Shown here one piece after another: positions 1 to 48,883 of a stretch of 48,883 bases of DNA. A program made the translations under genes and the position numbers. Source of the stretch: Williamsia sp. 1135 (GTDB lineage: Bacteria; Actinomycetota; Actinomycetes; Mycobacteriales; Mycobacteriaceae); contig NZ_MJEI01000067.1 of the NCBI RefSeq assembly GCF_002095395.1, positions 1 through 48,883 of the forward strand, given 5' to 3'. How positions within the stretch are numbered: the first letter of the stretch is position 1; every line of letters starts with the position of its first letter. Below the pieces are notes generated by a model. That model made no database searches, was not told the DNA's origin, and saw only the letters and a program-made list of their open reading frames with translations.

Positions 1-1
1 G

Positions 2-205
2 GCGAAGCGATTCGATCGCCGCGAAGAACGCGACGACGGTGCGGAGTTGGCAAGCTACAACGCCATGCTCGCGGCAATGTCCGCATCAACGTCTGCCGGG
101 GGCAGTGGCACCACCCCTACCACCGGCGACACAGCATCTGCACCCACTGAACCCGAGCCCACTGAACCCCAGCTCAGTCGGCCTGACCCTCGCCCTGAGA
201 CCTAA
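2..205 (+). CDS. C-terminus of a CtaG/CopD-type cytochrome oxidase assembly protein (partial)
   Basis: An open frame enters from the left edge and ends at TAA (203-205). The 67 visible residues begin with a charged stretch (RFDRREERDD) followed by ELASYNAMLAAM and a Thr/Pro/Glu-rich tail. From memory, mycobacterial CopD-CtaG fusion proteins end in a charged segment followed by a YNAML-like motif after their last membrane helix, so this is probably the cytosolic tail of such a protein. That role fits the copper and oxidase-assembly genes that follow. It converges on lnt, which ends at 274. Only the tail is visible, so the assignment is an inference. Confidence 0.55.
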   Translation, partial: AKRFDRREERDDGAELASYNAMLAAMSASTSAGGSGTTPTTGDTASAPTEPEPTEPQLSRPDPRPET

Positions 206-273
206 CACCTTCACGGGCAGCCTGCGTGCAGAGCCAGCTGCCGCCCCGGCCCTGCAGAGTCCATTCCACCGAC

Positions 274-1875
274 CTATGCGGCGCGTCGGTAACCACCGAA
301 GGCCACAACGAGTGCGCCCAGCACCGCAAGAGTGCACGCGATCTCCCACCCAGCGCCAAGTCGGGTGGCCAGGGTCGTGGTGGTGTGCAGCGGCACATCA
401 GCAACAAGAACGTCTGGGGTGAACAGATCCGTCTGCTGTGTCACGGTGCCCTCGGGGGTGACGATCGCACTGACGCCACTGGTGGCTGCGATGACCACGG
501 CCCGGTTGTGTTCGACCGCTCGCACCTGCGACATCGCGAGTTGCTGATAGGTCATGTCGGTGCGCCCGAAGGTGGCGTTGTTGGTCGGCACTGCGATCAG
601 TTGTGCACCAGCGCGCACTGATTCGGTGATCAAATCGTCAAAGGCGACTTCGTAGCACGTGGCCACTGCCAACCGGATGCCGCCGAGGTCGACGACGCCG
701 TTGCCCGTCCCCGCGACGAAATTCCCCGCCTGCCCTGCATAGGAGGACAGTCTGCTCATCAGTCCGGGCAGCGGCAGGTACTCCCCGAACGGAACCAACT
801 GACGTTTGTCGTGTTCTTGGCCCGGACCGGTGGTCGGATCCCACACCACCGAGGTGTTGCGGGATCGGCCATCATCGCGAGCTACGACGGCCCCCACCAG
901 GATGGGTACGCCTATGGCTCGGGCCGCGCGGTCGATGGCGGCGGCGGCGTCGGGGTTGGTAAAGGGATCAATATCAGACGAGTTCTCCGGCCACACCACC
1001 ACAGTGGGCTGCCCGACCCGACCCGCTCGGACATCGGCGGCGAGTTCGAGGGTGCGTTGCACGTGGTTGTCGAGTACGGCGCGGCGCTGGGCGTTGAACT
1101 CCAGCCCCATCCGCGGCACGTTTCCCTGTACGACGGCCACTGTCACCGTCTGCTCCCCCGGGTCCACTGTCTGCGACGGGGTCCAGACCAGTAGTCCGAC
1201 CACGGCGGCCGCACACCCCGGGACCGCCACCGCCCGGATATCTCGGGTCCATACCGCCATCGCGGTGGCCGCCGCAGCGGCGCCAAGCAGGACCGTCACG
1301 AACGACAATCCGGGGGCGCCGGCGAGCGCCGCGAGCGGCAGCAGGGGCCCATCAGCCTGCCCGAAGGCGATTCGGCCCCAGGGGAATCCGCCGAACGGGA
1401 CGCGCGAGCGTGCAGCTTCGACCGCCACCCATGCGCACGCGAGCCATATCGGCGCGCCGGGCACCCTGCCGATGATGGCAGCCACCGCGCCAAACGCTGC
1501 GAACGCGAGCGCTTCGATCGTCGCCAACGCCAACCAGGGCACCGCCCCGACGTACTCCCCAACCCACGGCAGCAGCGGGAGAAAGAACCCGAGCCCCGCC
1601 AAATATCCATACCCCGCCGCGGCCTTCAAAGATTGCTCGCGCAGCGTCAGAATCAACAGCGCCACCGCCAACGGAGCCACCCACCACAGCTGTCGCGGCG
1701 GAAAGCTCACGTACAACAATGCTCCCGAGCTCGCCGCGGCGACCGCCCGCAGAGCCGCGGCTACTCCTCGAGCTGCCGCCGCATTGTCGAGCCACCATTG
1801 TCGAAATGGCAAAGCGCCGTCATCGGCAGCTGCCGATAGTGGTAGCTGTTCGGACCCGGGTTCGTGGGAGGTCAT
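274..1875 (-). CDS. lnt: Apolipoprotein N-acyltransferase
   Basis: Predicted integral membrane enzyme that transfers the third acyl chain to the N-terminal cysteine of lipoproteins. The 533 residues match the family length. The N-terminal half has several hydrophobic helices and the C-terminal half is a carbon-nitrogen hydrolase domain. Candidate catalytic positions are the Glu in VVWPENSSD, the Lys in HDKRQLVPFGEY and the Cys in ATCYEVAFDD. The ATG directly follows the TAG stop of resB, so the two are translationally coupled. It is the last gene of a leftward operon ctaD-lspA-tlpA-resB-lnt behind operator box A. With lspA it supplies two of the three lipoprotein maturation steps; a diacylglyceryl transferase (lgt) is not in the window. 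Confidence 0.93.
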   Translation of the reverse strand: MTSHEPGSEQLPLSAAADDGALPFRQWWLDNAAAARGVAAALRAVAAASSGALLYVSFPPRQLWWVAPLAVALLILTLREQSLKAAAGYGYLAGLGFFLPLLPWVGEYVGAVPWLALATIEALAFAAFGAVAAIIGRVPGAPIWLACAWVAVEAARSRVPFGGFPWGRIAFGQADGPLLPLAALAGAPGLSFVTVLLGAAAAATAMAVWTRDIRAVAVPGCAAAVVGLLVWTPSQTVDPGEQTVTVAVVQGNVPRMGLEFNAQRRAVLDNHVQRTLELAADVRAGRVGQPTVVVWPENSSDIDPFTNPDAAAAIDRAARAIGVPILVGAVVARDDGRSRNTSVVWDPTTGPGQEHDKRQLVPFGEYLPLPGLMSRLSSYAGQAGNFVAGTGNGVVDLGGIRLAVATCYEVAFDDLITESVRAGAQLIAVPTNNATFGRTDMTYQQLAMSQVRAVEHNRAVVIAATSGVSAIVTPEGTVTQQTDLFTPDVLVADVPLHTTTTLATRLGAGWEIACTLAVLGALVVAFGGYRRAA

Positions 1876-3543
1876 CTACGCCGGGGGCCGCTGCGCTGTG
1901 TCCAGGGCATGGGGTGTCGAGGTGGCCAGGAGCGCATCGACCATCTCGGTGAAGTTCTCACCCCATCCAGCCTGATCGGTGCGCGCCAGGCCGGCCATCT
2001 CTACGGTGCACCGCGCGGCGCCGGCTGTCGGCATCGGGGTGATTCGTGCCCAGATCCGTCGGCGTTTGATCAGGAGGGAGACCAGCAGACCGCCGAGCAT
2101 GGTAATCGAGGAGACAAGCACCCACTTTTGGGCGGGGTCGTGCGACACCTGCAGCGATACCCACCGCTGGTAGCCGTCGAACCGGATCGATGTGCCGTCG
2201 GCCAGGCGGGTGTCTTGGCCGGTGAGCAGGTTGACGCGTTCGATTTTGAGGAGCCGACCCTGGTTGATCATGTCCACGTTCAGGCTGTAGACGTTCTGCG
2301 GCCGGCCGGTGTCTAGCCCGGTATCGCCCTGGTACACATCGATGGCCACGGCCGGGTTGTCCGGGATGGGCCACGCCGAGGTCATCAGACCGCCGTCGAA
2401 TACCGCAGTGGGAGCAAACAGTCCCTCCACCGCAATCTGTTTGGTTCGCCGTTCGTCGTCGTCGGGGTACAGGCCAGCCGGGGTGTCGAAGCGGGCGGCT
2501 CCACTCGACATCATGGTTTGCAGTTCGTCAGGCTGGAACGGGACGGTCTGGGTGCGGGTACGCCCGTCGGGGAAGGTGACAGTGAATGTGGGGGCGAAGC
2601 CGTGGCCGAGGAGATAGACGCGATCACCGGCGACCCGCAGTGGATCGTTGACCTTGAGGGCTCGCTGGTTCCACTCGCCATCTCGAATGTCGTTGCCGCT
2701 TTGATATTTCAGGGTGGCGGTGTACATGTCGGGTTGCCCGGTCTCAAGGTAGCTGGCGTCGAACGCCTCGACCTGGATGCAGAACTCGTTGAGGTTGGTG
2801 CCGTCGACGAGATTGCCGGCCCGGAAGGAGTCGTAGACCGCGGTGGAGGTGTTGCACAGCCCTTCTTGCCCGTCGGCGACGAGGATCCGGGTGCCCTCGT
2901 AGCCGAGCATCTTGCCCGCGGCGATTGCCACCAGCAGGGCCAGCAACGAGAAGTGGAAGACGAGGTTGCCGAACTCGCGCAGATACCCTTTTTCCGCCGA
3001 TACCTCCGTCGTGGTGACCGAGCCACCGCCTGGACCGGGTGTGTCGATGGTGCGTACCGTTGTGCGCCACCCTCGCAGTCCTTGTCCGATGGTGTCCGCA
3101 ATCTGCTCGGGCGTGCCGTTGGTGTCTCGCACCTCGTGCCGGGGTAGGCGGGCGAGGTTGCGCGGTGCGGCGACCGGGCGGGCCCGGAGGGATTTGGCGT
3201 GGTCGGCGATCCGCGGGGTTAAACACCCCACCAGCGAGATGAACAGCAGGGCGTAGATCGAGGTGAACCAAACACTGGAGAAGACCTCGAACATCTGAAG
3301 GTTGTCGAGAACCTCACCGACGGTGCCGTTGTCAGCGATGTATTGGCTGGTCTTTGTGGCGTTGAGGTCCCGCTGGGGCAGCAGGGCTCCGGGCACGGCA
3401 GCGATGGCCAGAAGGAACAGCAACGCCAACGCGATACGCATCGAGGTCAACGACCGCCACAGATTGCGGGCGGGCCACAGCACACGCCGCTGCAGGTGCC
3501 GGCCCCAGTGGGGCTCGGTCAGCCCCGCTGCAGACGTGCTCAC
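1876..3543 (-). CDS. resB: ResB-like cytochrome c biogenesis protein
   Basis: Predicted ResB/Ccs1 membrane component of system II cytochrome c maturation, which with ResC/CcsA delivers haem to apocytochrome c outside the membrane. The 555 residues show N-terminal helices (after WRSLTSMRIA), a third helix near residue 200 (FHFSLLALLVAIAAG), a large extracytoplasmic domain and a final helix near residue 480 before a cytosolic tail, as expected for ResB. The start is a GTG overlapping the TGA stop of the upstream tlpA-like gene by 4 nt. The ResC/CcsA partner is absent, so it must lie elsewhere. CcdA and two thioredoxin-like proteins that usually work with this system are present in the window. 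Confidence 0.92.
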   Translation of the reverse strand: MSTSAAGLTEPHWGRHLQRRVLWPARNLWRSLTSMRIALALLFLLAIAAVPGALLPQRDLNATKTSQYIADNGTVGEVLDNLQMFEVFSSVWFTSIYALLFISLVGCLTPRIADHAKSLRARPVAAPRNLARLPRHEVRDTNGTPEQIADTIGQGLRGWRTTVRTIDTPGPGGGSVTTTEVSAEKGYLREFGNLVFHFSLLALLVAIAAGKMLGYEGTRILVADGQEGLCNTSTAVYDSFRAGNLVDGTNLNEFCIQVEAFDASYLETGQPDMYTATLKYQSGNDIRDGEWNQRALKVNDPLRVAGDRVYLLGHGFAPTFTVTFPDGRTRTQTVPFQPDELQTMMSSGAARFDTPAGLYPDDDERRTKQIAVEGLFAPTAVFDGGLMTSAWPIPDNPAVAIDVYQGDTGLDTGRPQNVYSLNVDMINQGRLLKIERVNLLTGQDTRLADGTSIRFDGYQRWVSLQVSHDPAQKWVLVSSITMLGGLLVSLLIKRRRIWARITPMPTAGAARCTVEMAGLARTDQAGWGENFTEMVDALLATSTPHALDTAQRPPA

Positions 3544-4250
3544 AGGGTCAGTCCGAGATGGGTGTCGACTGCTTGAATCAACTCGTCGGTGGAGGTGAAG
3601 ACCTGGGGTAGGACAGCTGCCACCGAACCGTCCGCGCGCAGCAGGACCGTGGACGGATAGACGCGCGGGACACCCAGCGCTGCGGCCATCGCGGCATCGG
3701 GGTCGATCACGGTCGGTAGATCGACACCGATCTCGATGAGCAGGTTCAGCGACAGGAAAGGATTCTGTGCACCCTCGCTGCCCTGCACGGTAAGGATCTT
3801 GACACGATCACCTGCGCGGCGTTCGAAGTCAGCGAAGATCGGCAGTTCCTTGCGGCACGGCGCGCACCAGTAGGCCCAGAAGTTGATCACCCACATCGCA
3901 CCGGCAGTCGCGGTCCCGAGATCAACATCGCCGCCGCCGGCCAGACACGGCACCCGCACACCCGCCAACTCCGAATCCGGGCCGGGCGCCGCGGTGCCCG
4001 CCGGACACGGCTGCAGGGCGGCTTGCTGCCGCGCAGCAGCGAGTTCGTCGGCAGGGACCGTGGCCTGCTCGCCGGGAAACGCCGCCGCGGAACCGGTGGT
4101 GGCCGGGGCCGGGGCGGTACCCGGGTCCGCAGACTCGCGCGGCCAAATCGCTGCAATGAGCGCGATCACCACGATCAGTGCTGCGATGGTCCACCGCGTG
4201 GACGCCGAGATCGCAAGGCGCCCCCTTCCAGGGGCGGGCAAGGTCTTCAT
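3540..4250 (-). CDS. TlpA/ResA-like membrane-anchored thioredoxin
   Basis: Predicted extracytoplasmic thiol-disulfide reductase of about 236 residues. It has a short N-terminus, one anchor helix (residues about 20-37), a Pro/Ala-rich linker and a thioredoxin-fold domain with active site WCAPC. Such proteins keep the CXXCH cysteines of apocytochrome c reduced, or reduce copper-site cysteines in oxidase assembly. The chosen ATG overlaps the lspA stop as TGATG. A longer frame runs upstream but would lie inside lspA. The 3' end overlaps the resB start by 4 nt, so the order lspA-tlpA-resB is tightly coupled. A second, lipoprotein-type thioredoxin (8387-8995) has a different linker. Confidence 0.88.
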   Translation of the reverse strand: MKTLPAPGRGRLAISASTRWTIAALIVVIALIAAIWPRESADPGTAPAPATTGSAAAFPGEQATVPADELAAARQQAALQPCPAGTAAPGPDSELAGVRVPCLAGGGDVDLGTATAGAMWVINFWAYWCAPCRKELPIFADFERRAGDRVKILTVQGSEGAQNPFLSLNLLIEIGVDLPTVIDPDAAMAAALGVPRVYPSTVLLRADGSVAAVLPQVFTSTDELIQAVDTHLGLTL

Positions 4251-4744
4251 CAGTGGACATCGGATCGGGAGAGGGGCGAGGCGGCGGGCCGGCGCTCCTG
4301 CCACACCGCCCCGATGATCATCACCACCACACCCACCGACAAGAACACGTCGGCGACATTGAACGTCGGCCACCATCCGGTATGGAAGTAGTCGGTGACG
4401 CGGCCATCGAGCGCTCGGTCGATGACATTGGCGCAGGCGCCGCCGGCCATCAACGCCAGACCTGCGGTCATGATGGTCGGGACCCTGCCGGCGCTGCGCC
4501 ACCCGTAGATCACCAGGGTCAGCGACAACGCCGCGGTAACAATGACCAGGATCCAGACGGGTTGTCCCGCAGCAACACTGAACCCAACGCCGGTGTTGTA
4601 GGCGAGAACGAGCTGCAGCATCCCCAGGTCATACTGGCGGTCCTGCAACATCTGCCGAAACACCGGCTCAAGAGCAAGGGCAATCACGGTAGCTCCGCCG
4701 ACGCCGACAAGAAACCCGCGGCGAAGCACGGTGCGCTGAGGCAT
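4250..4744 (-). CDS. lspA: Signal peptidase II (lipoprotein signal peptidase)
   Basis: Predicted membrane aspartyl peptidase that removes the signal peptide from prolipoproteins after diacylglyceryl transfer. It has 164 residues, the usual size, with four hydrophobic segments. The two conserved aspartate motifs are visible as ANVIDR and FNVADV, which carry the catalytic pair. The ATG at 4744 lies 7 nt after the ctaD stop; a longer frame upstream would overlap ctaD. Its place between an oxidase subunit and a thioredoxin, with lnt in the same operon, is unusual and suggests that the module brings its own lipoprotein processing. It is probably a paralogue of a chromosomal lspA, since such genes are normally essential and located elsewhere. 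Confidence 0.92.
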   Translation of the reverse strand: MPQRTVLRRGFLVGVGGATVIALALEPVFRQMLQDRQYDLGMLQLVLAYNTGVGFSVAAGQPVWILVIVTAALSLTLVIYGWRSAGRVPTIMTAGLALMAGGACANVIDRALDGRVTDYFHTGWWPTFNVADVFLSVGVVVMIIGAVWQERRPAASPLSRSDVH

Positions 4745-4751
4745 CTGTTGC

Positions 4752-6521
4752 TTACGGGTTCGGGTCGGTGGAGGACTCGTGCGTACCCACCGTGAGCGGT
4801 TCGCGGCGGGCCTCTTCTGTCTTCTTGCTGTTGTGACCCTTCCCAACATGGGCTTCCTCCCGCATCCGATTGACCATGTGCGGGTAATGCAGCTCGAACG
4901 CCGGGCGCTCGGACCGGATCTTGGGAAGTTCGGTGAAATTGTGTCGCGGCGGTGGGCAACTGGTCGCCCATTCCAGCGAGTTACCAAAGCCCCACGGGTC
5001 ATCGACGGTCACGACTTCGCCGTAGCGGTAGCTGCGGAAGACGTTCCACAAGAACGGCAGCGTGGAGGCGCCCAGGATGAAGGAGCCACCCGTCGAGATC
5101 ATGTTCAACGTCGTGAACCCATCGGAGGCCAAGTAGTCGGCGTAGCGCCGCGGCATGCCCTCGTTGCCCAGCCAGTGCTGCACCAGGAAGGTGGCGTGGA
5201 ATCCGACGAAGGTGAGCCAGAAGTGGATCTTGCCGAGTTTCTCGTCGAGCATCCGGCCGGTGATTTTGGGGAACCAGAAGTAGATACCGGCGTAGGTGGC
5301 GAAGACGATGGTCCCGAAGAGCACGTAGTGGAAGTGCGCCACCACGAAGTAGCTGTCCGAGAGCTGGAAGTCCAGGGGCGGGCTGGCCAGCAGGACACCG
5401 GTCAGACCGCCGAAAAGGAACGTAACGATGAAGCCGATCGAGAACAACATCGGTGTCTCGAAGGTCAGATGGCCCTTCCACATCGTGCCGATCCAGTTGA
5501 AGAACTTCACCCCGGTCGGGACCGCGATCAAAAAGGTCATGAACGAGAAGAACGGCAGCAGTACCGCCCCCGTGGCGTACATGTGGTGGGCCCACACCGC
5601 TACCGACAGAGCGGCGATGGCAAGGGTGGCGTAGATCAATCCGGTGTAGCCGAAGATGGGTTTGCGGGCGAAGACCGGGAAGATTTCCGAGACGATGCCG
5701 AAGAACGGCAGTGCGATGATGTAGACCTCGGGGTGCCCGAAGAACCAGAACAGGTGCTGCCACAAGATAGCGCCGCCATTGGCCGGGTCAAAGATGTTGC
5801 CGCCGAACTGGCGGTCGAACTCCAGCGCCATCAGCGCGGCGGTCAGCAGCGGGAATGCGAGCAGGATCAGCACGCTGGTCACCAGGATGTTCCAGGTGAA
5901 GATCGGCATCCGGAACATCGTCATACCTGGTGCACGCAGGCAGACCACGGTGGTGATCATGTTGACCGCACCCAAGATGGTCCCCAAACCCGAGACGGCC
6001 AGGCCCAAGATCCACATATCTGCACCAGCCCCCGGCGAATGAATCGCATCGGTGAGCGGGGTGTAGGCGGTCCAGCCGAAGTCGGCGGCGCCGCCGGGGG
6101 TTATGAAGCCGGCGAGCGCGACGCTCGAGCCGAACACGAACAGCCAGAAGCTCAACGCGTTAAGACGGGGAAACGCCACATCAGGGGCCCCGATCTGCAG
6201 CGGGAGAACGACGTTGGCGAAGCCGATGACAATCGGTGTGGCGTACATCAGCAGCATCACGGTGCCGTGCATGGTGAACATCTGGTTGTACTGCTCGGTG
6301 GACAGGAACTGAAGCCCCGGTGCGGCGAGTTCGCTGCGGATCAGCAAGGCCATCAGGCCACCGATGAGGAAGAACGCGAAACACACCACCAGGTACATGA
6401 CGCCCAGGGTTTTGTGATCGGTCGTGGTGATCATCTTGTAGATGAACGACCCCTTGGGCCCTGTCCGGGCCGGAAAGGGCCGGACCGGTTCCACTTTCGC
6501 CGGTTTATCCAACAGACTCAT
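4752..6521 (-). CDS. ctaD: Haem-copper oxidase subunit I (cytochrome c oxidase, CtaD-like)
   Basis: Predicted catalytic subunit I of an aa3-type cytochrome c oxidase, about 589 residues with about 12 membrane helices. Metal-binding signatures are intact: HGTVMLLMY (low-spin haem His), GHPEVYI (CuB His with the cross-linked Tyr), WAHHMYATG (two CuB His) and AHFHYVLFG (haem ligands). I chose the ATG at 6521, with GGGTGG upstream, over one 24 nt earlier. Subunits II and III are not in the window, so this is either an alternative subunit I that joins chromosomally encoded partners or part of a split locus. It is the first gene of the operon behind operator box A, whose inner edge lies about 40 nt upstream of the start. 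Confidence 0.95.
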
Positions 6522-6556
6522 ATATCCACCCAACTCATCCGGCAACCGAACCCTAC

Positions 6557-6587
6557 ATCTAACTACTATCCATCATAGTAGTTAGAT
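6557..6587. promoter_or_regulatory. BlaI-type operator, box A (upstream of ctaD)
   Basis: A perfect inverted repeat with 13-bp arms (ATCTAACTACTAT and its complement) and the 5-bp spacer CCATC. The core AACTACTAT-N5-ATAGTAGTT is shared by eight sites between here and 20,184. It lies between the divergent ctaD operon and the CDF gene, nearer to ctaD. BlaI/MecI/CopY-family repressors bind TACTA/TAGTA-type dyads, and such a repressor is encoded at 17430. Confidence 0.85.
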
Positions 6588-6635
6588 CCACTAGTCCGAC
6601 CAAGGGGACGGCCGCAGGCCGGGAGTCAACCACGC

Positions 6636-6658
6636 AGCTACTATCTGAAATAGTAGCT
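6636..6658. promoter_or_regulatory. BlaI-type operator, box B (upstream of the CDF exporter)
   Basis: Perfect 9+5+9 inverted repeat AGCTACTAT-CTGAA-ATAGTAGCT, differing from box A only at the second position of each arm. It is about 75 nt upstream of the CDF start and on the far side of box A from ctaD. Having two boxes in one divergent intergenic region suggests each direction has its own operator. Confidence 0.82.
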
Positions 6659-6734
6659 TGTCCATGGGTGCGGCTTCGTTCATACTTGCATACATGCGCA
6701 TATCACTATGTGTACAAGTTGAGGAGAGATGACC

Positions 6735-7664
6735 ATGGGGCACGGCCACAATCACACTCACGCCGCACTGGCCCCTGGCGAGGCCGCCAGCGCGTCGGGT
6801 CGACATGTCCGGCGTCTGGCGATGGCGTTGGGCCTGGGGCTGATCACGCTGGTAACCCAGATCATCGTCGGGTTCGCGACGTCATCGTTGGCGCTGCTGT
6901 CCGATTCGGCCCACGTCTTCACCGATGTGCTCGGCGTGTTCATGGCCTTGGCCGCAGTGTTGTTGGCCAAGCGCGGCACCTCACGGACCGATCAGACCTT
7001 CGGTCTCTATCGCGCCGAAGTCTTTGCCGCACTATTCAATGCAGCGCTACTGTTCGTGGCCGCCGGCTGGATTCTCTATGAGGCGGCCCAGCGCTTGTCT
7101 GATCCCCCCGAGGTGCCTGGCCTTCCTGTGGTGCTGGTGGCCTTGGTCGGCCTGGCGATGAACATCATCGCTTTTCTGTTGTTGCAGTCCGGAGCGAAAG
7201 AGAGCATCAATATTCGAGGCGCGTACCTCGAGGTGATGGCCGACATGATCGGTTCGGTCGGTGTGCTGCTCAGCGGTCTGGTGACGCTCCTATTCGGGTG
7301 GCGGTATGCCGACCCCCTGATCGGTGTCGGTATAGGCTTGTTCGTGTTGCCGCGCGCCTACACCCTGGCGCGTGGAGCGTTGCGGATCCTGTTCCAGCAC
7401 GCGCCGTCGGGTGTCGACGTCGATCAAGTGCGCGCGGACCTGGTCCACCTGGACGGCGTTGTGCAGGTGCATGATCTGCACGTGTGGACCTTGACCTCGG
7501 GGATGGAGGTGGCCTCGGCCCACATCGTGGCGAAGCCGGCCGCCGACCACTCCGCGGTCCTGCTCGCGGCGCAACAGATGCTCGCCGGCAAGCACCACCT
7601 CGAGCACGCGACCGTGCAGGTCGAGCCGGTATCGGGCTCGGGTTGTCACGAACTTACCTGGTGA
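6735..7664 (+). CDS. Cation diffusion facilitator metal exporter (CzcD-like)
   Basis: Predicted membrane antiporter exporting Zn2+, Cd2+ or Co2+. It has about 309 residues: a His-rich N-terminus (GHGHNHTH), six hydrophobic segments and a cytosolic C-terminal domain with the HDLHVW motif typical of CDF proteins. The TM2 metal site reads SDSAHVFTD (HxxxD). The TM5 equivalent reads LEVMAD, with Glu where zinc-selective members have His, so metal preference may differ. I prefer the ATG at 6735 because GAGGAG lies 8 nt upstream; an in-frame ATG at 6729 is too close to it. Box B lies upstream. A dyad-rich stretch containing ATGCGCAT (6694-6701) lies between box and gene and could be a second regulatory site. 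Confidence 0.92.
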   Translation: MGHGHNHTHAALAPGEAASASGRHVRRLAMALGLGLITLVTQIIVGFATSSLALLSDSAHVFTDVLGVFMALAAVLLAKRGTSRTDQTFGLYRAEVFAALFNAALLFVAAGWILYEAAQRLSDPPEVPGLPVVLVALVGLAMNIIAFLLLQSGAKESINIRGAYLEVMADMIGSVGVLLSGLVTLLFGWRYADPLIGVGIGLFVLPRAYTLARGALRILFQHAPSGVDVDQVRADLVHLDGVVQVHDLHVWTLTSGMEVASAHIVAKPAADHSAVLLAAQQMLAGKHHLEHATVQVEPVSGSGCHELTW

Positions 7665-7687
7665 CCTGCCCTGCCGATGTCGGCTCG

Positions 7688-7960
7688 CTATCGGGGCGCT
7701 GAACCGCGGCGCTCGTTGCGGTGGGCGTCCACGGCGGCGATGCCCTCGTTCACTCGCGCCCGCAGCGGTCGTAGGAAGGTTGCCGACGCCGCCAGGGCGA
7801 CAACGAGTCCGCCCGCCATGGCCAGGAGGATCGGTAGATCGAGTGTCAGAGCCCGGGCACCGAAGTAGAGCGCGATGACTGTCACAACGACCGTGGCCAT
7901 CCGGGCGCCGTTGAGAATCAGCACGTCGCGGATCAGTCGACGCGTGACGGATTCACTCAT
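7688..7960 (-). CDS. Small membrane protein, DUF4229-like
   Basis: A 90-residue protein with two hydrophobic segments (about residues 20-36 and 43-62) followed by a basic tail. The layout resembles small actinobacterial DUF4229-type membrane proteins, but I see no diagnostic motif. It is the last gene of a leftward group (ctaG, lipoprotein thioredoxin, 8303 gene, this gene) and converges on the CDF exporter 24 nt away. Function unknown; in this setting it may help assemble or stabilise a respiratory complex, which is a guess. Confidence 0.6.
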   Translation of the reverse strand: MSESVTRRLIRDVLILNGARMATVVVTVIALYFGARALTLDLPILLAMAGGLVVALAASATFLRPLRARVNEGIAAVDAHRNERRGSAPR

Positions 7961-7997
7961 AAGGCAAAGACTCGTCCTGACGATAGTTGCACTGGTG

Positions 7998-8303
7998 TCA
8001 CAGATCGCGGACCGGCAGGCCCAGGGTGGCCAGCATCAGGATAAAGAGCGCCCAGCCGACGCCTTGCCATAGAGGCCACAGGCCGCCGCGCTGCCACGCG
8101 CGATAGGTGTGGACGAACGCGCCGAGCCCACCGAGCATGAAGACGGCCGGTGCGCAGAACCCCCAAAATCGGGAGTCGGTTTGCCGGTAGGCCACCAGAA
8201 ATCCGATACCTACCAGGACAAATACTCCCAGGTAGATCGCTCCCGCGCGGACCGCCCGCGGGTTGCTCCAGTCTTTGTCGGTGTCGCTGTTGTCAATGGT
8301 CAT
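7998..8303 (-). CDS. Small polytopic membrane protein, unknown function
   Basis: About 101 residues with an acidic N-terminus (MTIDNSDTDKDWSNP) and three hydrophobic segments separated by short loops. I chose the ATG at 8303; an upstream in-frame start would add residues without hydrophobic or conserved character. It lies 37 nt upstream of the DUF4229-like gene and 83 nt downstream of the lipoprotein thioredoxin gene on the same strand, so it probably belongs to the operon headed by ctaG. No family recognised. Confidence 0.65.
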   Translation of the reverse strand: MTIDNSDTDKDWSNPRAVRAGAIYLGVFVLVGIGFLVAYRQTDSRFWGFCAPAVFMLGGLGAFVHTYRAWQRGGLWPLWQGVGWALFILMLATLGLPVRDL

Positions 8304-8386
8304 GGTGGCCCTATCGGTTGAACGGAAAGTCGGGGTGCGCACTGGGGGTGTCCACGTGACGTCGTCATCTCGTGCCCGGCGGACCG

Positions 8387-8995
8387 TTAGGGTTCGGCGG
8401 CGATGCGCTCGACCCTCTGGCGCAGCTCGTCGGCGGTGATCGCGCGCAGGTAGACAGCCGCGGCGCGGTGGCGCCGGTCGAGGACCACCGTGGTGGGTAC
8501 CACTGAGGTTGGTGTGGTCAGGGTGGCCAGCGTGCGCCCGTCGTAGTCGTAGATCGACGGGTAGGTCACGGCGCGGTCGGCGACAAAATCCCGTCCGGAC
8601 TCCTTACGGTCGCGGAAGTCGATGCCCAAGAACGCTACCCCCAAGTCTTTGGTCTGCTCATACACTTGTTCCAAGGCTGGGGCCTCTCCGCGGCATGGCC
8701 CGCACCAGGACCCCCACACATTGATGACCACCACTTGGCCGGCGAAGTCGGACAGCCTGATCGTGCTGTTGTCGTCGAGCAGATCTGGGCCCATGAGTTC
8801 ACCGACCTGACCGCGCGAGTCCGGTGGATCATAGAAAATGACGGTTTGGCCGCCAGGTGAGACGAACTCGAACGAATCACCCTGTTGCACTGCATCATCA
8901 CCGGTGCCACAGGCCGTCATCACCCAGGCAAGTATCGCCACTGCTACAGCAATGAACCTGCCCGGCCTGTTCTCTTCCCGCCGCCAGCTCATCAT
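8387..8995 (-). CDS. Lipoprotein thioredoxin (TlpA/ResA/CcsX type)
   Basis: About 202 residues with an N-terminal lipoprotein signal ending in a lipobox-like VMTAC near residue 25, then a thioredoxin-like domain with active site WCGPC and the preceding VVINVWGSW strand. Predicted to be anchored outside the membrane and to reduce disulfides in apocytochrome c or in the oxidase copper site. The ATG at 8995 overlaps the ctaG stop as ATGA. Being a lipoprotein, it would be a client of the lspA and lnt encoded upstream. Together with the tlpA-like gene at 3540-4250 the module has two extracytoplasmic thioredoxins with different anchors. Confidence 0.88.
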   Translation of the reverse strand: MMSWRREENRPGRFIAVAVAILAWVMTACGTGDDAVQQGDSFEFVSPGGQTVIFYDPPDSRGQVGELMGPDLLDDNSTIRLSDFAGQVVVINVWGSWCGPCRGEAPALEQVYEQTKDLGVAFLGIDFRDRKESGRDFVADRAVTYPSIYDYDGRTLATLTTPTSVVPTTVVLDRRHRAAAVYLRAITADELRQRVERIAAEP

Positions 8996-9993
8996 CGGCG
9001 AGAACCGAGAGTGCGGAGAAAGTTGTTGTAGGCCTCGAGATCCTCGGCGTCTTTCACCTCGTCGTAGTCGTTGGGTGAGGTCACCGATTTCTCTTCGTCG
9101 CGTCGCCATCGAGAGGCGAAGATCAACACGATCAGCAGCGCCACCGGTTCCCCGTAGGACCAGGCCAGAGCGCCGGCGACCGCTTGATCATCGACGGGGT
9201 TGATCCCCCACTGCGGCGGCGGGTCCGCGAAGCTGGCGACCAGCACGGTCGGAGCCATCATGAACACGACTCCGAAGAACACGTGCAGCGGCATCTCGAG
9301 GAAAATGTCGAGGAGCCGGCCCAAATTGGACTGGCGCATCGGTAGGGGCCCAATCGAGAGAATCGGGATGATGAACAGCAATCCGCTGACCAGGAAAAAC
9401 ACTTCCATCCCGGTGTGTCCCAGCCAACTGTCGTTGAGTGTGTCGAAGATCGATGAGAAGTACAGCCCGTAGAAGCTGAACAAGAACACCGGGATCGCAA
9501 ACCCTGGGTGCAGCGCGATTCTGCTGACCCGCGAGCGCGCCATCCGCAGCGTCGCCCGGCGCATCCGGCGGCCTCTGCCCTCGTCGGGAACGGCCGCGAA
9601 CAGCAGCAGCCCCGGGGAACCCATCACCAGCAGCGGCGGTACCAGCGTCGAAAGGGTCATGTGCTGAAACATGAAAGCGCTGAACAACCCCACGCCGTAT
9701 CCCTCGATGGCCAATCCGGTCACGGCCGACAAGATCAGGCAGCCAGAGAGAAAGCTCAGCGACCGGTACCACGGCCACGGTCGGCCGAGATGACGAAGCC
9801 GCGCCAACCCGAGACAGTAGATGGCGGCGAGGACGAGGCCGAGGGTGGCGAGCAGCGGGATCGGGGGCAGATCCCACCGCATCATGCCCATGATGGTCGG
9901 CGGAGCGTCAGGAACCTCGAGCACCACAGCACCGTCCTCACCCGACTCTGTTGTCCCCTCGCCCGGCACCCCAGCGGTACCGGGCAGGGACAA
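8992..9993 (-). CDS. ctaG: CtaG-family (caa3-type) cytochrome c oxidase assembly protein
   Basis: Predicted polytopic membrane protein of the caa3_CtaG family, implicated in copper delivery to haem-copper oxidases. The chain has about seven hydrophobic segments and the conserved FMFQHM and MEVFFLVSGLLF-like stretches. The C-terminus (DLEAYNNFLRTL) resembles the tail fragment at the left window edge. The listed start is a TTG at 9993, close to operator box C; the first about 34 residues look low in complexity and ATG starts near 9891 (MGMMRWDLPP) are a good alternative. It heads a leftward group with the lipoprotein thioredoxin and is divergent from the DsbA-VKOR pair. Confidence 0.88.
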   Translation of the reverse strand: MSLPGTAGVPGEGTTESGEDGAVVLEVPDAPPTIMGMMRWDLPPIPLLATLGLVLAAIYCLGLARLRHLGRPWPWYRSLSFLSGCLILSAVTGLAIEGYGVGLFSAFMFQHMTLSTLVPPLLVMGSPGLLLFAAVPDEGRGRRMRRATLRMARSRVSRIALHPGFAIPVFLFSFYGLYFSSIFDTLNDSWLGHTGMEVFFLVSGLLFIIPILSIGPLPMRQSNLGRLLDIFLEMPLHVFFGVVFMMAPTVLVASFADPPPQWGINPVDDQAVAGALAWSYGEPVALLIVLIFASRWRRDEEKSVTSPNDYDEVKDAEDLEAYNNFLRTLGSRR

Positions 9994-10003
9994 AACACAC
10001 GTA

Positions 10004-10026
10004 AACTACTAGGCATCTTAGTAGTA
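10004..10026. promoter_or_regulatory. BlaI-type operator, box C (ctaG / DsbA-VKOR divergent region)
   Basis: AACTACTAG-GCATC-TTAGTAGTA. The heptamers ACTACTA (10005-10011) and TAGTAGT (10019-10025) are a perfect dyad; the innermost and outermost bases vary. It sits in the short divergent region between ctaG (start 9993) and the leader ORF at 10047, so one operator could control both directions. Confidence 0.8.
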
Positions 10027-10046
10027 CGGCGACAGGAGTGAGCGAA

Positions 10047-10094
10047 GTGCCAGTTCAGACCCCTCAAATGCCAGCCGAGCAGGCACGTCCGTGA
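10047..10094 (+). CDS. 15-residue leader peptide coupled to the DsbA gene
   Basis: A GTG at 10047 has a good ribosome binding site (AGGAG at 10034-10038, 8 nt away) and opens a 15-codon frame whose TGA stop overlaps the GTG start of the DsbA gene as GTGA. The DsbA gene itself has no comparable Shine-Dalgarno, so ribosomes finishing the leader may re-initiate on it. The peptide (MPVQTPQMPAEQARP) has no recognised signal. It could be a plain coupling device or the vestige of an earlier start. Confidence 0.45.
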   Translation: MPVQTPQMPAEQARP

Positions 10095-10732
10095 GCCGCA
10101 ATCTTAAGGTCTCACTCGCAGTGGTGTTCGTGTTCTGTCTTACGCTGACCGTGGTGTTCGTGGTCTCACGAGCCGGCGGTACCGGTAAGGCAGAACAGTC
10201 TGCAGCGCCCGTCCGGGCCGATTCGCAACGGCTGTCGGCACCCAGCGACTCCAAGGCGACGTTCGTGGAGTTCTTGGATTTCGAATGCGAAGCGTGCGGG
10301 GCGATGTATCCCACCGTCGAGCGACTGCGCCAGACCTACGGCGACCAGGTCACGTTTGTGGTCCGCTACTTCCCGCTGCCGGGTCATTTCAACGGCGACC
10401 GCGCAGCGCGGGCAGCTGCGGCGGCAGCGCAACAAGGTCGGTTCGAGGCAATGTACAAGAAGCTGTTCGAAACCCAGCAGCAGTGGGGCGAGCAGCAGGA
10501 GCCACTCGATGAGCTGTTCTCCAGCTACGCACAAGAACTCGGCCTGAACATGGAGCAATACGCGGTGGACTACAACTCCAAAGCCACCCGAGAACTCATC
10601 GACCGCGATATCGCCGACGGTAAAGCTCGCGGGGTGAGCGCCACACCCACGCTCTATATCAATCACACCGCCGTCGAACCCGGCAGCTACGAGGAGCTGA
10701 GCTCAGCGCTCACCTCCGCGATGGCGAAGTGA
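10091..10732 (+). CDS. DsbA-family extracytoplasmic thiol oxidoreductase
   Basis: About 213 residues: an N-terminal membrane anchor or signal helix (residues about 6-27), a linker and a thioredoxin-fold domain with a DsbA-type helical insertion. The active site CEAC sits in FLDFECEACGAMYPTVE and the cis-proline loop is GVSATPTLYINH. Predicted to introduce disulfides into exported proteins. The GTG start overlaps the leader peptide stop, and the 3' end overlaps the following VKOR gene, which would re-oxidise it. The pair lies behind operator box C. Confidence 0.9.
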   Translation: MSRNLKVSLAVVFVFCLTLTVVFVVSRAGGTGKAEQSAAPVRADSQRLSAPSDSKATFVEFLDFECEACGAMYPTVERLRQTYGDQVTFVVRYFPLPGHFNGDRAARAAAAAAQQGRFEAMYKKLFETQQQWGEQQEPLDELFSSYAQELGLNMEQYAVDYNSKATRELIDRDIADGKARGVSATPTLYINHTAVEPGSYEELSSALTSAMAK

Positions 10733-11343
10733 CGAGCTCAACAGCCCCACTGACACCTCAGCAGTCAGTACTGTTCCCGCAGTTGCTTTCCTGGGTCCTT
10801 GGTGTGTGCGGGGCCGTAGGTTTGGTCTCGGCATTCACCCTGACGGTCGAAAAGTTCGAACTGGCAACCAATCCCGGCTATACACCAACCTGCAGCATTA
10901 ACCCGATCGTCAACTGCGGCTCGGTGATGGACACCCCGCAAGCCTCTGTGTTCGGGTTTCCCAACTCACTGCTCGGTATCGCTGGCTTCGCCGCTCTGAC
11001 CACTGTCGCAGCTTTGGTGGGACGCCGCCCAGCCCGATGGGTGATGATCGGTCTGCAGGTGGGCATGACCGCAGCTTTGGTCTTCGTGCATTGGCTGATC
11101 GTGCAGAGCCTGTACCGCATCGAGGCGCTGTGCCCATACTGCATGGCTGTGTGGGTGGTTGTTGTGGTGGCCTTTTGGTACGTGAGTCTGCGCACCGCCG
11201 ACAGTTACTGCCCTCCTGGCCTGCTGCGTCGTGCACTCGATACCATCCTGGCGGTTCATTCTCTAGGACCCGTGCTGTGGGTGCTAGCGGTGATCGCTCT
11301 AATTACCGAGCGGTTCTGGTGGTATTGGTCAACGTTGGTGTGA
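10729..11343 (+). CDS. Vitamin K epoxide reductase (VKOR) family protein
   Basis: Predicted membrane quinone-dependent disulfide generator, the actinobacterial counterpart of DsbB. It has 204 residues with about five hydrophobic segments. Two cysteine pairs expected of VKOR are visible: the loop pair in TCSINPIVNCGSVMD and the active-site pair CPYC in LCPYCMAVW. The GTG start overlaps the DsbA stop (GTGA). DsbA and VKOR adjacent and coupled form a complete oxidative folding pair. Confidence 0.93.
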   Translation: MTSSTAPLTPQQSVLFPQLLSWVLGVCGAVGLVSAFTLTVEKFELATNPGYTPTCSINPIVNCGSVMDTPQASVFGFPNSLLGIAGFAALTTVAALVGRRPARWVMIGLQVGMTAALVFVHWLIVQSLYRIEALCPYCMAVWVVVVVAFWYVSLRTADSYCPPGLLRRALDTILAVHSLGPVLWVLAVIALITERFWWYWSTLV

Positions 11344-11401
11344 TTGCGGCGTCGTCCGCATCCAGGCACTCTCCCGCTTCCCCTGGCGGACAGGAACTGC
11401 C

Positions 11402-12217
11402 TCAGATGGGCAAGGTCATGTTGGTGACGAACATGTCCCGTACCCATACAACGAAGTAGTCCCAGATACCGGTGATCAGCGCAATTCCCACGATGATCAT
11501 CAGGACTCCACCCACAAGCTGGATGCGGCGCGAGTTGCGGCGCAACAGTCCGACCGCTCGCACCGCCCACACTGAACCGAAGCCCAACACCACAAAGGGG
11601 AGCCCTAGGCCCAGGCAGTACGCCACGATGAGCACCACGCCACGGGCGGCGGTGGTATCTGCGGTGCCGCTGGCCGTGGCGATGATGGACGCCAGTGTCG
11701 GACCCAGACACGGTGTCCATCCCAGCGCGAAGACCGCGCCCAACAGCGGCGCACCCACCAGACCCGAGACTTTGCGTGGGTGAAATCTGACCTCGCGTTG
11801 CATCGCGGGGAAGGCGCCCAAAAACACTAGGCCCATCACGATGGTCACCACCCCACCGATGCGCTGCAAGAGTTCCCGGTTGATCGTCAGTGCTGAGGTC
11901 ACCCCGAAGACAGTCGCCGTCGCCAGCACGAACACCACTGTGAAACCCAGAACGAACAGCAGTGCGGCACCGCCCACGCGCCACTGCGCCCGGCGCTGGC
12001 TGTGAACCGAGACACCGGCGGCCGAGGACGGTGTGGGCTGCGATATGGCCGCGGCCCCGGTGAGACCGGCCAGGTAGGACAGGTAGCCCGGTACCAGTGG
12101 GATCACACACGGCGAGGCGAAGGACACCAGTCCCGCCACCGCACACGCGCCTATTGCCAGCAGCACTGGCCCACCAGAGACCATTGAGGAGAACTGCTCC
12201 CCCACCGATGCAGCCAT
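11402..12217 (-). CDS. ccdA: CcdA-like cytochrome c biogenesis / thiol-disulfide transporter
   Basis: Predicted membrane protein that carries electrons from cytosolic thioredoxin to extracytoplasmic thioredoxins such as the two TlpA-like proteins in this window. About 271 residues, six or more hydrophobic segments. Signature cysteines lie in FASPCVIPLVPGYLSYL and ALGWTPCLGPTLA, one in each half, as in the DsbD/CcdA core. I chose the ATG at 12217 (GGAG 10 nt upstream); a GTG directly before it is equally possible. A longer frame to 12280 lacks a ribosome site. Operator box D lies upstream and is shared with the divergent acyltransferase. Confidence 0.92.
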   Translation of the reverse strand: MAASVGEQFSSMVSGGPVLLAIGACAVAGLVSFASPCVIPLVPGYLSYLAGLTGAAAISQPTPSSAAGVSVHSQRRAQWRVGGAALLFVLGFTVVFVLATATVFGVTSALTINRELLQRIGGVVTIVMGLVFLGAFPAMQREVRFHPRKVSGLVGAPLLGAVFALGWTPCLGPTLASIIATASGTADTTAARGVVLIVAYCLGLGLPFVVLGFGSVWAVRAVGLLRRNSRRIQLVGGVLMIIVGIALITGIWDYFVVWVRDMFVTNMTLPI

Positions 12218-12299
12218 CACGCTGTGTCTCCACACTCCTGTTGGTTCATTGTCGACACCCCCATCGTGGGTGTGTGGCATGACCGGACATCTACCAGAT

Positions 12300-12326
12300 G
12301 CAACTACTATGCACGATAGTAGTTGC
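12300..12326. promoter_or_regulatory. BlaI-type operator, box D (ccdA / acyltransferase divergent region)
   Basis: Perfect 11+5+11 inverted repeat, GCAACTACTAT and its complement around GCACG. It sits between the divergent ccdA and acyltransferase starts and is as symmetrical as box A. Confidence 0.85.
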
Positions 12327-12393
12327 TATCACTGTAGTGAGGCTTCGTCCGTGCAGTTGTACGGCGGCGCGGGCCAGAGAGCGAGGACATCCC

Positions 12394-14590
12394 GTGGCAC
12401 GACCGGTCATCGGGGTCGCAGTACGCGACAGGCAGCCGCCGGGATCGGCAGCACAGAAGGTCGCGCATCGTCTCGATCTCGATGGTCTGCGCGGGGTCGC
12501 GATCATGCTGGTCGCGTGTTTTCACATCTGGTTCGGGCGGGTTTCGGGCGGCGTTGATGTTTTTCTGGTTCTGTCCGGCTACTTTTTTGTCGGCTCACTG
12601 CTGCGAGAGGTCACCGCGGCCCAGTCGCCGGTGGTGAGGTGGTGGCCTGCGGTGTCCCCCCCTCCCCCGATTGGTGCGGCTGGGGCGGCGCCTCCTGCCG
12701 ACATTGGCACTCGTACTGATCGCTGTCGTCGGCGCCACAATACTGCTGCTTCCCCAGACCCGGTGGCTGTCGACCGGACGCGAAGTGGTGGCAAGTACGC
12801 TGTACTACCAAAATTGGTACTTGGCGTTCAATTCTCGCGATTACACCGCTGCCAGTTCGGTGAACAGTCCGCTGCAACATGTCTGGTCGATGGCGGTACA
12901 GGGTCAATTCTTCGTGATCACCCTATTCGCAGCGCTGGGTATCGGGGTGCTGCTCAAGTGCGGGGGCCGCATCCTCACGCCGGTACTGGCGCGCCCCGTA
13001 GTGGTGCAGGTGGTCGCTGCCGCCGCCATCCTGGCGGTGGCGGCGATGTCGTTCTACTGGGCAACGATGCGGATGTCGGTCAACCAGTCCTTCAACTACT
13101 ACGACACCATTGCACGCGTTTGGGAACCGTTGACCGGAGGCCTGCTGGCGGTGGTGGCGCCGACCATCGCAAGCTTCTGGGTCCGTAGCCTGCTGGCGAT
13201 CACGGGTCTGGGGCTGATCCTCACCAGCGGTTGGTGGATTGACGGCTTGACCAGTTATCCGGGTCCGTGGGCCTTGGTACCGGTGGCGGCCACGGTGGCG
13301 CTGATCGTCGCGGGGAGCCCGCCGGCATCGGTCTCGACCACACCACCGCTGGTCAATCGGCTCCTCGCCACCGGCGTTCCCGTCTGGTTGGGCGCGATAG
13401 CTTACGCGTTGTACCTCTGGCACTGGCCAGTCCTGATCTTCTACTTGTCTTGGCGAAAGATCAACGCGGTCAGCGTCGTCGACGGGCTCATCGTGTTGGG
13501 CACATCCATTGCGTTGGCATGGTTGACCTGCCGCGTCGTCGAAGTACCCCTGCGGGCGAGGCCGTCGGCACCTCGATCTGCCCTCGCCCGCCCCGAGACC
13601 GGGCCGCAGGAGCGGTCTGGCCACACGGCCGCTGCCCAGACGCGGGTCACCGTCGGCCTGCTCGTGGTTGGCGTCCTGCTCAGCGGCGTCGGGATCAAGG
13701 TCTGGGAACGCCACGTCGCCGCCATCCGGGTCGATACCACCAACCTGGATCCGCGCATCTATCCCGGCGCTCGCGCGCTGCTGACGGGTGCACCTGTGGC
13801 CACGGTGGACCCGGTACCCTCACCGCTCGAGGTGGTCAAAGACCTGCCCGTCACATCGTTTGAGGGGTATATCAGCGGCTTCGACGATTCCACCGTCCGC
13901 GTCGGCACGTACGGTGATCGCACGGCCACCCACACCATCGCCCTGGCCGGCGGTTCGCACGCCGAGTTCTGGATCACCGCGCTCGATGCACTCGGAAAGC
14001 AGAACAATTTCAAGGTCAAGACCTATCTCAAGATGGGTTGCCCGCTGTCCACCGATCCGATGCCCACCCAGCGCGGAGTCCCCTACCCTGGCTGCGCTGA
14101 CTGGGTGCGGGAAGCGATGAATCAGATCCTCGCCGACCGTCCCGATGCGGTGTTCACCAACACAACCCGTCCCCGAGATGACGCGCCCGGCGACTGGGTT
14201 CCTCCCACCTATCTGCCCATTTTCGCTCAGTTCGCCTCAGCTGGAATACCGGTGCTGGGTATGCGCGATACGGTGTGGCCCCATAACGCGGCCGGCCTTA
14301 TCGACACCCCGTCGTGCTTGGCCGACGGCGGCAACGCCGAAACCTGCGGAACGCCTCGACAGTCAGCGCTCTCTCCCACCAACCCCACCCTCGATATCAT
14401 GGGCACAGACTCCACCATTGCCCCGTTGGACCTGTCGGAAGGGTTCTGCGACGAGGACCTGTGTCCGGCAGTCATCGGCAATATCGTGGTCTACCACGAT
14501 GTTCATCACCTCAGCGCCACCTTTGTCCGCAGCCTCGCACCTGAGTTGTGGCGGCAGATGACTACGGCGCTGCCGTGGTTGGCGCAGTAA
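12394..14590 (+). pseudogene. Acyltransferase-3/SGNH (OafA-type) membrane protein with a frameshift in a C7 run
   Basis: Two consecutive frames together make one acyltransferase-3 plus SGNH protein of about 730 residues. The first (GTG at 12394, GAGGA upstream) has the family start LDLDGLRGVAIMLVACFH and GGVDVFLVLSGYF. The second carries the remaining helices (LYLWHWPVLIFYL), then an extracytoplasmic SGNH-like domain ending at 14590. They join at a run of seven C (12656-12662): removing one C gives WPAVSPLPRLVRLGRRLLP, the expected basic stretch before the next helix. OafA-like proteins acylate cell-envelope glycans. Whether this is a sequencing error, a dead gene or a slippage switch cannot be decided here. 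Confidence 0.85.
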
Positions 14591-14621
14591 TTGCCTACCA
14601 CTTTTTATTTTCTCGTGACGT

Positions 14622-14661
14622 AGTGCTTCCCGGGGCACCGGGCGAGTCTCACTAAAGCACT
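14622..14661. terminator. Possible bidirectional terminator hairpin
   Basis: AGTGCTT (14622-14628) pairs with AAGCACT (14655-14661), enclosing a smaller hairpin CCCGG/CCGGG. It lies between the convergent acyltransferase (ending 14590) and L,D-transpeptidase (ending 14662) genes. A T-rich run (14611-14621 region) flanks it only on one side. Confidence 0.4.
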
Positions 14662-15924
14662 TCAGAGCGCGCTACCTTCTAGCCAGACATCCCAGGGGAC
14701 GCTCCAGTCACCGTTCTGCCATTGGGCAAGGGGCTCACCACCGGTGTTGCGGACTTCCACGATGTCTCCGGGCACAGAGAAGTCGTAGAACCAGCGGGCG
14801 TTGTCCGGATTGAGGTTCAGGCACCCGGCGGACATGTTGGTGTTTCCTTGTTGGGCGATGGTGTCGGTGAGTTCGTGCAAGTAGATGCCGTCGTTGCTGA
14901 TCCGGGTCGCGTAGTTGATGCTCTGGCGGTAGCCCAGACGCGAATTGACCGGTAGTCCGTAGGTGGAGGAGTCCATGATGACGGGGTTGGCCTTGTCGAG
15001 CACGGTGTAGATGCCCCGCTGAGTCCAGAAGTGGATGGTCCGCCCGTTGACGGTTTCGGTGCCCCCGCGTCCCATGGACGTCGGCATCGTACGGACCATC
15101 TCCCCATTGTTGAACACGGTCACCTGTTTGGTGGTGTCGTCGGCAATGGAGACATGCGAGTCGCCGATGACAAACGATCGGGCAAGGTCTTCTTGCCCAT
15201 AAAGCCCATTGCCCAGGTCGACCCCGTAGATGTCGGCGCGCACAGCCACCGCGGTGCCCGGCGGGTAGTACTCCTGGGGCCGGTAGTGCACATTCTGGTC
15301 ATCGACCCAGCTCCACTGCCCCTGCACCGGCGGCTCGGTCTGCACCGACAGACACCGCTGCGCGGCGGCCCGGTCCGGGATGGGTTCGTCGAACTTGATG
15401 ACCGCGACCACTCCCACGCCGTAGGTCGCGCCCTCGGCGAGCGTTCCCCCGCCGGTGGACACCAACGACGCGGTGGTGAGGTTGTCGGGCTTGACGGTGC
15501 CGAACGAACTGATGACCTCGTTGCTGCGGCCGGTGTCGTCACGACTGGTCACCGCCAGTTGGTAGGTCCTGTCATAGCCCAGCGGGGTCTCGGGTTTCCA
15601 CGTCACCGCGTCAGGGGTCATGATGCCGGGAATGACCCGGCCTTGATCGTTGGTCATGACCACCTCCGACAACGTCCCCCCGGCAACGGTGACCAAAACC
15701 GCGCCCAGCGGATCAAACCCTTGGGTGCCCGGGGCCGGAGTGAAGGTGACCGCTCCCCCCGGTACCCCCGCGACAGCGGGCGACGAGCTCGCCGACGAGG
15801 TGGACAGGGGCGAGTTGTTTGTTGAGCAGGCCGCCAGGAAAGCGGCAGCTGCCGCACCTCCACCTAGTGCCAACAATCCCCGCCGATTGATCTGGACATC
15901 AGCCATACGATGGCGCTCTGGCAC
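14662..15924 (-). CDS. L,D-transpeptidase lipoprotein (LdtMt-like)
   Basis: Predicted cell-wall enzyme that makes 3-3 peptidoglycan cross-links. The 420 residues start with a signal carrying a twin-arginine-like NRRGLLALGG and a lipobox LAAC, then two Ig-like domains and a YkuD catalytic domain in the last about 150 residues. The active-site region reads HELTD...NTNMSAGCLNL: the nucleophilic Cys is present, but the histidine of the usual SHGC motif is Ala. The GTG start has GAGGAG 8 nt upstream, and the half-degenerate operator box E lies 25 nt before it. It is divergent from the M23 peptidase-BlaI-M56 operon. Confidence 0.9.
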   Translation of the reverse strand: MPERHRMADVQINRRGLLALGGGAAAAAFLAACSTNNSPLSTSSASSSPAVAGVPGGAVTFTPAPGTQGFDPLGAVLVTVAGGTLSEVVMTNDQGRVIPGIMTPDAVTWKPETPLGYDRTYQLAVTSRDDTGRSNEVISSFGTVKPDNLTTASLVSTGGGTLAEGATYGVGVVAVIKFDEPIPDRAAAQRCLSVQTEPPVQGQWSWVDDQNVHYRPQEYYPPGTAVAVRADIYGVDLGNGLYGQEDLARSFVIGDSHVSIADDTTKQVTVFNNGEMVRTMPTSMGRGGTETVNGRTIHFWTQRGIYTVLDKANPVIMDSSTYGLPVNSRLGYRQSINYATRISNDGIYLHELTDTIAQQGNTNMSAGCLNLNPDNARWFYDFSVPGDIVEVRNTGGEPLAQWQNGDWSVPWDVWLEGSAL

Positions 15925-15948
15925 TGGTTACGCTCCTCAACCACGCAC

Positions 15949-15971
15949 TACAACTAAGACTCCTAGTAGTT
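15949..15971. promoter_or_regulatory. BlaI-type operator, box E (degenerate, upstream of the L,D-transpeptidase)
   Basis: TACAACTAA-GACTC-CTAGTAGTT. The right half matches the consensus at 8 of 9 positions and the left half at 6 of 9. The spacing fits the other boxes, and the position just upstream of the transpeptidase supports it. Confidence 0.6.
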
Positions 15972-16143
15972 TACGGACAAGCGCATGGCGCCCGCCGCGT
16001 CGAACCCCGGCGAGGGACCCAACTCTTCCCGCCAGGGGCGGCGCTCCCCGCCCACCCCCGGTGCCCATCCCAAATGACCGCACCCCTGCCTGGTCCGTCT
16101 CCCCGCTGCGACACAGCCCAACCTTGGCCTGCCCCGAGAAGTG

Positions 16144-16166
16144 AAAAACTAACCAACATAGTAGTA
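16144..16166. promoter_or_regulatory. BlaI-type operator, box F (upstream of the M23-blaI-M56 operon)
   Basis: AAAAACTAA-CCAAC-ATAGTAGTA: right half 8 of 9, left half 6 of 9, degenerate in the same way as box E (both left halves end in ACTAA). It would give autoregulation of the repressor. TAACCT at 16165-16170 could serve as a -10 element overlapping the box. Confidence 0.62.
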
Positions 16167-16201
16167 ACCTGTTCGAGTCCTGCCCGATATCACTTTGTTG
16201 C

Positions 16202-17386
16202 ATGGCCCGACTTGAACTGAAGGACCTTCACTTGGCACGGCACCGCAGACCCGACCCCGCCCCACATAACGCCCGCGACACGTCGCTGCGCGGACCGCTC
16301 GGCACCGCACCACCTCTCCCGCACCTCGCCGGCGGCCAGTCATTACCGGCCCGGCCACGTCCGGGCCGCCACCGGCCCGCGGTACTCGAGCCCCGCCCGC
16401 TGGTCTCCGCGCCGCCGCAGTCCTCGCGGCGACCGAGCGAGCCGCACCCTGCCCAGGCTCGCCGGCCGCACACCCGCACACCCGCACCGGGTACGGGCGC
16501 CACCCCTGTCAGGCACCGTCCCCAGCCGCCGGCCCCATCGCGCGGCGGTTGCAGCGTGCAGTCGGTGGCGACCGCGCCGTGGGAGCGGGCGGTGTGCGCC
16601 CAGACCGACCGCAGCCCAGATGGGGTGTCGAGCTACTGCGAGCAACTCGACCAGCGGCACGAGCGCGGCAGCAGCGCAGTCACGCGGTCGGCCGGTATCA
16701 GCGGATCGCTGGTGGCTGCGGTGGTCTTGCTCGCAGCGGGCGGTACCGCAGCCACCGCGCTCACCCATGAGCCTGAACCGGTGGCCGAACCCGTCGCACG
16801 CACCGTGACCGCGGCCGGACCGACCGCGAGTTCGCAGCCCGGCGCCGTGCGACCGGTCAGTACCCAGCAGAGCTCCGCCGTCGAGGTGGCCCCGGCGGCG
16901 CCGCCCGCGCCGCTCGATGCGTTGACCACTGCCATCGAGGACCTCGTGGCCCAACGAGGCCGCCCCGCCCCGCCTGAACCCACCCCGCCGCCCCGGTTGG
17001 CCTCGGCAGCACCGACGTACGGCACCGTCACCTCCAGCTACGGCTCCCGTTGGGGTACAACGCACTACGGTCTCGATATCGCCAACGTCATTGGTACTCC
17101 GGTGGTTTCGACCAGTGACGGGGAGATCATCGAGTCTGGCCCTGCGGACGGGTTCGGGCTGTGGATCCGGGTGCTGCAGGACGACGGCACGATCGGGGTG
17201 TACGGACATATCAACGAGACCCTGGTCAGTGCGGGTCAGCGGGTGCAGGCCGGTGAGCAGATCGCCACCGTCGGTAACCGCGGCTACTCCACCGGCCCCC
17301 ATCTACATTACGAGGTCTGGCAAAGCGACGGCCTCAAACTCGACCCCGCGCAGTGGCTTCGCAATCGAGGGGTCGACCTCGGATGA
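16202..17386 (+). CDS. M23 family metallopeptidase (LytM-like), membrane anchored
   Basis: The C-terminal about 110 residues are a LytM/M23 domain with zinc-ligand motifs HYGLD (about residue 288) and HLHYE (about 367), so it probably cleaves peptidoglycan cross-bridges or activates another hydrolase. A single hydrophobic segment lies at about residues 165-185. The 160 residues before it are Pro/Arg/His-rich and may be a disordered cytosolic tail. The ATG at 16202 lacks a clear ribosome site but is about 35 nt after box F, so a near-leaderless transcript is possible; a GTG near 16625 is an alternative. The gene is 43 nt upstream of the BlaI-like repressor. Confidence 0.82.
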   Translation: MARLELKDLHLARHRRPDPAPHNARDTSLRGPLGTAPPLPHLAGGQSLPARPRPGRHRPAVLEPRPLVSAPPQSSRRPSEPHPAQARRPHTRTPAPGTGATPVRHRPQPPAPSRGGCSVQSVATAPWERAVCAQTDRSPDGVSSYCEQLDQRHERGSSAVTRSAGISGSLVAAVVLLAAGGTAATALTHEPEPVAEPVARTVTAAGPTASSQPGAVRPVSTQQSSAVEVAPAAPPAPLDALTTAIEDLVAQRGRPAPPEPTPPPRLASAAPTYGTVTSSYGSRWGTTHYGLDIANVIGTPVVSTSDGEIIESGPADGFGLWIRVLQDDGTIGVYGHINETLVSAGQRVQAGEQIATVGNRGYSTGPHLHYEVWQSDGLKLDPAQWLRNRGVDLG

Positions 17387-17429
17387 GGCGCCGGTGGACG
17401 ATCACCCAGCCAGTAGAGACAATAGAACG

Positions 17430-17789
17430 ATGAAGCAGCTGGGCACGCTCGAAGCCGACGTCATGGAGCTCGTGTGGGACGCCGCTCCCGAACAGTTGTC
17501 GGTCCACGACATCCTCGCGGCGATGGCTGACCGGCAGTTGGCGTACACCACTATTTTGACCGTGGTGACCAATCTGCACAGCAAGGGCTTTCTGACCAGA
17601 ACCAAAGTGAGCCGCGCCTACCATTACACCGCCACGAACACCCGAGAGCAGGTCACCTCCCAGGCGCTGCGCGACATCCTCGACTCCAGCGACGACCCCA
17701 CCGCAGTCCTGATGCATTTTGCGCGCACTGCCACTCCGGAGGAAACCGATGCACTCCGCAGAAACCTTCCCCGCAAGGCCCGCAGGTGA
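17430..17789 (+). CDS. blaI: BlaI/MecI/CopY-family transcriptional repressor
   Basis: 119 residues beginning MKQLGTLEADVMELVW, the family start, with a winged helix-turn-helix over residues about 5-75 (recognition region AYTTILTVVTNLHSKGF) and a C-terminal dimerisation helix pair. Family members repress by binding TACTA/TAGTA-type dyads and are inactivated by a cognate membrane metalloprotease. The protease gene follows with a 4-nt overlap and eight candidate operators surround the gene. In M. tuberculosis the homologue controls beta-lactamase and ATP synthase genes. No beta-lactamase occurs in this window, so the inducing signal here is open. Confidence 0.92.
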   Translation: MKQLGTLEADVMELVWDAAPEQLSVHDILAAMADRQLAYTTILTVVTNLHSKGFLTRTKVSRAYHYTATNTREQVTSQALRDILDSSDDPTAVLMHFARTATPEETDALRRNLPRKARR

Positions 17790-18763
17790 CGCTCGCGGCC
17801 ACGTTGGCCCTGGCTGCGGTCCTGATCGGGGTCGTCATGCCCCGGGTGCTGGCCATGCAGCCACTCGCAGTTCCCCCGCGCCTGATGATGGTCGGGTGGC
17901 TAGCGAGCATCGCGACCTTCTTTTTCCTTGCGTTATCGGCGGGCGTGGTGGTGGCCTGGCCCGATCACGCTCCGGCCGAAAGTCTGACCGACATATGGAT
18001 TCGGTGTCTGAGTTCGGCGCAGCACACCATGGCGCCCTGGGTGTCGGAGATCGCGGTCGGCGGGGTCGCTGTTGTAGCGGTCTTCTTCTTGGGTCGTTTC
18101 ACCGCAGTAGGACGCCGGCAGCGCCGCTCGCGGACCAAGATTCGCGGCTACCACGACGATGTCCTGACCGTTCTCGCACGAACTAGGCAGGATCCGGGCA
18201 GCCGCTACCGAGAGCTATGGCTCGATCATCCGTTGCCGTTTGCCTATAGCGTCGCCGGCAGCCCCGGCCTGGTGGTCGCCACCGAAGGCCTCTACACGTG
18301 CCTCACTCCCACCGAGGCAGCAGCAGTCCTCGAACATGAGCGAGCTCATCTGCACGGGCGCCACCACCGCATCGTGGCGCTGAGCGCCCTGCTGGCGCGA
18401 ACGCTGCCGATCGTCCCGCTGCTGGCCCGCGCACCTGGCGCACTGGCGATGCTCGTCGAACTCGACGCCGACCGCGCAGCGGCCCGCACCACCAGCCGCG
18501 CGGCAGTCCGCTCGGCGTTGTGCCGGGTCCTCCAACAGCAGGCCACCAACCCGACCATGCACGGCGTGGGTTATCACGCCGCCGCACACGACATCCAGAC
18601 AACCAACGACCGGCGCCTGCACGTCCTCGCCGCAGAGACCTCCCCGAGCCCGCGGCCTCTGACCTACGCAGCGGCGGCAGTGCTGCCGATAGCAGGCGCG
18701 GCCCTAGCGGCCACCATCTCTATGGCCGCTGCCTCGGCCGCCTACTGCGCACTCATCGCCTAG
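17786..18763 (+). CDS. M56-family membrane metalloprotease (BlaR-like, no sensor domain)
   Basis: 325 residues with about four hydrophobic segments and a zinc motif HERAH near residue 183, in the cytosolic loop arrangement of BlaR1/MecR1 proteases. It ends soon after the last helix and lacks the extracellular penicillin-binding sensor of classical BlaR1, like the short M. tuberculosis homologue. The GTG start overlaps the blaI stop (GTGA), so the two are translated together. The predicted role is to cleave or destabilise the BlaI-like repressor in response to an unknown envelope, redox or metal signal. Confidence 0.9.
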   Translation: MTLAATLALAAVLIGVVMPRVLAMQPLAVPPRLMMVGWLASIATFFFLALSAGVVVAWPDHAPAESLTDIWIRCLSSAQHTMAPWVSEIAVGGVAVVAVFFLGRFTAVGRRQRRSRTKIRGYHDDVLTVLARTRQDPGSRYRELWLDHPLPFAYSVAGSPGLVVATEGLYTCLTPTEAAAVLEHERAHLHGRHHRIVALSALLARTLPIVPLLARAPGALAMLVELDADRAAARTTSRAAVRSALCRVLQQQATNPTMHGVGYHAAAHDIQTTNDRRLHVLAAETSPSPRPLTYAAAAVLPIAGAALAATISMAAASAAYCALIA

Positions 18764-18808
18764 CGGCATCTGATCCGGCAACCCCGAGATGCGAAGCTGC
18801 GCATGGTC

Positions 18809-19414
18809 TCAGCGCCGGCCCGAGCCAACGAAGATCGCACCAATCATGACCAAACCCACCATGACACCGCCGCCGAGGACCAGCAGCATCCCGTCATCCC
18901 CCAGTGCGCGGCCATACGATTGCTCGGCCGCCGGCCGAGCATCAGAAGTCGGCACGGTCACGACACCGTCAGGAAGATCTAGGGCTCCGTCGGGCCCGCT
19001 TGTCTCGCCTGTGCTTGCGCGCACCACGAAGTTGATTTCCCCGACCAGCCGATGACCGTCGGCGGAGGTCACGCTGTAGCTGATCACGTACCACCCCGGT
19101 GGGGCCGCACCCACCACCGACGCCCTCACCGATGGCCCAGACACCACCGCCGGGGCCAGTCGCAGTGCGCCCTGGCCACTGGCCAAACTCACCGAGACCA
19201 CGGTGTCGGACACCTGATGACTAAAGTCCAATTCGATCACCCGGGGCGCTTCCGGCAGCTCTGAGCCCGAGGCGGGCATTGATGACACCAGGAAGGTGTG
19301 CGCCGCCGCAGGGCCCGCACCCACCACCAGCCAGCCGGCCGCACCGACCACCCACAACAAGGCCGCGCCTGCCCGCACCACGGCCATTCTCACCCGGGGT
19401 GCGATAGCCGTCAT
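18809..19414 (-). CDS. CopC-domain protein with C-terminal membrane anchor (1)
   Basis: 201 residues: a signal peptide ending AAAH at about residue 38, a CopC beta-sandwich and a C-terminal helix followed by a basic tail. After cleavage the first residue would be His, which in CopC proteins forms the histidine-brace copper site. A second conserved His lies in SADGHRLVGE. Predicted to bind Cu(II) outside the membrane. The ATG at 19414 is 8 nt from operator box G; an ATG at 19387 with GGGTGAGA upstream is an alternative. It is the nearest paralogue of the CopC-like protein at 19519-20154 and converges on the M56 protease gene. Confidence 0.88.
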   Translation of the reverse strand: MTAIAPRVRMAVVRAGAALLWVVGAAGWLVVGAGPAAAHTFLVSSMPASGSELPEAPRVIELDFSHQVSDTVVSVSLASGQGALRLAPAVVSGPSVRASVVGAAPPGWYVISYSVTSADGHRLVGEINFVVRASTGETSGPDGALDLPDGVVTVPTSDARPAAEQSYGRALGDDGMLLVLGGGVMVGLVMIGAIFVGSGRR

Positions 19415-19421
19415 CGCCTAA

Positions 19422-19444
19422 AACTACTAGACGTCATAGTTTTT
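19422..19444. promoter_or_regulatory. BlaI-type operator, box G (upstream of CopC 1)
   Basis: AACTACTAG-ACGTC-ATAGTTTTT. The left half matches the consensus at 8 of 9 positions and the right half at 7 of 9. It abuts the start of the first CopC-like gene in the gap between the two copC genes, so each paralogue can be controlled separately. Confidence 0.7.
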
Positions 19445-19518
19445 GCTGCCAAATGGCGAACGTTTCAAACGCCCCTGCCCGCTTGGTCACCCACCGGATA
19501 GGCCGAACACTCCGTACA

Positions 19519-20154
19519 TCAATTACCGTCGTCGGTTCCTGGCCGGTCTGTCGGATCCTCATCAGAGTGGCGGCGTGAACTAAAGAGCAACAGACCACCA
19601 ATCGTGGCCAACCCCAGCACGACAGCGATGATTACCACCACCACGATCCAATTCGACTCCAACGAGCCATCAGGGTCATCGCCCCGATGGGCGTCCTGGG
19701 CGGGCCTGTCGGTAGCCGAGGCGCTGCCCGGGATCGCCGGCGCTACCCCCTCTGCACTGGTGGCGGTCACACCTGCGGCGACGGTAAAGGTGAACTCTCC
19801 GGTGATGGGGTGCCCGTCCGCAGAAACCACGCGGTATCCCACGGTGAAACCACCTGCAGCGAGACCGGCGGGCAGACGGGCAGTTACGACGGGCCCTGCC
19901 ACAGAGGGTGCTGAGACCTCGACCTGAGCGTCGGTGCCGTCGCGCACCGCGATGGTCGCGAAACTCTCGGAAATGTCCTGATTAAAAACCAACTCGATCG
20001 AGGTGGGCGGCTGCTCAAGGACACTGTCGGCGGCCGGATTCGACGAGACCAGTGAACTATGTGCCGCCGCCGGCCCGGCACCCAGACTCAGACCCAGTGC
20101 CACGAACGCGAGGCCAACAATCATTTTGCACACACGTGCCGCCGAGGAAACCAT
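19519..20154 (-). CDS. CopC-domain protein with C-terminal membrane anchor (2)
   Basis: 211 residues: a signal peptide ending AAAH near residue 32, a CopC domain with NQDISESFATIAV and SADGHPITGEF, a Ser/Thr/Asp-rich linker and a C-terminal helix (WIVVVVIIAVVLGLATIGG) with a basic, acidic-ended tail. The mature N-terminal His and the DGH histidine are the expected copper ligands. It probably holds periplasmic copper for delivery to oxidase or for protection. The ATG is only 7 nt from operator box H, so promoter and operator must overlap. The CopD partner often seen with CopC is not adjacent, although the fragment at the left window edge may be one. Confidence 0.88.
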   Translation of the reverse strand: MVSSAARVCKMIVGLAFVALGLSLGAGPAAAHSSLVSSNPAADSVLEQPPTSIELVFNQDISESFATIAVRDGTDAQVEVSAPSVAGPVVTARLPAGLAAGGFTVGYRVVSADGHPITGEFTFTVAAGVTATSAEGVAPAIPGSASATDRPAQDAHRGDDPDGSLESNWIVVVVIIAVVLGLATIGGLLLFSSRRHSDEDPTDRPGTDDGN

Positions 20155-20161
20155 CCCGCCA

Positions 20162-20184
20162 AACTACTATAAATGATAGTAGTT
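20162..20184. promoter_or_regulatory. BlaI-type operator, box H (upstream of CopC 2)
   Basis: Perfect 9+5+9 repeat AACTACTAT-AAATG-ATAGTAGTT. It is the last of the eight boxes and ends the regulon region; no further copies are seen to the right. Confidence 0.84.
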
Positions 20185-20272
20185 AGTTCTACGGACCTGG
20201 CCTGGTGCACTCCGCGTGCAGCCCGACATCGCTAACCCAAACCGCGCGCCCGCGCGGCGGCCGCACGCCCGG

Positions 20273-20640
20273 CTACCGCTCGGCAGTGGACATGCCGTCA
20301 ACGAGATCATCCGGTACCGGCATGACGGTGGTCAGGCCTACTGCGGTTCGTCCGGTGTTGCCTTCCGGGCAACGCCCGCTCAGCGACCCCGGTGCGGCGA
20401 CAACCATACGTACCAACTACCCGAATGCCTCTCGCCGATCGCGTTGGCGTAGAGCCACTCTCAGCATGGCGACGTGATTGCGGGTGTGCAGCCACGGATA
20501 AGGCTGGGACACTGGGACACAATGTGTGCTCGTTCCAGATGGCCCCATTGCTCTGCCGCGGTCACAGCCGACCGAGCGGCCCGCATCTCGGCGGCGTACA
20601 GCACCTGAGCGGCCGTGCGGTTCGCGGCCATCGCACTCAC
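20273..20640 (-). pseudogene. DUF3703 gene broken by an 8-bp duplication and a nonsense codon
   Basis: Starts with GTG at 20640, overlapping the stop of the upstream transporter gene (GTGA). The first frame reads MAANRTAAQVLYAAEM...WGHLERAHIVSQ, typical of DUF3703. It is then thrown out of frame by a tandem copy of CTGGGACA (20504-20511 and 20512-20519, plus strand). Deleting one copy restores PYPWLHTRNHVAMLRVAL. Further on a TAG (20417-20419) replaces the expected Gln codon in FGQLVRMVVAAPGSL, and the reading frame then continues to TAG at 20273. Two independent lesions argue for real decay. DUF3703 proteins commonly neighbour cation transporters and metal-sensing ArsR genes, as here. Confidence 0.85.
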
Positions 20641-21347
20641 TCTTTCGTCGGCTCCGGAGTGCAGCACTCGCACTCCTCGGACACCTCGACGAGGCCGGTC
20701 GGTCGAGGGCAGCACGTATCGCCTCGCCATGCGTTGATGCCTTCACGGACAGCGATAGCGGCAATGACCAGCGCCGCGATCGGGTCGGCCCAGGACCACC
20801 CCAGCGTGCTGTTGAGAATGAGACCGACCAGCAGGACCGCCGACAGGTACGTGCACAGCAGAGTTTGTTTCGAGTCGGCCACCGCGGACAGCGATCCCAA
20901 CTCGCGGCCGGCCGCGCGCTGGGCCAGCGAGAGTATGGGCATGATCGCCAAACTCACAGCAGCCAAAGCGATTCCCACTGTTGTGTGCCTGGCCTCGCCC
21001 GCGCCGAATAGGCCGCGCACCGCATCAATGGTCACGTAAGTGGCCAGGGCGAAGAATGAGAACGAGATGATCCGCAACGCGACCTTTTCGCGGGCCTCGG
21101 GGTCGCGGCCGGCGAACTGCCATGCCACCGCCGCCGCCGACGACACCTCGATGACCGAATCAAGACCGAACCCCACGAGCGCGGTCGATGACACTCTGGC
21201 GCCCTCGCTGAGGGCGATCACAGCCTCGATGACGTTGTAGATGATCGTTGCCGCAACGAAATAGCGGATACGACGTGCAAGCACCTGCCGCCGCCCAGGT
21301 GAAGGGCGTATGGCCTCAGTGGACGGCAATCCCAGATCAGCAGACAT
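20637..21347 (-). CDS. CDF-like heavy-metal cation transporter
   Basis: About 236 residues with five or six hydrophobic segments, related to the cation transporter family that accompanies CmtR-type sensors. Metal-site candidates are GLDSVIEV and VADSKQTLLC in the membrane region. The C-terminus is cysteine-rich (DTCCPRP and ECECC), suggesting binding of soft metals such as Cd2+ or Pb2+. The ATG at 21347 overlaps the stop of the upstream ArsR gene (TGATG); an in-frame GTG at 21356 is less likely. It is the second gene of the ArsR-transporter-DUF3703 operon. Confidence 0.88.
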   Translation of the reverse strand: MSADLGLPSTEAIRPSPGRRQVLARRIRYFVAATIIYNVIEAVIALSEGARVSSTALVGFGLDSVIEVSSAAAVAWQFAGRDPEAREKVALRIISFSFFALATYVTIDAVRGLFGAGEARHTTVGIALAAVSLAIMPILSLAQRAAGRELGSLSAVADSKQTLLCTYLSAVLLVGLILNSTLGWSWADPIAALVIAAIAVREGINAWRGDTCCPRPTGLVEVSEECECCTPEPTKE

Positions 21348-21682
21348 CAGCAGCACCCCTGCGTCGGCGCGTCAGGGCAACATGACGGGTCCACGGCCAA
21401 CACGACCCCGAGCAGGTCGTCGAGAGCCTTCCCGATTCTTGGATCGGCAAGTTCATACCGGCTGCGGCGCCCTTCTGGGGTAGAGACCACCAGACCGCAC
21501 CCCCGCAGACACGCCAGGTGGTTGGACAGCGTCTGCCGAGACACTCCGATCGCATCGGCCAACTCCGCTGGATAACAGGGCTTTTCCCGCAAGCTGAGCA
21601 TGATCTGCGTACGCGTCGTATCCGACAACGCATACCCAAAGCGGGCTAGAGCGTCATGAGCAATCACTGTTGCTGTGTTCAC
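21347..21682 (-). CDS. cmtR: ArsR-family metal sensor, CmtR-like (Cd/Pb)
   Basis: 111 residues with a winged helix-turn-helix. Its recognition helix region NHLACLRGCGLVV closely matches M. tuberculosis CmtR, whose two cysteines in this helix (here Cys58 and Cys62) together with a C-terminal cysteine (here Cys101/102, after VVLAVDPS) bind Cd(II) or Pb(II). It probably represses itself and the following transporter until metal is bound. The GTG at 21682 lies 7 nt after a perfect TATAAT, so the message is probably leaderless; a longer frame to 21751 would include the promoter. Confidence 0.9.
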   Translation of the reverse strand: MNTATVIAHDALARFGYALSDTTRTQIMLSLREKPCYPAELADAIGVSRQTLSNHLACLRGCGLVVSTPEGRRSRYELADPRIGKALDDLLGVVLAVDPSCCPDAPTQGCC

Positions 21683-21689
21683 ACCCCGG

Positions 21690-21710
21690 ATTATACAGAT
21701 ATCGGTGTAT
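21690..21710 (-). promoter_or_regulatory. Leaderless promoter and operator of the CmtR-like gene
   Basis: On the minus strand TATAAT (21695-21690) ends 7 nt before the GTG start, the distance expected between a -10 element and a transcription start at the start codon. Overlapping it is an imperfect dyad with arms ATACA/TGTAT (21693-21710) around GATATC, a good candidate ArsR-type operator. Confidence 0.65.
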
Positions 21711-21982
21711 TCAGAAAAGGGTGAACCAGAAGTTTCGCCGCTGAACCACACACAGGACCGCCAAGGGACCAGGCTAGGCGAACGACCGCCGCAGATCGCC
21801 CACCCACTATCTTCGGCGCAGTTCGCCTATTGCCGCTGTGGGTGGTGGCGGATAGCTGCAATAGGGTTGCCCCCAAGCTCGGGGGGTGCTTCCCGCGCAC
21901 CGAAGACGACTCGAGTACCACCAGGCGCCCGCAACGACCTTACAGCCGGCGAGCACGTGCGCTTGGCTACTTAGAGTTGAGC
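21711..21982. other. Intergenic region with a C5/G5 hairpin, no gene seen
   Basis: The 270 bases between the CmtR-like and MerR promoters contain no supported gene. The clearest element is CCCCC-AAGCTC-GGGGG (21870-21885), a short strong hairpin of a type I associate with mycobacterial intergenic regions. It has no T-run on either side, so I do not call it a terminator. Confidence 0.4.
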
Positions 21983-22012
21983 TTGACCTTCAAGTCGTGT
22001 TGAAGGTTTACC
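21983..22012 (+). promoter_or_regulatory. MerR-type promoter/operator 1
   Basis: TTGACC (21983-21988) and TTTACC (22007-22012) are separated by 18 bp, or 19 if TTACCG is used, the long spacing of MerR-regulated promoters. The spacer holds a perfect dyad ACCTTCAA-GTCGTG-TTGAAGGT (21986-22007). The ATG of the regulator follows at 22021, so the mRNA is nearly leaderless. Confidence 0.8.
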
Positions 22013-22020
22013 GTGAGGTC

Positions 22021-22827
22021 ATGGGTACATATCGCATCTCGCAACTGGCGCAGCGGTCTGGCGTTCGGGCCTCGACGCTGCGGTTTTACGAGGAGTCGGG
22101 GTTGCTGACTGCGCAGCGGACACCTGCCGGTTACCGGGTGTATGACGAGGCGGCGGTCGAGCGCTTGGAGTTCATCTCTTCGGCCAAGCTGATGGGTTTG
22201 GCTCTCGACGAGATACGGGATTTGCTGCAGGCGTGGCAGTCTGGGACGTGTTCGTCGGTGCGGTCGGAGTTGTTGCCGCTGATTGATCAGCAGATCACTG
22301 AGACCGATCACCGACTGGCCGAGCTGTCTGCGTTCGCCGCGCGGTTGCGCAGTGTCCGGTCCGGTCTGTCGGGACCTGCCCCTGCGGGCAGCAGCGGACC
22401 GGACTGCGGCTGCATGATCACCGACAGCCAGGTTCCGGTGCAGATGCCTGCTGGGATCGCTGACCTCGGGGTCGTCGACGCGGCGACTCCCGTCGGCGGC
22501 GCTGACGCCGATTCCCCTGCTATTGCGTGTTCCTTGGGCCGGGAGGAGTTGGGCGAGCGCACCATGCAGTGGCAGCAGATACTTACCCGCGCCCGCCACC
22601 GGACCGAACTCGAGGACACCGAGAGCGGTGTGGGTGTGCAGCTGACTTTCGACAATGACGCAGTCTTGGTGAGCCAGCTTGCGTATCTGATTGTGGCAGA
22701 ACAGCAATGCTGTTCGTTCTACACGTTCACCATGACCGTCGCGGGCGGCGAGGTGGTGGTGGTGCAGGTCCGGGCACCGCGAGAGGCCGCACCGCTGCTG
22801 GGCGAATTGTTCGGACAACCGGCATGA
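22021..22827 (+). CDS. MerR-family metal regulator with an extra C-terminal domain
   Basis: 268 residues. The first about 110 are a MerR DNA-binding and dimerisation unit (YRISQLAQRSGVRASTLRFYEE), and a Cys-containing loop (GPDCGCM) follows the dimer helix near residue 140. Residues about 165-268 form a separate domain starting IACSLGREEL and containing AEQQCCSFYTF, a vicinal cysteine pair in an alpha-beta context. I have seen this domain in mercury-related actinobacterial loci, but I do not know its function. It overlaps the next gene by 4 nt (ATGA) and probably regulates it and itself through the dyad at 21986-22007. Mercury or another thiophilic metal is the likely effector, by inference. 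Confidence 0.85.
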   Translation: MGTYRISQLAQRSGVRASTLRFYEESGLLTAQRTPAGYRVYDEAAVERLEFISSAKLMGLALDEIRDLLQAWQSGTCSSVRSELLPLIDQQITETDHRLAELSAFAARLRSVRSGLSGPAPAGSSGPDCGCMITDSQVPVQMPAGIADLGVVDAATPVGGADADSPAIACSLGREELGERTMQWQQILTRARHRTELEDTESGVGVQLTFDNDAVLVSQLAYLIVAEQQCCSFYTFTMTVAGGEVVVVQVRAPREAAPLLGELFGQPA

Positions 22828-23114
22828 GCACCCAGGGCAGGTCCCGGCGCGGCCCCGGCACCGCGCTGGCTGCGCTGGTGGGAGCATGCGCGGTGTGCTG
22901 CGCCGGTCCACTACTGGCGGTTCTAAGTGGAATCGGAGCGGCAGGCCTCCTGGGCTCGCTGTGGATACCTGCTCTGCTCATCGTCGTCGCACTCGCGGCG
23001 GTCGGCATCCTGGTCGCTCTGCGACGACGGCGACGGGCCAGCTGCACTGTTCCCAACTCCCACCCCGTTGACCTGGACCTCCCGACCCTGAGGCGGGATC
23101 TGCGACCTCACTGA
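22824..23114 (+). CDS. Small Cys-Cys membrane protein, putative metal uptake or binding
   Basis: 96 residues with two hydrophobic segments. The first contains GACAVCCAGPLLAVL, with a vicinal cysteine pair inside the membrane like those of MerT/MerC-type mercury transporters. The second is followed by a strongly basic stretch (ALRRRRRAS) that fixes orientation. It is translationally coupled to the MerR regulator upstream (ATGA overlap). I infer a role with a thiophilic metal ion; no mercuric reductase or lyase is present in the window. Confidence 0.7.
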   Translation: MSTQGRSRRGPGTALAALVGACAVCCAGPLLAVLSGIGAAGLLGSLWIPALLIVVALAAVGILVALRRRRRASCTVPNSHPVDLDLPTLRRDLRPH

Positions 23115-23136
23115 CCGTGATCGCGGCCACCGCGGC

Positions 23137-23166
23137 TTGACCTTCGAGTCGACTCGAACGTTTACC
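23137..23166 (+). promoter_or_regulatory. MerR-type promoter/operator 2
   Basis: TTGACC (23137-23142) and TTTACC (23161-23166), spaced 18 bp, the same hexamers and spacing as promoter 1. The spacer carries a perfect 16-bp palindrome TTCGAGTCGACTCGAA (23143-23158), different from the dyad of promoter 1. The MerR start codon follows at 23175. Confidence 0.8.
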
Positions 23167-23174
23167 CTTCGGGC

Positions 23175-23603
23175 ATGCCAGATCTACGGATATCCGAGCT
23201 CGCCGCCAGCAGCGGGGTCCCTGCGACCACCCTGCGGTACTACGAGACCGAGGGCATTCTGCCGGCCGAACGCTCCGCGAACGGTTATCGCGTCTACACC
23301 GAGCGGGCGCAGGAACGCCTGGCGTTCATCACCGCAGCCAAGGCTCTGCAGATGTCGCTACCGGAGATCAAGCTGCTCCTGCGGGTGTGGGAGACCGATA
23401 CGTGCCGTGCCGTCAAATCCGAACTGCGACCGGCGATTGCGCAGCAAATCGCAAACGCCGAAGCATCCATCGCCCGGCTCACCTCGCTGCACCAGGCGCT
23501 GACTTCGGCGCTGGCCCGTCTCGACGACACCCCCGACAAAGACTCCGCGTGCAGCCCCGAGTGCGCCTGGCTGACCACACCCGCCGAGAACGCAGCATCA
23601 TGA
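23175..23603 (+). CDS. MerR-family metal regulator (2)
   Basis: 142 residues: the MerR DNA-binding domain (LRISELAASSGVPATTLRYYE), a dimerisation helix and a C-terminal loop with Cys residues in KDSACSPECAWL, a likely metal-binding site together with the Cys in ETDTCRAVKSEL. It lacks the extra domain of the first MerR. It overlaps the transporter gene by 4 nt (ATGA), so it probably regulates that exporter. Arsenite, antimonite or a thiophilic cation are possible effectors. Confidence 0.88.
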   Translation: MPDLRISELAASSGVPATTLRYYETEGILPAERSANGYRVYTERAQERLAFITAAKALQMSLPEIKLLLRVWETDTCRAVKSELRPAIAQQIANAEASIARLTSLHQALTSALARLDDTPDKDSACSPECAWLTTPAENAAS

Positions 23604-24595
23604 CTGGCCTGACGTCATCACCGGCGGTGGCCTGGCTCGAAAAGTTCCAGATACCGCTGTACCTGGCCGCCCTGGCGGCCGGCGCCCTGATCGGGATCGC
23701 GGCACCGAACTCTGCGACCACGTTCGAGCACGCCATCAACCCTGTCTTGATCGTGTTGCTCTACGCGACCTTTCTGGCGGTCCCGTTTCAGAAGATCAGG
23801 GCCTCGCTGCGCGACGGCCGGTTCCTGGTCAGTGTGGTGGTGTTGAACTTCGTCGTCGTGCCCGTCGTCGTCTTTGCACTCACCCGCTTCATTGCTGACG
23901 ATCAGGCCCTGCTGGTCGGGGTCCTGCTTGTGCTGCTGGCGCCGTGCATTGATTACGTCATTGTCTTCAGTGGCTTGGCGGGGGCGGCATCGGAGCGGCT
24001 GCTGGCGAGTGCGCCGCTGATCATGCTCCTGCAGATGGCATTGTTGCCGGTGTACCTGTGGCTGTTCGTGGGGTCGGACCTGGTCGAGATCGTTGATATC
24101 GGCCCGTTCGTCGAGGCGTTCGTCTTGCTGATCGTCGTCCCGCTCTGTCTTGCCGCCATCACCCAGGCCATCGCCCGGCGCCACCACGCCGGGATCGTCG
24201 TCATGGATGCCATGGCCGCCGCGATGGTGCCGGTCATGATGCTCACCCTGGCTGTCGTGGTTGCCTCGCAGATCGAGGCGGTACGCACGCAATGGTCGTC
24301 GCTGATCGCCGTGGTACCGATCTTCGTCGGGTTCCTGATCATCATGGCCATCGTCGGCTTGGCAGTCGGCCGAGCAGCACACCTTGATGTGCCCGCCACC
24401 CGGGCGTTGATCTTTTCCGGCGCCACCCGCAACTCCCTGGTCGTGCTCCCGCTCGCCCTCGCCCTACCGCAGACGCTGGCCCTGGCAGCCGTCGTGGTGG
24501 TCACCCAAACCCTGGTCGAACTCGTCGGCATGATCATCTACGTTCGACTGATCCCACGCATCACACCGTCATCGAGACCGGTCTCACGAACGTAG
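23600..24595 (+). CDS. Acr3-like transporter (bile acid:sodium symporter superfamily)
   Basis: 331 residues with about ten hydrophobic segments. The sequence has the Acr3-like LLVLLAPCIDYVIVFSGLAG, placing a Cys where Acr3 carries its essential thiol, and the ending SGATRNSLVVLPLALALP with VTQTLVELVGMIIYVRLIP. It is distinct from the canonical Acr3 at 33394-34488 and belongs to a group often annotated as arsenic resistance protein. Coupling to a MerR regulator rather than ArsR suggests another or broader substrate. Its direction and substrate cannot be read from sequence. Confidence 0.82.
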   Translation: MTGLTSSPAVAWLEKFQIPLYLAALAAGALIGIAAPNSATTFEHAINPVLIVLLYATFLAVPFQKIRASLRDGRFLVSVVVLNFVVVPVVVFALTRFIADDQALLVGVLLVLLAPCIDYVIVFSGLAGAASERLLASAPLIMLLQMALLPVYLWLFVGSDLVEIVDIGPFVEAFVLLIVVPLCLAAITQAIARRHHAGIVVMDAMAAAMVPVMMLTLAVVVASQIEAVRTQWSSLIAVVPIFVGFLIIMAIVGLAVGRAAHLDVPATRALIFSGATRNSLVVLPLALALPQTLALAAVVVVTQTLVELVGMIIYVRLIPRITPSSRPVSRT

Positions 24596-24755
24596 CCGCC
24601 GACGGTGCGGCCGAAACTCGACCGCACGCGACAGCACCTGCGTGAACAGCGCGCAGATCGCGCTCCAACGTGAACGTCTAGATCGCAGGGCCTTGCCGTG
24701 GTTGAGGTCGATCGCACTGGCTCGTGCTCCTGTCCCGTCAGCTGAGTCGGCAGAC

Positions 24756-24785
24756 TTGCCAGGTGTCGAGCGACTCCCATATAGT
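24756..24785 (+). promoter_or_regulatory. Promoter of the Abi-associated RNA
   Basis: TTGCCA (24756-24761) and TATAGT (24780-24785) with an 18-bp spacer. A start about 7 nt downstream would fall at or just after the first base of the hairpin stem (24788), so the transcript would begin with the structured RNA. Confidence 0.6.
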
Positions 24786-24787
24786 GG

Positions 24788-24853
24788 ACTCAATCGTTCG
24801 GCCCGCCCTAGAACTTCGGTTCTGGGAGTGGGCCGGATTTATATTCATTGAGT
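24788..24853 (+). ncRNA. Structured RNA upstream of the Abi gene (abiF-motif-like)
   Basis: Three nested pairings make one long hairpin: ACTCAAT (24788-24794) with ATTGAGT (24847-24853); CGGCCC (24799-24804) with GGGCCG (24830-24835); and CCTAGAAC with GTTCTGGG around a TTCG tetraloop (24807-24826). C(UUCG)G is an exceptionally stable loop. The 3' strand of the outer stem reaches into the GTG start of the Abi gene. A conserved RNA motif upstream of AbiF-type genes has been described from comparative genomics; position and shape fit, but I cannot run a covariance search. Confidence 0.65.
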
Positions 24854-25840
24854 GACTGCCACTCCCCTGCCGCCCAAGCCTTTTCTCGCCATCTCCGATC
24901 AGGTCGCACGCCTTCGGGGCCGGGGCATGGTGTGTGAGGACGCAGAGACCATGCAGTGGCTCACCGCCGCGGGCTATTACCAGCTCAGTGGTTACTGGTA
25001 TCCCTTCCGGGAGGCCAATCCATCTGATCGCCAGCGGCCGTTGGACACCTTCAGCACTGGCACGTCGTTCGCTGAGGTGGCCAGGTTGTACGAGTTCGAT
25101 CGGCACCTCAAAAGCAAGGTGCACAGCGGCGTCGAGCGCATAGAAGTTGCGATGCGCAGCCAGCTAGGTCACCTCCTCGGCGAGATCGACCCGATGGCGC
25201 ATGAGAATCCGGCCAACTTCCGCCCTGGTTTCGACATTCCGGATGGCTCAAAACCGCTCGTGGTCGAATCGCCAGGAGTCGAGGGCGCGACGCATTCGTC
25301 GATCATCACTTCACCAAATACGGTGGACACCTACCCATCTGGGTACTGACTGACATCTTGGACTTCGCCGACCTATCCAAGCTCTTCGCCGGAATGCGCA
25401 GCGCAGACCAGCAGGAACTGAGTACCTGGTTCGGGATTACTCCCCCACCGCCCGATCCGCGCGCCTCTGCGGCGTCCCAGCGCCAGCAGCGACGCAAATG
25501 GCGCCAACATCCGGCCCTGGAGAGTTGGTTGCTCCAACTCAGCGTTGTCCGCAACATTTGCGCTCACCACAGCCGACTATGGAATCGGCAACTTCCTCCA
25601 GCCACCACCGCCGCCCTGCGGGCCGTACCAGGATTCGATGGGCTTCCGAAGGATCAGTCGGAGAGGGTCTTCGGGACGCTGTGCATGATCGGGGTCCTTC
25701 TGCGCACCACGTCGCCCGGAAGTGCCTGGACACACCAGGTCAAAGAACTCGTCACCACCAGCTTCGACCAGCTCAGTAGCCGCACGACCGCAGAGATGGG
25801 CTTTCCGCGGGGATGGGAAACGCTACCCCTCTGGACCTGA
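24852..25840 (+). pseudogene. Abi-family (AbiD/AbiF, HEPN-type) protein with a frameshift
   Basis: Begins MTATPLPPKPFLAISDQVARLRGRGM, the usual start of Abi-like proteins, and ends with the HEPN-like motif RNICAHHSRLWNR (R-x4-H). The two halves are in different frames. Adding one C in the run at 25234-25236 (GAC-ATT to GAC-CAT) gives FDHSGWLKTARGRIA...DAFVDHHFTKYGGHLPIWVL, which joins them into a family-length protein of about 329 residues. Abi proteins of this group give abortive phage defence and probably act as RNases. As written the gene is inactive. The structured RNA directly upstream suggests an RNA-coupled toxin system. Confidence 0.85.
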
Positions 25841-25911
25841 ACACCCCATGACACTCCTTGTCCCACGCGATCGTATCCCAGTTCAGAGCATTCACGGCAG
25901 TGGTTTTGGGC

Positions 25912-25953
25912 ATAAAAGAGCCCCGCACGTCGAATCAGATTCGACCGCGGGGC
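25912..25953 (-). terminator. Rho-independent terminator of the small membrane protein gene
   Basis: GCCCCGC pairs with GCGGGGC, and inside it GTCGAAT pairs with ATTCGAC around a 3-base loop (stem 25920-25953). On the minus strand it is followed by TCTTTTAT, a U-rich tail. It lies about 95 nt beyond the stop of the minus-strand gene at 26049-26231 and may also stop Abi transcription from the other side. Confidence 0.7.
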
Positions 25954-26048
25954 ACACATGCAGGCCCGCGCTGTGGCGGCGCGATAAGTCAGGCGCAGCG
26001 CGCTATGGCGACATCAGTTTCTCCATGGGTATTGCGTGGAGTCGGACG

Positions 26049-26231
26049 TTATTTCCGGCGCCAGGCCCGCAGCACCGCAGAGAGGGCTTTGAGAAGACCC
26101 TCGACCCTGCGAGCCGGTGACTCGCGGTCGATGAGGACCACGATGTAGACCAGCGGAAGTACGCCCACCACCACGATGGTGATAGCGATGATGAATCCCA
26201 GTGCACAGAACGCGGATACGTCACCGAACAT
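26049..26231 (-). CDS. 60-residue single-span membrane protein, unknown function
   Basis: MFGDVSAFCALGF leads into one hydrophobic helix (about residues 10-35), followed by a charged tail ending in ALSAVLRAWRRK. A strong ribosome site (AAAGGGG, 6 nt before the ATG) and a terminator downstream support a real gene. I recognise no family. Small toxins and phage-derived membrane peptides look like this, as do many harmless small proteins; the neighbouring Abi remnant makes a defence-island origin possible. Confidence 0.6.
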   Translation of the reverse strand: MFGDVSAFCALGFIIAITIVVVGVLPLVYIVVLIDRESPARRVEGLLKALSAVLRAWRRK

Positions 26232-26351
26232 GGGTCACCCCTTTCTGAGGTGCGCCGCGCACGCCGCACAGACCGATCCCCGTAGGGGACGGTGACCGGC
26301 AGATGCATAAGTGCGCGACAGTGACAGCCCAACTGGCAGAGAACCAGCGGG

Positions 26352-26383
26352 CACAAAAAAACCGGCCATCGGGCCGGTTGTGC
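26352..26383 (-). terminator. Orphan terminator-like hairpin
   Basis: ACCGGCC/GGCCGGT with a 4-base loop, followed on the minus strand by seven T. No minus-strand gene precedes it; the nearest upstream sequence is the arsC promoter region. It might end an antisense transcript or an unannotated small RNA starting between 26384 and 26509. Confidence 0.5.
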
Positions 26384-26493
26384 GCATACCTCTAGCGCGG
26401 TTTGAGTGTGACACGAATTTCTGTGGATAACTCGCTAGCGGAGGGTCTCGGCGTGTTGACTCCCAGAGTTCACTTGCCAGCCTGATTCGATAG

Positions 26494-26509
26494 CTGTCAA
26501 AATAGCGGT
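26494..26509 (+). promoter_or_regulatory. Candidate ArsR box and leaderless promoter of arsC
   Basis: CTGTCAAAATAGCGGT runs directly into the ATG at 26510. It matches the sequence in front of the arsR at 33017 (CCGTCAATATAGACGT) at 12 of 16 positions, with the same distance to the start codon, so both probably share a repressor and give leaderless messages. Confidence 0.5.
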
Positions 26510-26941
26510 ATGTCTGATTCTTCGTCGTCGGTGCTGTTCGTCTGTGTTCACAATGCCGGGCGCTCGCAGATGGCCGCTGGGTTTCTCACGGCCCTGTCCG
26601 GCGGTGCCGTAGAGGTCCGCTCGGCCGGGTCGATGCCCGCCGATCAAATTAATTCGGTCGCCGTGGAGGCGATGGCTGAGGTGGGTATCGATATCGGGCC
26701 TGAGCAGCCCAAAGTGTTGACCCCCGATGCGGTGGAGGCATCGGATGTGGTGATCACGATGGGGTGTGGCGATGTGTGCCCAGTCTTTCCTGGTGTCCGA
26801 TATGGGGACTGGCAGCTCGACGATCCTGCGGGGCAGGGCCTGGACTCGGTGCGTCCGATTCGCGAGGAAATCCGTACCCGGGTTCTGGCGTTGCTCGACC
26901 AGCTGGGGGTGCAGCCGGTGCAGGTTGTGCCGTCACGGTAG
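26510..26941 (+). CDS. arsC: Arsenate reductase ArsC (LMW phosphatase fold)
   Basis: 143 residues with the phosphatase-like loop CVHNAGRSQMAAG, holding the nucleophilic Cys and Arg, and ITMGCGDVCPVFPG, which provides two more cysteines for the intramolecular disulfide relay. The end region YGDWQLDDPAGQ is typical of actinobacterial ArsC. It reduces arsenate to arsenite in the cytosol, with reducing power from thioredoxin or mycothiol/mycoredoxin. It closely resembles the ArsC at 35190 (same motifs). The ATG directly follows a candidate ArsR box. Confidence 0.93.
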   Translation: MSDSSSSVLFVCVHNAGRSQMAAGFLTALSGGAVEVRSAGSMPADQINSVAVEAMAEVGIDIGPEQPKVLTPDAVEASDVVITMGCGDVCPVFPGVRYGDWQLDDPAGQGLDSVRPIREEIRTRVLALLDQLGVQPVQVVPSR

Positions 26942-26967
26942 ATCCGGGGGCGGGCTAATCTTGTCTC

Positions 26968-27327
26968 ATGGCATCGGCGACCGGCAGCGAATCGACACCT
27001 TCCGTCGATTCTGCTGCGGCGGGTACCGTCCATTTCCCGGTCCGTGCGGCGCTGAGCCGGGCCCAGGCCGAGGACACCGCAACGGTGTTGCGGGTGGTCT
27101 CGGATCCGACCAGGCTGCAGATTCTGAGTCTCATTCACACGAGCGCCGATCAGCGGGCCCGGGTCACCGAACTGACCTTGGCTCTGGGGTTGCGGCAGCC
27201 GACGGTCTCGCACCACCTCAAGGTGATGACCGAGGCAGGTGTGGTCGCGCGCGAGCCGATCGGGCGAGAGGTCTGGTACCACATCGTGCCTACCCGCCTG
27301 GACGCGATCGCCGATCTGCTGCGCTGA
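26968..27327 (+). CDS. arsR: ArsR-family repressor
   Basis: 119 residues with a winged helix-turn-helix (LRVVSDPTRLQILSLI; PTVSHHLKVMTEAGVV). Unlike the other two arsenic-type ArsR proteins in this window it has no cysteines, so it does not sense arsenite through the usual thiol site; it may use another ligand or act as a co-regulator. TAATCT lies a few bases before the ATG, a possible leaderless -10 element. It sits between arsC and the ArsC fusion gene on the same strand. Confidence 0.9.
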   Translation: MASATGSESTPSVDSAAAGTVHFPVRAALSRAQAEDTATVLRVVSDPTRLQILSLIHTSADQRARVTELTLALGLRQPTVSHHLKVMTEAGVVAREPIGREVWYHIVPTRLDAIADLLR

Positions 27328-27365
27328 TCGGGCCGCACGCGTCGACGTTCGCTGAACGGCAGTAG

Positions 27366-28268
27366 ATGGTGGGCTATGACGATCGTCGGCGCGCGCAGAT
27401 CGCGGCCATGGCTGACCCCGACCGGCTTGAGTTGCTGGCGTTGATTTTGAGTTCGGACACCGAGGTGACCGCGGCCGGCCTCGCCGGTCCCGGCGGCGAT
27501 AGTGATCGTTTCGCGGCACAGTTGGCGGTGATGGCGCGGGTCGGTCTGTTGATTGTCGATGGCGTGCGCTATCGGCCGTCTGCAGATGCGTTGGCGCGCT
27601 TCGGTGGATCGGCGGTCGGTCATACGGCCGCGTCGGCCGCGGGGGTTGATCCGGGTGATCATGGTCGGTTGTTGCGGCGGATCGCTGAGGACCTGGCGCG
27701 GGAGTATGCCGACCATTTTGCGCCGGAGACGATTTCGGAGTTCGTGATGGATAGCTACCAGTTGCTGGCGTCGCGGGCAACGGTGCGTGTGCATTTGCCG
27801 GCGCTCACGGCCCGGTTCGCTGCCGAGCGGCTCACTGCCCTGGTGCAGGCAGCAGATGCTGATCATGATTTTCGGCGTGATGTGTTGTTCGTGTGTGTGC
27901 GCAACGCAGGTCGCTCGCAGATCGCGGCCGCGTTGATGCGGTCGGTCGCCGGGGATCGGTTGCGGGTGCGTACGGCGGGTTCGTTGCCGGCGGCGCGGGT
28001 GGATCCGGTGGTGCGTTCGGAGTTGGTGCGCCGGGGTGTGGCGGGGTTGACCGAGTTTCCCCGGCCGCTGACCAGCGAGGTGGTGCGTGCATCGGGGGTG
28101 GTGGTGACGATGGGTTGTGGGGACGCCTGTCCGGTGGTCCCGGGTCGCCGGTACGTCGATTGGCAGGTCGCCGACCCGGTAGGGCGTCCGGCCGGTGAGG
28201 TTCGCCGCATCGTGGAGGACATCTCCACCCGTGTGCAGGGTTTGGTCCGCGAACTCGACGTCTGCTGA
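27366..28268 (+). CDS. Winged-helix/ArsC fusion protein
   Basis: 300 residues in three parts. Residues 1-80 look like an ArsR-type winged helix (IAAMADPDRLELLALIL; MARVGLLIVDGVRYRP). Residues about 95-165 match the three-helix N-terminal extension of long ArsC proteins (EDLAREYADHF to FAAERLTAL). Residues about 170-300 are an ArsC domain with active loop CVRNAGRSQIAAAL and VTMGCGDACPVVPG. A DNA-binding module joined to an arsenate reductase could couple enzyme state to transcription, but that is inference. It lies 39 nt after arsR and converges on the OmpR-type regulator. Confidence 0.88.
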   Translation: MVGYDDRRRAQIAAMADPDRLELLALILSSDTEVTAAGLAGPGGDSDRFAAQLAVMARVGLLIVDGVRYRPSADALARFGGSAVGHTAASAAGVDPGDHGRLLRRIAEDLAREYADHFAPETISEFVMDSYQLLASRATVRVHLPALTARFAAERLTALVQAADADHDFRRDVLFVCVRNAGRSQIAAALMRSVAGDRLRVRTAGSLPAARVDPVVRSELVRRGVAGLTEFPRPLTSEVVRASGVVVTMGCGDACPVVPGRRYVDWQVADPVGRPAGEVRRIVEDISTRVQGLVRELDVC

Positions 28269-28279
28269 CCGCTGCGGGG

Positions 28280-29035
28280 TCAGCCGGTGATCGGTGCGCG
28301 CAGGGTGCTCGACACCAGCTGGTAGCCGACGCCGCGCACGGTGCTGATGGCGTGCCCGATGCCGTGGGCGTCGAGTTTGCGGCGGAGGCGTTTGACGGCG
28401 GCCATGATGGTGCCGTCTGGGTCCGCAGAGTCCGGCCAGAATCGTTGGGCGAACCGTTCTCGGGTGATGACTGTGTCTGGGTGCGAGGCGAACTCGAGCA
28501 GCAGCTCGAACTCCAACGCGCTGAGCCCGAGTCGGTGATTGTCTATCGAGGCGCTGTAGCTGGCCCTGTCCAGGACCAAGCCTGCGACGGTGATGACCGG
28601 TGGCGGCGGGGCTGGGGTGGCGCTTTGTTTGAGTGCTGCGACAAAGCTGGCTGGGTCATACGGCAACGCGAGCAGGGGGCGGGCACCGGCCAGGACCGCG
28701 GGGCCGATGTCGGTGATCTGGCAGGGGCTGTAGGCCAACAGCACTGTCACATTGAGCTTTCCGTGCACGATTTCCACGAACCGGCGCATCGCTTCGGCGC
28801 CGATCGAGGCGTTGACGACTACCACGGCAATGCCTTCGAATCCGAGGATCGCGGCGGCGTGGACCGGGTCCTGGCACAGCCGTACGTGCACGCCGAGCGA
28901 GCGCAGCCGGTCGGCGAGCGCGGCCGCGGGTTGTTCGTCGGGATCAAGGAGCACGACCGACCCGGGCCCGGCATTCGCGCGTACCCAGGCCGGTACGAGG
29001 CGGCGGCCCGGGCGCGCATCGGCGGTCATCGTCAT
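28280..29035 (-). CDS. OmpR/PhoB-type winged-helix regulator with a degenerate receiver
   Basis: 251 residues. The C-terminal 100 are an OmpR/PhoB DNA-binding domain (LSALEFELLLEFASHPDTVITRERF; KRLRRKL; TVRGVGYQL). The N-terminal part folds like a receiver (SVVLLDPDEQ at the start of strand 1), but the position of the phosphorylated Asp reads VVVVNASIGA, so normal phosphorylation is unlikely. No sensor kinase is nearby. It is 6 nt after pstB in the leftward pst operon, which suggests control of phosphate or arsenate-responsive transport by a non-phosphorylated signal. Confidence 0.88.
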   Translation of the reverse strand: MTMTADARPGRRLVPAWVRANAGPGSVVLLDPDEQPAAALADRLRSLGVHVRLCQDPVHAAAILGFEGIAVVVVNASIGAEAMRRFVEIVHGKLNVTVLLAYSPCQITDIGPAVLAGARPLLALPYDPASFVAALKQSATPAPPPPVITVAGLVLDRASYSASIDNHRLGLSALEFELLLEFASHPDTVITRERFAQRFWPDSADPDGTIMAAVKRLRRKLDAHGIGHAISTVRGVGYQLVSSTLRAPITG

Positions 29036-29041
29036 GGCGGT

Positions 29042-29950
<909 letters not shown>

Positions 29951-29973
29951 GGTGGAAGGCTTTCTGTTGGTGC

Positions 29974-30891
29974 TCACCAGCGACGCTGGTAGCGGTTGCG
30001 GATGACGATCGCCAGCGCATTCATCACGAGCAGGATCGCCACAAGCAAGATGGAGGTGGCGGCGGCGAGCTCGTGGAAACCGGCCTGGGGGGCGTTGGTC
30101 CATCCGTAGATCTGGATCGGCATGGTGGTGAAGCCGCTCATCAGGCCGTTGGGGTCGAAGGAAATGAACACCAGGGCTCCCAGCAGGAGCAGCGGGGCGG
30201 CCTCCCCCAGCGCTCGCGAGAGCGCCAAGATGGTGCCAGTGGCGATGCCGGGGATCGAGGAGGGCAGGGTGATCCGCCACGCGGTTTGCAGTTCGGTTGA
30301 TCCCAAAGCCAGTGAGCCGTGCCGCAGTTCCCGCGGCACCGACCGCAGGGCTTCGCGGGTGGAGATGATGATGACCGGCAAGATCAGCAACGCCAGCGCC
30401 AGCGCGCCGCCGATGACGATGTTTTTGTTGCCGACACCGATCAGCGCCAGGGTGCCTATCGCGAGCATGCCGTAGATGATCGAGGGGATCGCGGACAGGT
30501 TCTGGATGTTGACTTCGATGAACTTGTTGAACCAGTGCCGTTTGTCGGCGAACTCCTCGAGGTGGACCGCCGCGGCGATACCCAGCGGGATCGCCAGGAT
30601 CGCGGTGGTGCCGATGACCCAGAGCGATCCGAGGATCGCCGGACGCGCCCCGGCTTCATCTGGCCGCGAGGACGGGTACTCGGTGAGAAGCCCGGTGTCG
30701 AGGCGGCCGGCGCCTTCGACGAAAGTGGTCACGATCAACGCCACCAAGGTAGCGAAGGCGATGAACAGACTGAGCCACAACAACATCAGGAAGATCAGGG
30801 CGGCGGGACTGCGTTCTTTGCTGCGTGATCCGGTGGGGATCGGGGTGTGCTCGCGCGCAGGCTGGGGGCGGGCGGGGGTGGTGATGGCCAT
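29974..30891 (-). CDS. pstA: Phosphate ABC transporter permease PstA
   Basis: 305 residues with six hydrophobic segments and the permease coupling motif region ([24 protein letters not shown], then [16 protein letters not shown]) that docks with PstB. The ATG at 30891 leaves a 1-nt gap after pstC; a longer frame would overlap pstC. Pairs with PstC to form the channel. Confidence 0.94.
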
Positions 30892-30892
30892 G

Positions 30893-31837
30893 TCAGTACT
30901 CCTGGCGGAAGCGGCGGACGAGTTGGATGCTGACGGCGTTGACAACCAGGGTCATCACGAACAGCAGCAGGCCCACCGCGAAGAGGGTGTTGTATTCCAG
31001 TGACCCCACGCGGGCATCACCCAACGCCATGCGGGCGATGAAGCCGGTCATGGTGGCGCCCTCCATGGTGGGGTCGGTGACCATCTGGGGACGGGCGCCG
31101 GCGGCGATCGCCACGATCATGGTTTCGCCGATGGCCCGCGAGATTCCCAGGACGATGGCCGCGACGATCCCGGACAAGGCGGCCGGGAACACCACCCGCA
31201 GGGAGGTTTGCATCCGGTTGGCGCCCAACGCGGACGATCCTTGCCGAAGTGCCTGCGGCACAGCGGTCATGGCGTCCTCGGACAACGAGGCGACGGTCGG
31301 GATGATCATCACACCCATCACCAGGCCAGCGGCCAGGATCGAGAACGTCCCCACCTCCAGGTTCAACCAACCTTTGAGGATGGTCGGCGCGACGAACGAG
31401 AGCGCGAAGAACCCGAACACGACCGTCGGGATTCCAGCCAATAGCTCCAGGATCGGTTTGAGGATCTTACGGGCCCGCGGGCGGGCGTACTCGGCGAGAT
31501 AGATCGCCACCCCCAACCCACACGGCACCGCGACCGCCAGCGCGATCCCCGTGGTCCACAGCGTCGCGGTGACCAGCGGCAGGACACCGAAGGAGGGATT
31601 GGCGAACTGCGGCGCCCACCGGGTCCCGGTCAAAAACTCCCAGACCGAGACGTCTTGAAAGAAGCTCAGCGCCGGGATCAGCAATGAGATGACGATCCCG
31701 ACGGTGATCGCGATGGACAACCAGGCACACAGCCGCAACACACCGTGAATCACTTGCTCGCCGCGGCGATTGGAGCTGCGCTGGATCGAGGGCTCGATAT
31801 CTGGGGAGCCTTGCGGCAGGACAGTAGTGGTGCTCAT
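30893..31837 (-). CDS. pstC: Phosphate ABC transporter permease PstC
   Basis: 314 residues with six hydrophobic segments and the coupling region GSSALGANRMQTSLRVVFPAAL and GISRAIGETMIVAIAAG typical of PstC. Starts 11 nt after the pstS stop. Partner of PstA. Confidence 0.95.
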   Translation of the reverse strand: MSTTTVLPQGSPDIEPSIQRSSNRRGEQVIHGVLRLCAWLSIAITVGIVISLLIPALSFFQDVSVWEFLTGTRWAPQFANPSFGVLPLVTATLWTTGIALAVAVPCGLGVAIYLAEYARPRARKILKPILELLAGIPTVVFGFFALSFVAPTILKGWLNLEVGTFSILAAGLVMGVMIIPTVASLSEDAMTAVPQALRQGSSALGANRMQTSLRVVFPAALSGIVAAIVLGISRAIGETMIVAIAAGARPQMVTDPTMEGATMTGFIARMALGDARVGSLEYNTLFAVGLLLFVMTLVVNAVSIQLVRRFRQEY

Positions 31838-31848
31838 GGCCGTGCCGC

Positions 31849-32805
31849 TCAGCCGACGAGGCTGGCGAGTTCTTTCTGCGCGGTCTGCTGCTGCTCGTCG
31901 GTCAGGTCAATGAACAGGGCGTCTTCGGCAACCTTTTCTTCATTGGCGACGTAGAAGTCGACGAAGGCCCGCACGCCGGGCTTGTCGGTGTAGCTGGCGT
32001 TGTTGACGTAGATGAACAGCGGCCGGCCCAGCGGAGCGTAGGTACCGTCCTGCACGGTTTCTTTGCTGGGGGTGATGCAGCCGCTGCCGTTGTCGACGCC
32101 CACCAGTTTGACCGCGTCCGCGTTCTCTTCGGCGTAGCTCAGACCGAAAAAGCCCAGTGCGCCAGTCGATCCGCTGACACCCTGCACGGTCAGGTTGTCA
32201 TCTTCGGAGGGGGTGTAGTCGGTGCGGATCGCGCCCTCTTCCCCGTTGATGGCCTCGGTGAAGTAGTCGAAGGTTCCCGAGTCGGTACCCGCGCCGAACA
32301 GGTCGAGCTTCTCGTTCGGGAAGGACGGATCGACCTGGTTCCAGCTCGTAACCTTGCCTTCCGATCCCGGTCCCCAAATGGTGGCCAGCTGGGCTGTGGT
32401 CAGGCAATCGATCCAGTCGTTGCCGGGATTGACCACCACCGACAGTCCGTCGTTGGCGATCACGATCTCGGTGTACTTGATGCCTTTGGCCTCGCAGGCA
32501 GCCTTCTCTTCGTTGCTGATCGAACGGGAGGCGTCAGAGATATCGGTCTCACCGGCGCAGAAACGTTTGAACCCGCCGCCGGTTCCCGAGGTGGCGACCG
32601 TGACATTGACCCCGGCCTCCTCATCGCGAAACATTGTGGCCGCAGCAGAACTGAGCGGTTCGACCGTCGAGGAACCGTCCACGCTGACCTCGCCGCTGAT
32701 CCCATCGCCCGAGCCACCCGAATCCTGGCCACCGCACGCCGCACTGCCAAGGACTACACCCGACACCGCGACCGCTACCAGTACGCGCCTGGGAAGTGTA
32801 AACAC
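31849..32805 (-). CDS. pstS: Phosphate-binding lipoprotein PstS
   Basis: 318 residues beginning with a lipoprotein signal and lipobox GSAAC (Cys24). Phosphate-contacting loops are visible: DGSSTVEPL, TSGTGGGFKRF and GTDSGTFDYF. The GTG start has AGAAGGA 8 nt upstream; a longer frame to 32889 lacks a signal peptide. In arsenic islands a dedicated, selective Pst system lets cells obtain phosphate while excluding arsenate, which would explain its place next to the ars genes. Its promoter region is shared with the divergent arsR-acr3 operon and contains two TATAGA-type dyads. Confidence 0.95.
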   Translation of the reverse strand: MFTLPRRVLVAVAVSGVVLGSAACGGQDSGGSGDGISGEVSVDGSSTVEPLSSAAATMFRDEEAGVNVTVATSGTGGGFKRFCAGETDISDASRSISNEEKAACEAKGIKYTEIVIANDGLSVVVNPGNDWIDCLTTAQLATIWGPGSEGKVTSWNQVDPSFPNEKLDLFGAGTDSGTFDYFTEAINGEEGAIRTDYTPSEDDNLTVQGVSGSTGALGFFGLSYAEENADAVKLVGVDNGSGCITPSKETVQDGTYAPLGRPLFIYVNNASYTDKPGVRAFVDFYVANEEKVAEDALFIDLTDEQQQTAQKELASLVG

Positions 32806-32866
32806 GTGATTGTTCCTTCTCTGTTGATGAGCATCCGCCGGGCGGACTCGCGCCCCGCACCAGACG

Positions 32867-32884
32867 TATAGAACGCGGTCTATA
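32867..32884. promoter_or_regulatory. Inverted repeat in the pstS/arsR divergent region (1)
   Basis: TATAGA-ACGCGG-TCTATA, a perfect 6+6+6 dyad 62 nt upstream of pstS. Together with the dyad at 32924 it probably binds ArsR or the OmpR-type regulator. Confidence 0.55.
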
Positions 32885-32923
32885 TGCATTCAGGGTGAAC
32901 GGGGCCGGGCGCCCACATGACAA

Positions 32924-32939
32924 ATAGATCGCCATCTAT
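32924..32939. promoter_or_regulatory. Inverted repeat in the pstS/arsR divergent region (2)
   Basis: ATAGAT-CGCC-ATCTAT, a perfect 6+4+6 dyad in the middle of the divergent region. It shares the ATAGA core with the repeat at 32867 and with the ars box at 33002. Confidence 0.55.
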
Positions 32940-33001
32940 GCAACTGGTTGGGGTGACCACTGTCGTTAGCCAGGAGTTCACTTGACCGCAGAATCGATCA
33001 C

Positions 33002-33015
33002 CGTCAATATAGACG
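33002..33015 (+). promoter_or_regulatory. Candidate ArsR box at the arsR-acr3 promoter
   Basis: CGTCAATATAGACG is palindromic at 12 of 14 positions and ends just before the ATG at 33017. It probably overlaps the -10 element (TATAGA) of a leaderless message and allows autoregulation. Confidence 0.6.
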
Positions 33016-33016
33016 T

Positions 33017-33397
33017 ATGTCGAAACAACAGGTGGAGCCTGACGCTCCGTGCTGCTCCCCTCTAGTGCGCGAGCCGCTGACCGAGGACTGGGCCGGCGAT
33101 CTGGCCCGGATGTTCAAAGCTCTCGGCGACCCGGTACGTCTGCGGTTGCTGAGTTTGGTGGCCAGCCACGAAGGTGGTGAGGCGTGCGTCTGCGATATTT
33201 CCGAGTCGTTCGATCTGTCTCAGCCGACCATCTCCCACCACCTGAAGGTGTTGCGGTCGGCGGGCCTGCTGGACTGCCAGCGCCGCGGCACCTGGGTGTA
33301 CTACTGGGTGATTCCCGCGGCCCTGCAACAGCTCTCCGCTGTCCTGGGTGAGCCTGCCGTTGCTTTGCAGGCCCCCTCGGACGAGGTGTCGGCATGA
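33017..33397 (+). CDS. arsR: ArsR-family arsenite-responsive repressor
   Basis: 126 residues with winged helix-turn-helix (FKALGDPVRLRLLSLV; QPTISHHLKVLRSAGLL). Cysteines at 12-13 (APCCSP) and 57 and 59 (ACVCD) form the arsenite site seen in actinobacterial ArsR1-type proteins. It is the first gene of the rightward ars operon and overlaps acr3 by 4 nt (ATGA). Confidence 0.94.
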   Translation: MSKQQVEPDAPCCSPLVREPLTEDWAGDLARMFKALGDPVRLRLLSLVASHEGGEACVCDISESFDLSQPTISHHLKVLRSAGLLDCQRRGTWVYYWVIPAALQQLSAVLGEPAVALQAPSDEVSA

Positions 33398-34488
33398 GTA
33401 CCACCACGGACCAGCCGGCCGTTGTCGGCAAACTCTCCACCCTGGACCGCTACCTGCCGGTGTGGATCGGCGTGGCCATGGTCGCCGGCCTGCTGCTGGG
33501 CCGGATGATTCCGGGCCTGGACGATGTGGTGAGCGCAGTCGAGATCGATGGCATCTCGCTGCCGATCGCGATCGGGTTGCTGATCATGATGTACCCGGTC
33601 CTGGCGAAGGTTCGCTACGACCGCCTCGACACCGTCACCGGCGATCGCAAACTCTTGCTCGGGTCGCTGGCACTGAACTGGGTCCTCGGGCCGGCACTGA
33701 TGTTCGCCCTGGCCTGGGTCATGCTGCCCGACCTGCCGGAGTATCGGACCGGACTGATCATTGTCGGACTGGCCCGCTGCATCGCCATGGTCATCATCTG
33801 GAACGACCTGGCCTGCGGTGATCGTGAAGCTGCAGCCGTGCTGGTGGCGATCAACTCGGTCTTCCAGGTCGTCATGTTCGCCGTGCTCGGCTGGTTCTAC
33901 CTCTCGGTCCTGCCGGGCTGGCTCGGCCTGGAACAGACCACCATCGACGCCTCCCCATGGCAGATCGCCAAGTCCGTGCTGATCTTCCTGGGCATCCCAC
34001 TGTTGGCTGGGTTCTTGACCCGCCGCTACGGCGAAAAAGCCAAGGGCCGCACCTGGTACGAGGAGAAGTTCCTGCCCCGCATCGGCCCGTGGGCGCTGTA
34101 CGGGTTGCTGTTCACCATCGTCATCCTGTTCGCACTGCAAGGTGACCAGATCACCTCCAAACCCTGGGACGTGGTGCGCATCGCGCTGCCGCTGCTGGTG
34201 TACTTCGCCGTCATGTGGGGCGGCGGCTACGCCCTCGGAGCGGTGATGGGGTTGGGGTACGAGCGCACCACCACCCTCGCGTTCACCGCGGCGGGCAACA
34301 ACTTCGAACTCGCGATCGCCGTCGCGATCGCTACCTACGGCGTCACCTCCGGGCAAGCCCTCGCCGGTGTGGTCGGCCCGCTCATCGAGGTCCCGGTCCT
34401 GGTCGGGTTGGTGTACGTCTCTCTGGCTCTGCGTAAGCGTTTCACCCCGGCACCCTCTGCCATCTCGTCTGTGACCAAGGAGTCTTAG
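33394..34488 (+). CDS. acr3: Arsenite efflux transporter Acr3
   Basis: 364 residues with ten hydrophobic segments. The conserved essential cysteine lies in GLARCIAMVIIWNDLACGD, and the C-terminal region has AAGNNFELAIAVAIATYG, both characteristic of Acr3. It exports As(III) using the membrane potential or proton gradient, and ArsA may add ATP-driven function. The ATG overlaps arsR; the TAG stop is followed directly by the next ATG. Confidence 0.95.
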   Translation: MSTTTDQPAVVGKLSTLDRYLPVWIGVAMVAGLLLGRMIPGLDDVVSAVEIDGISLPIAIGLLIMMYPVLAKVRYDRLDTVTGDRKLLLGSLALNWVLGPALMFALAWVMLPDLPEYRTGLIIVGLARCIAMVIIWNDLACGDREAAAVLVAINSVFQVVMFAVLGWFYLSVLPGWLGLEQTTIDASPWQIAKSVLIFLGIPLLAGFLTRRYGEKAKGRTWYEEKFLPRIGPWALYGLLFTIVILFALQGDQITSKPWDVVRIALPLLVYFAVMWGGGYALGAVMGLGYERTTTLAFTAAGNNFELAIAVAIATYGVTSGQALAGVVGPLIEVPVLVGLVYVSLALRKRFTPAPSAISSVTKES

Positions 34489-35139
34489 ATGTCCGAGCAC
34501 CGCGCCCAACCCGAACTGCTGATGCCCCAAGCGTTGCTGTCCCGGACCGCCGAGGCCCTAGCCGACAAGTACGAAGGTGTGTTCTCCCCGCAGACGGTGG
34601 AACGCTACGTCTTCGAGTCCTACACGGCGCTGCGCCGGACCGCGACGATCTACAACCACCTTCCGTCGCTGGCGGGCCGGTTCGCCACCGACCGCCTGTC
34701 CGCGTTGGCCCAATCCACCGGCGCCGCACCCAAAGACGTGCCCGAAGTGCTGTTCATCTGCGTGCACAACGCCGGCCGCTCGCAGATGGCCGCCGCCCTG
34801 CTCGATCACTACGCCAAGGGCCGCGTGCATGTGCGGTCGGCGGGCTCGGCACCGGTGGGCGCCATCAGCCCGGTCGTGGTCGAAGCGATGGCGGAGATCG
34901 GTCTGGACCTGGGCACCGAGTATCCCAAGCCGCTCACCGATGATGTCGTCGCCGCGGCCGATGTGGTCGTGTCCATGGGATGCGGTGATGCGTGCGCGAT
35001 CTACCCGGGCAGGCGCTACCTGGACTGGACCCTCGACGATCCCCACGGACAATCCCTCGAGGTGGTCCGCGCCATCCGCGATGACCTCGACACCCGGGTC
35101 CAAGAGTTGTTGCGACAGTTGACTGCTGTTCCCGCCTGA
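34489..35139 (+). CDS. arsC: Arsenate reductase with N-terminal three-helix domain
   Basis: 216 residues: an N-terminal helical domain (about 1-85; TAEALADKYEGVF to FATDRLSALAQ) joined to an ArsC domain with active loop CVHNAGRSQMAAALL and VSMGCGDACAIYPG. The layout matches the longer C. glutamicum-type ArsC proteins. It begins directly after the acr3 stop. The N-terminal domain may bind DNA, a partner or the redoxin; its role is unknown. Confidence 0.93.
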   Translation: MSEHRAQPELLMPQALLSRTAEALADKYEGVFSPQTVERYVFESYTALRRTATIYNHLPSLAGRFATDRLSALAQSTGAAPKDVPEVLFICVHNAGRSQMAAALLDHYAKGRVHVRSAGSAPVGAISPVVVEAMAEIGLDLGTEYPKPLTDDVVAAADVVVSMGCGDACAIYPGRRYLDWTLDDPHGQSLEVVRAIRDDLDTRVQELLRQLTAVPA

Positions 35140-35189
35140 ACCCGCTCCCACCCCTTCTGCATTTCTCCCTGACGAAAGGTTCTCGACCC

Positions 35190-35606
35190 ATGACCACCAC
35201 TCCCAGCGTGCTGTTCGTGTGCGTGCACAACGCCGGCCGCTCACAGATGGCTGCCGGATTCTTGTCCCATCTGGCCGGCGACGCGATCGAGGTCCGCTCC
35301 GCCGGCAGCGCCCCCGCCGACAGCATCAACCCCGCAGCGGTGCAAGCGATGGCCGAAGAGGGCATCGACATCACCGCCCAGACCCCGAAGATCCTCACCA
35401 CCGACGCGGTGCAGGCCTCCGATGTGGTGATCACCATGGGCTGCGGCGACACCTGCCCGATCTTCCCCGGCAAGAGCTACCGGGACTGGGTCCTCGACGA
35501 CCCCGCCGGTCAAGGGGTCGAGGCGGTCCGGCCCATCCGCGACGAGATCAAGACCCGCGTCGAGGCGCTCATCGCCGAGCTCACCTCCCAGCCCACCACC
35601 CGCTGA
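35190..35606 (+). CDS. arsC: Arsenate reductase ArsC (single domain)
   Basis: 138 residues with CVHNAGRSQMAAGFL and ITMGCGDTCPIFPG, the same motifs and ending (DWVLDDPAGQG) as the ArsC at 26510. The start follows GAAAGG. With trxB downstream it forms an arsenate reductase-thioredoxin reductase pair. Confidence 0.94.
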   Translation: MTTTPSVLFVCVHNAGRSQMAAGFLSHLAGDAIEVRSAGSAPADSINPAAVQAMAEEGIDITAQTPKILTTDAVQASDVVITMGCGDTCPIFPGKSYRDWVLDDPAGQGVEAVRPIRDEIKTRVEALIAELTSQPTTR

Positions 35607-35648
35607 TCAACGAACTCTCAACCTGATGACTGTTCAACCAGGAGAACA

Positions 35649-36623
35649 ATGACACCGACCGTGCACGATCTGATCATTGTGGGCTCGGGCCCTGCCGGGT
35701 ACACCGCCGGGATCTACGCCGCCCGCGCCGAACTGGCACCGCTGCTGTTCGAAGGCACCCAGTTCGGTGGGGCGCTGATGACTACCACCGAGGTGGAGAA
35801 CTTCCCCGGCTTCCGCGCCGGGATCATGGGCCCGGAGTTGATGGAGGAGATGCGGGAGCAGGCAACACGTTTCGGCACCGACATCCGCACCGAGGACGTC
35901 GACCAGCTCGAGCTGCGCGGGCCGATCAAGACCGCCCACGCCGGCGGAGTTGCCTACCAGGCTCATGCGGTGATCCTGGCGATGGGCGCCGCGGCCCGCT
36001 ACCTGAACATTCCCGGCGAACAAGAACTCCTGGGCCGTGGGGTCAGTGCGTGCGCGACCTGTGATGGGTTCTTCTTCCGGGACCAGGACATCGTGGTCGT
36101 CGGCGGCGGCGACTCGGCGATGGAAGAAGCCACCTTCCTGACCCGCTTTGCCCGCAGCGTCACCCTGGTCCACCGCCGCACCGAGTTCCGGGCATCGCGG
36201 ATCATGCTCGAACGCGCCAAAGCCAACCCCAAGATCGCGTTCCTCACCAACGCCGAACCCATCGAGGTCCTCGGTGAGGGCAGTGTCACCGGGTTGGTTG
36301 TCCGCGACACGATCACCGGCGAGCACACCACCCTGGCCGCGACAGGCATGTTCGTGGCCATCGGGCACGACCCGCGCAGCGCCCTGGTCGCCGGCCAGAT
36401 CGATCTCGACGACGCCGGCTACGTGCAGGTGCAATCCCCCACCACCGCCACCTCCATCGACGGGGTGTTCGCCGCCGGAGACCTGGTCGATCACACCTAC
36501 CGGCAAGCGATCACCGCAGCCGGGACCGGATGCGCCGCAGCGATCGACGCCGAACGCTGGCTCGCCGACCGCGCAGACACCACCACCAACTCCGTACCCC
36601 CGGTCGCCGCCACCGTCTCCTGA
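35649..36623 (+). CDS. trxB: Thioredoxin reductase
   Basis: 324 residues: FAD motif [16 protein letters not shown], redox motif CATCDG, NADPH motif [10 protein letters not shown] and the C-terminal FAD motif [15 protein letters not shown] precedes the ATG. Thioredoxin reductases in ars operons supply electrons for arsenate reduction. The matching thioredoxin gene is not seen here. Confidence 0.95.
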
Positions 36624-36648
36624 CCCCCATCTAGAAAGCGTGACATCG

Positions 36649-37047
36649 ATGAGTATCGAGATTTTTGAACCAGCACTGTGCTGCGCCACCGGCGTGTGCG
36701 GCGACGACGTCGATCAAGCCCTGATCACCTTCTCCGCCGACATCGACTGGCTTCGCAGCCAGGGCGCCGACATCACCCGATTCAATCTGGCCAGCGAGCC
36801 GATGGCCTTCGCTGAGCGCGAACCAGTCACAGCGTTCCTACAGCTGACCGGATCGCAAGGCCTGCCACTGGCATTGGTCAACGGAGTGACGGCCATGACC
36901 GGCACCTACCCGACGCGAAGCCAGCTCGCCACCTGGGCCGGCCTGCCCGCCCCTGAGGCCGCTGCGCCCACCGCCGGGTTGCTGACGCTCACCGACACCA
37001 GCAGCTGCTGCAGTACCAACAGCGACGCCGAGTCCGGTTGCTGCTGA
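36649..37047 (+). CDS. arsD: ArsD arsenic metallochaperone
   Basis: 132 residues. The start IEIFEPALCCATGVCG has the conserved cysteine triad of ArsD (Cys11, Cys12, Cys17), which hands As(III) to ArsA. Two further vicinal pairs are at the C-terminus (SSCCST and SGCC). It ends 2 nt before the chosen arsA start, so the two are coupled. A GTG at 36640 is an alternative start. Confidence 0.93.
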   Translation: MSIEIFEPALCCATGVCGDDVDQALITFSADIDWLRSQGADITRFNLASEPMAFAEREPVTAFLQLTGSQGLPLALVNGVTAMTGTYPTRSQLATWAGLPAPEAAAPTAGLLTLTDTSSCCSTNSDAESGCC

Positions 37048-37049
37048 CC

Positions 37050-38837
37050 GTGTCGCATCTCCAGTTCCTCAACGAAGCGCCCCGGTTTCTGTTCTTCACC
37101 GGCAAAGGTGGGGTCGGGAAAACCTCCCTCGCCTGCGCATCAGCCATCACCCTGGCAGGTGCGGGTAAAAGGGTGCTGCTGGTCAGTACGGATCCGGCGT
37201 CGAACGTGGGTCAGGTGTTCGGGCTGACCATCGGCAACACCATCACCGACATCCCCGCAGTACCAGGACTGTCAGCGTTGGAGATTGATCCCGAGCAGGC
37301 CGCGGCCGCCTACCGCGAACGCATCATCGCACCGGTCCGAGGTTTGCTCCCCGAGGCTGAGCTGGCCACCATCACCGAACAGCTGTCGGGGTCGTGCACC
37401 ACCGAGATCGCCTCGTTCAACGAGTTCACCACCCTGCTCACCGACGACGGTGCTGCCCTGGCCGGGTTCGATCACGTGCTGTTCGATACCGCACCGACCG
37501 GGCACACCATCCGCCTGCTCCAGTTGCCCGGGTCGTGGACCGAGTTCCTCGACGACGGCAAAGGCGACCCCTCTTGCCTCGGACCGCTGTCCGGGCTGGA
37601 GAAGCAGCGCAGCATGTACGCCGGCGCGGTTGCTGCGTTGGCCGACCCCGCCCGCACCCGGCTCGTCCTGGTGGCCCGCGCTCAGCGCTCCACCCTGGCC
37701 GAAATCGCCCGCACCCACGCCGAACTGGCCGCTATCGGACTGACCACCCAACACGTGGTCATCAACGGCGTCCTGCCACGCCCGGACGTCGATGACCCTC
37801 TGGCTCAAGCGATCTTCGACCGCGAGCAACGGGCCATCGCCCATCTCCCCCGTGAGCTGCAGGCGTTGCCGGTCGACTACATCGAACTCAAACCCACCAA
37901 CATCGTCGGACTGGGCGCCCTCACGGATTTGCTGCGCCCTGCCAGCAGTGATCAGCAGCTCGAGCCAGCGCCAGCCGCCGACGTCGACGCCGCACCGCTG
38001 TCAGCGCTGATCGACGAGCTTGAGCCTCAGGGCCACGGGCTGATCATGTGTATGGGCAAAGGTGGGGTCGGCAAGACCACCGTTGCCGCGGCGATCGCGG
38101 TGGCCTTGGCCAGCCGCGGCCACCAGGTGCATCTGACGACCACCGACCCCGCTGCCCACCTCGCCGAGACCCTGACCGGACATCTGGACAATCTGACGGT
38201 CTCGCGCATCGACCCTGCCGAGGCGACCGAGCAGTACCGCCGGCGGGTGCTGGCCACCAAAGGTGCGCACCTCGACGAACAGGGCCGAGCCACACTGGCC
38301 GAAGATTTGCGCTCACCGTGCACTGAGGAAGTGGCTGTGTTCCAGGCCTTTTCCCGGGTCATCAACCAATCACGGCGGACCTTCGTTGTTGTCGATACCG
38401 CACCCACCGGGCACACCCTGTTGCTGCTCGACGCGACTGGTTCGTATCACCGTGAGATCGCCCGGCAGATGGGCGAGCAGACTTCGTTCACCACCCCCAT
38501 GATGCGGCTGCAAAACCCGGACGAGACGAAAGTACTGCTGGTGACGCTGGCTGAGACCACCCCGCGCCTCGAGGCCGAGGGCCTGCAGCAGGATCTGCAG
38601 CGGGCCGGCATTACCCCGTGGGCGTGGGTCATCAACAATTCGCTCGCTGCCGCACACCCCACGTCCCCGCTACTGGCCCGGCGGGCGGCCGCCGAACTCG
38701 ACGAGATCGCGGCGATCACCACCACCCATGACCGTGTTGCGGTCATCCCGATGCTGCCCGCCGAGCCTGTCGGCATCAGCGCACTGGAGAACCTAGCGGC
38801 ATCGACACCTCACGTCCCTACACCAATCCACCTCTGA
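37050..38837 (+). CDS. arsA: ArsA arsenite-activated ATPase (two-domain)
   Basis: About 595 residues with two homologous halves, each with a P-loop GKGGVGKT (residues about 18-25 and about 337) and a switch II region DTAPTGHT. The tandem form with two nucleotide sites is the classic pump ATPase. The GTG at 37050 is 2 nt after the arsD stop; a TTG at 37038 would overlap it. It receives As(III) from ArsD and works with a transporter, here presumably Acr3. Confidence 0.93.
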   Translation: MSHLQFLNEAPRFLFFTGKGGVGKTSLACASAITLAGAGKRVLLVSTDPASNVGQVFGLTIGNTITDIPAVPGLSALEIDPEQAAAAYRERIIAPVRGLLPEAELATITEQLSGSCTTEIASFNEFTTLLTDDGAALAGFDHVLFDTAPTGHTIRLLQLPGSWTEFLDDGKGDPSCLGPLSGLEKQRSMYAGAVAALADPARTRLVLVARAQRSTLAEIARTHAELAAIGLTTQHVVINGVLPRPDVDDPLAQAIFDREQRAIAHLPRELQALPVDYIELKPTNIVGLGALTDLLRPASSDQQLEPAPAADVDAAPLSALIDELEPQGHGLIMCMGKGGVGKTTVAAAIAVALASRGHQVHLTTTDPAAHLAETLTGHLDNLTVSRIDPAEATEQYRRRVLATKGAHLDEQGRATLAEDLRSPCTEEVAVFQAFSRVINQSRRTFVVVDTAPTGHTLLLLDATGSYHREIARQMGEQTSFTTPMMRLQNPDETKVLLVTLAETTPRLEAEGLQQDLQRAGITPWAWVINNSLAAAHPTSPLLARRAAAELDEIAAITTTHDRVAVIPMLPAEPVGISALENLAASTPHVPTPIHL

Positions 38838-38877
38838 CCCCCGAGACCCTCAACACCGAAAAGGATTGCCTGTCACC

Positions 38878-39288
38878 ATGAGTTCGACTCCTCGTGTTCT
38901 ATTTGTCTGCGTCAAGAACGGCGGCAAATCGCAAATGGCGGCCGGCCTGATGACCAAGGTCGCCGGCGACTCGATCGACGTACAGTCTGCGGGCACCGCT
39001 CCCGGCTCGACCATCAACGCACTGTCTGCCCAATCGCTCCTCGAGGTCGGCGTCGACATCTCCGCCAACACACCCCGGGCTATTGATCCTGACCTGCTGG
39101 CGCAGATGGACGTGGTGGTCACCCTCGGCCGTGAAGCCCAGCCGCCGGTCGTCGACGGGCCCCGCTACGAGAACTGGGACACCGACGAGCCCTCCGAACG
39201 CGGCATCGACGGCATCGAGCGGATGCGCCTGGTCCGCGACGACATCGCCGGACGGGTCACTGACCTGCACACCCGCCTCACCACCTAA
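38878..39288 (+). CDS. Arsenate-mycothiol transferase (ArsC1-type)
   Basis: 136 residues with active loop CVKNGGKSQMAAG and no extra disulfide-relay cysteines: the GCGDxC motif of the other ArsC proteins is replaced by LGREAQPP. This matches C. glutamicum ArsC1/2, which form an arseno-mycothiol adduct that mycoredoxin then reduces. The ATG has AAAGGA upstream; an earlier in-frame TTG is too near the ribosome site. It closes the rightward ars operon, followed by a strong terminator. Confidence 0.92.
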   Translation: MSSTPRVLFVCVKNGGKSQMAAGLMTKVAGDSIDVQSAGTAPGSTINALSAQSLLEVGVDISANTPRAIDPDLLAQMDVVVTLGREAQPPVVDGPRYENWDTDEPSERGIDGIERMRLVRDDIAGRVTDLHTRLTT

Positions 39289-39305
39289 ACCGCCAGGACA
39301 CATAC

Positions 39306-39339
39306 CTGTGGCGGGCACCCCCACAGGTGCCCGCCACAG
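39306..39339. terminator. Bidirectional terminator between ars operons
   Basis: A 14-bp perfect stem (CTGTGGCGGGCACC and its complement) with a 6-base loop, placed between the convergent ArsC1-type and arsI genes. There is no clear T-run, but stem strength and position fit a terminator working in both directions. Confidence 0.65.
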
Positions 39340-39359
39340 TTGCTCTCGTACCAGTGCCC

Positions 39360-39839
39360 CTAGCGGGCAGCAGCGTCGACCGGCGCGGACTCTGTGGTCC
39401 CGCAGCACGCAGATCCCGATTCCTCGGCCGGAGAATGGTTGGTTTCCAACAACTTCGGGGTGGTGCCGAACGTATCGGAATCAGCGAGCACGGTGTAGAC
39501 CTCCCACTTTTCCCCGGCCGGGCCGGTCACCCACACCTTGTCCTGGGTGGCGAAGCAACACGTCGCGTTGATCTCTTCTTCGGTGAACAGGCCCTCGCCG
39601 CTGAGCCGGGCGATCTCCGAATGCACGGTGTCGCTGGACTCCACTTCCACCCCGAGATGGTTGATGGTGCCGCCCTGGCCCGGGTTCTCCAGCAACACCA
39701 GCTTCAGGGGCGGCTCGGCCACGGCAAAGTTCGCATAACCCGGCTTGCGTTTGGCCGGAGCAACATTGAACAACTTCGAATAGAACTCGACCGCCTGATC
39801 AAGATCGTCGACATTGAGCGCCAACTGCATACGGGACAT
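39360..39839 (-). CDS. arsI: ArsI-like C-As lyase / CadI-type glyoxalase-fold protein
   Basis: 159 residues of the vicinal-oxygen-chelate fold. Conserved features include NVDDLDQAVEFYSKLF, NHLGVEVE (metal His) and the vicinal cysteines in INATCCFATQDK (Cys94-95), which in ArsI bind trivalent organoarsenicals, and EVYTV near the end (metal Glu). ArsI cleaves the C-As bond of methylarsenite and aromatic arsenicals; the related CadI is metal-induced. A second Cys pair lies in GSACCGTTE. GGAGG stands 4 nt before the ATG. It is divergent from the arsR at 39937. Confidence 0.9.
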   Translation of the reverse strand: MSRMQLALNVDDLDQAVEFYSKLFNVAPAKRKPGYANFAVAEPPLKLVLLENPGQGGTINHLGVEVESSDTVHSEIARLSGEGLFTEEEINATCCFATQDKVWVTGPAGEKWEVYTVLADSDTFGTTPKLLETNHSPAEESGSACCGTTESAPVDAAAR

Positions 39840-39899
39840 AACTACCTCCACCTGTGAGACATACATCGAACTACCGTCACCACCCAGAGTGCCGACCTC

Positions 39900-39914
39900 T
39901 TCGACATATGTCAA
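39900..39914. promoter_or_regulatory. Candidate ArsR operator between arsI and arsR
   Basis: TCGACATATGTCAA contains the 10-bp palindrome GACATATGTC. It lies in the 97-bp divergent region between arsI and the arsR at 39937. A second copy of GACATA lies nearer arsI (about 39859). Confidence 0.55.
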
Positions 39915-39936
39915 TACCGTGCGTAAGATCGGATCC

Positions 39937-40296
39937 ATGCCCAAGACGTTGCCGGTGATCGACATGACCGCACCCATATGCTGCGCACCCGTCTCGGCCT
40001 CCCCGATGGATGACGACGCGGCCCTACAGGTGGCGCTGCGGCTGAAGGCATTGGCGGATCCGGTTCGGATCAAACTGATGTCCATCCTGCTCACCGACGA
40101 CGCGGGCGAAGTCTGCACCTGCGACCTCGCGGCCGCCGTCGGGCTCTCTGAACCGACCGTCAGCCACCATCTCGGGCAGCTCAAGAAAGCCGGGATGGTC
40201 CACCCCGAACGTCGCGGCATGAACGTCTTCTACCGTGCCCACACCGACGCGCTGCAAGCGCTGCGGCAGGTCTTGGACCCAACCTGCTGCCGCTAG
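39937..40296 (+). CDS. arsR: ArsR-family arsenite-responsive repressor
   Basis: 119 residues with winged helix-turn-helix (LKALADPVRIKLMSIL; EPTVSHHLGQLKKAGMV). Cysteines 15-16 (ICCAP) and 60, 62 (VCTCDL) mirror those of the ArsR at 33017, and the C-terminus ends in CC. It probably controls the divergent arsI and itself. Later ATG codons lie in frame, but the CC motif argues for this start. Confidence 0.93.
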   Translation: MPKTLPVIDMTAPICCAPVSASPMDDDAALQVALRLKALADPVRIKLMSILLTDDAGEVCTCDLAAAVGLSEPTVSHHLGQLKKAGMVHPERRGMNVFYRAHTDALQALRQVLDPTCCR

Positions 40297-40478
40297 CCAC
40301 CGCAGTGTCGCGAGGAGTCGTTTACCAACTTGTTGGACAGGACCCGCGACGGCTGCACGCCAGTATCTGCTCGTCAAAAGCTCGCCTCCTGGCCTCGAAC
40401 TGACTGACGTCACCAGCACCATGTCGAGGGCAAGGTAGTCGGGTTACCGAGTGCCGCGGCAGCACCTTGCCTTTTGGT

Positions 40479-40667
40479 TCATAGTCCGTGCGGATGGATG
40501 ACAGCTGGTTTCTCTTGGGGTGTCGCGTGCACCACGGCCCAGCAGGTGCGGCAGGTCCAGGACCGGCACGGCGGCCGGCGAAGGCTGTCCCAGCCCACCA
40601 GCACCCTGTTGGGGCCGAGCTGGTGCCCGTTCGGACACCGAGAGGGCGGATGGCGGTCGTCGAACAC
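40479..40667 (-). CDS. Small zinc-ribbon-like protein
   Basis: 62 residues beginning MFDDRHPPSRCPNGHQLGPNRVLVGW, with a later Cys pair in SWTCRTCW. I recall actinobacterial small proteins with the CPNGH, GPNRVLVGW and CxxC arrangement, probably zinc ribbons of unknown role. GAGGAG stands 6 nt before the GTG start, which supports translation. It is the only supported gene in the 490-bp stretch after the last arsR; the rest of that stretch holds no other feature I can support. Confidence 0.55.
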   Translation of the reverse strand: MFDDRHPPSRCPNGHQLGPNRVLVGWDSLRRPPCRSWTCRTCWAVVHATPQEKPAVIHPHGL

Positions 40668-40786
40668 GCTGGACTCCTCACATGAGCCTTCAACTCCTCC
40701 GCAGCAGCGATGCTACGGCCAGACACCGCCAGGGCCAGACCAACGACTGTGGCGGTGTTGTCGGGCGGGCATGTGAGACTTGAGGT

Positions 40787-40933
40787 ATGCCATACCCACC
40801 TGAACCCGACGAGGGTCAACCTGGACTCGTGCTGCTCTCGACAGGGGCGTACGGCTACCGCTACATCGGCAGTGATGACGTCATCATCATGAAGATGCCT
40901 CCCGCACCTGTCGATGAAAAGGCTGAGACCTGA
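40787..40933 (+). CDS. 48-residue hypothetical protein
   Basis: MPYPPEPDEGQPGLVLLSTGAYGYRYIG begins a short acidic chain that ends DEKAET. GAGG lies just before the ATG. It ends 2 nt before the GTG of the next small gene, so the two could be coupled. No family recognised; it could be a remnant, but the paired arrangement favours a small operon. Confidence 0.4.
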   Translation: MPYPPEPDEGQPGLVLLSTGAYGYRYIGSDDVIIMKMPPAPVDEKAET

Positions 40934-40935
40934 CG

Positions 40936-41124
40936 GTGGGCGGCTCCGACGTGCGGGTCGATGTGCACCAGCTCGCCGGCGACGGGCAGTGGTCCTGGAC
41001 CTCTCGCCCCGGCGATGGCCGGGCAGCGGCCGAGCACTCCCCCGTCAGCTACGGTTCGGCGCTCGCCGCCATCACTGCCGCCCAGGGCCACTTCGGTCCG
41101 GGCGGAGTGACCATCATCGTCTGA
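40936..41124 (+). CDS. 62-residue hypothetical protein
   Basis: GTG start 2 nt after the preceding small ORF. The chain (GGSDVRVDVHQLAGDGQWSWTS to HFGPGGVTIIV) looks like a small alpha/beta protein with a Trp-rich strand. No family recognised. Confidence 0.4.
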   Translation: MGGSDVRVDVHQLAGDGQWSWTSRPGDGRAAAEHSPVSYGSALAAITAAQGHFGPGGVTIIV

Positions 41125-41179
41125 TCGACCCTGCCCCGGAAGCTCGTTTGGGGTTCACCGCGGCGGGCACACTGAACCC

Positions 41180-41794
41180 ATGCCGCCTGCCCCCTCCCCC
41201 ATGCTCGCCACCCTGGGAGAACCTCCACAAGGAGGATCTCAGGGGTTGGCGGTGGAATTTAAGTGGGACGGAGTTCGCTGCATCGCCGAAAACCGCTCGG
41301 AGACAACGCGTTTGTTCAGTCGGAACTCAAACAACTTTAGCAGCAGCTACCCCGAGTTGGTGGCGGCCATTCCGGACATCCTCGATGGGCGCTCGGCGGT
41401 CCTCGACGGTGAGATCGTGGCCCTGGACCCCAAGGGCAGACCCTCGTTTAGCCGCCTACAGCGGCGCATGCACGTACAGAAGCCGACAGGCCAGCTTGTG
41501 GCGGCCACGCCGGCGCAGTTTTATGTGTTCGACATTTTGGAGCTGGACGGGCAGGACACCACTCGTCTGCCCTATCTCGAGCGCCGCGAGATCCTCGACG
41601 AGCTGGCACTGTCGGGCAAGTCCGTACAGACTCCACCGTTCTGGACGAACGTCGACATCCAGGCCATGCTCGACACCGCGAAAGAACATGGCCTAGAAGG
41701 CATTGTGACCAAAAGAGTCACCTCGACCTACCAGCCCGGCCGGCGCTCCCCCGCCTGGAGAGTTAACTGCACCAGGAGAGCCGTAACGGGCTAG
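41180..41794 (+). pseudogene. ATP-dependent DNA ligase, truncated at the 3' end
   Basis: The adenylation domain is present: motif I EFKWDGVR with the catalytic Lys, motif III AVLDGEIVAL, motif IIIa FYVFDILEL and motif IV EGIVTKR. It stops after SPAWRVNC, where motif V (W-x-K-x-K) and an OB-fold domain should follow, so the last about 100 residues are missing. A tyrosine recombinase gene starts 26 nt after the stop. The truncation point therefore probably marks the left end of an inserted element or a deletion scar. The missing part is not found on the right side of the recombinase genes. Confidence 0.75.
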
Positions 41795-41819
41795 GGTTCG
41801 ACCTAATCCTGGGGGCAAC

Positions 41820-43031
41820 ATGGACGCAGAAGCGTCGAATGAACGGTATGCACTCATGGATGGTGTCGTGGAGCTGCCTCGGATCGGTTCGGTCATCTCG
41901 GATAGCTCGACTGTGGTGCCGTACGGGGTCGCTGATGCTGACGGAGCTCGAGTCGATGCGATTGACGTGTGGGTTCGAGACCTGGTGATGTGCGATCGCA
42001 GCACGAGAACGGTTCGCGCCTACTGCTATTCACTCCTTACGTGGTTTCGCGTTCTCTGGTTTCTGGGTGTCAGCTGGAATCATGCGACCGAGTCCGATGT
42101 GGCCGCGATGGTCGGCTGGCTGCGCAGTGCCAGCAATCCTCAACGTCGCCGGTCGCCCGCGTCGACGAACGTGGCTGGGGCAGTCAATCTCAAGACTGGC
42201 AAGCCTGAACTCGCGCTGGGATACAGCCCGTCGACGATCAACGTTGCACTTGCTGCGACCTACCAGTTCTACGCCTTCCATGGGCATTCCGGGCAGGGTC
42301 CCGTTCTCAACCCGGTGCCGCAGTCCCCACAACGACGACGAGCGTTGGCCCACCGCAGCCCGATCGAATCTCGTCAACGCCACCGTCGGGCGCGGTTGCG
42401 GCAGAAGACGGCCGACACCTTACCTCGATCGATACCCGATTCATTGTGGTCCGAGCTGTTCGAGGTTCTACGCGGTCCTCGCGACCGTGCATTGCTGCTG
42501 TGTTTCGTCAGCAGCGGCGCCCGGGCCTCAGAGCTGCTAGGCGCGACAAACGGTGATGTGGACTGGGACCATCAACGGATATGGGTGATATCCAAGGGCA
42601 CCCGGATGCGGCGCCCGGTTCCTGTGTCGCCCGAAGCGCTCCTGTGGCTGGCTGGGTATGTTCACACAGCGACCAACCCCGATGTTGCTGCCCCGCTGTG
42701 GCGGACGCTGAGGAAACCTGAACGTGCACTGAGCTATTCGGCTGCACGACGCGTCTTCCAACGCGTGAACGTAGTCCTAGGAACGAACTGGACTCTGCAT
42801 GACTTGCGGCATACCGCGGCGGTCCGGATGGCAACCGACGGAACGCTCACCCTTCCTGAGGTGCAAACGGTCCTCGGCCATGCTGATCTGCGCACCACCA
42901 GCCGCTACACCGTCCCCCGGATGGAAGAGATGGTCGAGACCATGGCTGCGTTCTACGCTCGACCAACCCCCGCGCTGCATCTTCACGCGGACTACGACGC
43001 TGCCGACTTCTCGGTGGTGTTCGGTGACTAG
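41820..43031 (+). CDS. Tyrosine recombinase (TnpA-like)
   Basis: 403 residues with an N-terminal SAM-like core-binding domain and a C-terminal catalytic domain. The conserved Arg lies in SSGARASELLGA, the HxxR box in LHDLRHTAAVRM, and GHADLRTTSRYT carries the second His and the nucleophilic Tyr. It overlaps the next recombinase start by 8 nt. Confidence 0.92.
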   Translation: MDAEASNERYALMDGVVELPRIGSVISDSSTVVPYGVADADGARVDAIDVWVRDLVMCDRSTRTVRAYCYSLLTWFRVLWFLGVSWNHATESDVAAMVGWLRSASNPQRRRSPASTNVAGAVNLKTGKPELALGYSPSTINVALAATYQFYAFHGHSGQGPVLNPVPQSPQRRRALAHRSPIESRQRHRRARLRQKTADTLPRSIPDSLWSELFEVLRGPRDRALLLCFVSSGARASELLGATNGDVDWDHQRIWVISKGTRMRRPVPVSPEALLWLAGYVHTATNPDVAAPLWRTLRKPERALSYSAARRVFQRVNVVLGTNWTLHDLRHTAAVRMATDGTLTLPEVQTVLGHADLRTTSRYTVPRMEEMVETMAAFYARPTPALHLHADYDAADFSVVFGD

Positions 43032-45460
43032 ATCACGAGGCACGACCACCTCGCGGACGCGTCGCCGCCCTCTGCCGGATTTGACAGAGTGCCTTCGGCA
43101 TCCACCTGCACCGACGACAACCACGCCGGCCCCCGCGATGCCAAACCTGCCTGCCCCATTCGGGGATCTGTCTGCCGCAGGAGCGGCTGAACTGACAGAA
43201 GCGGCGACGCACGCCTGGCCGCAGGCGAAGTCCACGAGACAGAAGCGGTCCTTGTCTATCCGCATGTTCACCAACTATTTGGCGACCTTGCCTGGTGAGA
43301 CGTGGCAGGAGCGGTGGGTGATGAGCGGGCTCGACTCCGGCGATCGCACCATCACCGATATCACCCACGGAGCTATGAAGAGCGGCTCACATGTCGACGG
43401 CATGAAGAGCCTATCCGCGTTGCGGGTGATCTCTCCCAGTGTGGTCGCGCTGCGTTTATTCGACGATGGCCCAGTACGGCGCATCGTTCGGGCCGGCGCA
43501 GAAAGATCCACTACTCGACGCCTTCTACGTGGAGTTGGGCAGCATCGATGCGCGAGTGATGCAGCGGAACAAGGCTCGCAACGAACTGTGTTTCGCATTG
43601 ACCAGCCAGCAAATTGGTCTGGTCGACCTCACGCCCGAAGCCCTGATGTTCTACGCGCGAGCTCACATGGACGCCTGCGGTGACAGGGCCTACGCGGAGC
43701 GTCCTGGTGTGCATCTCGCGTGGCAGGCCCTGGTCAGGATGGGCCATTTCGGGCCCGGGACGCCAAGCACTCTGGCGCTGGCGCGCGCCCGCCGGCCCCG
43801 ATCTGTCGAGCAGCTCGTCGACCAATACCACCTCAGCAATCAGGGTGTACGCACCCTGCTGATCGACTATCTCCGGCACCGCAGCAGCGAAGGGATGGAT
43901 CACAACACCCTCCAAGCCCTGTCCCGGACATTGGCATCAACCTTCTGGAAGACCGTCGAACGAGTATCCCCGGGCCAGCAGGATCTGCACTTGAGCCCCG
44001 CCACGTACGCATTGTGGCTTGAGGACGTCTCGGTTGTTCGAACACCGGCAGGTACCCACCCGCGGACCGATCTTCACAACATCCTGATGACGGTGCGCGC
44101 ACTCTACCTCGACCTGCAAAGCTGGTCGGCGATCGAACCGGAACGATGGGCGCAGTGGGTCGCTCCCTGCCCGCTCCCCGCGTCCGCGACATCCGGGTAC
44201 AGCCAGGAACGGCGCCGGCAAAGTGAGCGCATCGCCAACCGCACCCGCGAGCGTCAGCCGATGCTGCCTGCGATGACCGCGCACGTCGAGCGGGAACGGC
44301 AGGCCACGCTCGAGTTCCTCACTCGGGCGAGCGCCGCGGCGATTGACGAAACCTTCGAGCACGTCGGCGCGCGGTTCACTCGAGTGGCCACCGACCGTGA
44401 ACACAAAGACTTTGACCGCTCGGGCGCCGCCCGGGTTCGCGTCCGTAGCCATCGCACCGGCGACATCCTCAATCTCCAGATGGCTGAGGACCGCGCCTTC
44501 TGGGACTGGGCGCTGCTCGGAGTGCTGCGCCTGGCAGGAGTTCGGCAAGAAGAGCTCCTCGAACTCACCCAACTGAGCGTTCGCCAATACACCCGGCCCG
44601 GCGGCGAAGTAGTCGCACTCCTGGTGATTGCACCATCCAAAGGCGATCGCGAACGAGTTATCCCCATGTCGGCGGAGCTCTTTCACATCGTCGCCGCCAT
44701 CATCGGCCGGCACACCTCCAGCGGCCGCACAATCCCGGCGCTGCAACGATGGGACCCGTACGAATCGACAGTCGGACCAGCCCTGCCGTATCTATTTCAG
44801 AACTCGCAGGGACCGGTGGCGCGGTGCAACAGCGTCGGATGGCTCAACGATGCGCTCGCGCGCATCTGCCTAGACGTCGCTGCCGAGCACCCCCAATTCG
44901 AGGGACTGCGCTTTACCCCCCACGATCTACGGCGACTGTTCGCCACCGAACTCGTCAACAACGGCCTTCCCATCCACATCGGAGCCGCCCTGCTCGGTCA
45001 CACCAATCTGCAAACAACCCGCGGCTACGTCGCAGTGTTCAACGAGGACGTGGTCCGTCACTACCAGCAGTACCTCGAACGCCGCCGGGCACAACGTAAC
45101 TCCGAGGAATACCGCCCCGTCACGCCCGAGGAATGGGGCGAGTTCGAAGAACATTTCGACAAACGTAAAGTCGAACTCGGGACCTGCGGGCGGCCCTACG
45201 GCACGCCCTGTGCACATGAACATGCATGCATCCGATGCCCGATGCTGCACGTCAGCCCGGACATGCTCGACCGACTCAACGAACTCGAAACAGACCTGCA
45301 TGCCCGCCGAGACATTGCCCAGACAAAGGGATGGATCGGCGAGGTCGAGGGCATCGCCCTTACCCTGTCGTTCTTGGCCCGCAAGCGCACCGATCTTGAG
45401 CGTCTCTCAGCTACGAAAACAACTGCTTTGGGGCTTCCTGGCGTCGGCGCCCCCGCTTAG
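43024..45460 (+). pseudogene. Large tyrosine recombinase (TnpB-like) with a frameshift
   Basis: Starts with a GTG overlapping the end of the first recombinase. The N-terminal part (RSLSIRMFTNYLATLPG...LRVISPSVVALR) is in one frame and the rest in another. Removing one T from the run at 43455-43457 joins them as ALRYSTMAQYGASFGPAQKD, giving about 810 residues. Catalytic motifs follow: LAGVRQEELLEL, TPHDLRRLF and GHTNLQTTRGY, then a Cys-rich tail (CGRPYGTPCAHEHACIRCP) likely to bind zinc. An internal GTG at 43439 could start a shorter product with the whole catalytic region. Confidence 0.85.
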
Positions 45461-45571
45461 CAGTTCCGCGCGGCAACTGTGCGGCTAGCTGCGGCCAGGA
45501 CCGGACGTGAGGCATGCCTAGTCCGGTGCCCCGTTTTCCGTCGCTGCGCCGATGCGTTACCGCGAACGGTC

Positions 45572-46174
45572 TCAGGAACTGAACGTCGGCGGTCCGCTGT
45601 GTGGTCGTTGCAGTTGTGCGAAGGCGCTTGTTGCCGACAGCGTCTGCAGGGCGTCGAACAGCTGGTCCCCGTCGTGGTCATCGGGAATGGCGGTAAGTAC
45701 TGGCCCGAAGAAGCACTGGCCGTCGATGCACATGATGGGGCTACCACCGGAGTCGCCGAGGCTGTCTTGGCTTTGCTGGTGTGCCACGCGCACTGCACTG
45801 TCGTAGGTGGAGTCGTCGAGGCTGTCGGCGAGCTGGGGATCGAGGCCGCTCTCGGTGAGCGCTTGGGCCACCATCGCTGTGGTGACGTCGGCGCCCTGCT
45901 GGTGCACCCGCTGGCCCAGGGCGGTGTAGAGCGGTCCAAGTGCGCTGTCGCCGGCCCGGTCATGGGCGGCGGCCAGGACACGGCCCAGTTGCTGAGAGAC
46001 TTCGACGTGGTGCCGCTGCCGTTCAGGAACATCTGTGCCCTCGTTGAGCACCGCGAGACTCATCTGCCGCCAATCGATCTCGATGTCGCGGCGCTGCGCG
46101 GTGTTGACAAGCCACCGAGACGCGGCCCAGGCGAACGGGCATGCTGGGTCGAAATAGAACGTCACTGCGCTCAT
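45572..46174 (-). CDS. DsbA-fold protein related to mycothiol-dependent nitroreductase
   Basis: 200 residues similar to the M. tuberculosis mycothiol-dependent nitroreductase (Rv2466c): FYFDPACPFAWAASRWL, a DsbA-type helical insertion (LGPLYTALGQRVHQQG) and the cis-Pro loop GSPIMCIDGQCFFGPVL. The family's CPWC active site reads CPFA, so only the first cysteine remains, which suggests a monothiol or different activity. GAAGGAG stands 5 nt before the ATG. It is the last gene of the leftward MMPL-DUF2892-DUF302 group. Confidence 0.88.
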   Translation of the reverse strand: MSAVTFYFDPACPFAWAASRWLVNTAQRRDIEIDWRQMSLAVLNEGTDVPERQRHHVEVSQQLGRVLAAAHDRAGDSALGPLYTALGQRVHQQGADVTTAMVAQALTESGLDPQLADSLDDSTYDSAVRVAHQQSQDSLGDSGGSPIMCIDGQCFFGPVLTAIPDDHDGDQLFDALQTLSATSAFAQLQRPHSGPPTFSS

Positions 46175-46204
46175 CTTTACTCCTTCAAGTGCGGACTGTT
46201 GGGT

Positions 46205-46615
46205 TCAAGCGGATGCTGCGGCTTCCAGCGCAGCGATAGCGGCGGTGAGTTTGGCTGATGCATCGGTGGCCACGGGTTCGAGTTCAGCTTCCCCGGACAC
46301 CTCAACCATCAGGTCGGGATTCATGGCTTCGACGATCGAGTTCGATGGATTGGCAGGGTCGGTGCGGACCACGACGTTGCACGGCAGAAGTAGTCCGATC
46401 TGCCGATTGACCCCCAGTGCGCGGTGCGCCAAAGGTGGGTTACAGGCACCCAGGATCAGGTAATTTTCCATGTCCACGTCGATTTTTGATTTCAGGGTGT
46501 CTTTGACGTTGATCTCGGTGAGGATCCCGAAACCCTGCTCGGACAATGCGGCACGGGTACGTGCGACCGCCTCGTCGAACGGGACGGTTAGAACGGTGGA
46601 GATGGACAGTGACAT
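46205..46615 (-). CDS. DUF302 protein
   Basis: 136 residues with the DUF302 layout: FDEAVARTRAALSEQGFGILTEI, an ACNPPLAHRAL segment and LLPCNVVV, each with a conserved Cys. The ATG has AAGGAAAG 5 nt upstream. Function is not established; homologues often occur beside thiol or sulfur stress genes and may bind haem or metal. It lies between the DUF2892-like and nitroreductase-like genes. Confidence 0.88.
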   Translation of the reverse strand: MSLSISTVLTVPFDEAVARTRAALSEQGFGILTEINVKDTLKSKIDVDMENYLILGACNPPLAHRALGVNRQIGLLLPCNVVVRTDPANPSNSIVEAMNPDLMVEVSGEAELEPVATDASAKLTAAIAALEAAASA

Positions 46616-46652
46616 AACAGCTTTCCTTCCGGGTGGGGTTTCGTGTTCGGAT

Positions 46653-46884
46653 CTAGTGGAGTTCGGCGCGGCGCGGTAGTCCGAGGCGGTGCATGAGCAG
46701 GCTGGCCGGGGCACCAGCCGACGGCGGCGAAGAGCAGCAGGTTCAGTGCTACGAAGGCGGTCAGCAGCAGCCACCAGGTCGAGACGCTGGTGGCCAGGGC
46801 CAGGCTCGCGAGAATCATCAATCCTGCCAGGAGTGGCACTGCTCGTTCGACGGTCCACGTGGGTGCGGTTGTTCGTCTGTTCAT
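46653..46884 (-). pseudogene. DUF2892-like small membrane protein with a frameshift
   Basis: MNRRTTAPTWTVERAVPLL is followed by two hydrophobic segments and the family ending VGWCP. In the sequence as given the frame then runs into an unrelated tail that overlaps the next gene. Removing one base of CCGGGG (46706-46711) gives GWCPASLLMHRLGLP and a stop at 46653, the expected end and a normal gap before DUF302. Either a one-base error or a real lesion near the C-terminus. Confidence 0.7.
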
Positions 46885-46912
46885 CGGGTCGTAGGCCTTT
46901 CTGGTGGTGTAT

Positions 46913-48883
46913 TCAGTGGGAGAACGAGATCGCGGGCAGGATCTTGCGGAGCCAGGTCGGTGACCACCATGCGGCCCGGCCGGTGAGGCGGAGTAGGGCG
47001 GGCAGCAGCATCAGCCTGATGAGTACCGCATCGAGCAGTACAGCCACACCGAGGATGATGCCCATCTCTTTGGGTGGCAACGGGTCTGCCAGTGCGAAGG
47101 TGAAGAACACTGCGACCATCACCGCCGCGGCGGCGAAGATGATTCGTCCCGAGTGAGCCATGCCGTCGATCTGTGCAGTGTCGGCATCGCCGGTGCGCTC
47201 GTAGTGTTCTTTTGCAGTGGCGAGCAGAAAGACGGTGTAGTCCATGGCGATGGCAAAGATCATCGCGAAGAAGAACACCGGCCCCCAGCCGTCAAGGAAG
47301 CCCTGCGGGGTGAACCCGAGCAGCCCGGACAGGTGGCCGTCCTGGAAGATGAGCTTGGCGACACCGAACGCAGCCGCAGTCGACAGGAGGCTGACGACTG
47401 TGCCGATCAATGCGATCAGTGGGGCCTGCAGTGAGACCAGGAGCAGGACGAACCCGAGAACCAAGATGATACCGACGATCAGCGGGAAGTAGTCGCCCAG
47501 AGCCTGTTGCAGATCGAGGTTCTCGGCCGGGGCGCCGCCGACCAGCGCATTCCCGGGAAGTGCGCTACGCAGGTCATCGACGATGGCGCCGAGTTGGGCA
47601 TCGGAGGGATCAACTGCGGGCAGTGCTTGCATCATCACGTAGTCGGTGCCGTCGAGCGCCGGCTGCGGCGGGGTGACCATGCTGATTGCGGGTGTCTGTG
47701 CAGCTGCGGTGGCAGCCTGCTGTGCCTGGGCCGAGGGTGCGACGATCTGGAGCATGCCGGGGGCGCCCTCGCCCATCTGCTGCTGGACCAATTCGTATCC
47801 CTGGCGCACGGGTGCCTCCTCGGGGACCACCGAGATCGAGGGCATGGCGACCTTGAGGCCGATGACCGGGATGGCCAGCGCGATCAGCACGGCCAGCGAT
47901 CCGAGCGCGAACGGCCATGGGTGGTTGTGCAGAATCTTGCCCCAGCGTTCGAACAGCGGCGAACGGTGTTGCTGGCGTTTGGCGTACGGGAGCGCCGCGG
48001 CGTTCACCTTCGGACCCAGTGCACCCAGGGTGGCCGGGAGCAACGTCAACGTGGCCGCGAGGACAAACGTCACCGCCAGCATGATGCCCACGGCCATCGT
48101 CCGCACCGCAGGAGCGGGCACCAGCAACACCGCCGACAGGCTCACCAGCACGGTCAGACCCGAGAGCACCACGGCTTTACCGGCGGTGTCCATAGTTTCG
48201 GCGACCGCGTGGGTCTTGTTGGTGTGGTTGTTGAGGGCATCCCGGAATCGGGAGACGATGAACAGGGCGTAGTCGATTCCCAGTGCGAGGGCGAACATCA
48301 TTGCAAAGTTCATGGCCCACACCGAGATCGGCGTGACCTGATTGAGAAGTACCAGACCGCCGGCTGACGCGATGAGGCCGGCGATCGTCAGCAGCAGCGG
48401 CAAACCCGCTGCCACGAGCGAACCGAACGCCAACACCATGATCGCCAGAGTCACTGGCCACGAGAACAGCTCGGCCTTGATCATCGCGTCGTGATTGGCC
48501 TTGTTGAAGTCGCTCCACAGGGCAGAGGCGCCCGTGGGATACACCTCGACACCATCGCGCGACAGTTCGGTGAGCTCCCCCTTGACCTCGTCGACGGCCC
48601 GGACCATGTCATCGGTGTTCGCGTTCGCACCGGCGATCAGGATGCCGGTGTGCTGATCGCGGCTGATCGTCATCCCCGGCTGTGGAGGCACGACATCGCC
48701 GAACCGAGAATCATCTACGAAAACAGCCGTCGCATTCGCGATGGTTTCCTGCATCGTCGGACTGTCGATGGTGTCGCGGTCGGAGTGGATGACGACCTGC
48801 ACCGCAGCCGATGAGTTGCCGCCGAAGTGCTGCTGCGCCAGCTCTCGCACCTGCACCGACTCCGACCCGTTGGCCTGCCAGCC
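46913..48883 (-). CDS. MMPL (RND-type) membrane transporter, N-terminus beyond the window
   Basis: At least 657 residues, open to the right edge (the frame continues upstream of the ATG at 48856 as GWQANGSESVQ). It has two halves with groups of hydrophobic segments; the first carries MFALALGIDYALFIVSRFRD and the second MIFAIAMDYTVFLLATAKE, the conserved GIDY/MDY proton-relay motifs of MMPL proteins. Such proteins export lipids, siderophores or drugs in mycobacteria. The gene leads into the DUF2892-like, DUF302 and nitroreductase-like genes on the same strand. Confidence 0.92.
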   Translation of the reverse strand, partial: GWQANGSESVQVRELAQQHFGGNSSAAVQVVIHSDRDTIDSPTMQETIANATAVFVDDSRFGDVVPPQPGMTISRDQHTGILIAGANANTDDMVRAVDEVKGELTELSRDGVEVYPTGASALWSDFNKANHDAMIKAELFSWPVTLAIMVLAFGSLVAAGLPLLLTIAGLIASAGGLVLLNQVTPISVWAMNFAMMFALALGIDYALFIVSRFRDALNNHTNKTHAVAETMDTAGKAVVLSGLTVLVSLSAVLLVPAPAVRTMAVGIMLAVTFVLAATLTLLPATLGALGPKVNAAALPYAKRQQHRSPLFERWGKILHNHPWPFALGSLAVLIALAIPVIGLKVAMPSISVVPEEAPVRQGYELVQQQMGEGAPGMLQIVAPSAQAQQAATAAAQTPAISMVTPPQPALDGTDYVMMQALPAVDPSDAQLGAIVDDLRSALPGNALVGGAPAENLDLQQALGDYFPLIVGIILVLGFVLLLVSLQAPLIALIGTVVSLLSTAAAFGVAKLIFQDGHLSGLLGFTPQGFLDGWGPVFFFAMIFAIAMDYTVFLLATAKEHYERTGDADTAQIDGMAHSGRIIFAAAAVMVAVFFTFALADPLPPKEMGIILGVAVLLDAVLIRLMLLPALLRLTGRAAWWSPTWLRKILPAISFSH

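Follow-up and report, generated by a model that had tools for sequence, protein, structure and literature searches.

On contig NZ_MJEI01000067.1 of Williamsia sp. 1135, the stretch of 48,883 nt analysed here (the window) contains a cluster of genes for extracytoplasmic machinery together with eight copies of the dyad AACTACTAT-N5-ATAGTAGTT, whose core, ACTAT-N5-ATAGT, represents a putative operator. The genes are located as follows.

274..1875, minus strand: lnt, apolipoprotein N-acyltransferase
1876..3543, minus strand: resB, cytochrome c biogenesis
3540..4502, minus strand: tlpA-like thioredoxin
4250..5002, minus strand: lspA, signal peptidase II
4752..6545, minus strand: ctaD, extra aa3 oxidase subunit I (likely start: inner ATG near 6521)
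6729..7664, plus strand: CDF cation exporter
8387..9109, minus strand: thioredoxin-like protein
8992..9993, minus strand: ctaG, oxidase copper assembly factor
10091..10732, plus strand: DsbA-like oxidoreductase
10729..11343, plus strand: VKOR, DsbA re-oxidant
11402..12280, minus strand: ccdA (26.7 bits, slightly below the Pfam cut-off of 27.1)
12298..14590, plus strand: AT3-SGNH acyltransferase (reading frame shift near 12650; AT3 part assigned by eye)
14662..15924, minus strand: L,D-transpeptidase (Big_10-YkuD)
16202..17386, plus strand: M23 peptidase, first gene of the regulator operon
17430..17789, plus strand: BlaI-type repressor (Penicillinase_R), no cysteine
17786..18763, plus strand: M56/M48-like membrane zinc protease, proposed sensor (HExxH 184-188, Cys74, Cys321)
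18809..19414, minus strand: copC-a
19519..20154, minus strand: copC-b

The genome encodes two ResB, four LspA and three COX1 proteins plus one weak COX1 match; its third ctaD, 87% identical over residues 4-280, is truncated by the end of its contig. Arsenic genes and ArsR and MerR genes are also present in the window.

Putative operator dyads in the window

All eight dyads reported in the preliminary description were recovered at their positions, with zero to four mismatches to the full pattern.

6561..6583, no strand: putative operator dyad, 0 mismatches, between ctaD (-) and the CDF gene (+)
6636..6658, no strand: putative operator dyad, 2 mismatches, upstream of the CDF exporter
10004..10026, no strand: putative operator dyad, 3 mismatches, between ctaG (-) and dsbA (+)
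12302..12324, no strand: putative operator dyad, 0 mismatches, between ccdA (-) and the acyltransferase (+)
15949..15971, no strand: degenerate putative operator dyad, 4 mismatches, upstream of the L,D-transpeptidase
16144..16166, no strand: degenerate putative operator dyad, 4 mismatches, upstream of the M23-blaI-M56 operon (possible autoregulation)
19422..19444, no strand: putative operator dyad, 3 mismatches, upstream of copC-a
20162..20184, no strand: putative operator dyad, 0 mismatches, upstream of copC-b

A plain pattern search of the window returns six dyads at up to three mismatches, versus none in 100 shuffles. Using a matrix trained only on six sites of a paralogous cluster on contig C99, exactly the eight window dyads score at least 26.6 and the next-best window site 10.3, in agreement with the earlier statement that the window holds no further copy; sequences from 200 Markov simulations of the window scored 19.1 at most. 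A chance origin is ruled out by the shuffles and simulations combined with the reversed-pattern and spacer controls described below. The proposed placement at gene starts holds for the nine site-gene pairs measured, where 19-82 nt separate the middle of the dyad from the probable start codon, with start codons picked by us, the inner ATG taken for ctaD and the acyltransferase start left out. Coverage of the entire ctaD-lspA-tlpA-resB-lnt series is borne out in part: ctaD has a dyad, while lspA, tlpA, resB and lnt lack their own in the window and would be under dyad control only if co-transcribed with ctaD. As to operator/promoter overlap, 101 oriented sites showed no consistent -35 box at a fixed distance from the dyad; at the best offset, 13% of them had a sequence with at most two mismatches to TTGACA.

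Distribution across the genome, genus and plasmids

Across the whole genome (5.98 Mb), 12 dyads occur at up to three mismatches, compared with none for the reversed-pattern control. Rather than being scattered through the genome, all 12 fall within two BlaI clusters, those of the window and contig C99, which are colinear and paralogous and each have their own BlaI-M56 pair. In related genomes the dyads track this BlaI: among nine genomes of the same genus they are found in all six with the repressor versus none of the three without it. Extended to 101 genomes, dyads are present in 11 of 19 with a BlaI of at least 45% identity against 1 of 82 without (Fisher test), an identity cut that, like the matrix thresholds of 18, 20 and 22, was set after the data were seen; at up to two mismatches the dyad is absent from the other 8 of the 19. 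The reversed pattern matched in two of the 101 genomes, once each. Relatives show the same dyad-BlaI coupling, some of the copies lying on contigs of several megabases. Related sequences in the genome and plasmid counts are not independent of one another.

Similar islands are common on plasmids of Rhodococcus, Gordonia and relatives, many of them soil bacteria; Rhodococcus ruber C1 and R. opacus B4 are examples of soil strains with the kit. Within 15 plasmid loci (431 kb), hand-picked from 103 records with a BlaI match, 57 sites have the 5-base spacer and no other spacing yields more than 10; of the 16 sites at other spacings, 14 overlap one with the 5-base spacer. Gene starts were counted in the 13 annotated loci, with L126 and L127 omitted as having no sites at 18 or above: 67 of 69 dyads are intergenic, a figure that may include unlisted genes given the incomplete gene tables, and 66 of 69 are faced by a gene start within 450 bp. 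The recurrent targets are M23(-blaI-M56), ctaD, copC, copD-ctaG, CDF, dsbA, tlpA, lnt and L,D-transpeptidase, with M23 the commonest (12 gene starts from the 69 sites) and the copper families CopC and CopD-CtaG among the most frequent. A few dyads face genes outside this theme: MMPL, DUF5134 and antitoxin genes twice each, and AMP-binding, SulP, TVP38 and other genes once each. In related islands, genes for multicopper oxidases and P-type ATPases often lie close by, but they count as neighbours and not as demonstrated targets, since in the 13 loci no dyad faces the former and one alone reaches the latter, via an ArsR gene.

Two loci whose M56 has the cysteine pair described below, from Pseudonocardia (L126) and Streptomyces (L127), have no dyad scoring 18 or above, so that sensor and operator do not always occur together. 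Mycobacterium uberis has a perfect dyad with no kit gene nearby.

The regulon of dyads and BlaI-M56 pair suggested in the preliminary description is strongly supported by their joint occurrence and by the placement of the dyads at gene starts, in genomes and on plasmids alike; the same holds for ACTAT-N5-ATAGT as the putative operator of the cluster's own BlaI. It is highly improbable that another island regulator binds the dyads with BlaI as a bystander: ArsR and MerR genes do lie near dyads in the window and on several plasmids, but the dyads follow this BlaI across genomes and are often found upstream of the BlaI operon itself. The regulon is also wider than first noted, an accessory kit that is often plasmid-borne and spans several genera of Mycobacteriales.

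The repressor and the proposed sensor

The window BlaI matches Penicillinase_R (PF03965) at 79.1 bits (cut-off 22.6), and a putative operator dyad precedes its own operon, M23-blaI-M56. Its closest solved structure by sequence is 2g9w (E 7e-13), presumably that of M. tuberculosis BlaI, Rv1846c. The protein has no cysteine, which rules out CopY-type copper sensing by BlaI itself, and it scores 33.8 bits against TIGR02698 (CopY copper repressors), below the cut-off of 121.95; 8 of 54 distinct relatives have a cysteine and none a CxC.

The M56 protein is the likely sensor of the regulon. It comprises 325 aa, contains an M48 domain (34.4 bits, cut-off 20.3), and terminates after the last helix with no penicillin-binding domain (Pfam). 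HExxH is present in all 41 M56 homologues beside BlaI, which were selected on this trait. Both cysteines, one in the TM2-TM3 loop and one at the C-terminus, are found in 29 of the 41; three combine the loop cysteine with a tail histidine, one has it with an altered tail, and all eight lacking the loop cysteine also lack the tail cysteine. The two cysteines are thus coupled in this set, and the pair is predicted to lie outside the membrane, a likely though not certain placement. This topology is qualified by hydropathy, which also flags residues 195-224 within the protease domain, by low model confidence (pLDDT 77 overall, below 50 at Cys321 and around 66 near Cys74), and by a weak BlaR1 fold match (probability 0.98 but E 0.056, ranked below Ste24p).

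A cell-wall or beta-lactam response as in staphylococci, with M56 sensing wall damage, perhaps via the M23 product, would be in line with M23 as the commonest target and with L,D-transpeptidases among the others. We nevertheless give it little credence, as M56 has no penicillin-binding domain, the majority of targets are not wall genes, and no beta-lactamase family was detected in the 30 window proteins scanned.

A proposed copper-stress kit and its possible mechanism

We favour, with some reservation, the view that the cluster is a BlaI-operated copper-stress kit switched by the M56 cysteine-pair sensor. BlaI would bind ACTAT-N5-ATAGT and thereby repress its own operon, M23-blaI-M56, along with genes for extracytoplasmic machinery. 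The two predicted extracytoplasmic cysteines of M56 would take over from the beta-lactam sensor domain of BlaR1; copper binding or thiol oxidation at this pair may activate the cytoplasmic protease, which would then destroy BlaI and release the whole kit. Excess copper is presumably the inducing signal. It is possible, if less probable than the kit itself, that a subfamily of BlaR-like membrane proteases has lost the beta-lactam sensor domain and detects extracytoplasmic copper, or thiol state, through its loop and C-terminal cysteines, with BlaI destruction freeing a mobile target-replacement kit.

Copper handling in the kit would fall to CopC, CtaG and CDF, and in relatives also to CopD-CtaG. 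The remaining members probably supply second copies of envelope systems that are known or likely copper targets, i.e. cytochrome oxidase, cytochrome c biogenesis, disulfide formation, lipoprotein maturation and L,D-transpeptidation. Copper reportedly acts on cytochrome c assembly (Durand, 2015). It also prevents the acylation of lipoproteins, is an inhibitor of L,D-transpeptidases and disturbs disulfides (PMC6593411). The kit's L,D-transpeptidase apparently retains its cysteine, as judged by eye, and may therefore itself be copper-sensitive.

The opposite signal is conceivable but unlikely, with the kit released when the oxidase is short of copper and CopC, CopD-CtaG and CtaG importing the metal for a replacement aa3 oxidase. 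CtaD, CtaG and CopD-CtaG are indeed oxidase or oxidase-assembly genes, one plasmid carries CtaA and a PCu(A)C chaperone too, the copC/copD/ctaG set is equally suited to copper delivery, and a role in copper import has been suggested for the Bacillus subtilis protein YcnJ (PMC13344008). However, starvation leaves unexplained the lipoprotein, transpeptidase and CDF members, and the arsenic, cadmium and mercury genes and multicopper oxidases close by on several plasmids. A general kit for thiophilic metals (silver, mercury, cadmium, arsenite), whose cysteine pair would sense any soft metal or thiol oxidant, has some appeal: arsenic genes occur in the window and on one plasmid, an alkylmercury lyase on one plasmid and a cadmium transporter on one. 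Yet we regard this as slightly less probable again, because in the 13 annotated loci the copper families CopC and CopD-CtaG rank with the most frequent targets, whereas dyads mark none of the genes for arsenic or mercury resistance, one ArsR/P-ATPase pair facing a site common to dsbA.

Relation to known systems

BlaI acting with a membrane protease is known mainly from antibiotic resistance, where mecA is the replacement target released by the MecI/MecR1 sensor protease; the kit may follow an analogous logic, a sensor protease freeing replacement targets. Similar to BlaI-BlaR1/MecI-MecR1 of staphylococci, the cluster combines a BlaI/MecI-fold repressor and a membrane zinc protease in one operon with putative palindromic operators, and the released genes would include a replacement target, but its M56 has a cysteine pair instead of the penicillin-binding domain, and it has many promoters with copper and respiratory targets. 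The operators differ too, being TACA/TGTA in staphylococci (PMC7253601). CopY/CopR copper repressors share the Pfam family and the probable copper theme, whereas the cluster repressor lacks the CxC metal motif and has a protease partner; the dyad core also differs from the CopY operator RNYKACANNTGTMRNY and from the cop operator KACANNTGTM (PMC7253601).

M. tuberculosis BlaI (Rv1846c)/Rv1845c includes the nearest solved structure by sequence, as noted above, but its apparent counterpart is a separate pair on contig C65. We know of no spare copies of targets in CpxAR-NlpE of E. coli. That system resembles the cluster as a copper envelope stress response involving lipoproteins and disulfides (PMC6593411), yet relies on two-component signalling, in contrast to a repressor and protease.

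No description of this regulon was found in open-licence PubMed Central by title or abstract opening among the matches listed, nor did any paper there combine BlaI, M56 and copper as whole words. In several genera of actinobacteria, a BlaI-M56 relative appears to run an accessory regulon that is often carried on plasmids and concerns respiration, copper and the envelope. This offers a candidate answer to the question of which signal may be recognised by BlaI-M56 pairs that lack a drug-sensing domain. It also suggests a resistance principle in which copper's targets are replaced instead of relying on export alone. Such a principle could account for the joint presence of ctaD, lnt, lspA, ccdA, dsbA and L,D-transpeptidase genes on metal-resistance plasmids.

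A separate BlaI-M56 pair

The bridge drawn earlier to M. tuberculosis BlaI, beta-lactams and ATP synthase is not supported for this cluster, as the apparent counterpart lies on C65 without dyads nearby and the window M56 has no penicillin-binding domain; gene content appears better matched by copper/thiol stress. The window BlaI was accordingly rejected as the Rv1846c orthologue. No dyad occurs at up to four mismatches in the 14 kb around the C65 pair, and its M56 is without the cysteine pair. The C65 BlaI is 39% identical to that of the window, and the pair adjoins IMPDH, 6-phosphogluconate dehydrogenase and urease genes, a gene order that we take to match Rv1843c-Rv1850 of M. tuberculosis.

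Dyads in the window and its genome

The preliminary description had the gene set and the BlaI assignment right, and the eight dyads that it reported (ACTAT-N5-ATAGT) were all found in the window by pattern search. The genome assembly comprises 5.98 Mb in 107 contigs, one of which, C44, is the window in full. Using a matrix trained only on six sites of C99, a second contig of the same genome, the eight window dyads score 26.6-36.9 and the next-best window site 10.3, while the top score in 200 Markov-simulated windows never exceeded 19.1 on the same scale. A matrix built from the window sites detects eight sites at 24.8 or higher on C99, the next scoring 16.4. Genome-wide, 12 dyads are present at up to three mismatches, six in the window and six on C99, and the reversed-pattern control gives no site in the whole genome at that tolerance.

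The C99 cluster is paralogous to, and colinear with, that of the window. CopC-a matches only the single copC of C99, at 34%, and no counterpart of the acyltransferase was matched in the C99 cluster.

Protein identity between the window and C99 clusters
BlaI, 96%
CtaD, 96%
M56, 93%
L,D-transpeptidase, 93%
CcdA, 89%
CDF exporter, 87%
CtaG, 86%
CopC-b, 86%
M23, 81%

The second module copy spans C99 41001-80544 (stretches L016 and L017) with a ParA-like gene upstream, as judged by eye, and is perhaps located on a plasmid or island. Its site at 59979 (score 24.8) faces no gene that we recognised, perhaps as a remnant of a lost copC.

Dyads follow a particular BlaI type

BlaI relatives (E at most 1e-15) occur in 53 of 101 genomes, dyads with up to two mismatches in 12 and the reversed control in two. 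Within the genus, dyads are found in all six genomes with the window-type BlaI and in none of the three without it, two of which (G002 and G004) do have the separate chromosomal BlaI described below. At a cut of 45% BlaI identity, picked after the data were seen, dyads are present in 11 of 19 genomes with such a BlaI versus 1 of 82 without (Fisher 5e-9).

With one genome per species (84,980 species), the exact dyad was detected in 36 stretches. Eleven of the 13 from actinomycetes contain genes of the set or BlaI-M56 by tblastn; in L059, one of the two exceptions, the dyad precedes a DUF305-like protein (by eye). The other 23 (by titles 10 Clostridia, 6 Bacteroidota, 4 Bacilli and 3 others) gave no match to proteins of the set. 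In the second actinomycete exception, Mycobacterium uberis (L052), a perfect dyad at 4424-4446 lies in a stretch with no clear genes, no BlaI match and no neighbour from the set.

A shorter exact pattern is present in 31 of 300 genomes, with zero control matches. Among four stretches picked from these on multi-megabase contigs, three have dyads beside BlaI-M56; in the fourth the dyads adjoin an M23 gene and BlaI is absent. On the 4.7-Mb contig G130:C1 (L131), a small version has dyads around BlaI-M56, L,D-transpeptidase and TlpA, and an identical exact 19-base site was found in five genomes of that genus. Nineteen further stretches of relatives hold 60 sites scoring at least 20, for the most part among genes named above; for L105, L106 and L114, that search placed no gene of the set beside the sites. 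In genome G033, a dyad precedes tlpA-trx-ccdA (L109, G033:C9) and the sole BlaI relative at the cut-off used is encoded on a different contig, suggesting dyad control in trans.

Plasmid loci

BlaI relatives are carried by 103 plasmid records, and 129 records show DNA-level similarity to a portion of the 15.5-kb stretch, at ctaD in all of the 20 matches listed. In 15 loci read in detail, 57 sites score at least 22 with a spacer of five, and at most 10 with any other spacer; of the 16 sites with a different spacing, 14 overlap one with a spacer of five. The 13 annotated loci (mean annotated coding fraction 78%) hold 69 sites at 18 or above, of which 67 are intergenic and 66 have a gene start facing them within 450 bp.

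Gene starts served by the 69 plasmid sites
M23, 12
CtaD, 10; CopD-CtaG, 10
TlpA, 7; CDF, 7
CopC, 6; DsbA, 6
Lnt, 4
DUF3105, 3; L,D-transpeptidase, 3; BlaI, 3
MMPL, 2; DUF5134, 2; antitoxin, 2
Once each: LspA, Lgt, CtaA, CcsB, Rieske protein, ArsR, SulP, TVP38, DUF4229, AMP-binding, TIGR03118, one hypothetical gene

The three plasmid L,D-transpeptidases are annotated only as Ig-like, and match that of the window over most of the window protein's length at 36-64% identity. On the plasmids, genes for multicopper oxidases and P-type ATPases often lie nearby but have no dyads of their own, bar one ArsR/P-ATPase pair. In the matrix scan no site was detected in the Pseudonocardia locus; that of Streptomyces has none at 18 or above. 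On a Rhodococcus aetherivorans plasmid (L120, 27039-29890), a dyad faces the lipoprotein gene lgt, 401 bp off, with a plasmid gene for GAPDH, a copper target in other bacteria, on its other side.

Proposed function of the gene set

Outside both clusters, the genome encodes further ResB (contig C54) and LspA (C76 and C101) copies, as well as a ctaD on C43 (87% identity over residues 4-280, cut by the contig end), and residues 17-574 of the 597 of the cluster CtaD align to subunit I of the mycobacterial supercomplex. The set therefore combines copper proteins with duplicates of normal envelope systems. Cytochrome c assembly is reportedly a key copper target. In the parts of PMC6593411 consulted, copper is described as blocking the first lipoprotein acylation step, inhibiting L,D-transpeptidases and causing wrong disulfides. 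Because its contents overlap with such reported targets, we infer that the set provides spare parts for copper-hit envelope systems. Copper starvation, instead of excess, is possible as the signal. The dyads as BlaI operator, induction of the spare parts and copper sensing are all proposals from sequence.

M56 as putative sensor

The window BlaI has no cysteine; among 54 relatives, eight have one and none the CopY-type CxC. Hydropathy of M56 reveals hydrophobic stretches, three of them N-terminal to the protease domain, one inside it (195-224) and one at the end of the protein. Since the 36 residues from 105 onwards, after the third stretch, hold 10 Lys/Arg, this segment is predicted inside, and the TM2-TM3 loop should be outside the membrane, as would the C-terminus unless 195-224 spans the membrane an odd number of times. 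On either side of that stretch are HExxH (184-188) and E225/D229, which are conserved and probably part of the zinc site; both must be on the same membrane side. The AlphaFold model (mean pLDDT 77) has helices at the same places. The fold search gave no match at E 0.001, the best being Ste24p (E 0.044), with BlaR1 (8exr) at probability 0.98 and E 0.056.

Residues invariant between the window M56 and four proteins 28-33% identical include HExxH, Cys74 and Cys321, and no other cysteine. In 41 distinct M56 proteins beside BlaI, accepting the loop cysteine within three alignment columns, 29 have both cysteines, three the loop cysteine with a tail histidine and one the loop cysteine with an altered tail; the remaining eight, including the chromosomal paralogue on contig C65, lack the loop cysteine, and none of these has the tail cysteine and one a tail histidine (loop versus tail cysteine, Fisher 5e-6, for related sequences). 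Such a cysteine-to-histidine swap fits a metal ligand better than a disulfide.

A separate chromosomal BlaI

The tie that the preliminary description proposed to M. tuberculosis BlaI, beta-lactams and ATP synthase is not supported. A separate BlaI-M56 pair lies on C65, close to the genes for IMPDH, 6-phosphogluconate dehydrogenase and urease, with no dyad in the 14 kb around it. We take this order to be that of M. tuberculosis Rv1843c-Rv1850. The parts consulted of PMC12565901 and PMC7924339 connect the BlaI of M. tuberculosis with genes for ATP synthase, a link that concerns this other BlaI and not that of the window. Among the matches listed in a search of open-licence literature, we found no account of the present regulon.

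Other window features

12298-14590: acyltransferase gene whose reading frame changes near 12650, owing to a true frameshift or to a sequencing error
23175-39288: a MerR gene and, for arsenic resistance, ACR3-type, LMW-phosphatase and ArsA genes; also an ABC system of the phosphate type with an OmpR-type regulator (some named by eye)
41820-45460: two genes for tyrosine recombinases of the phage integrase family, suggestive of a mobile segment
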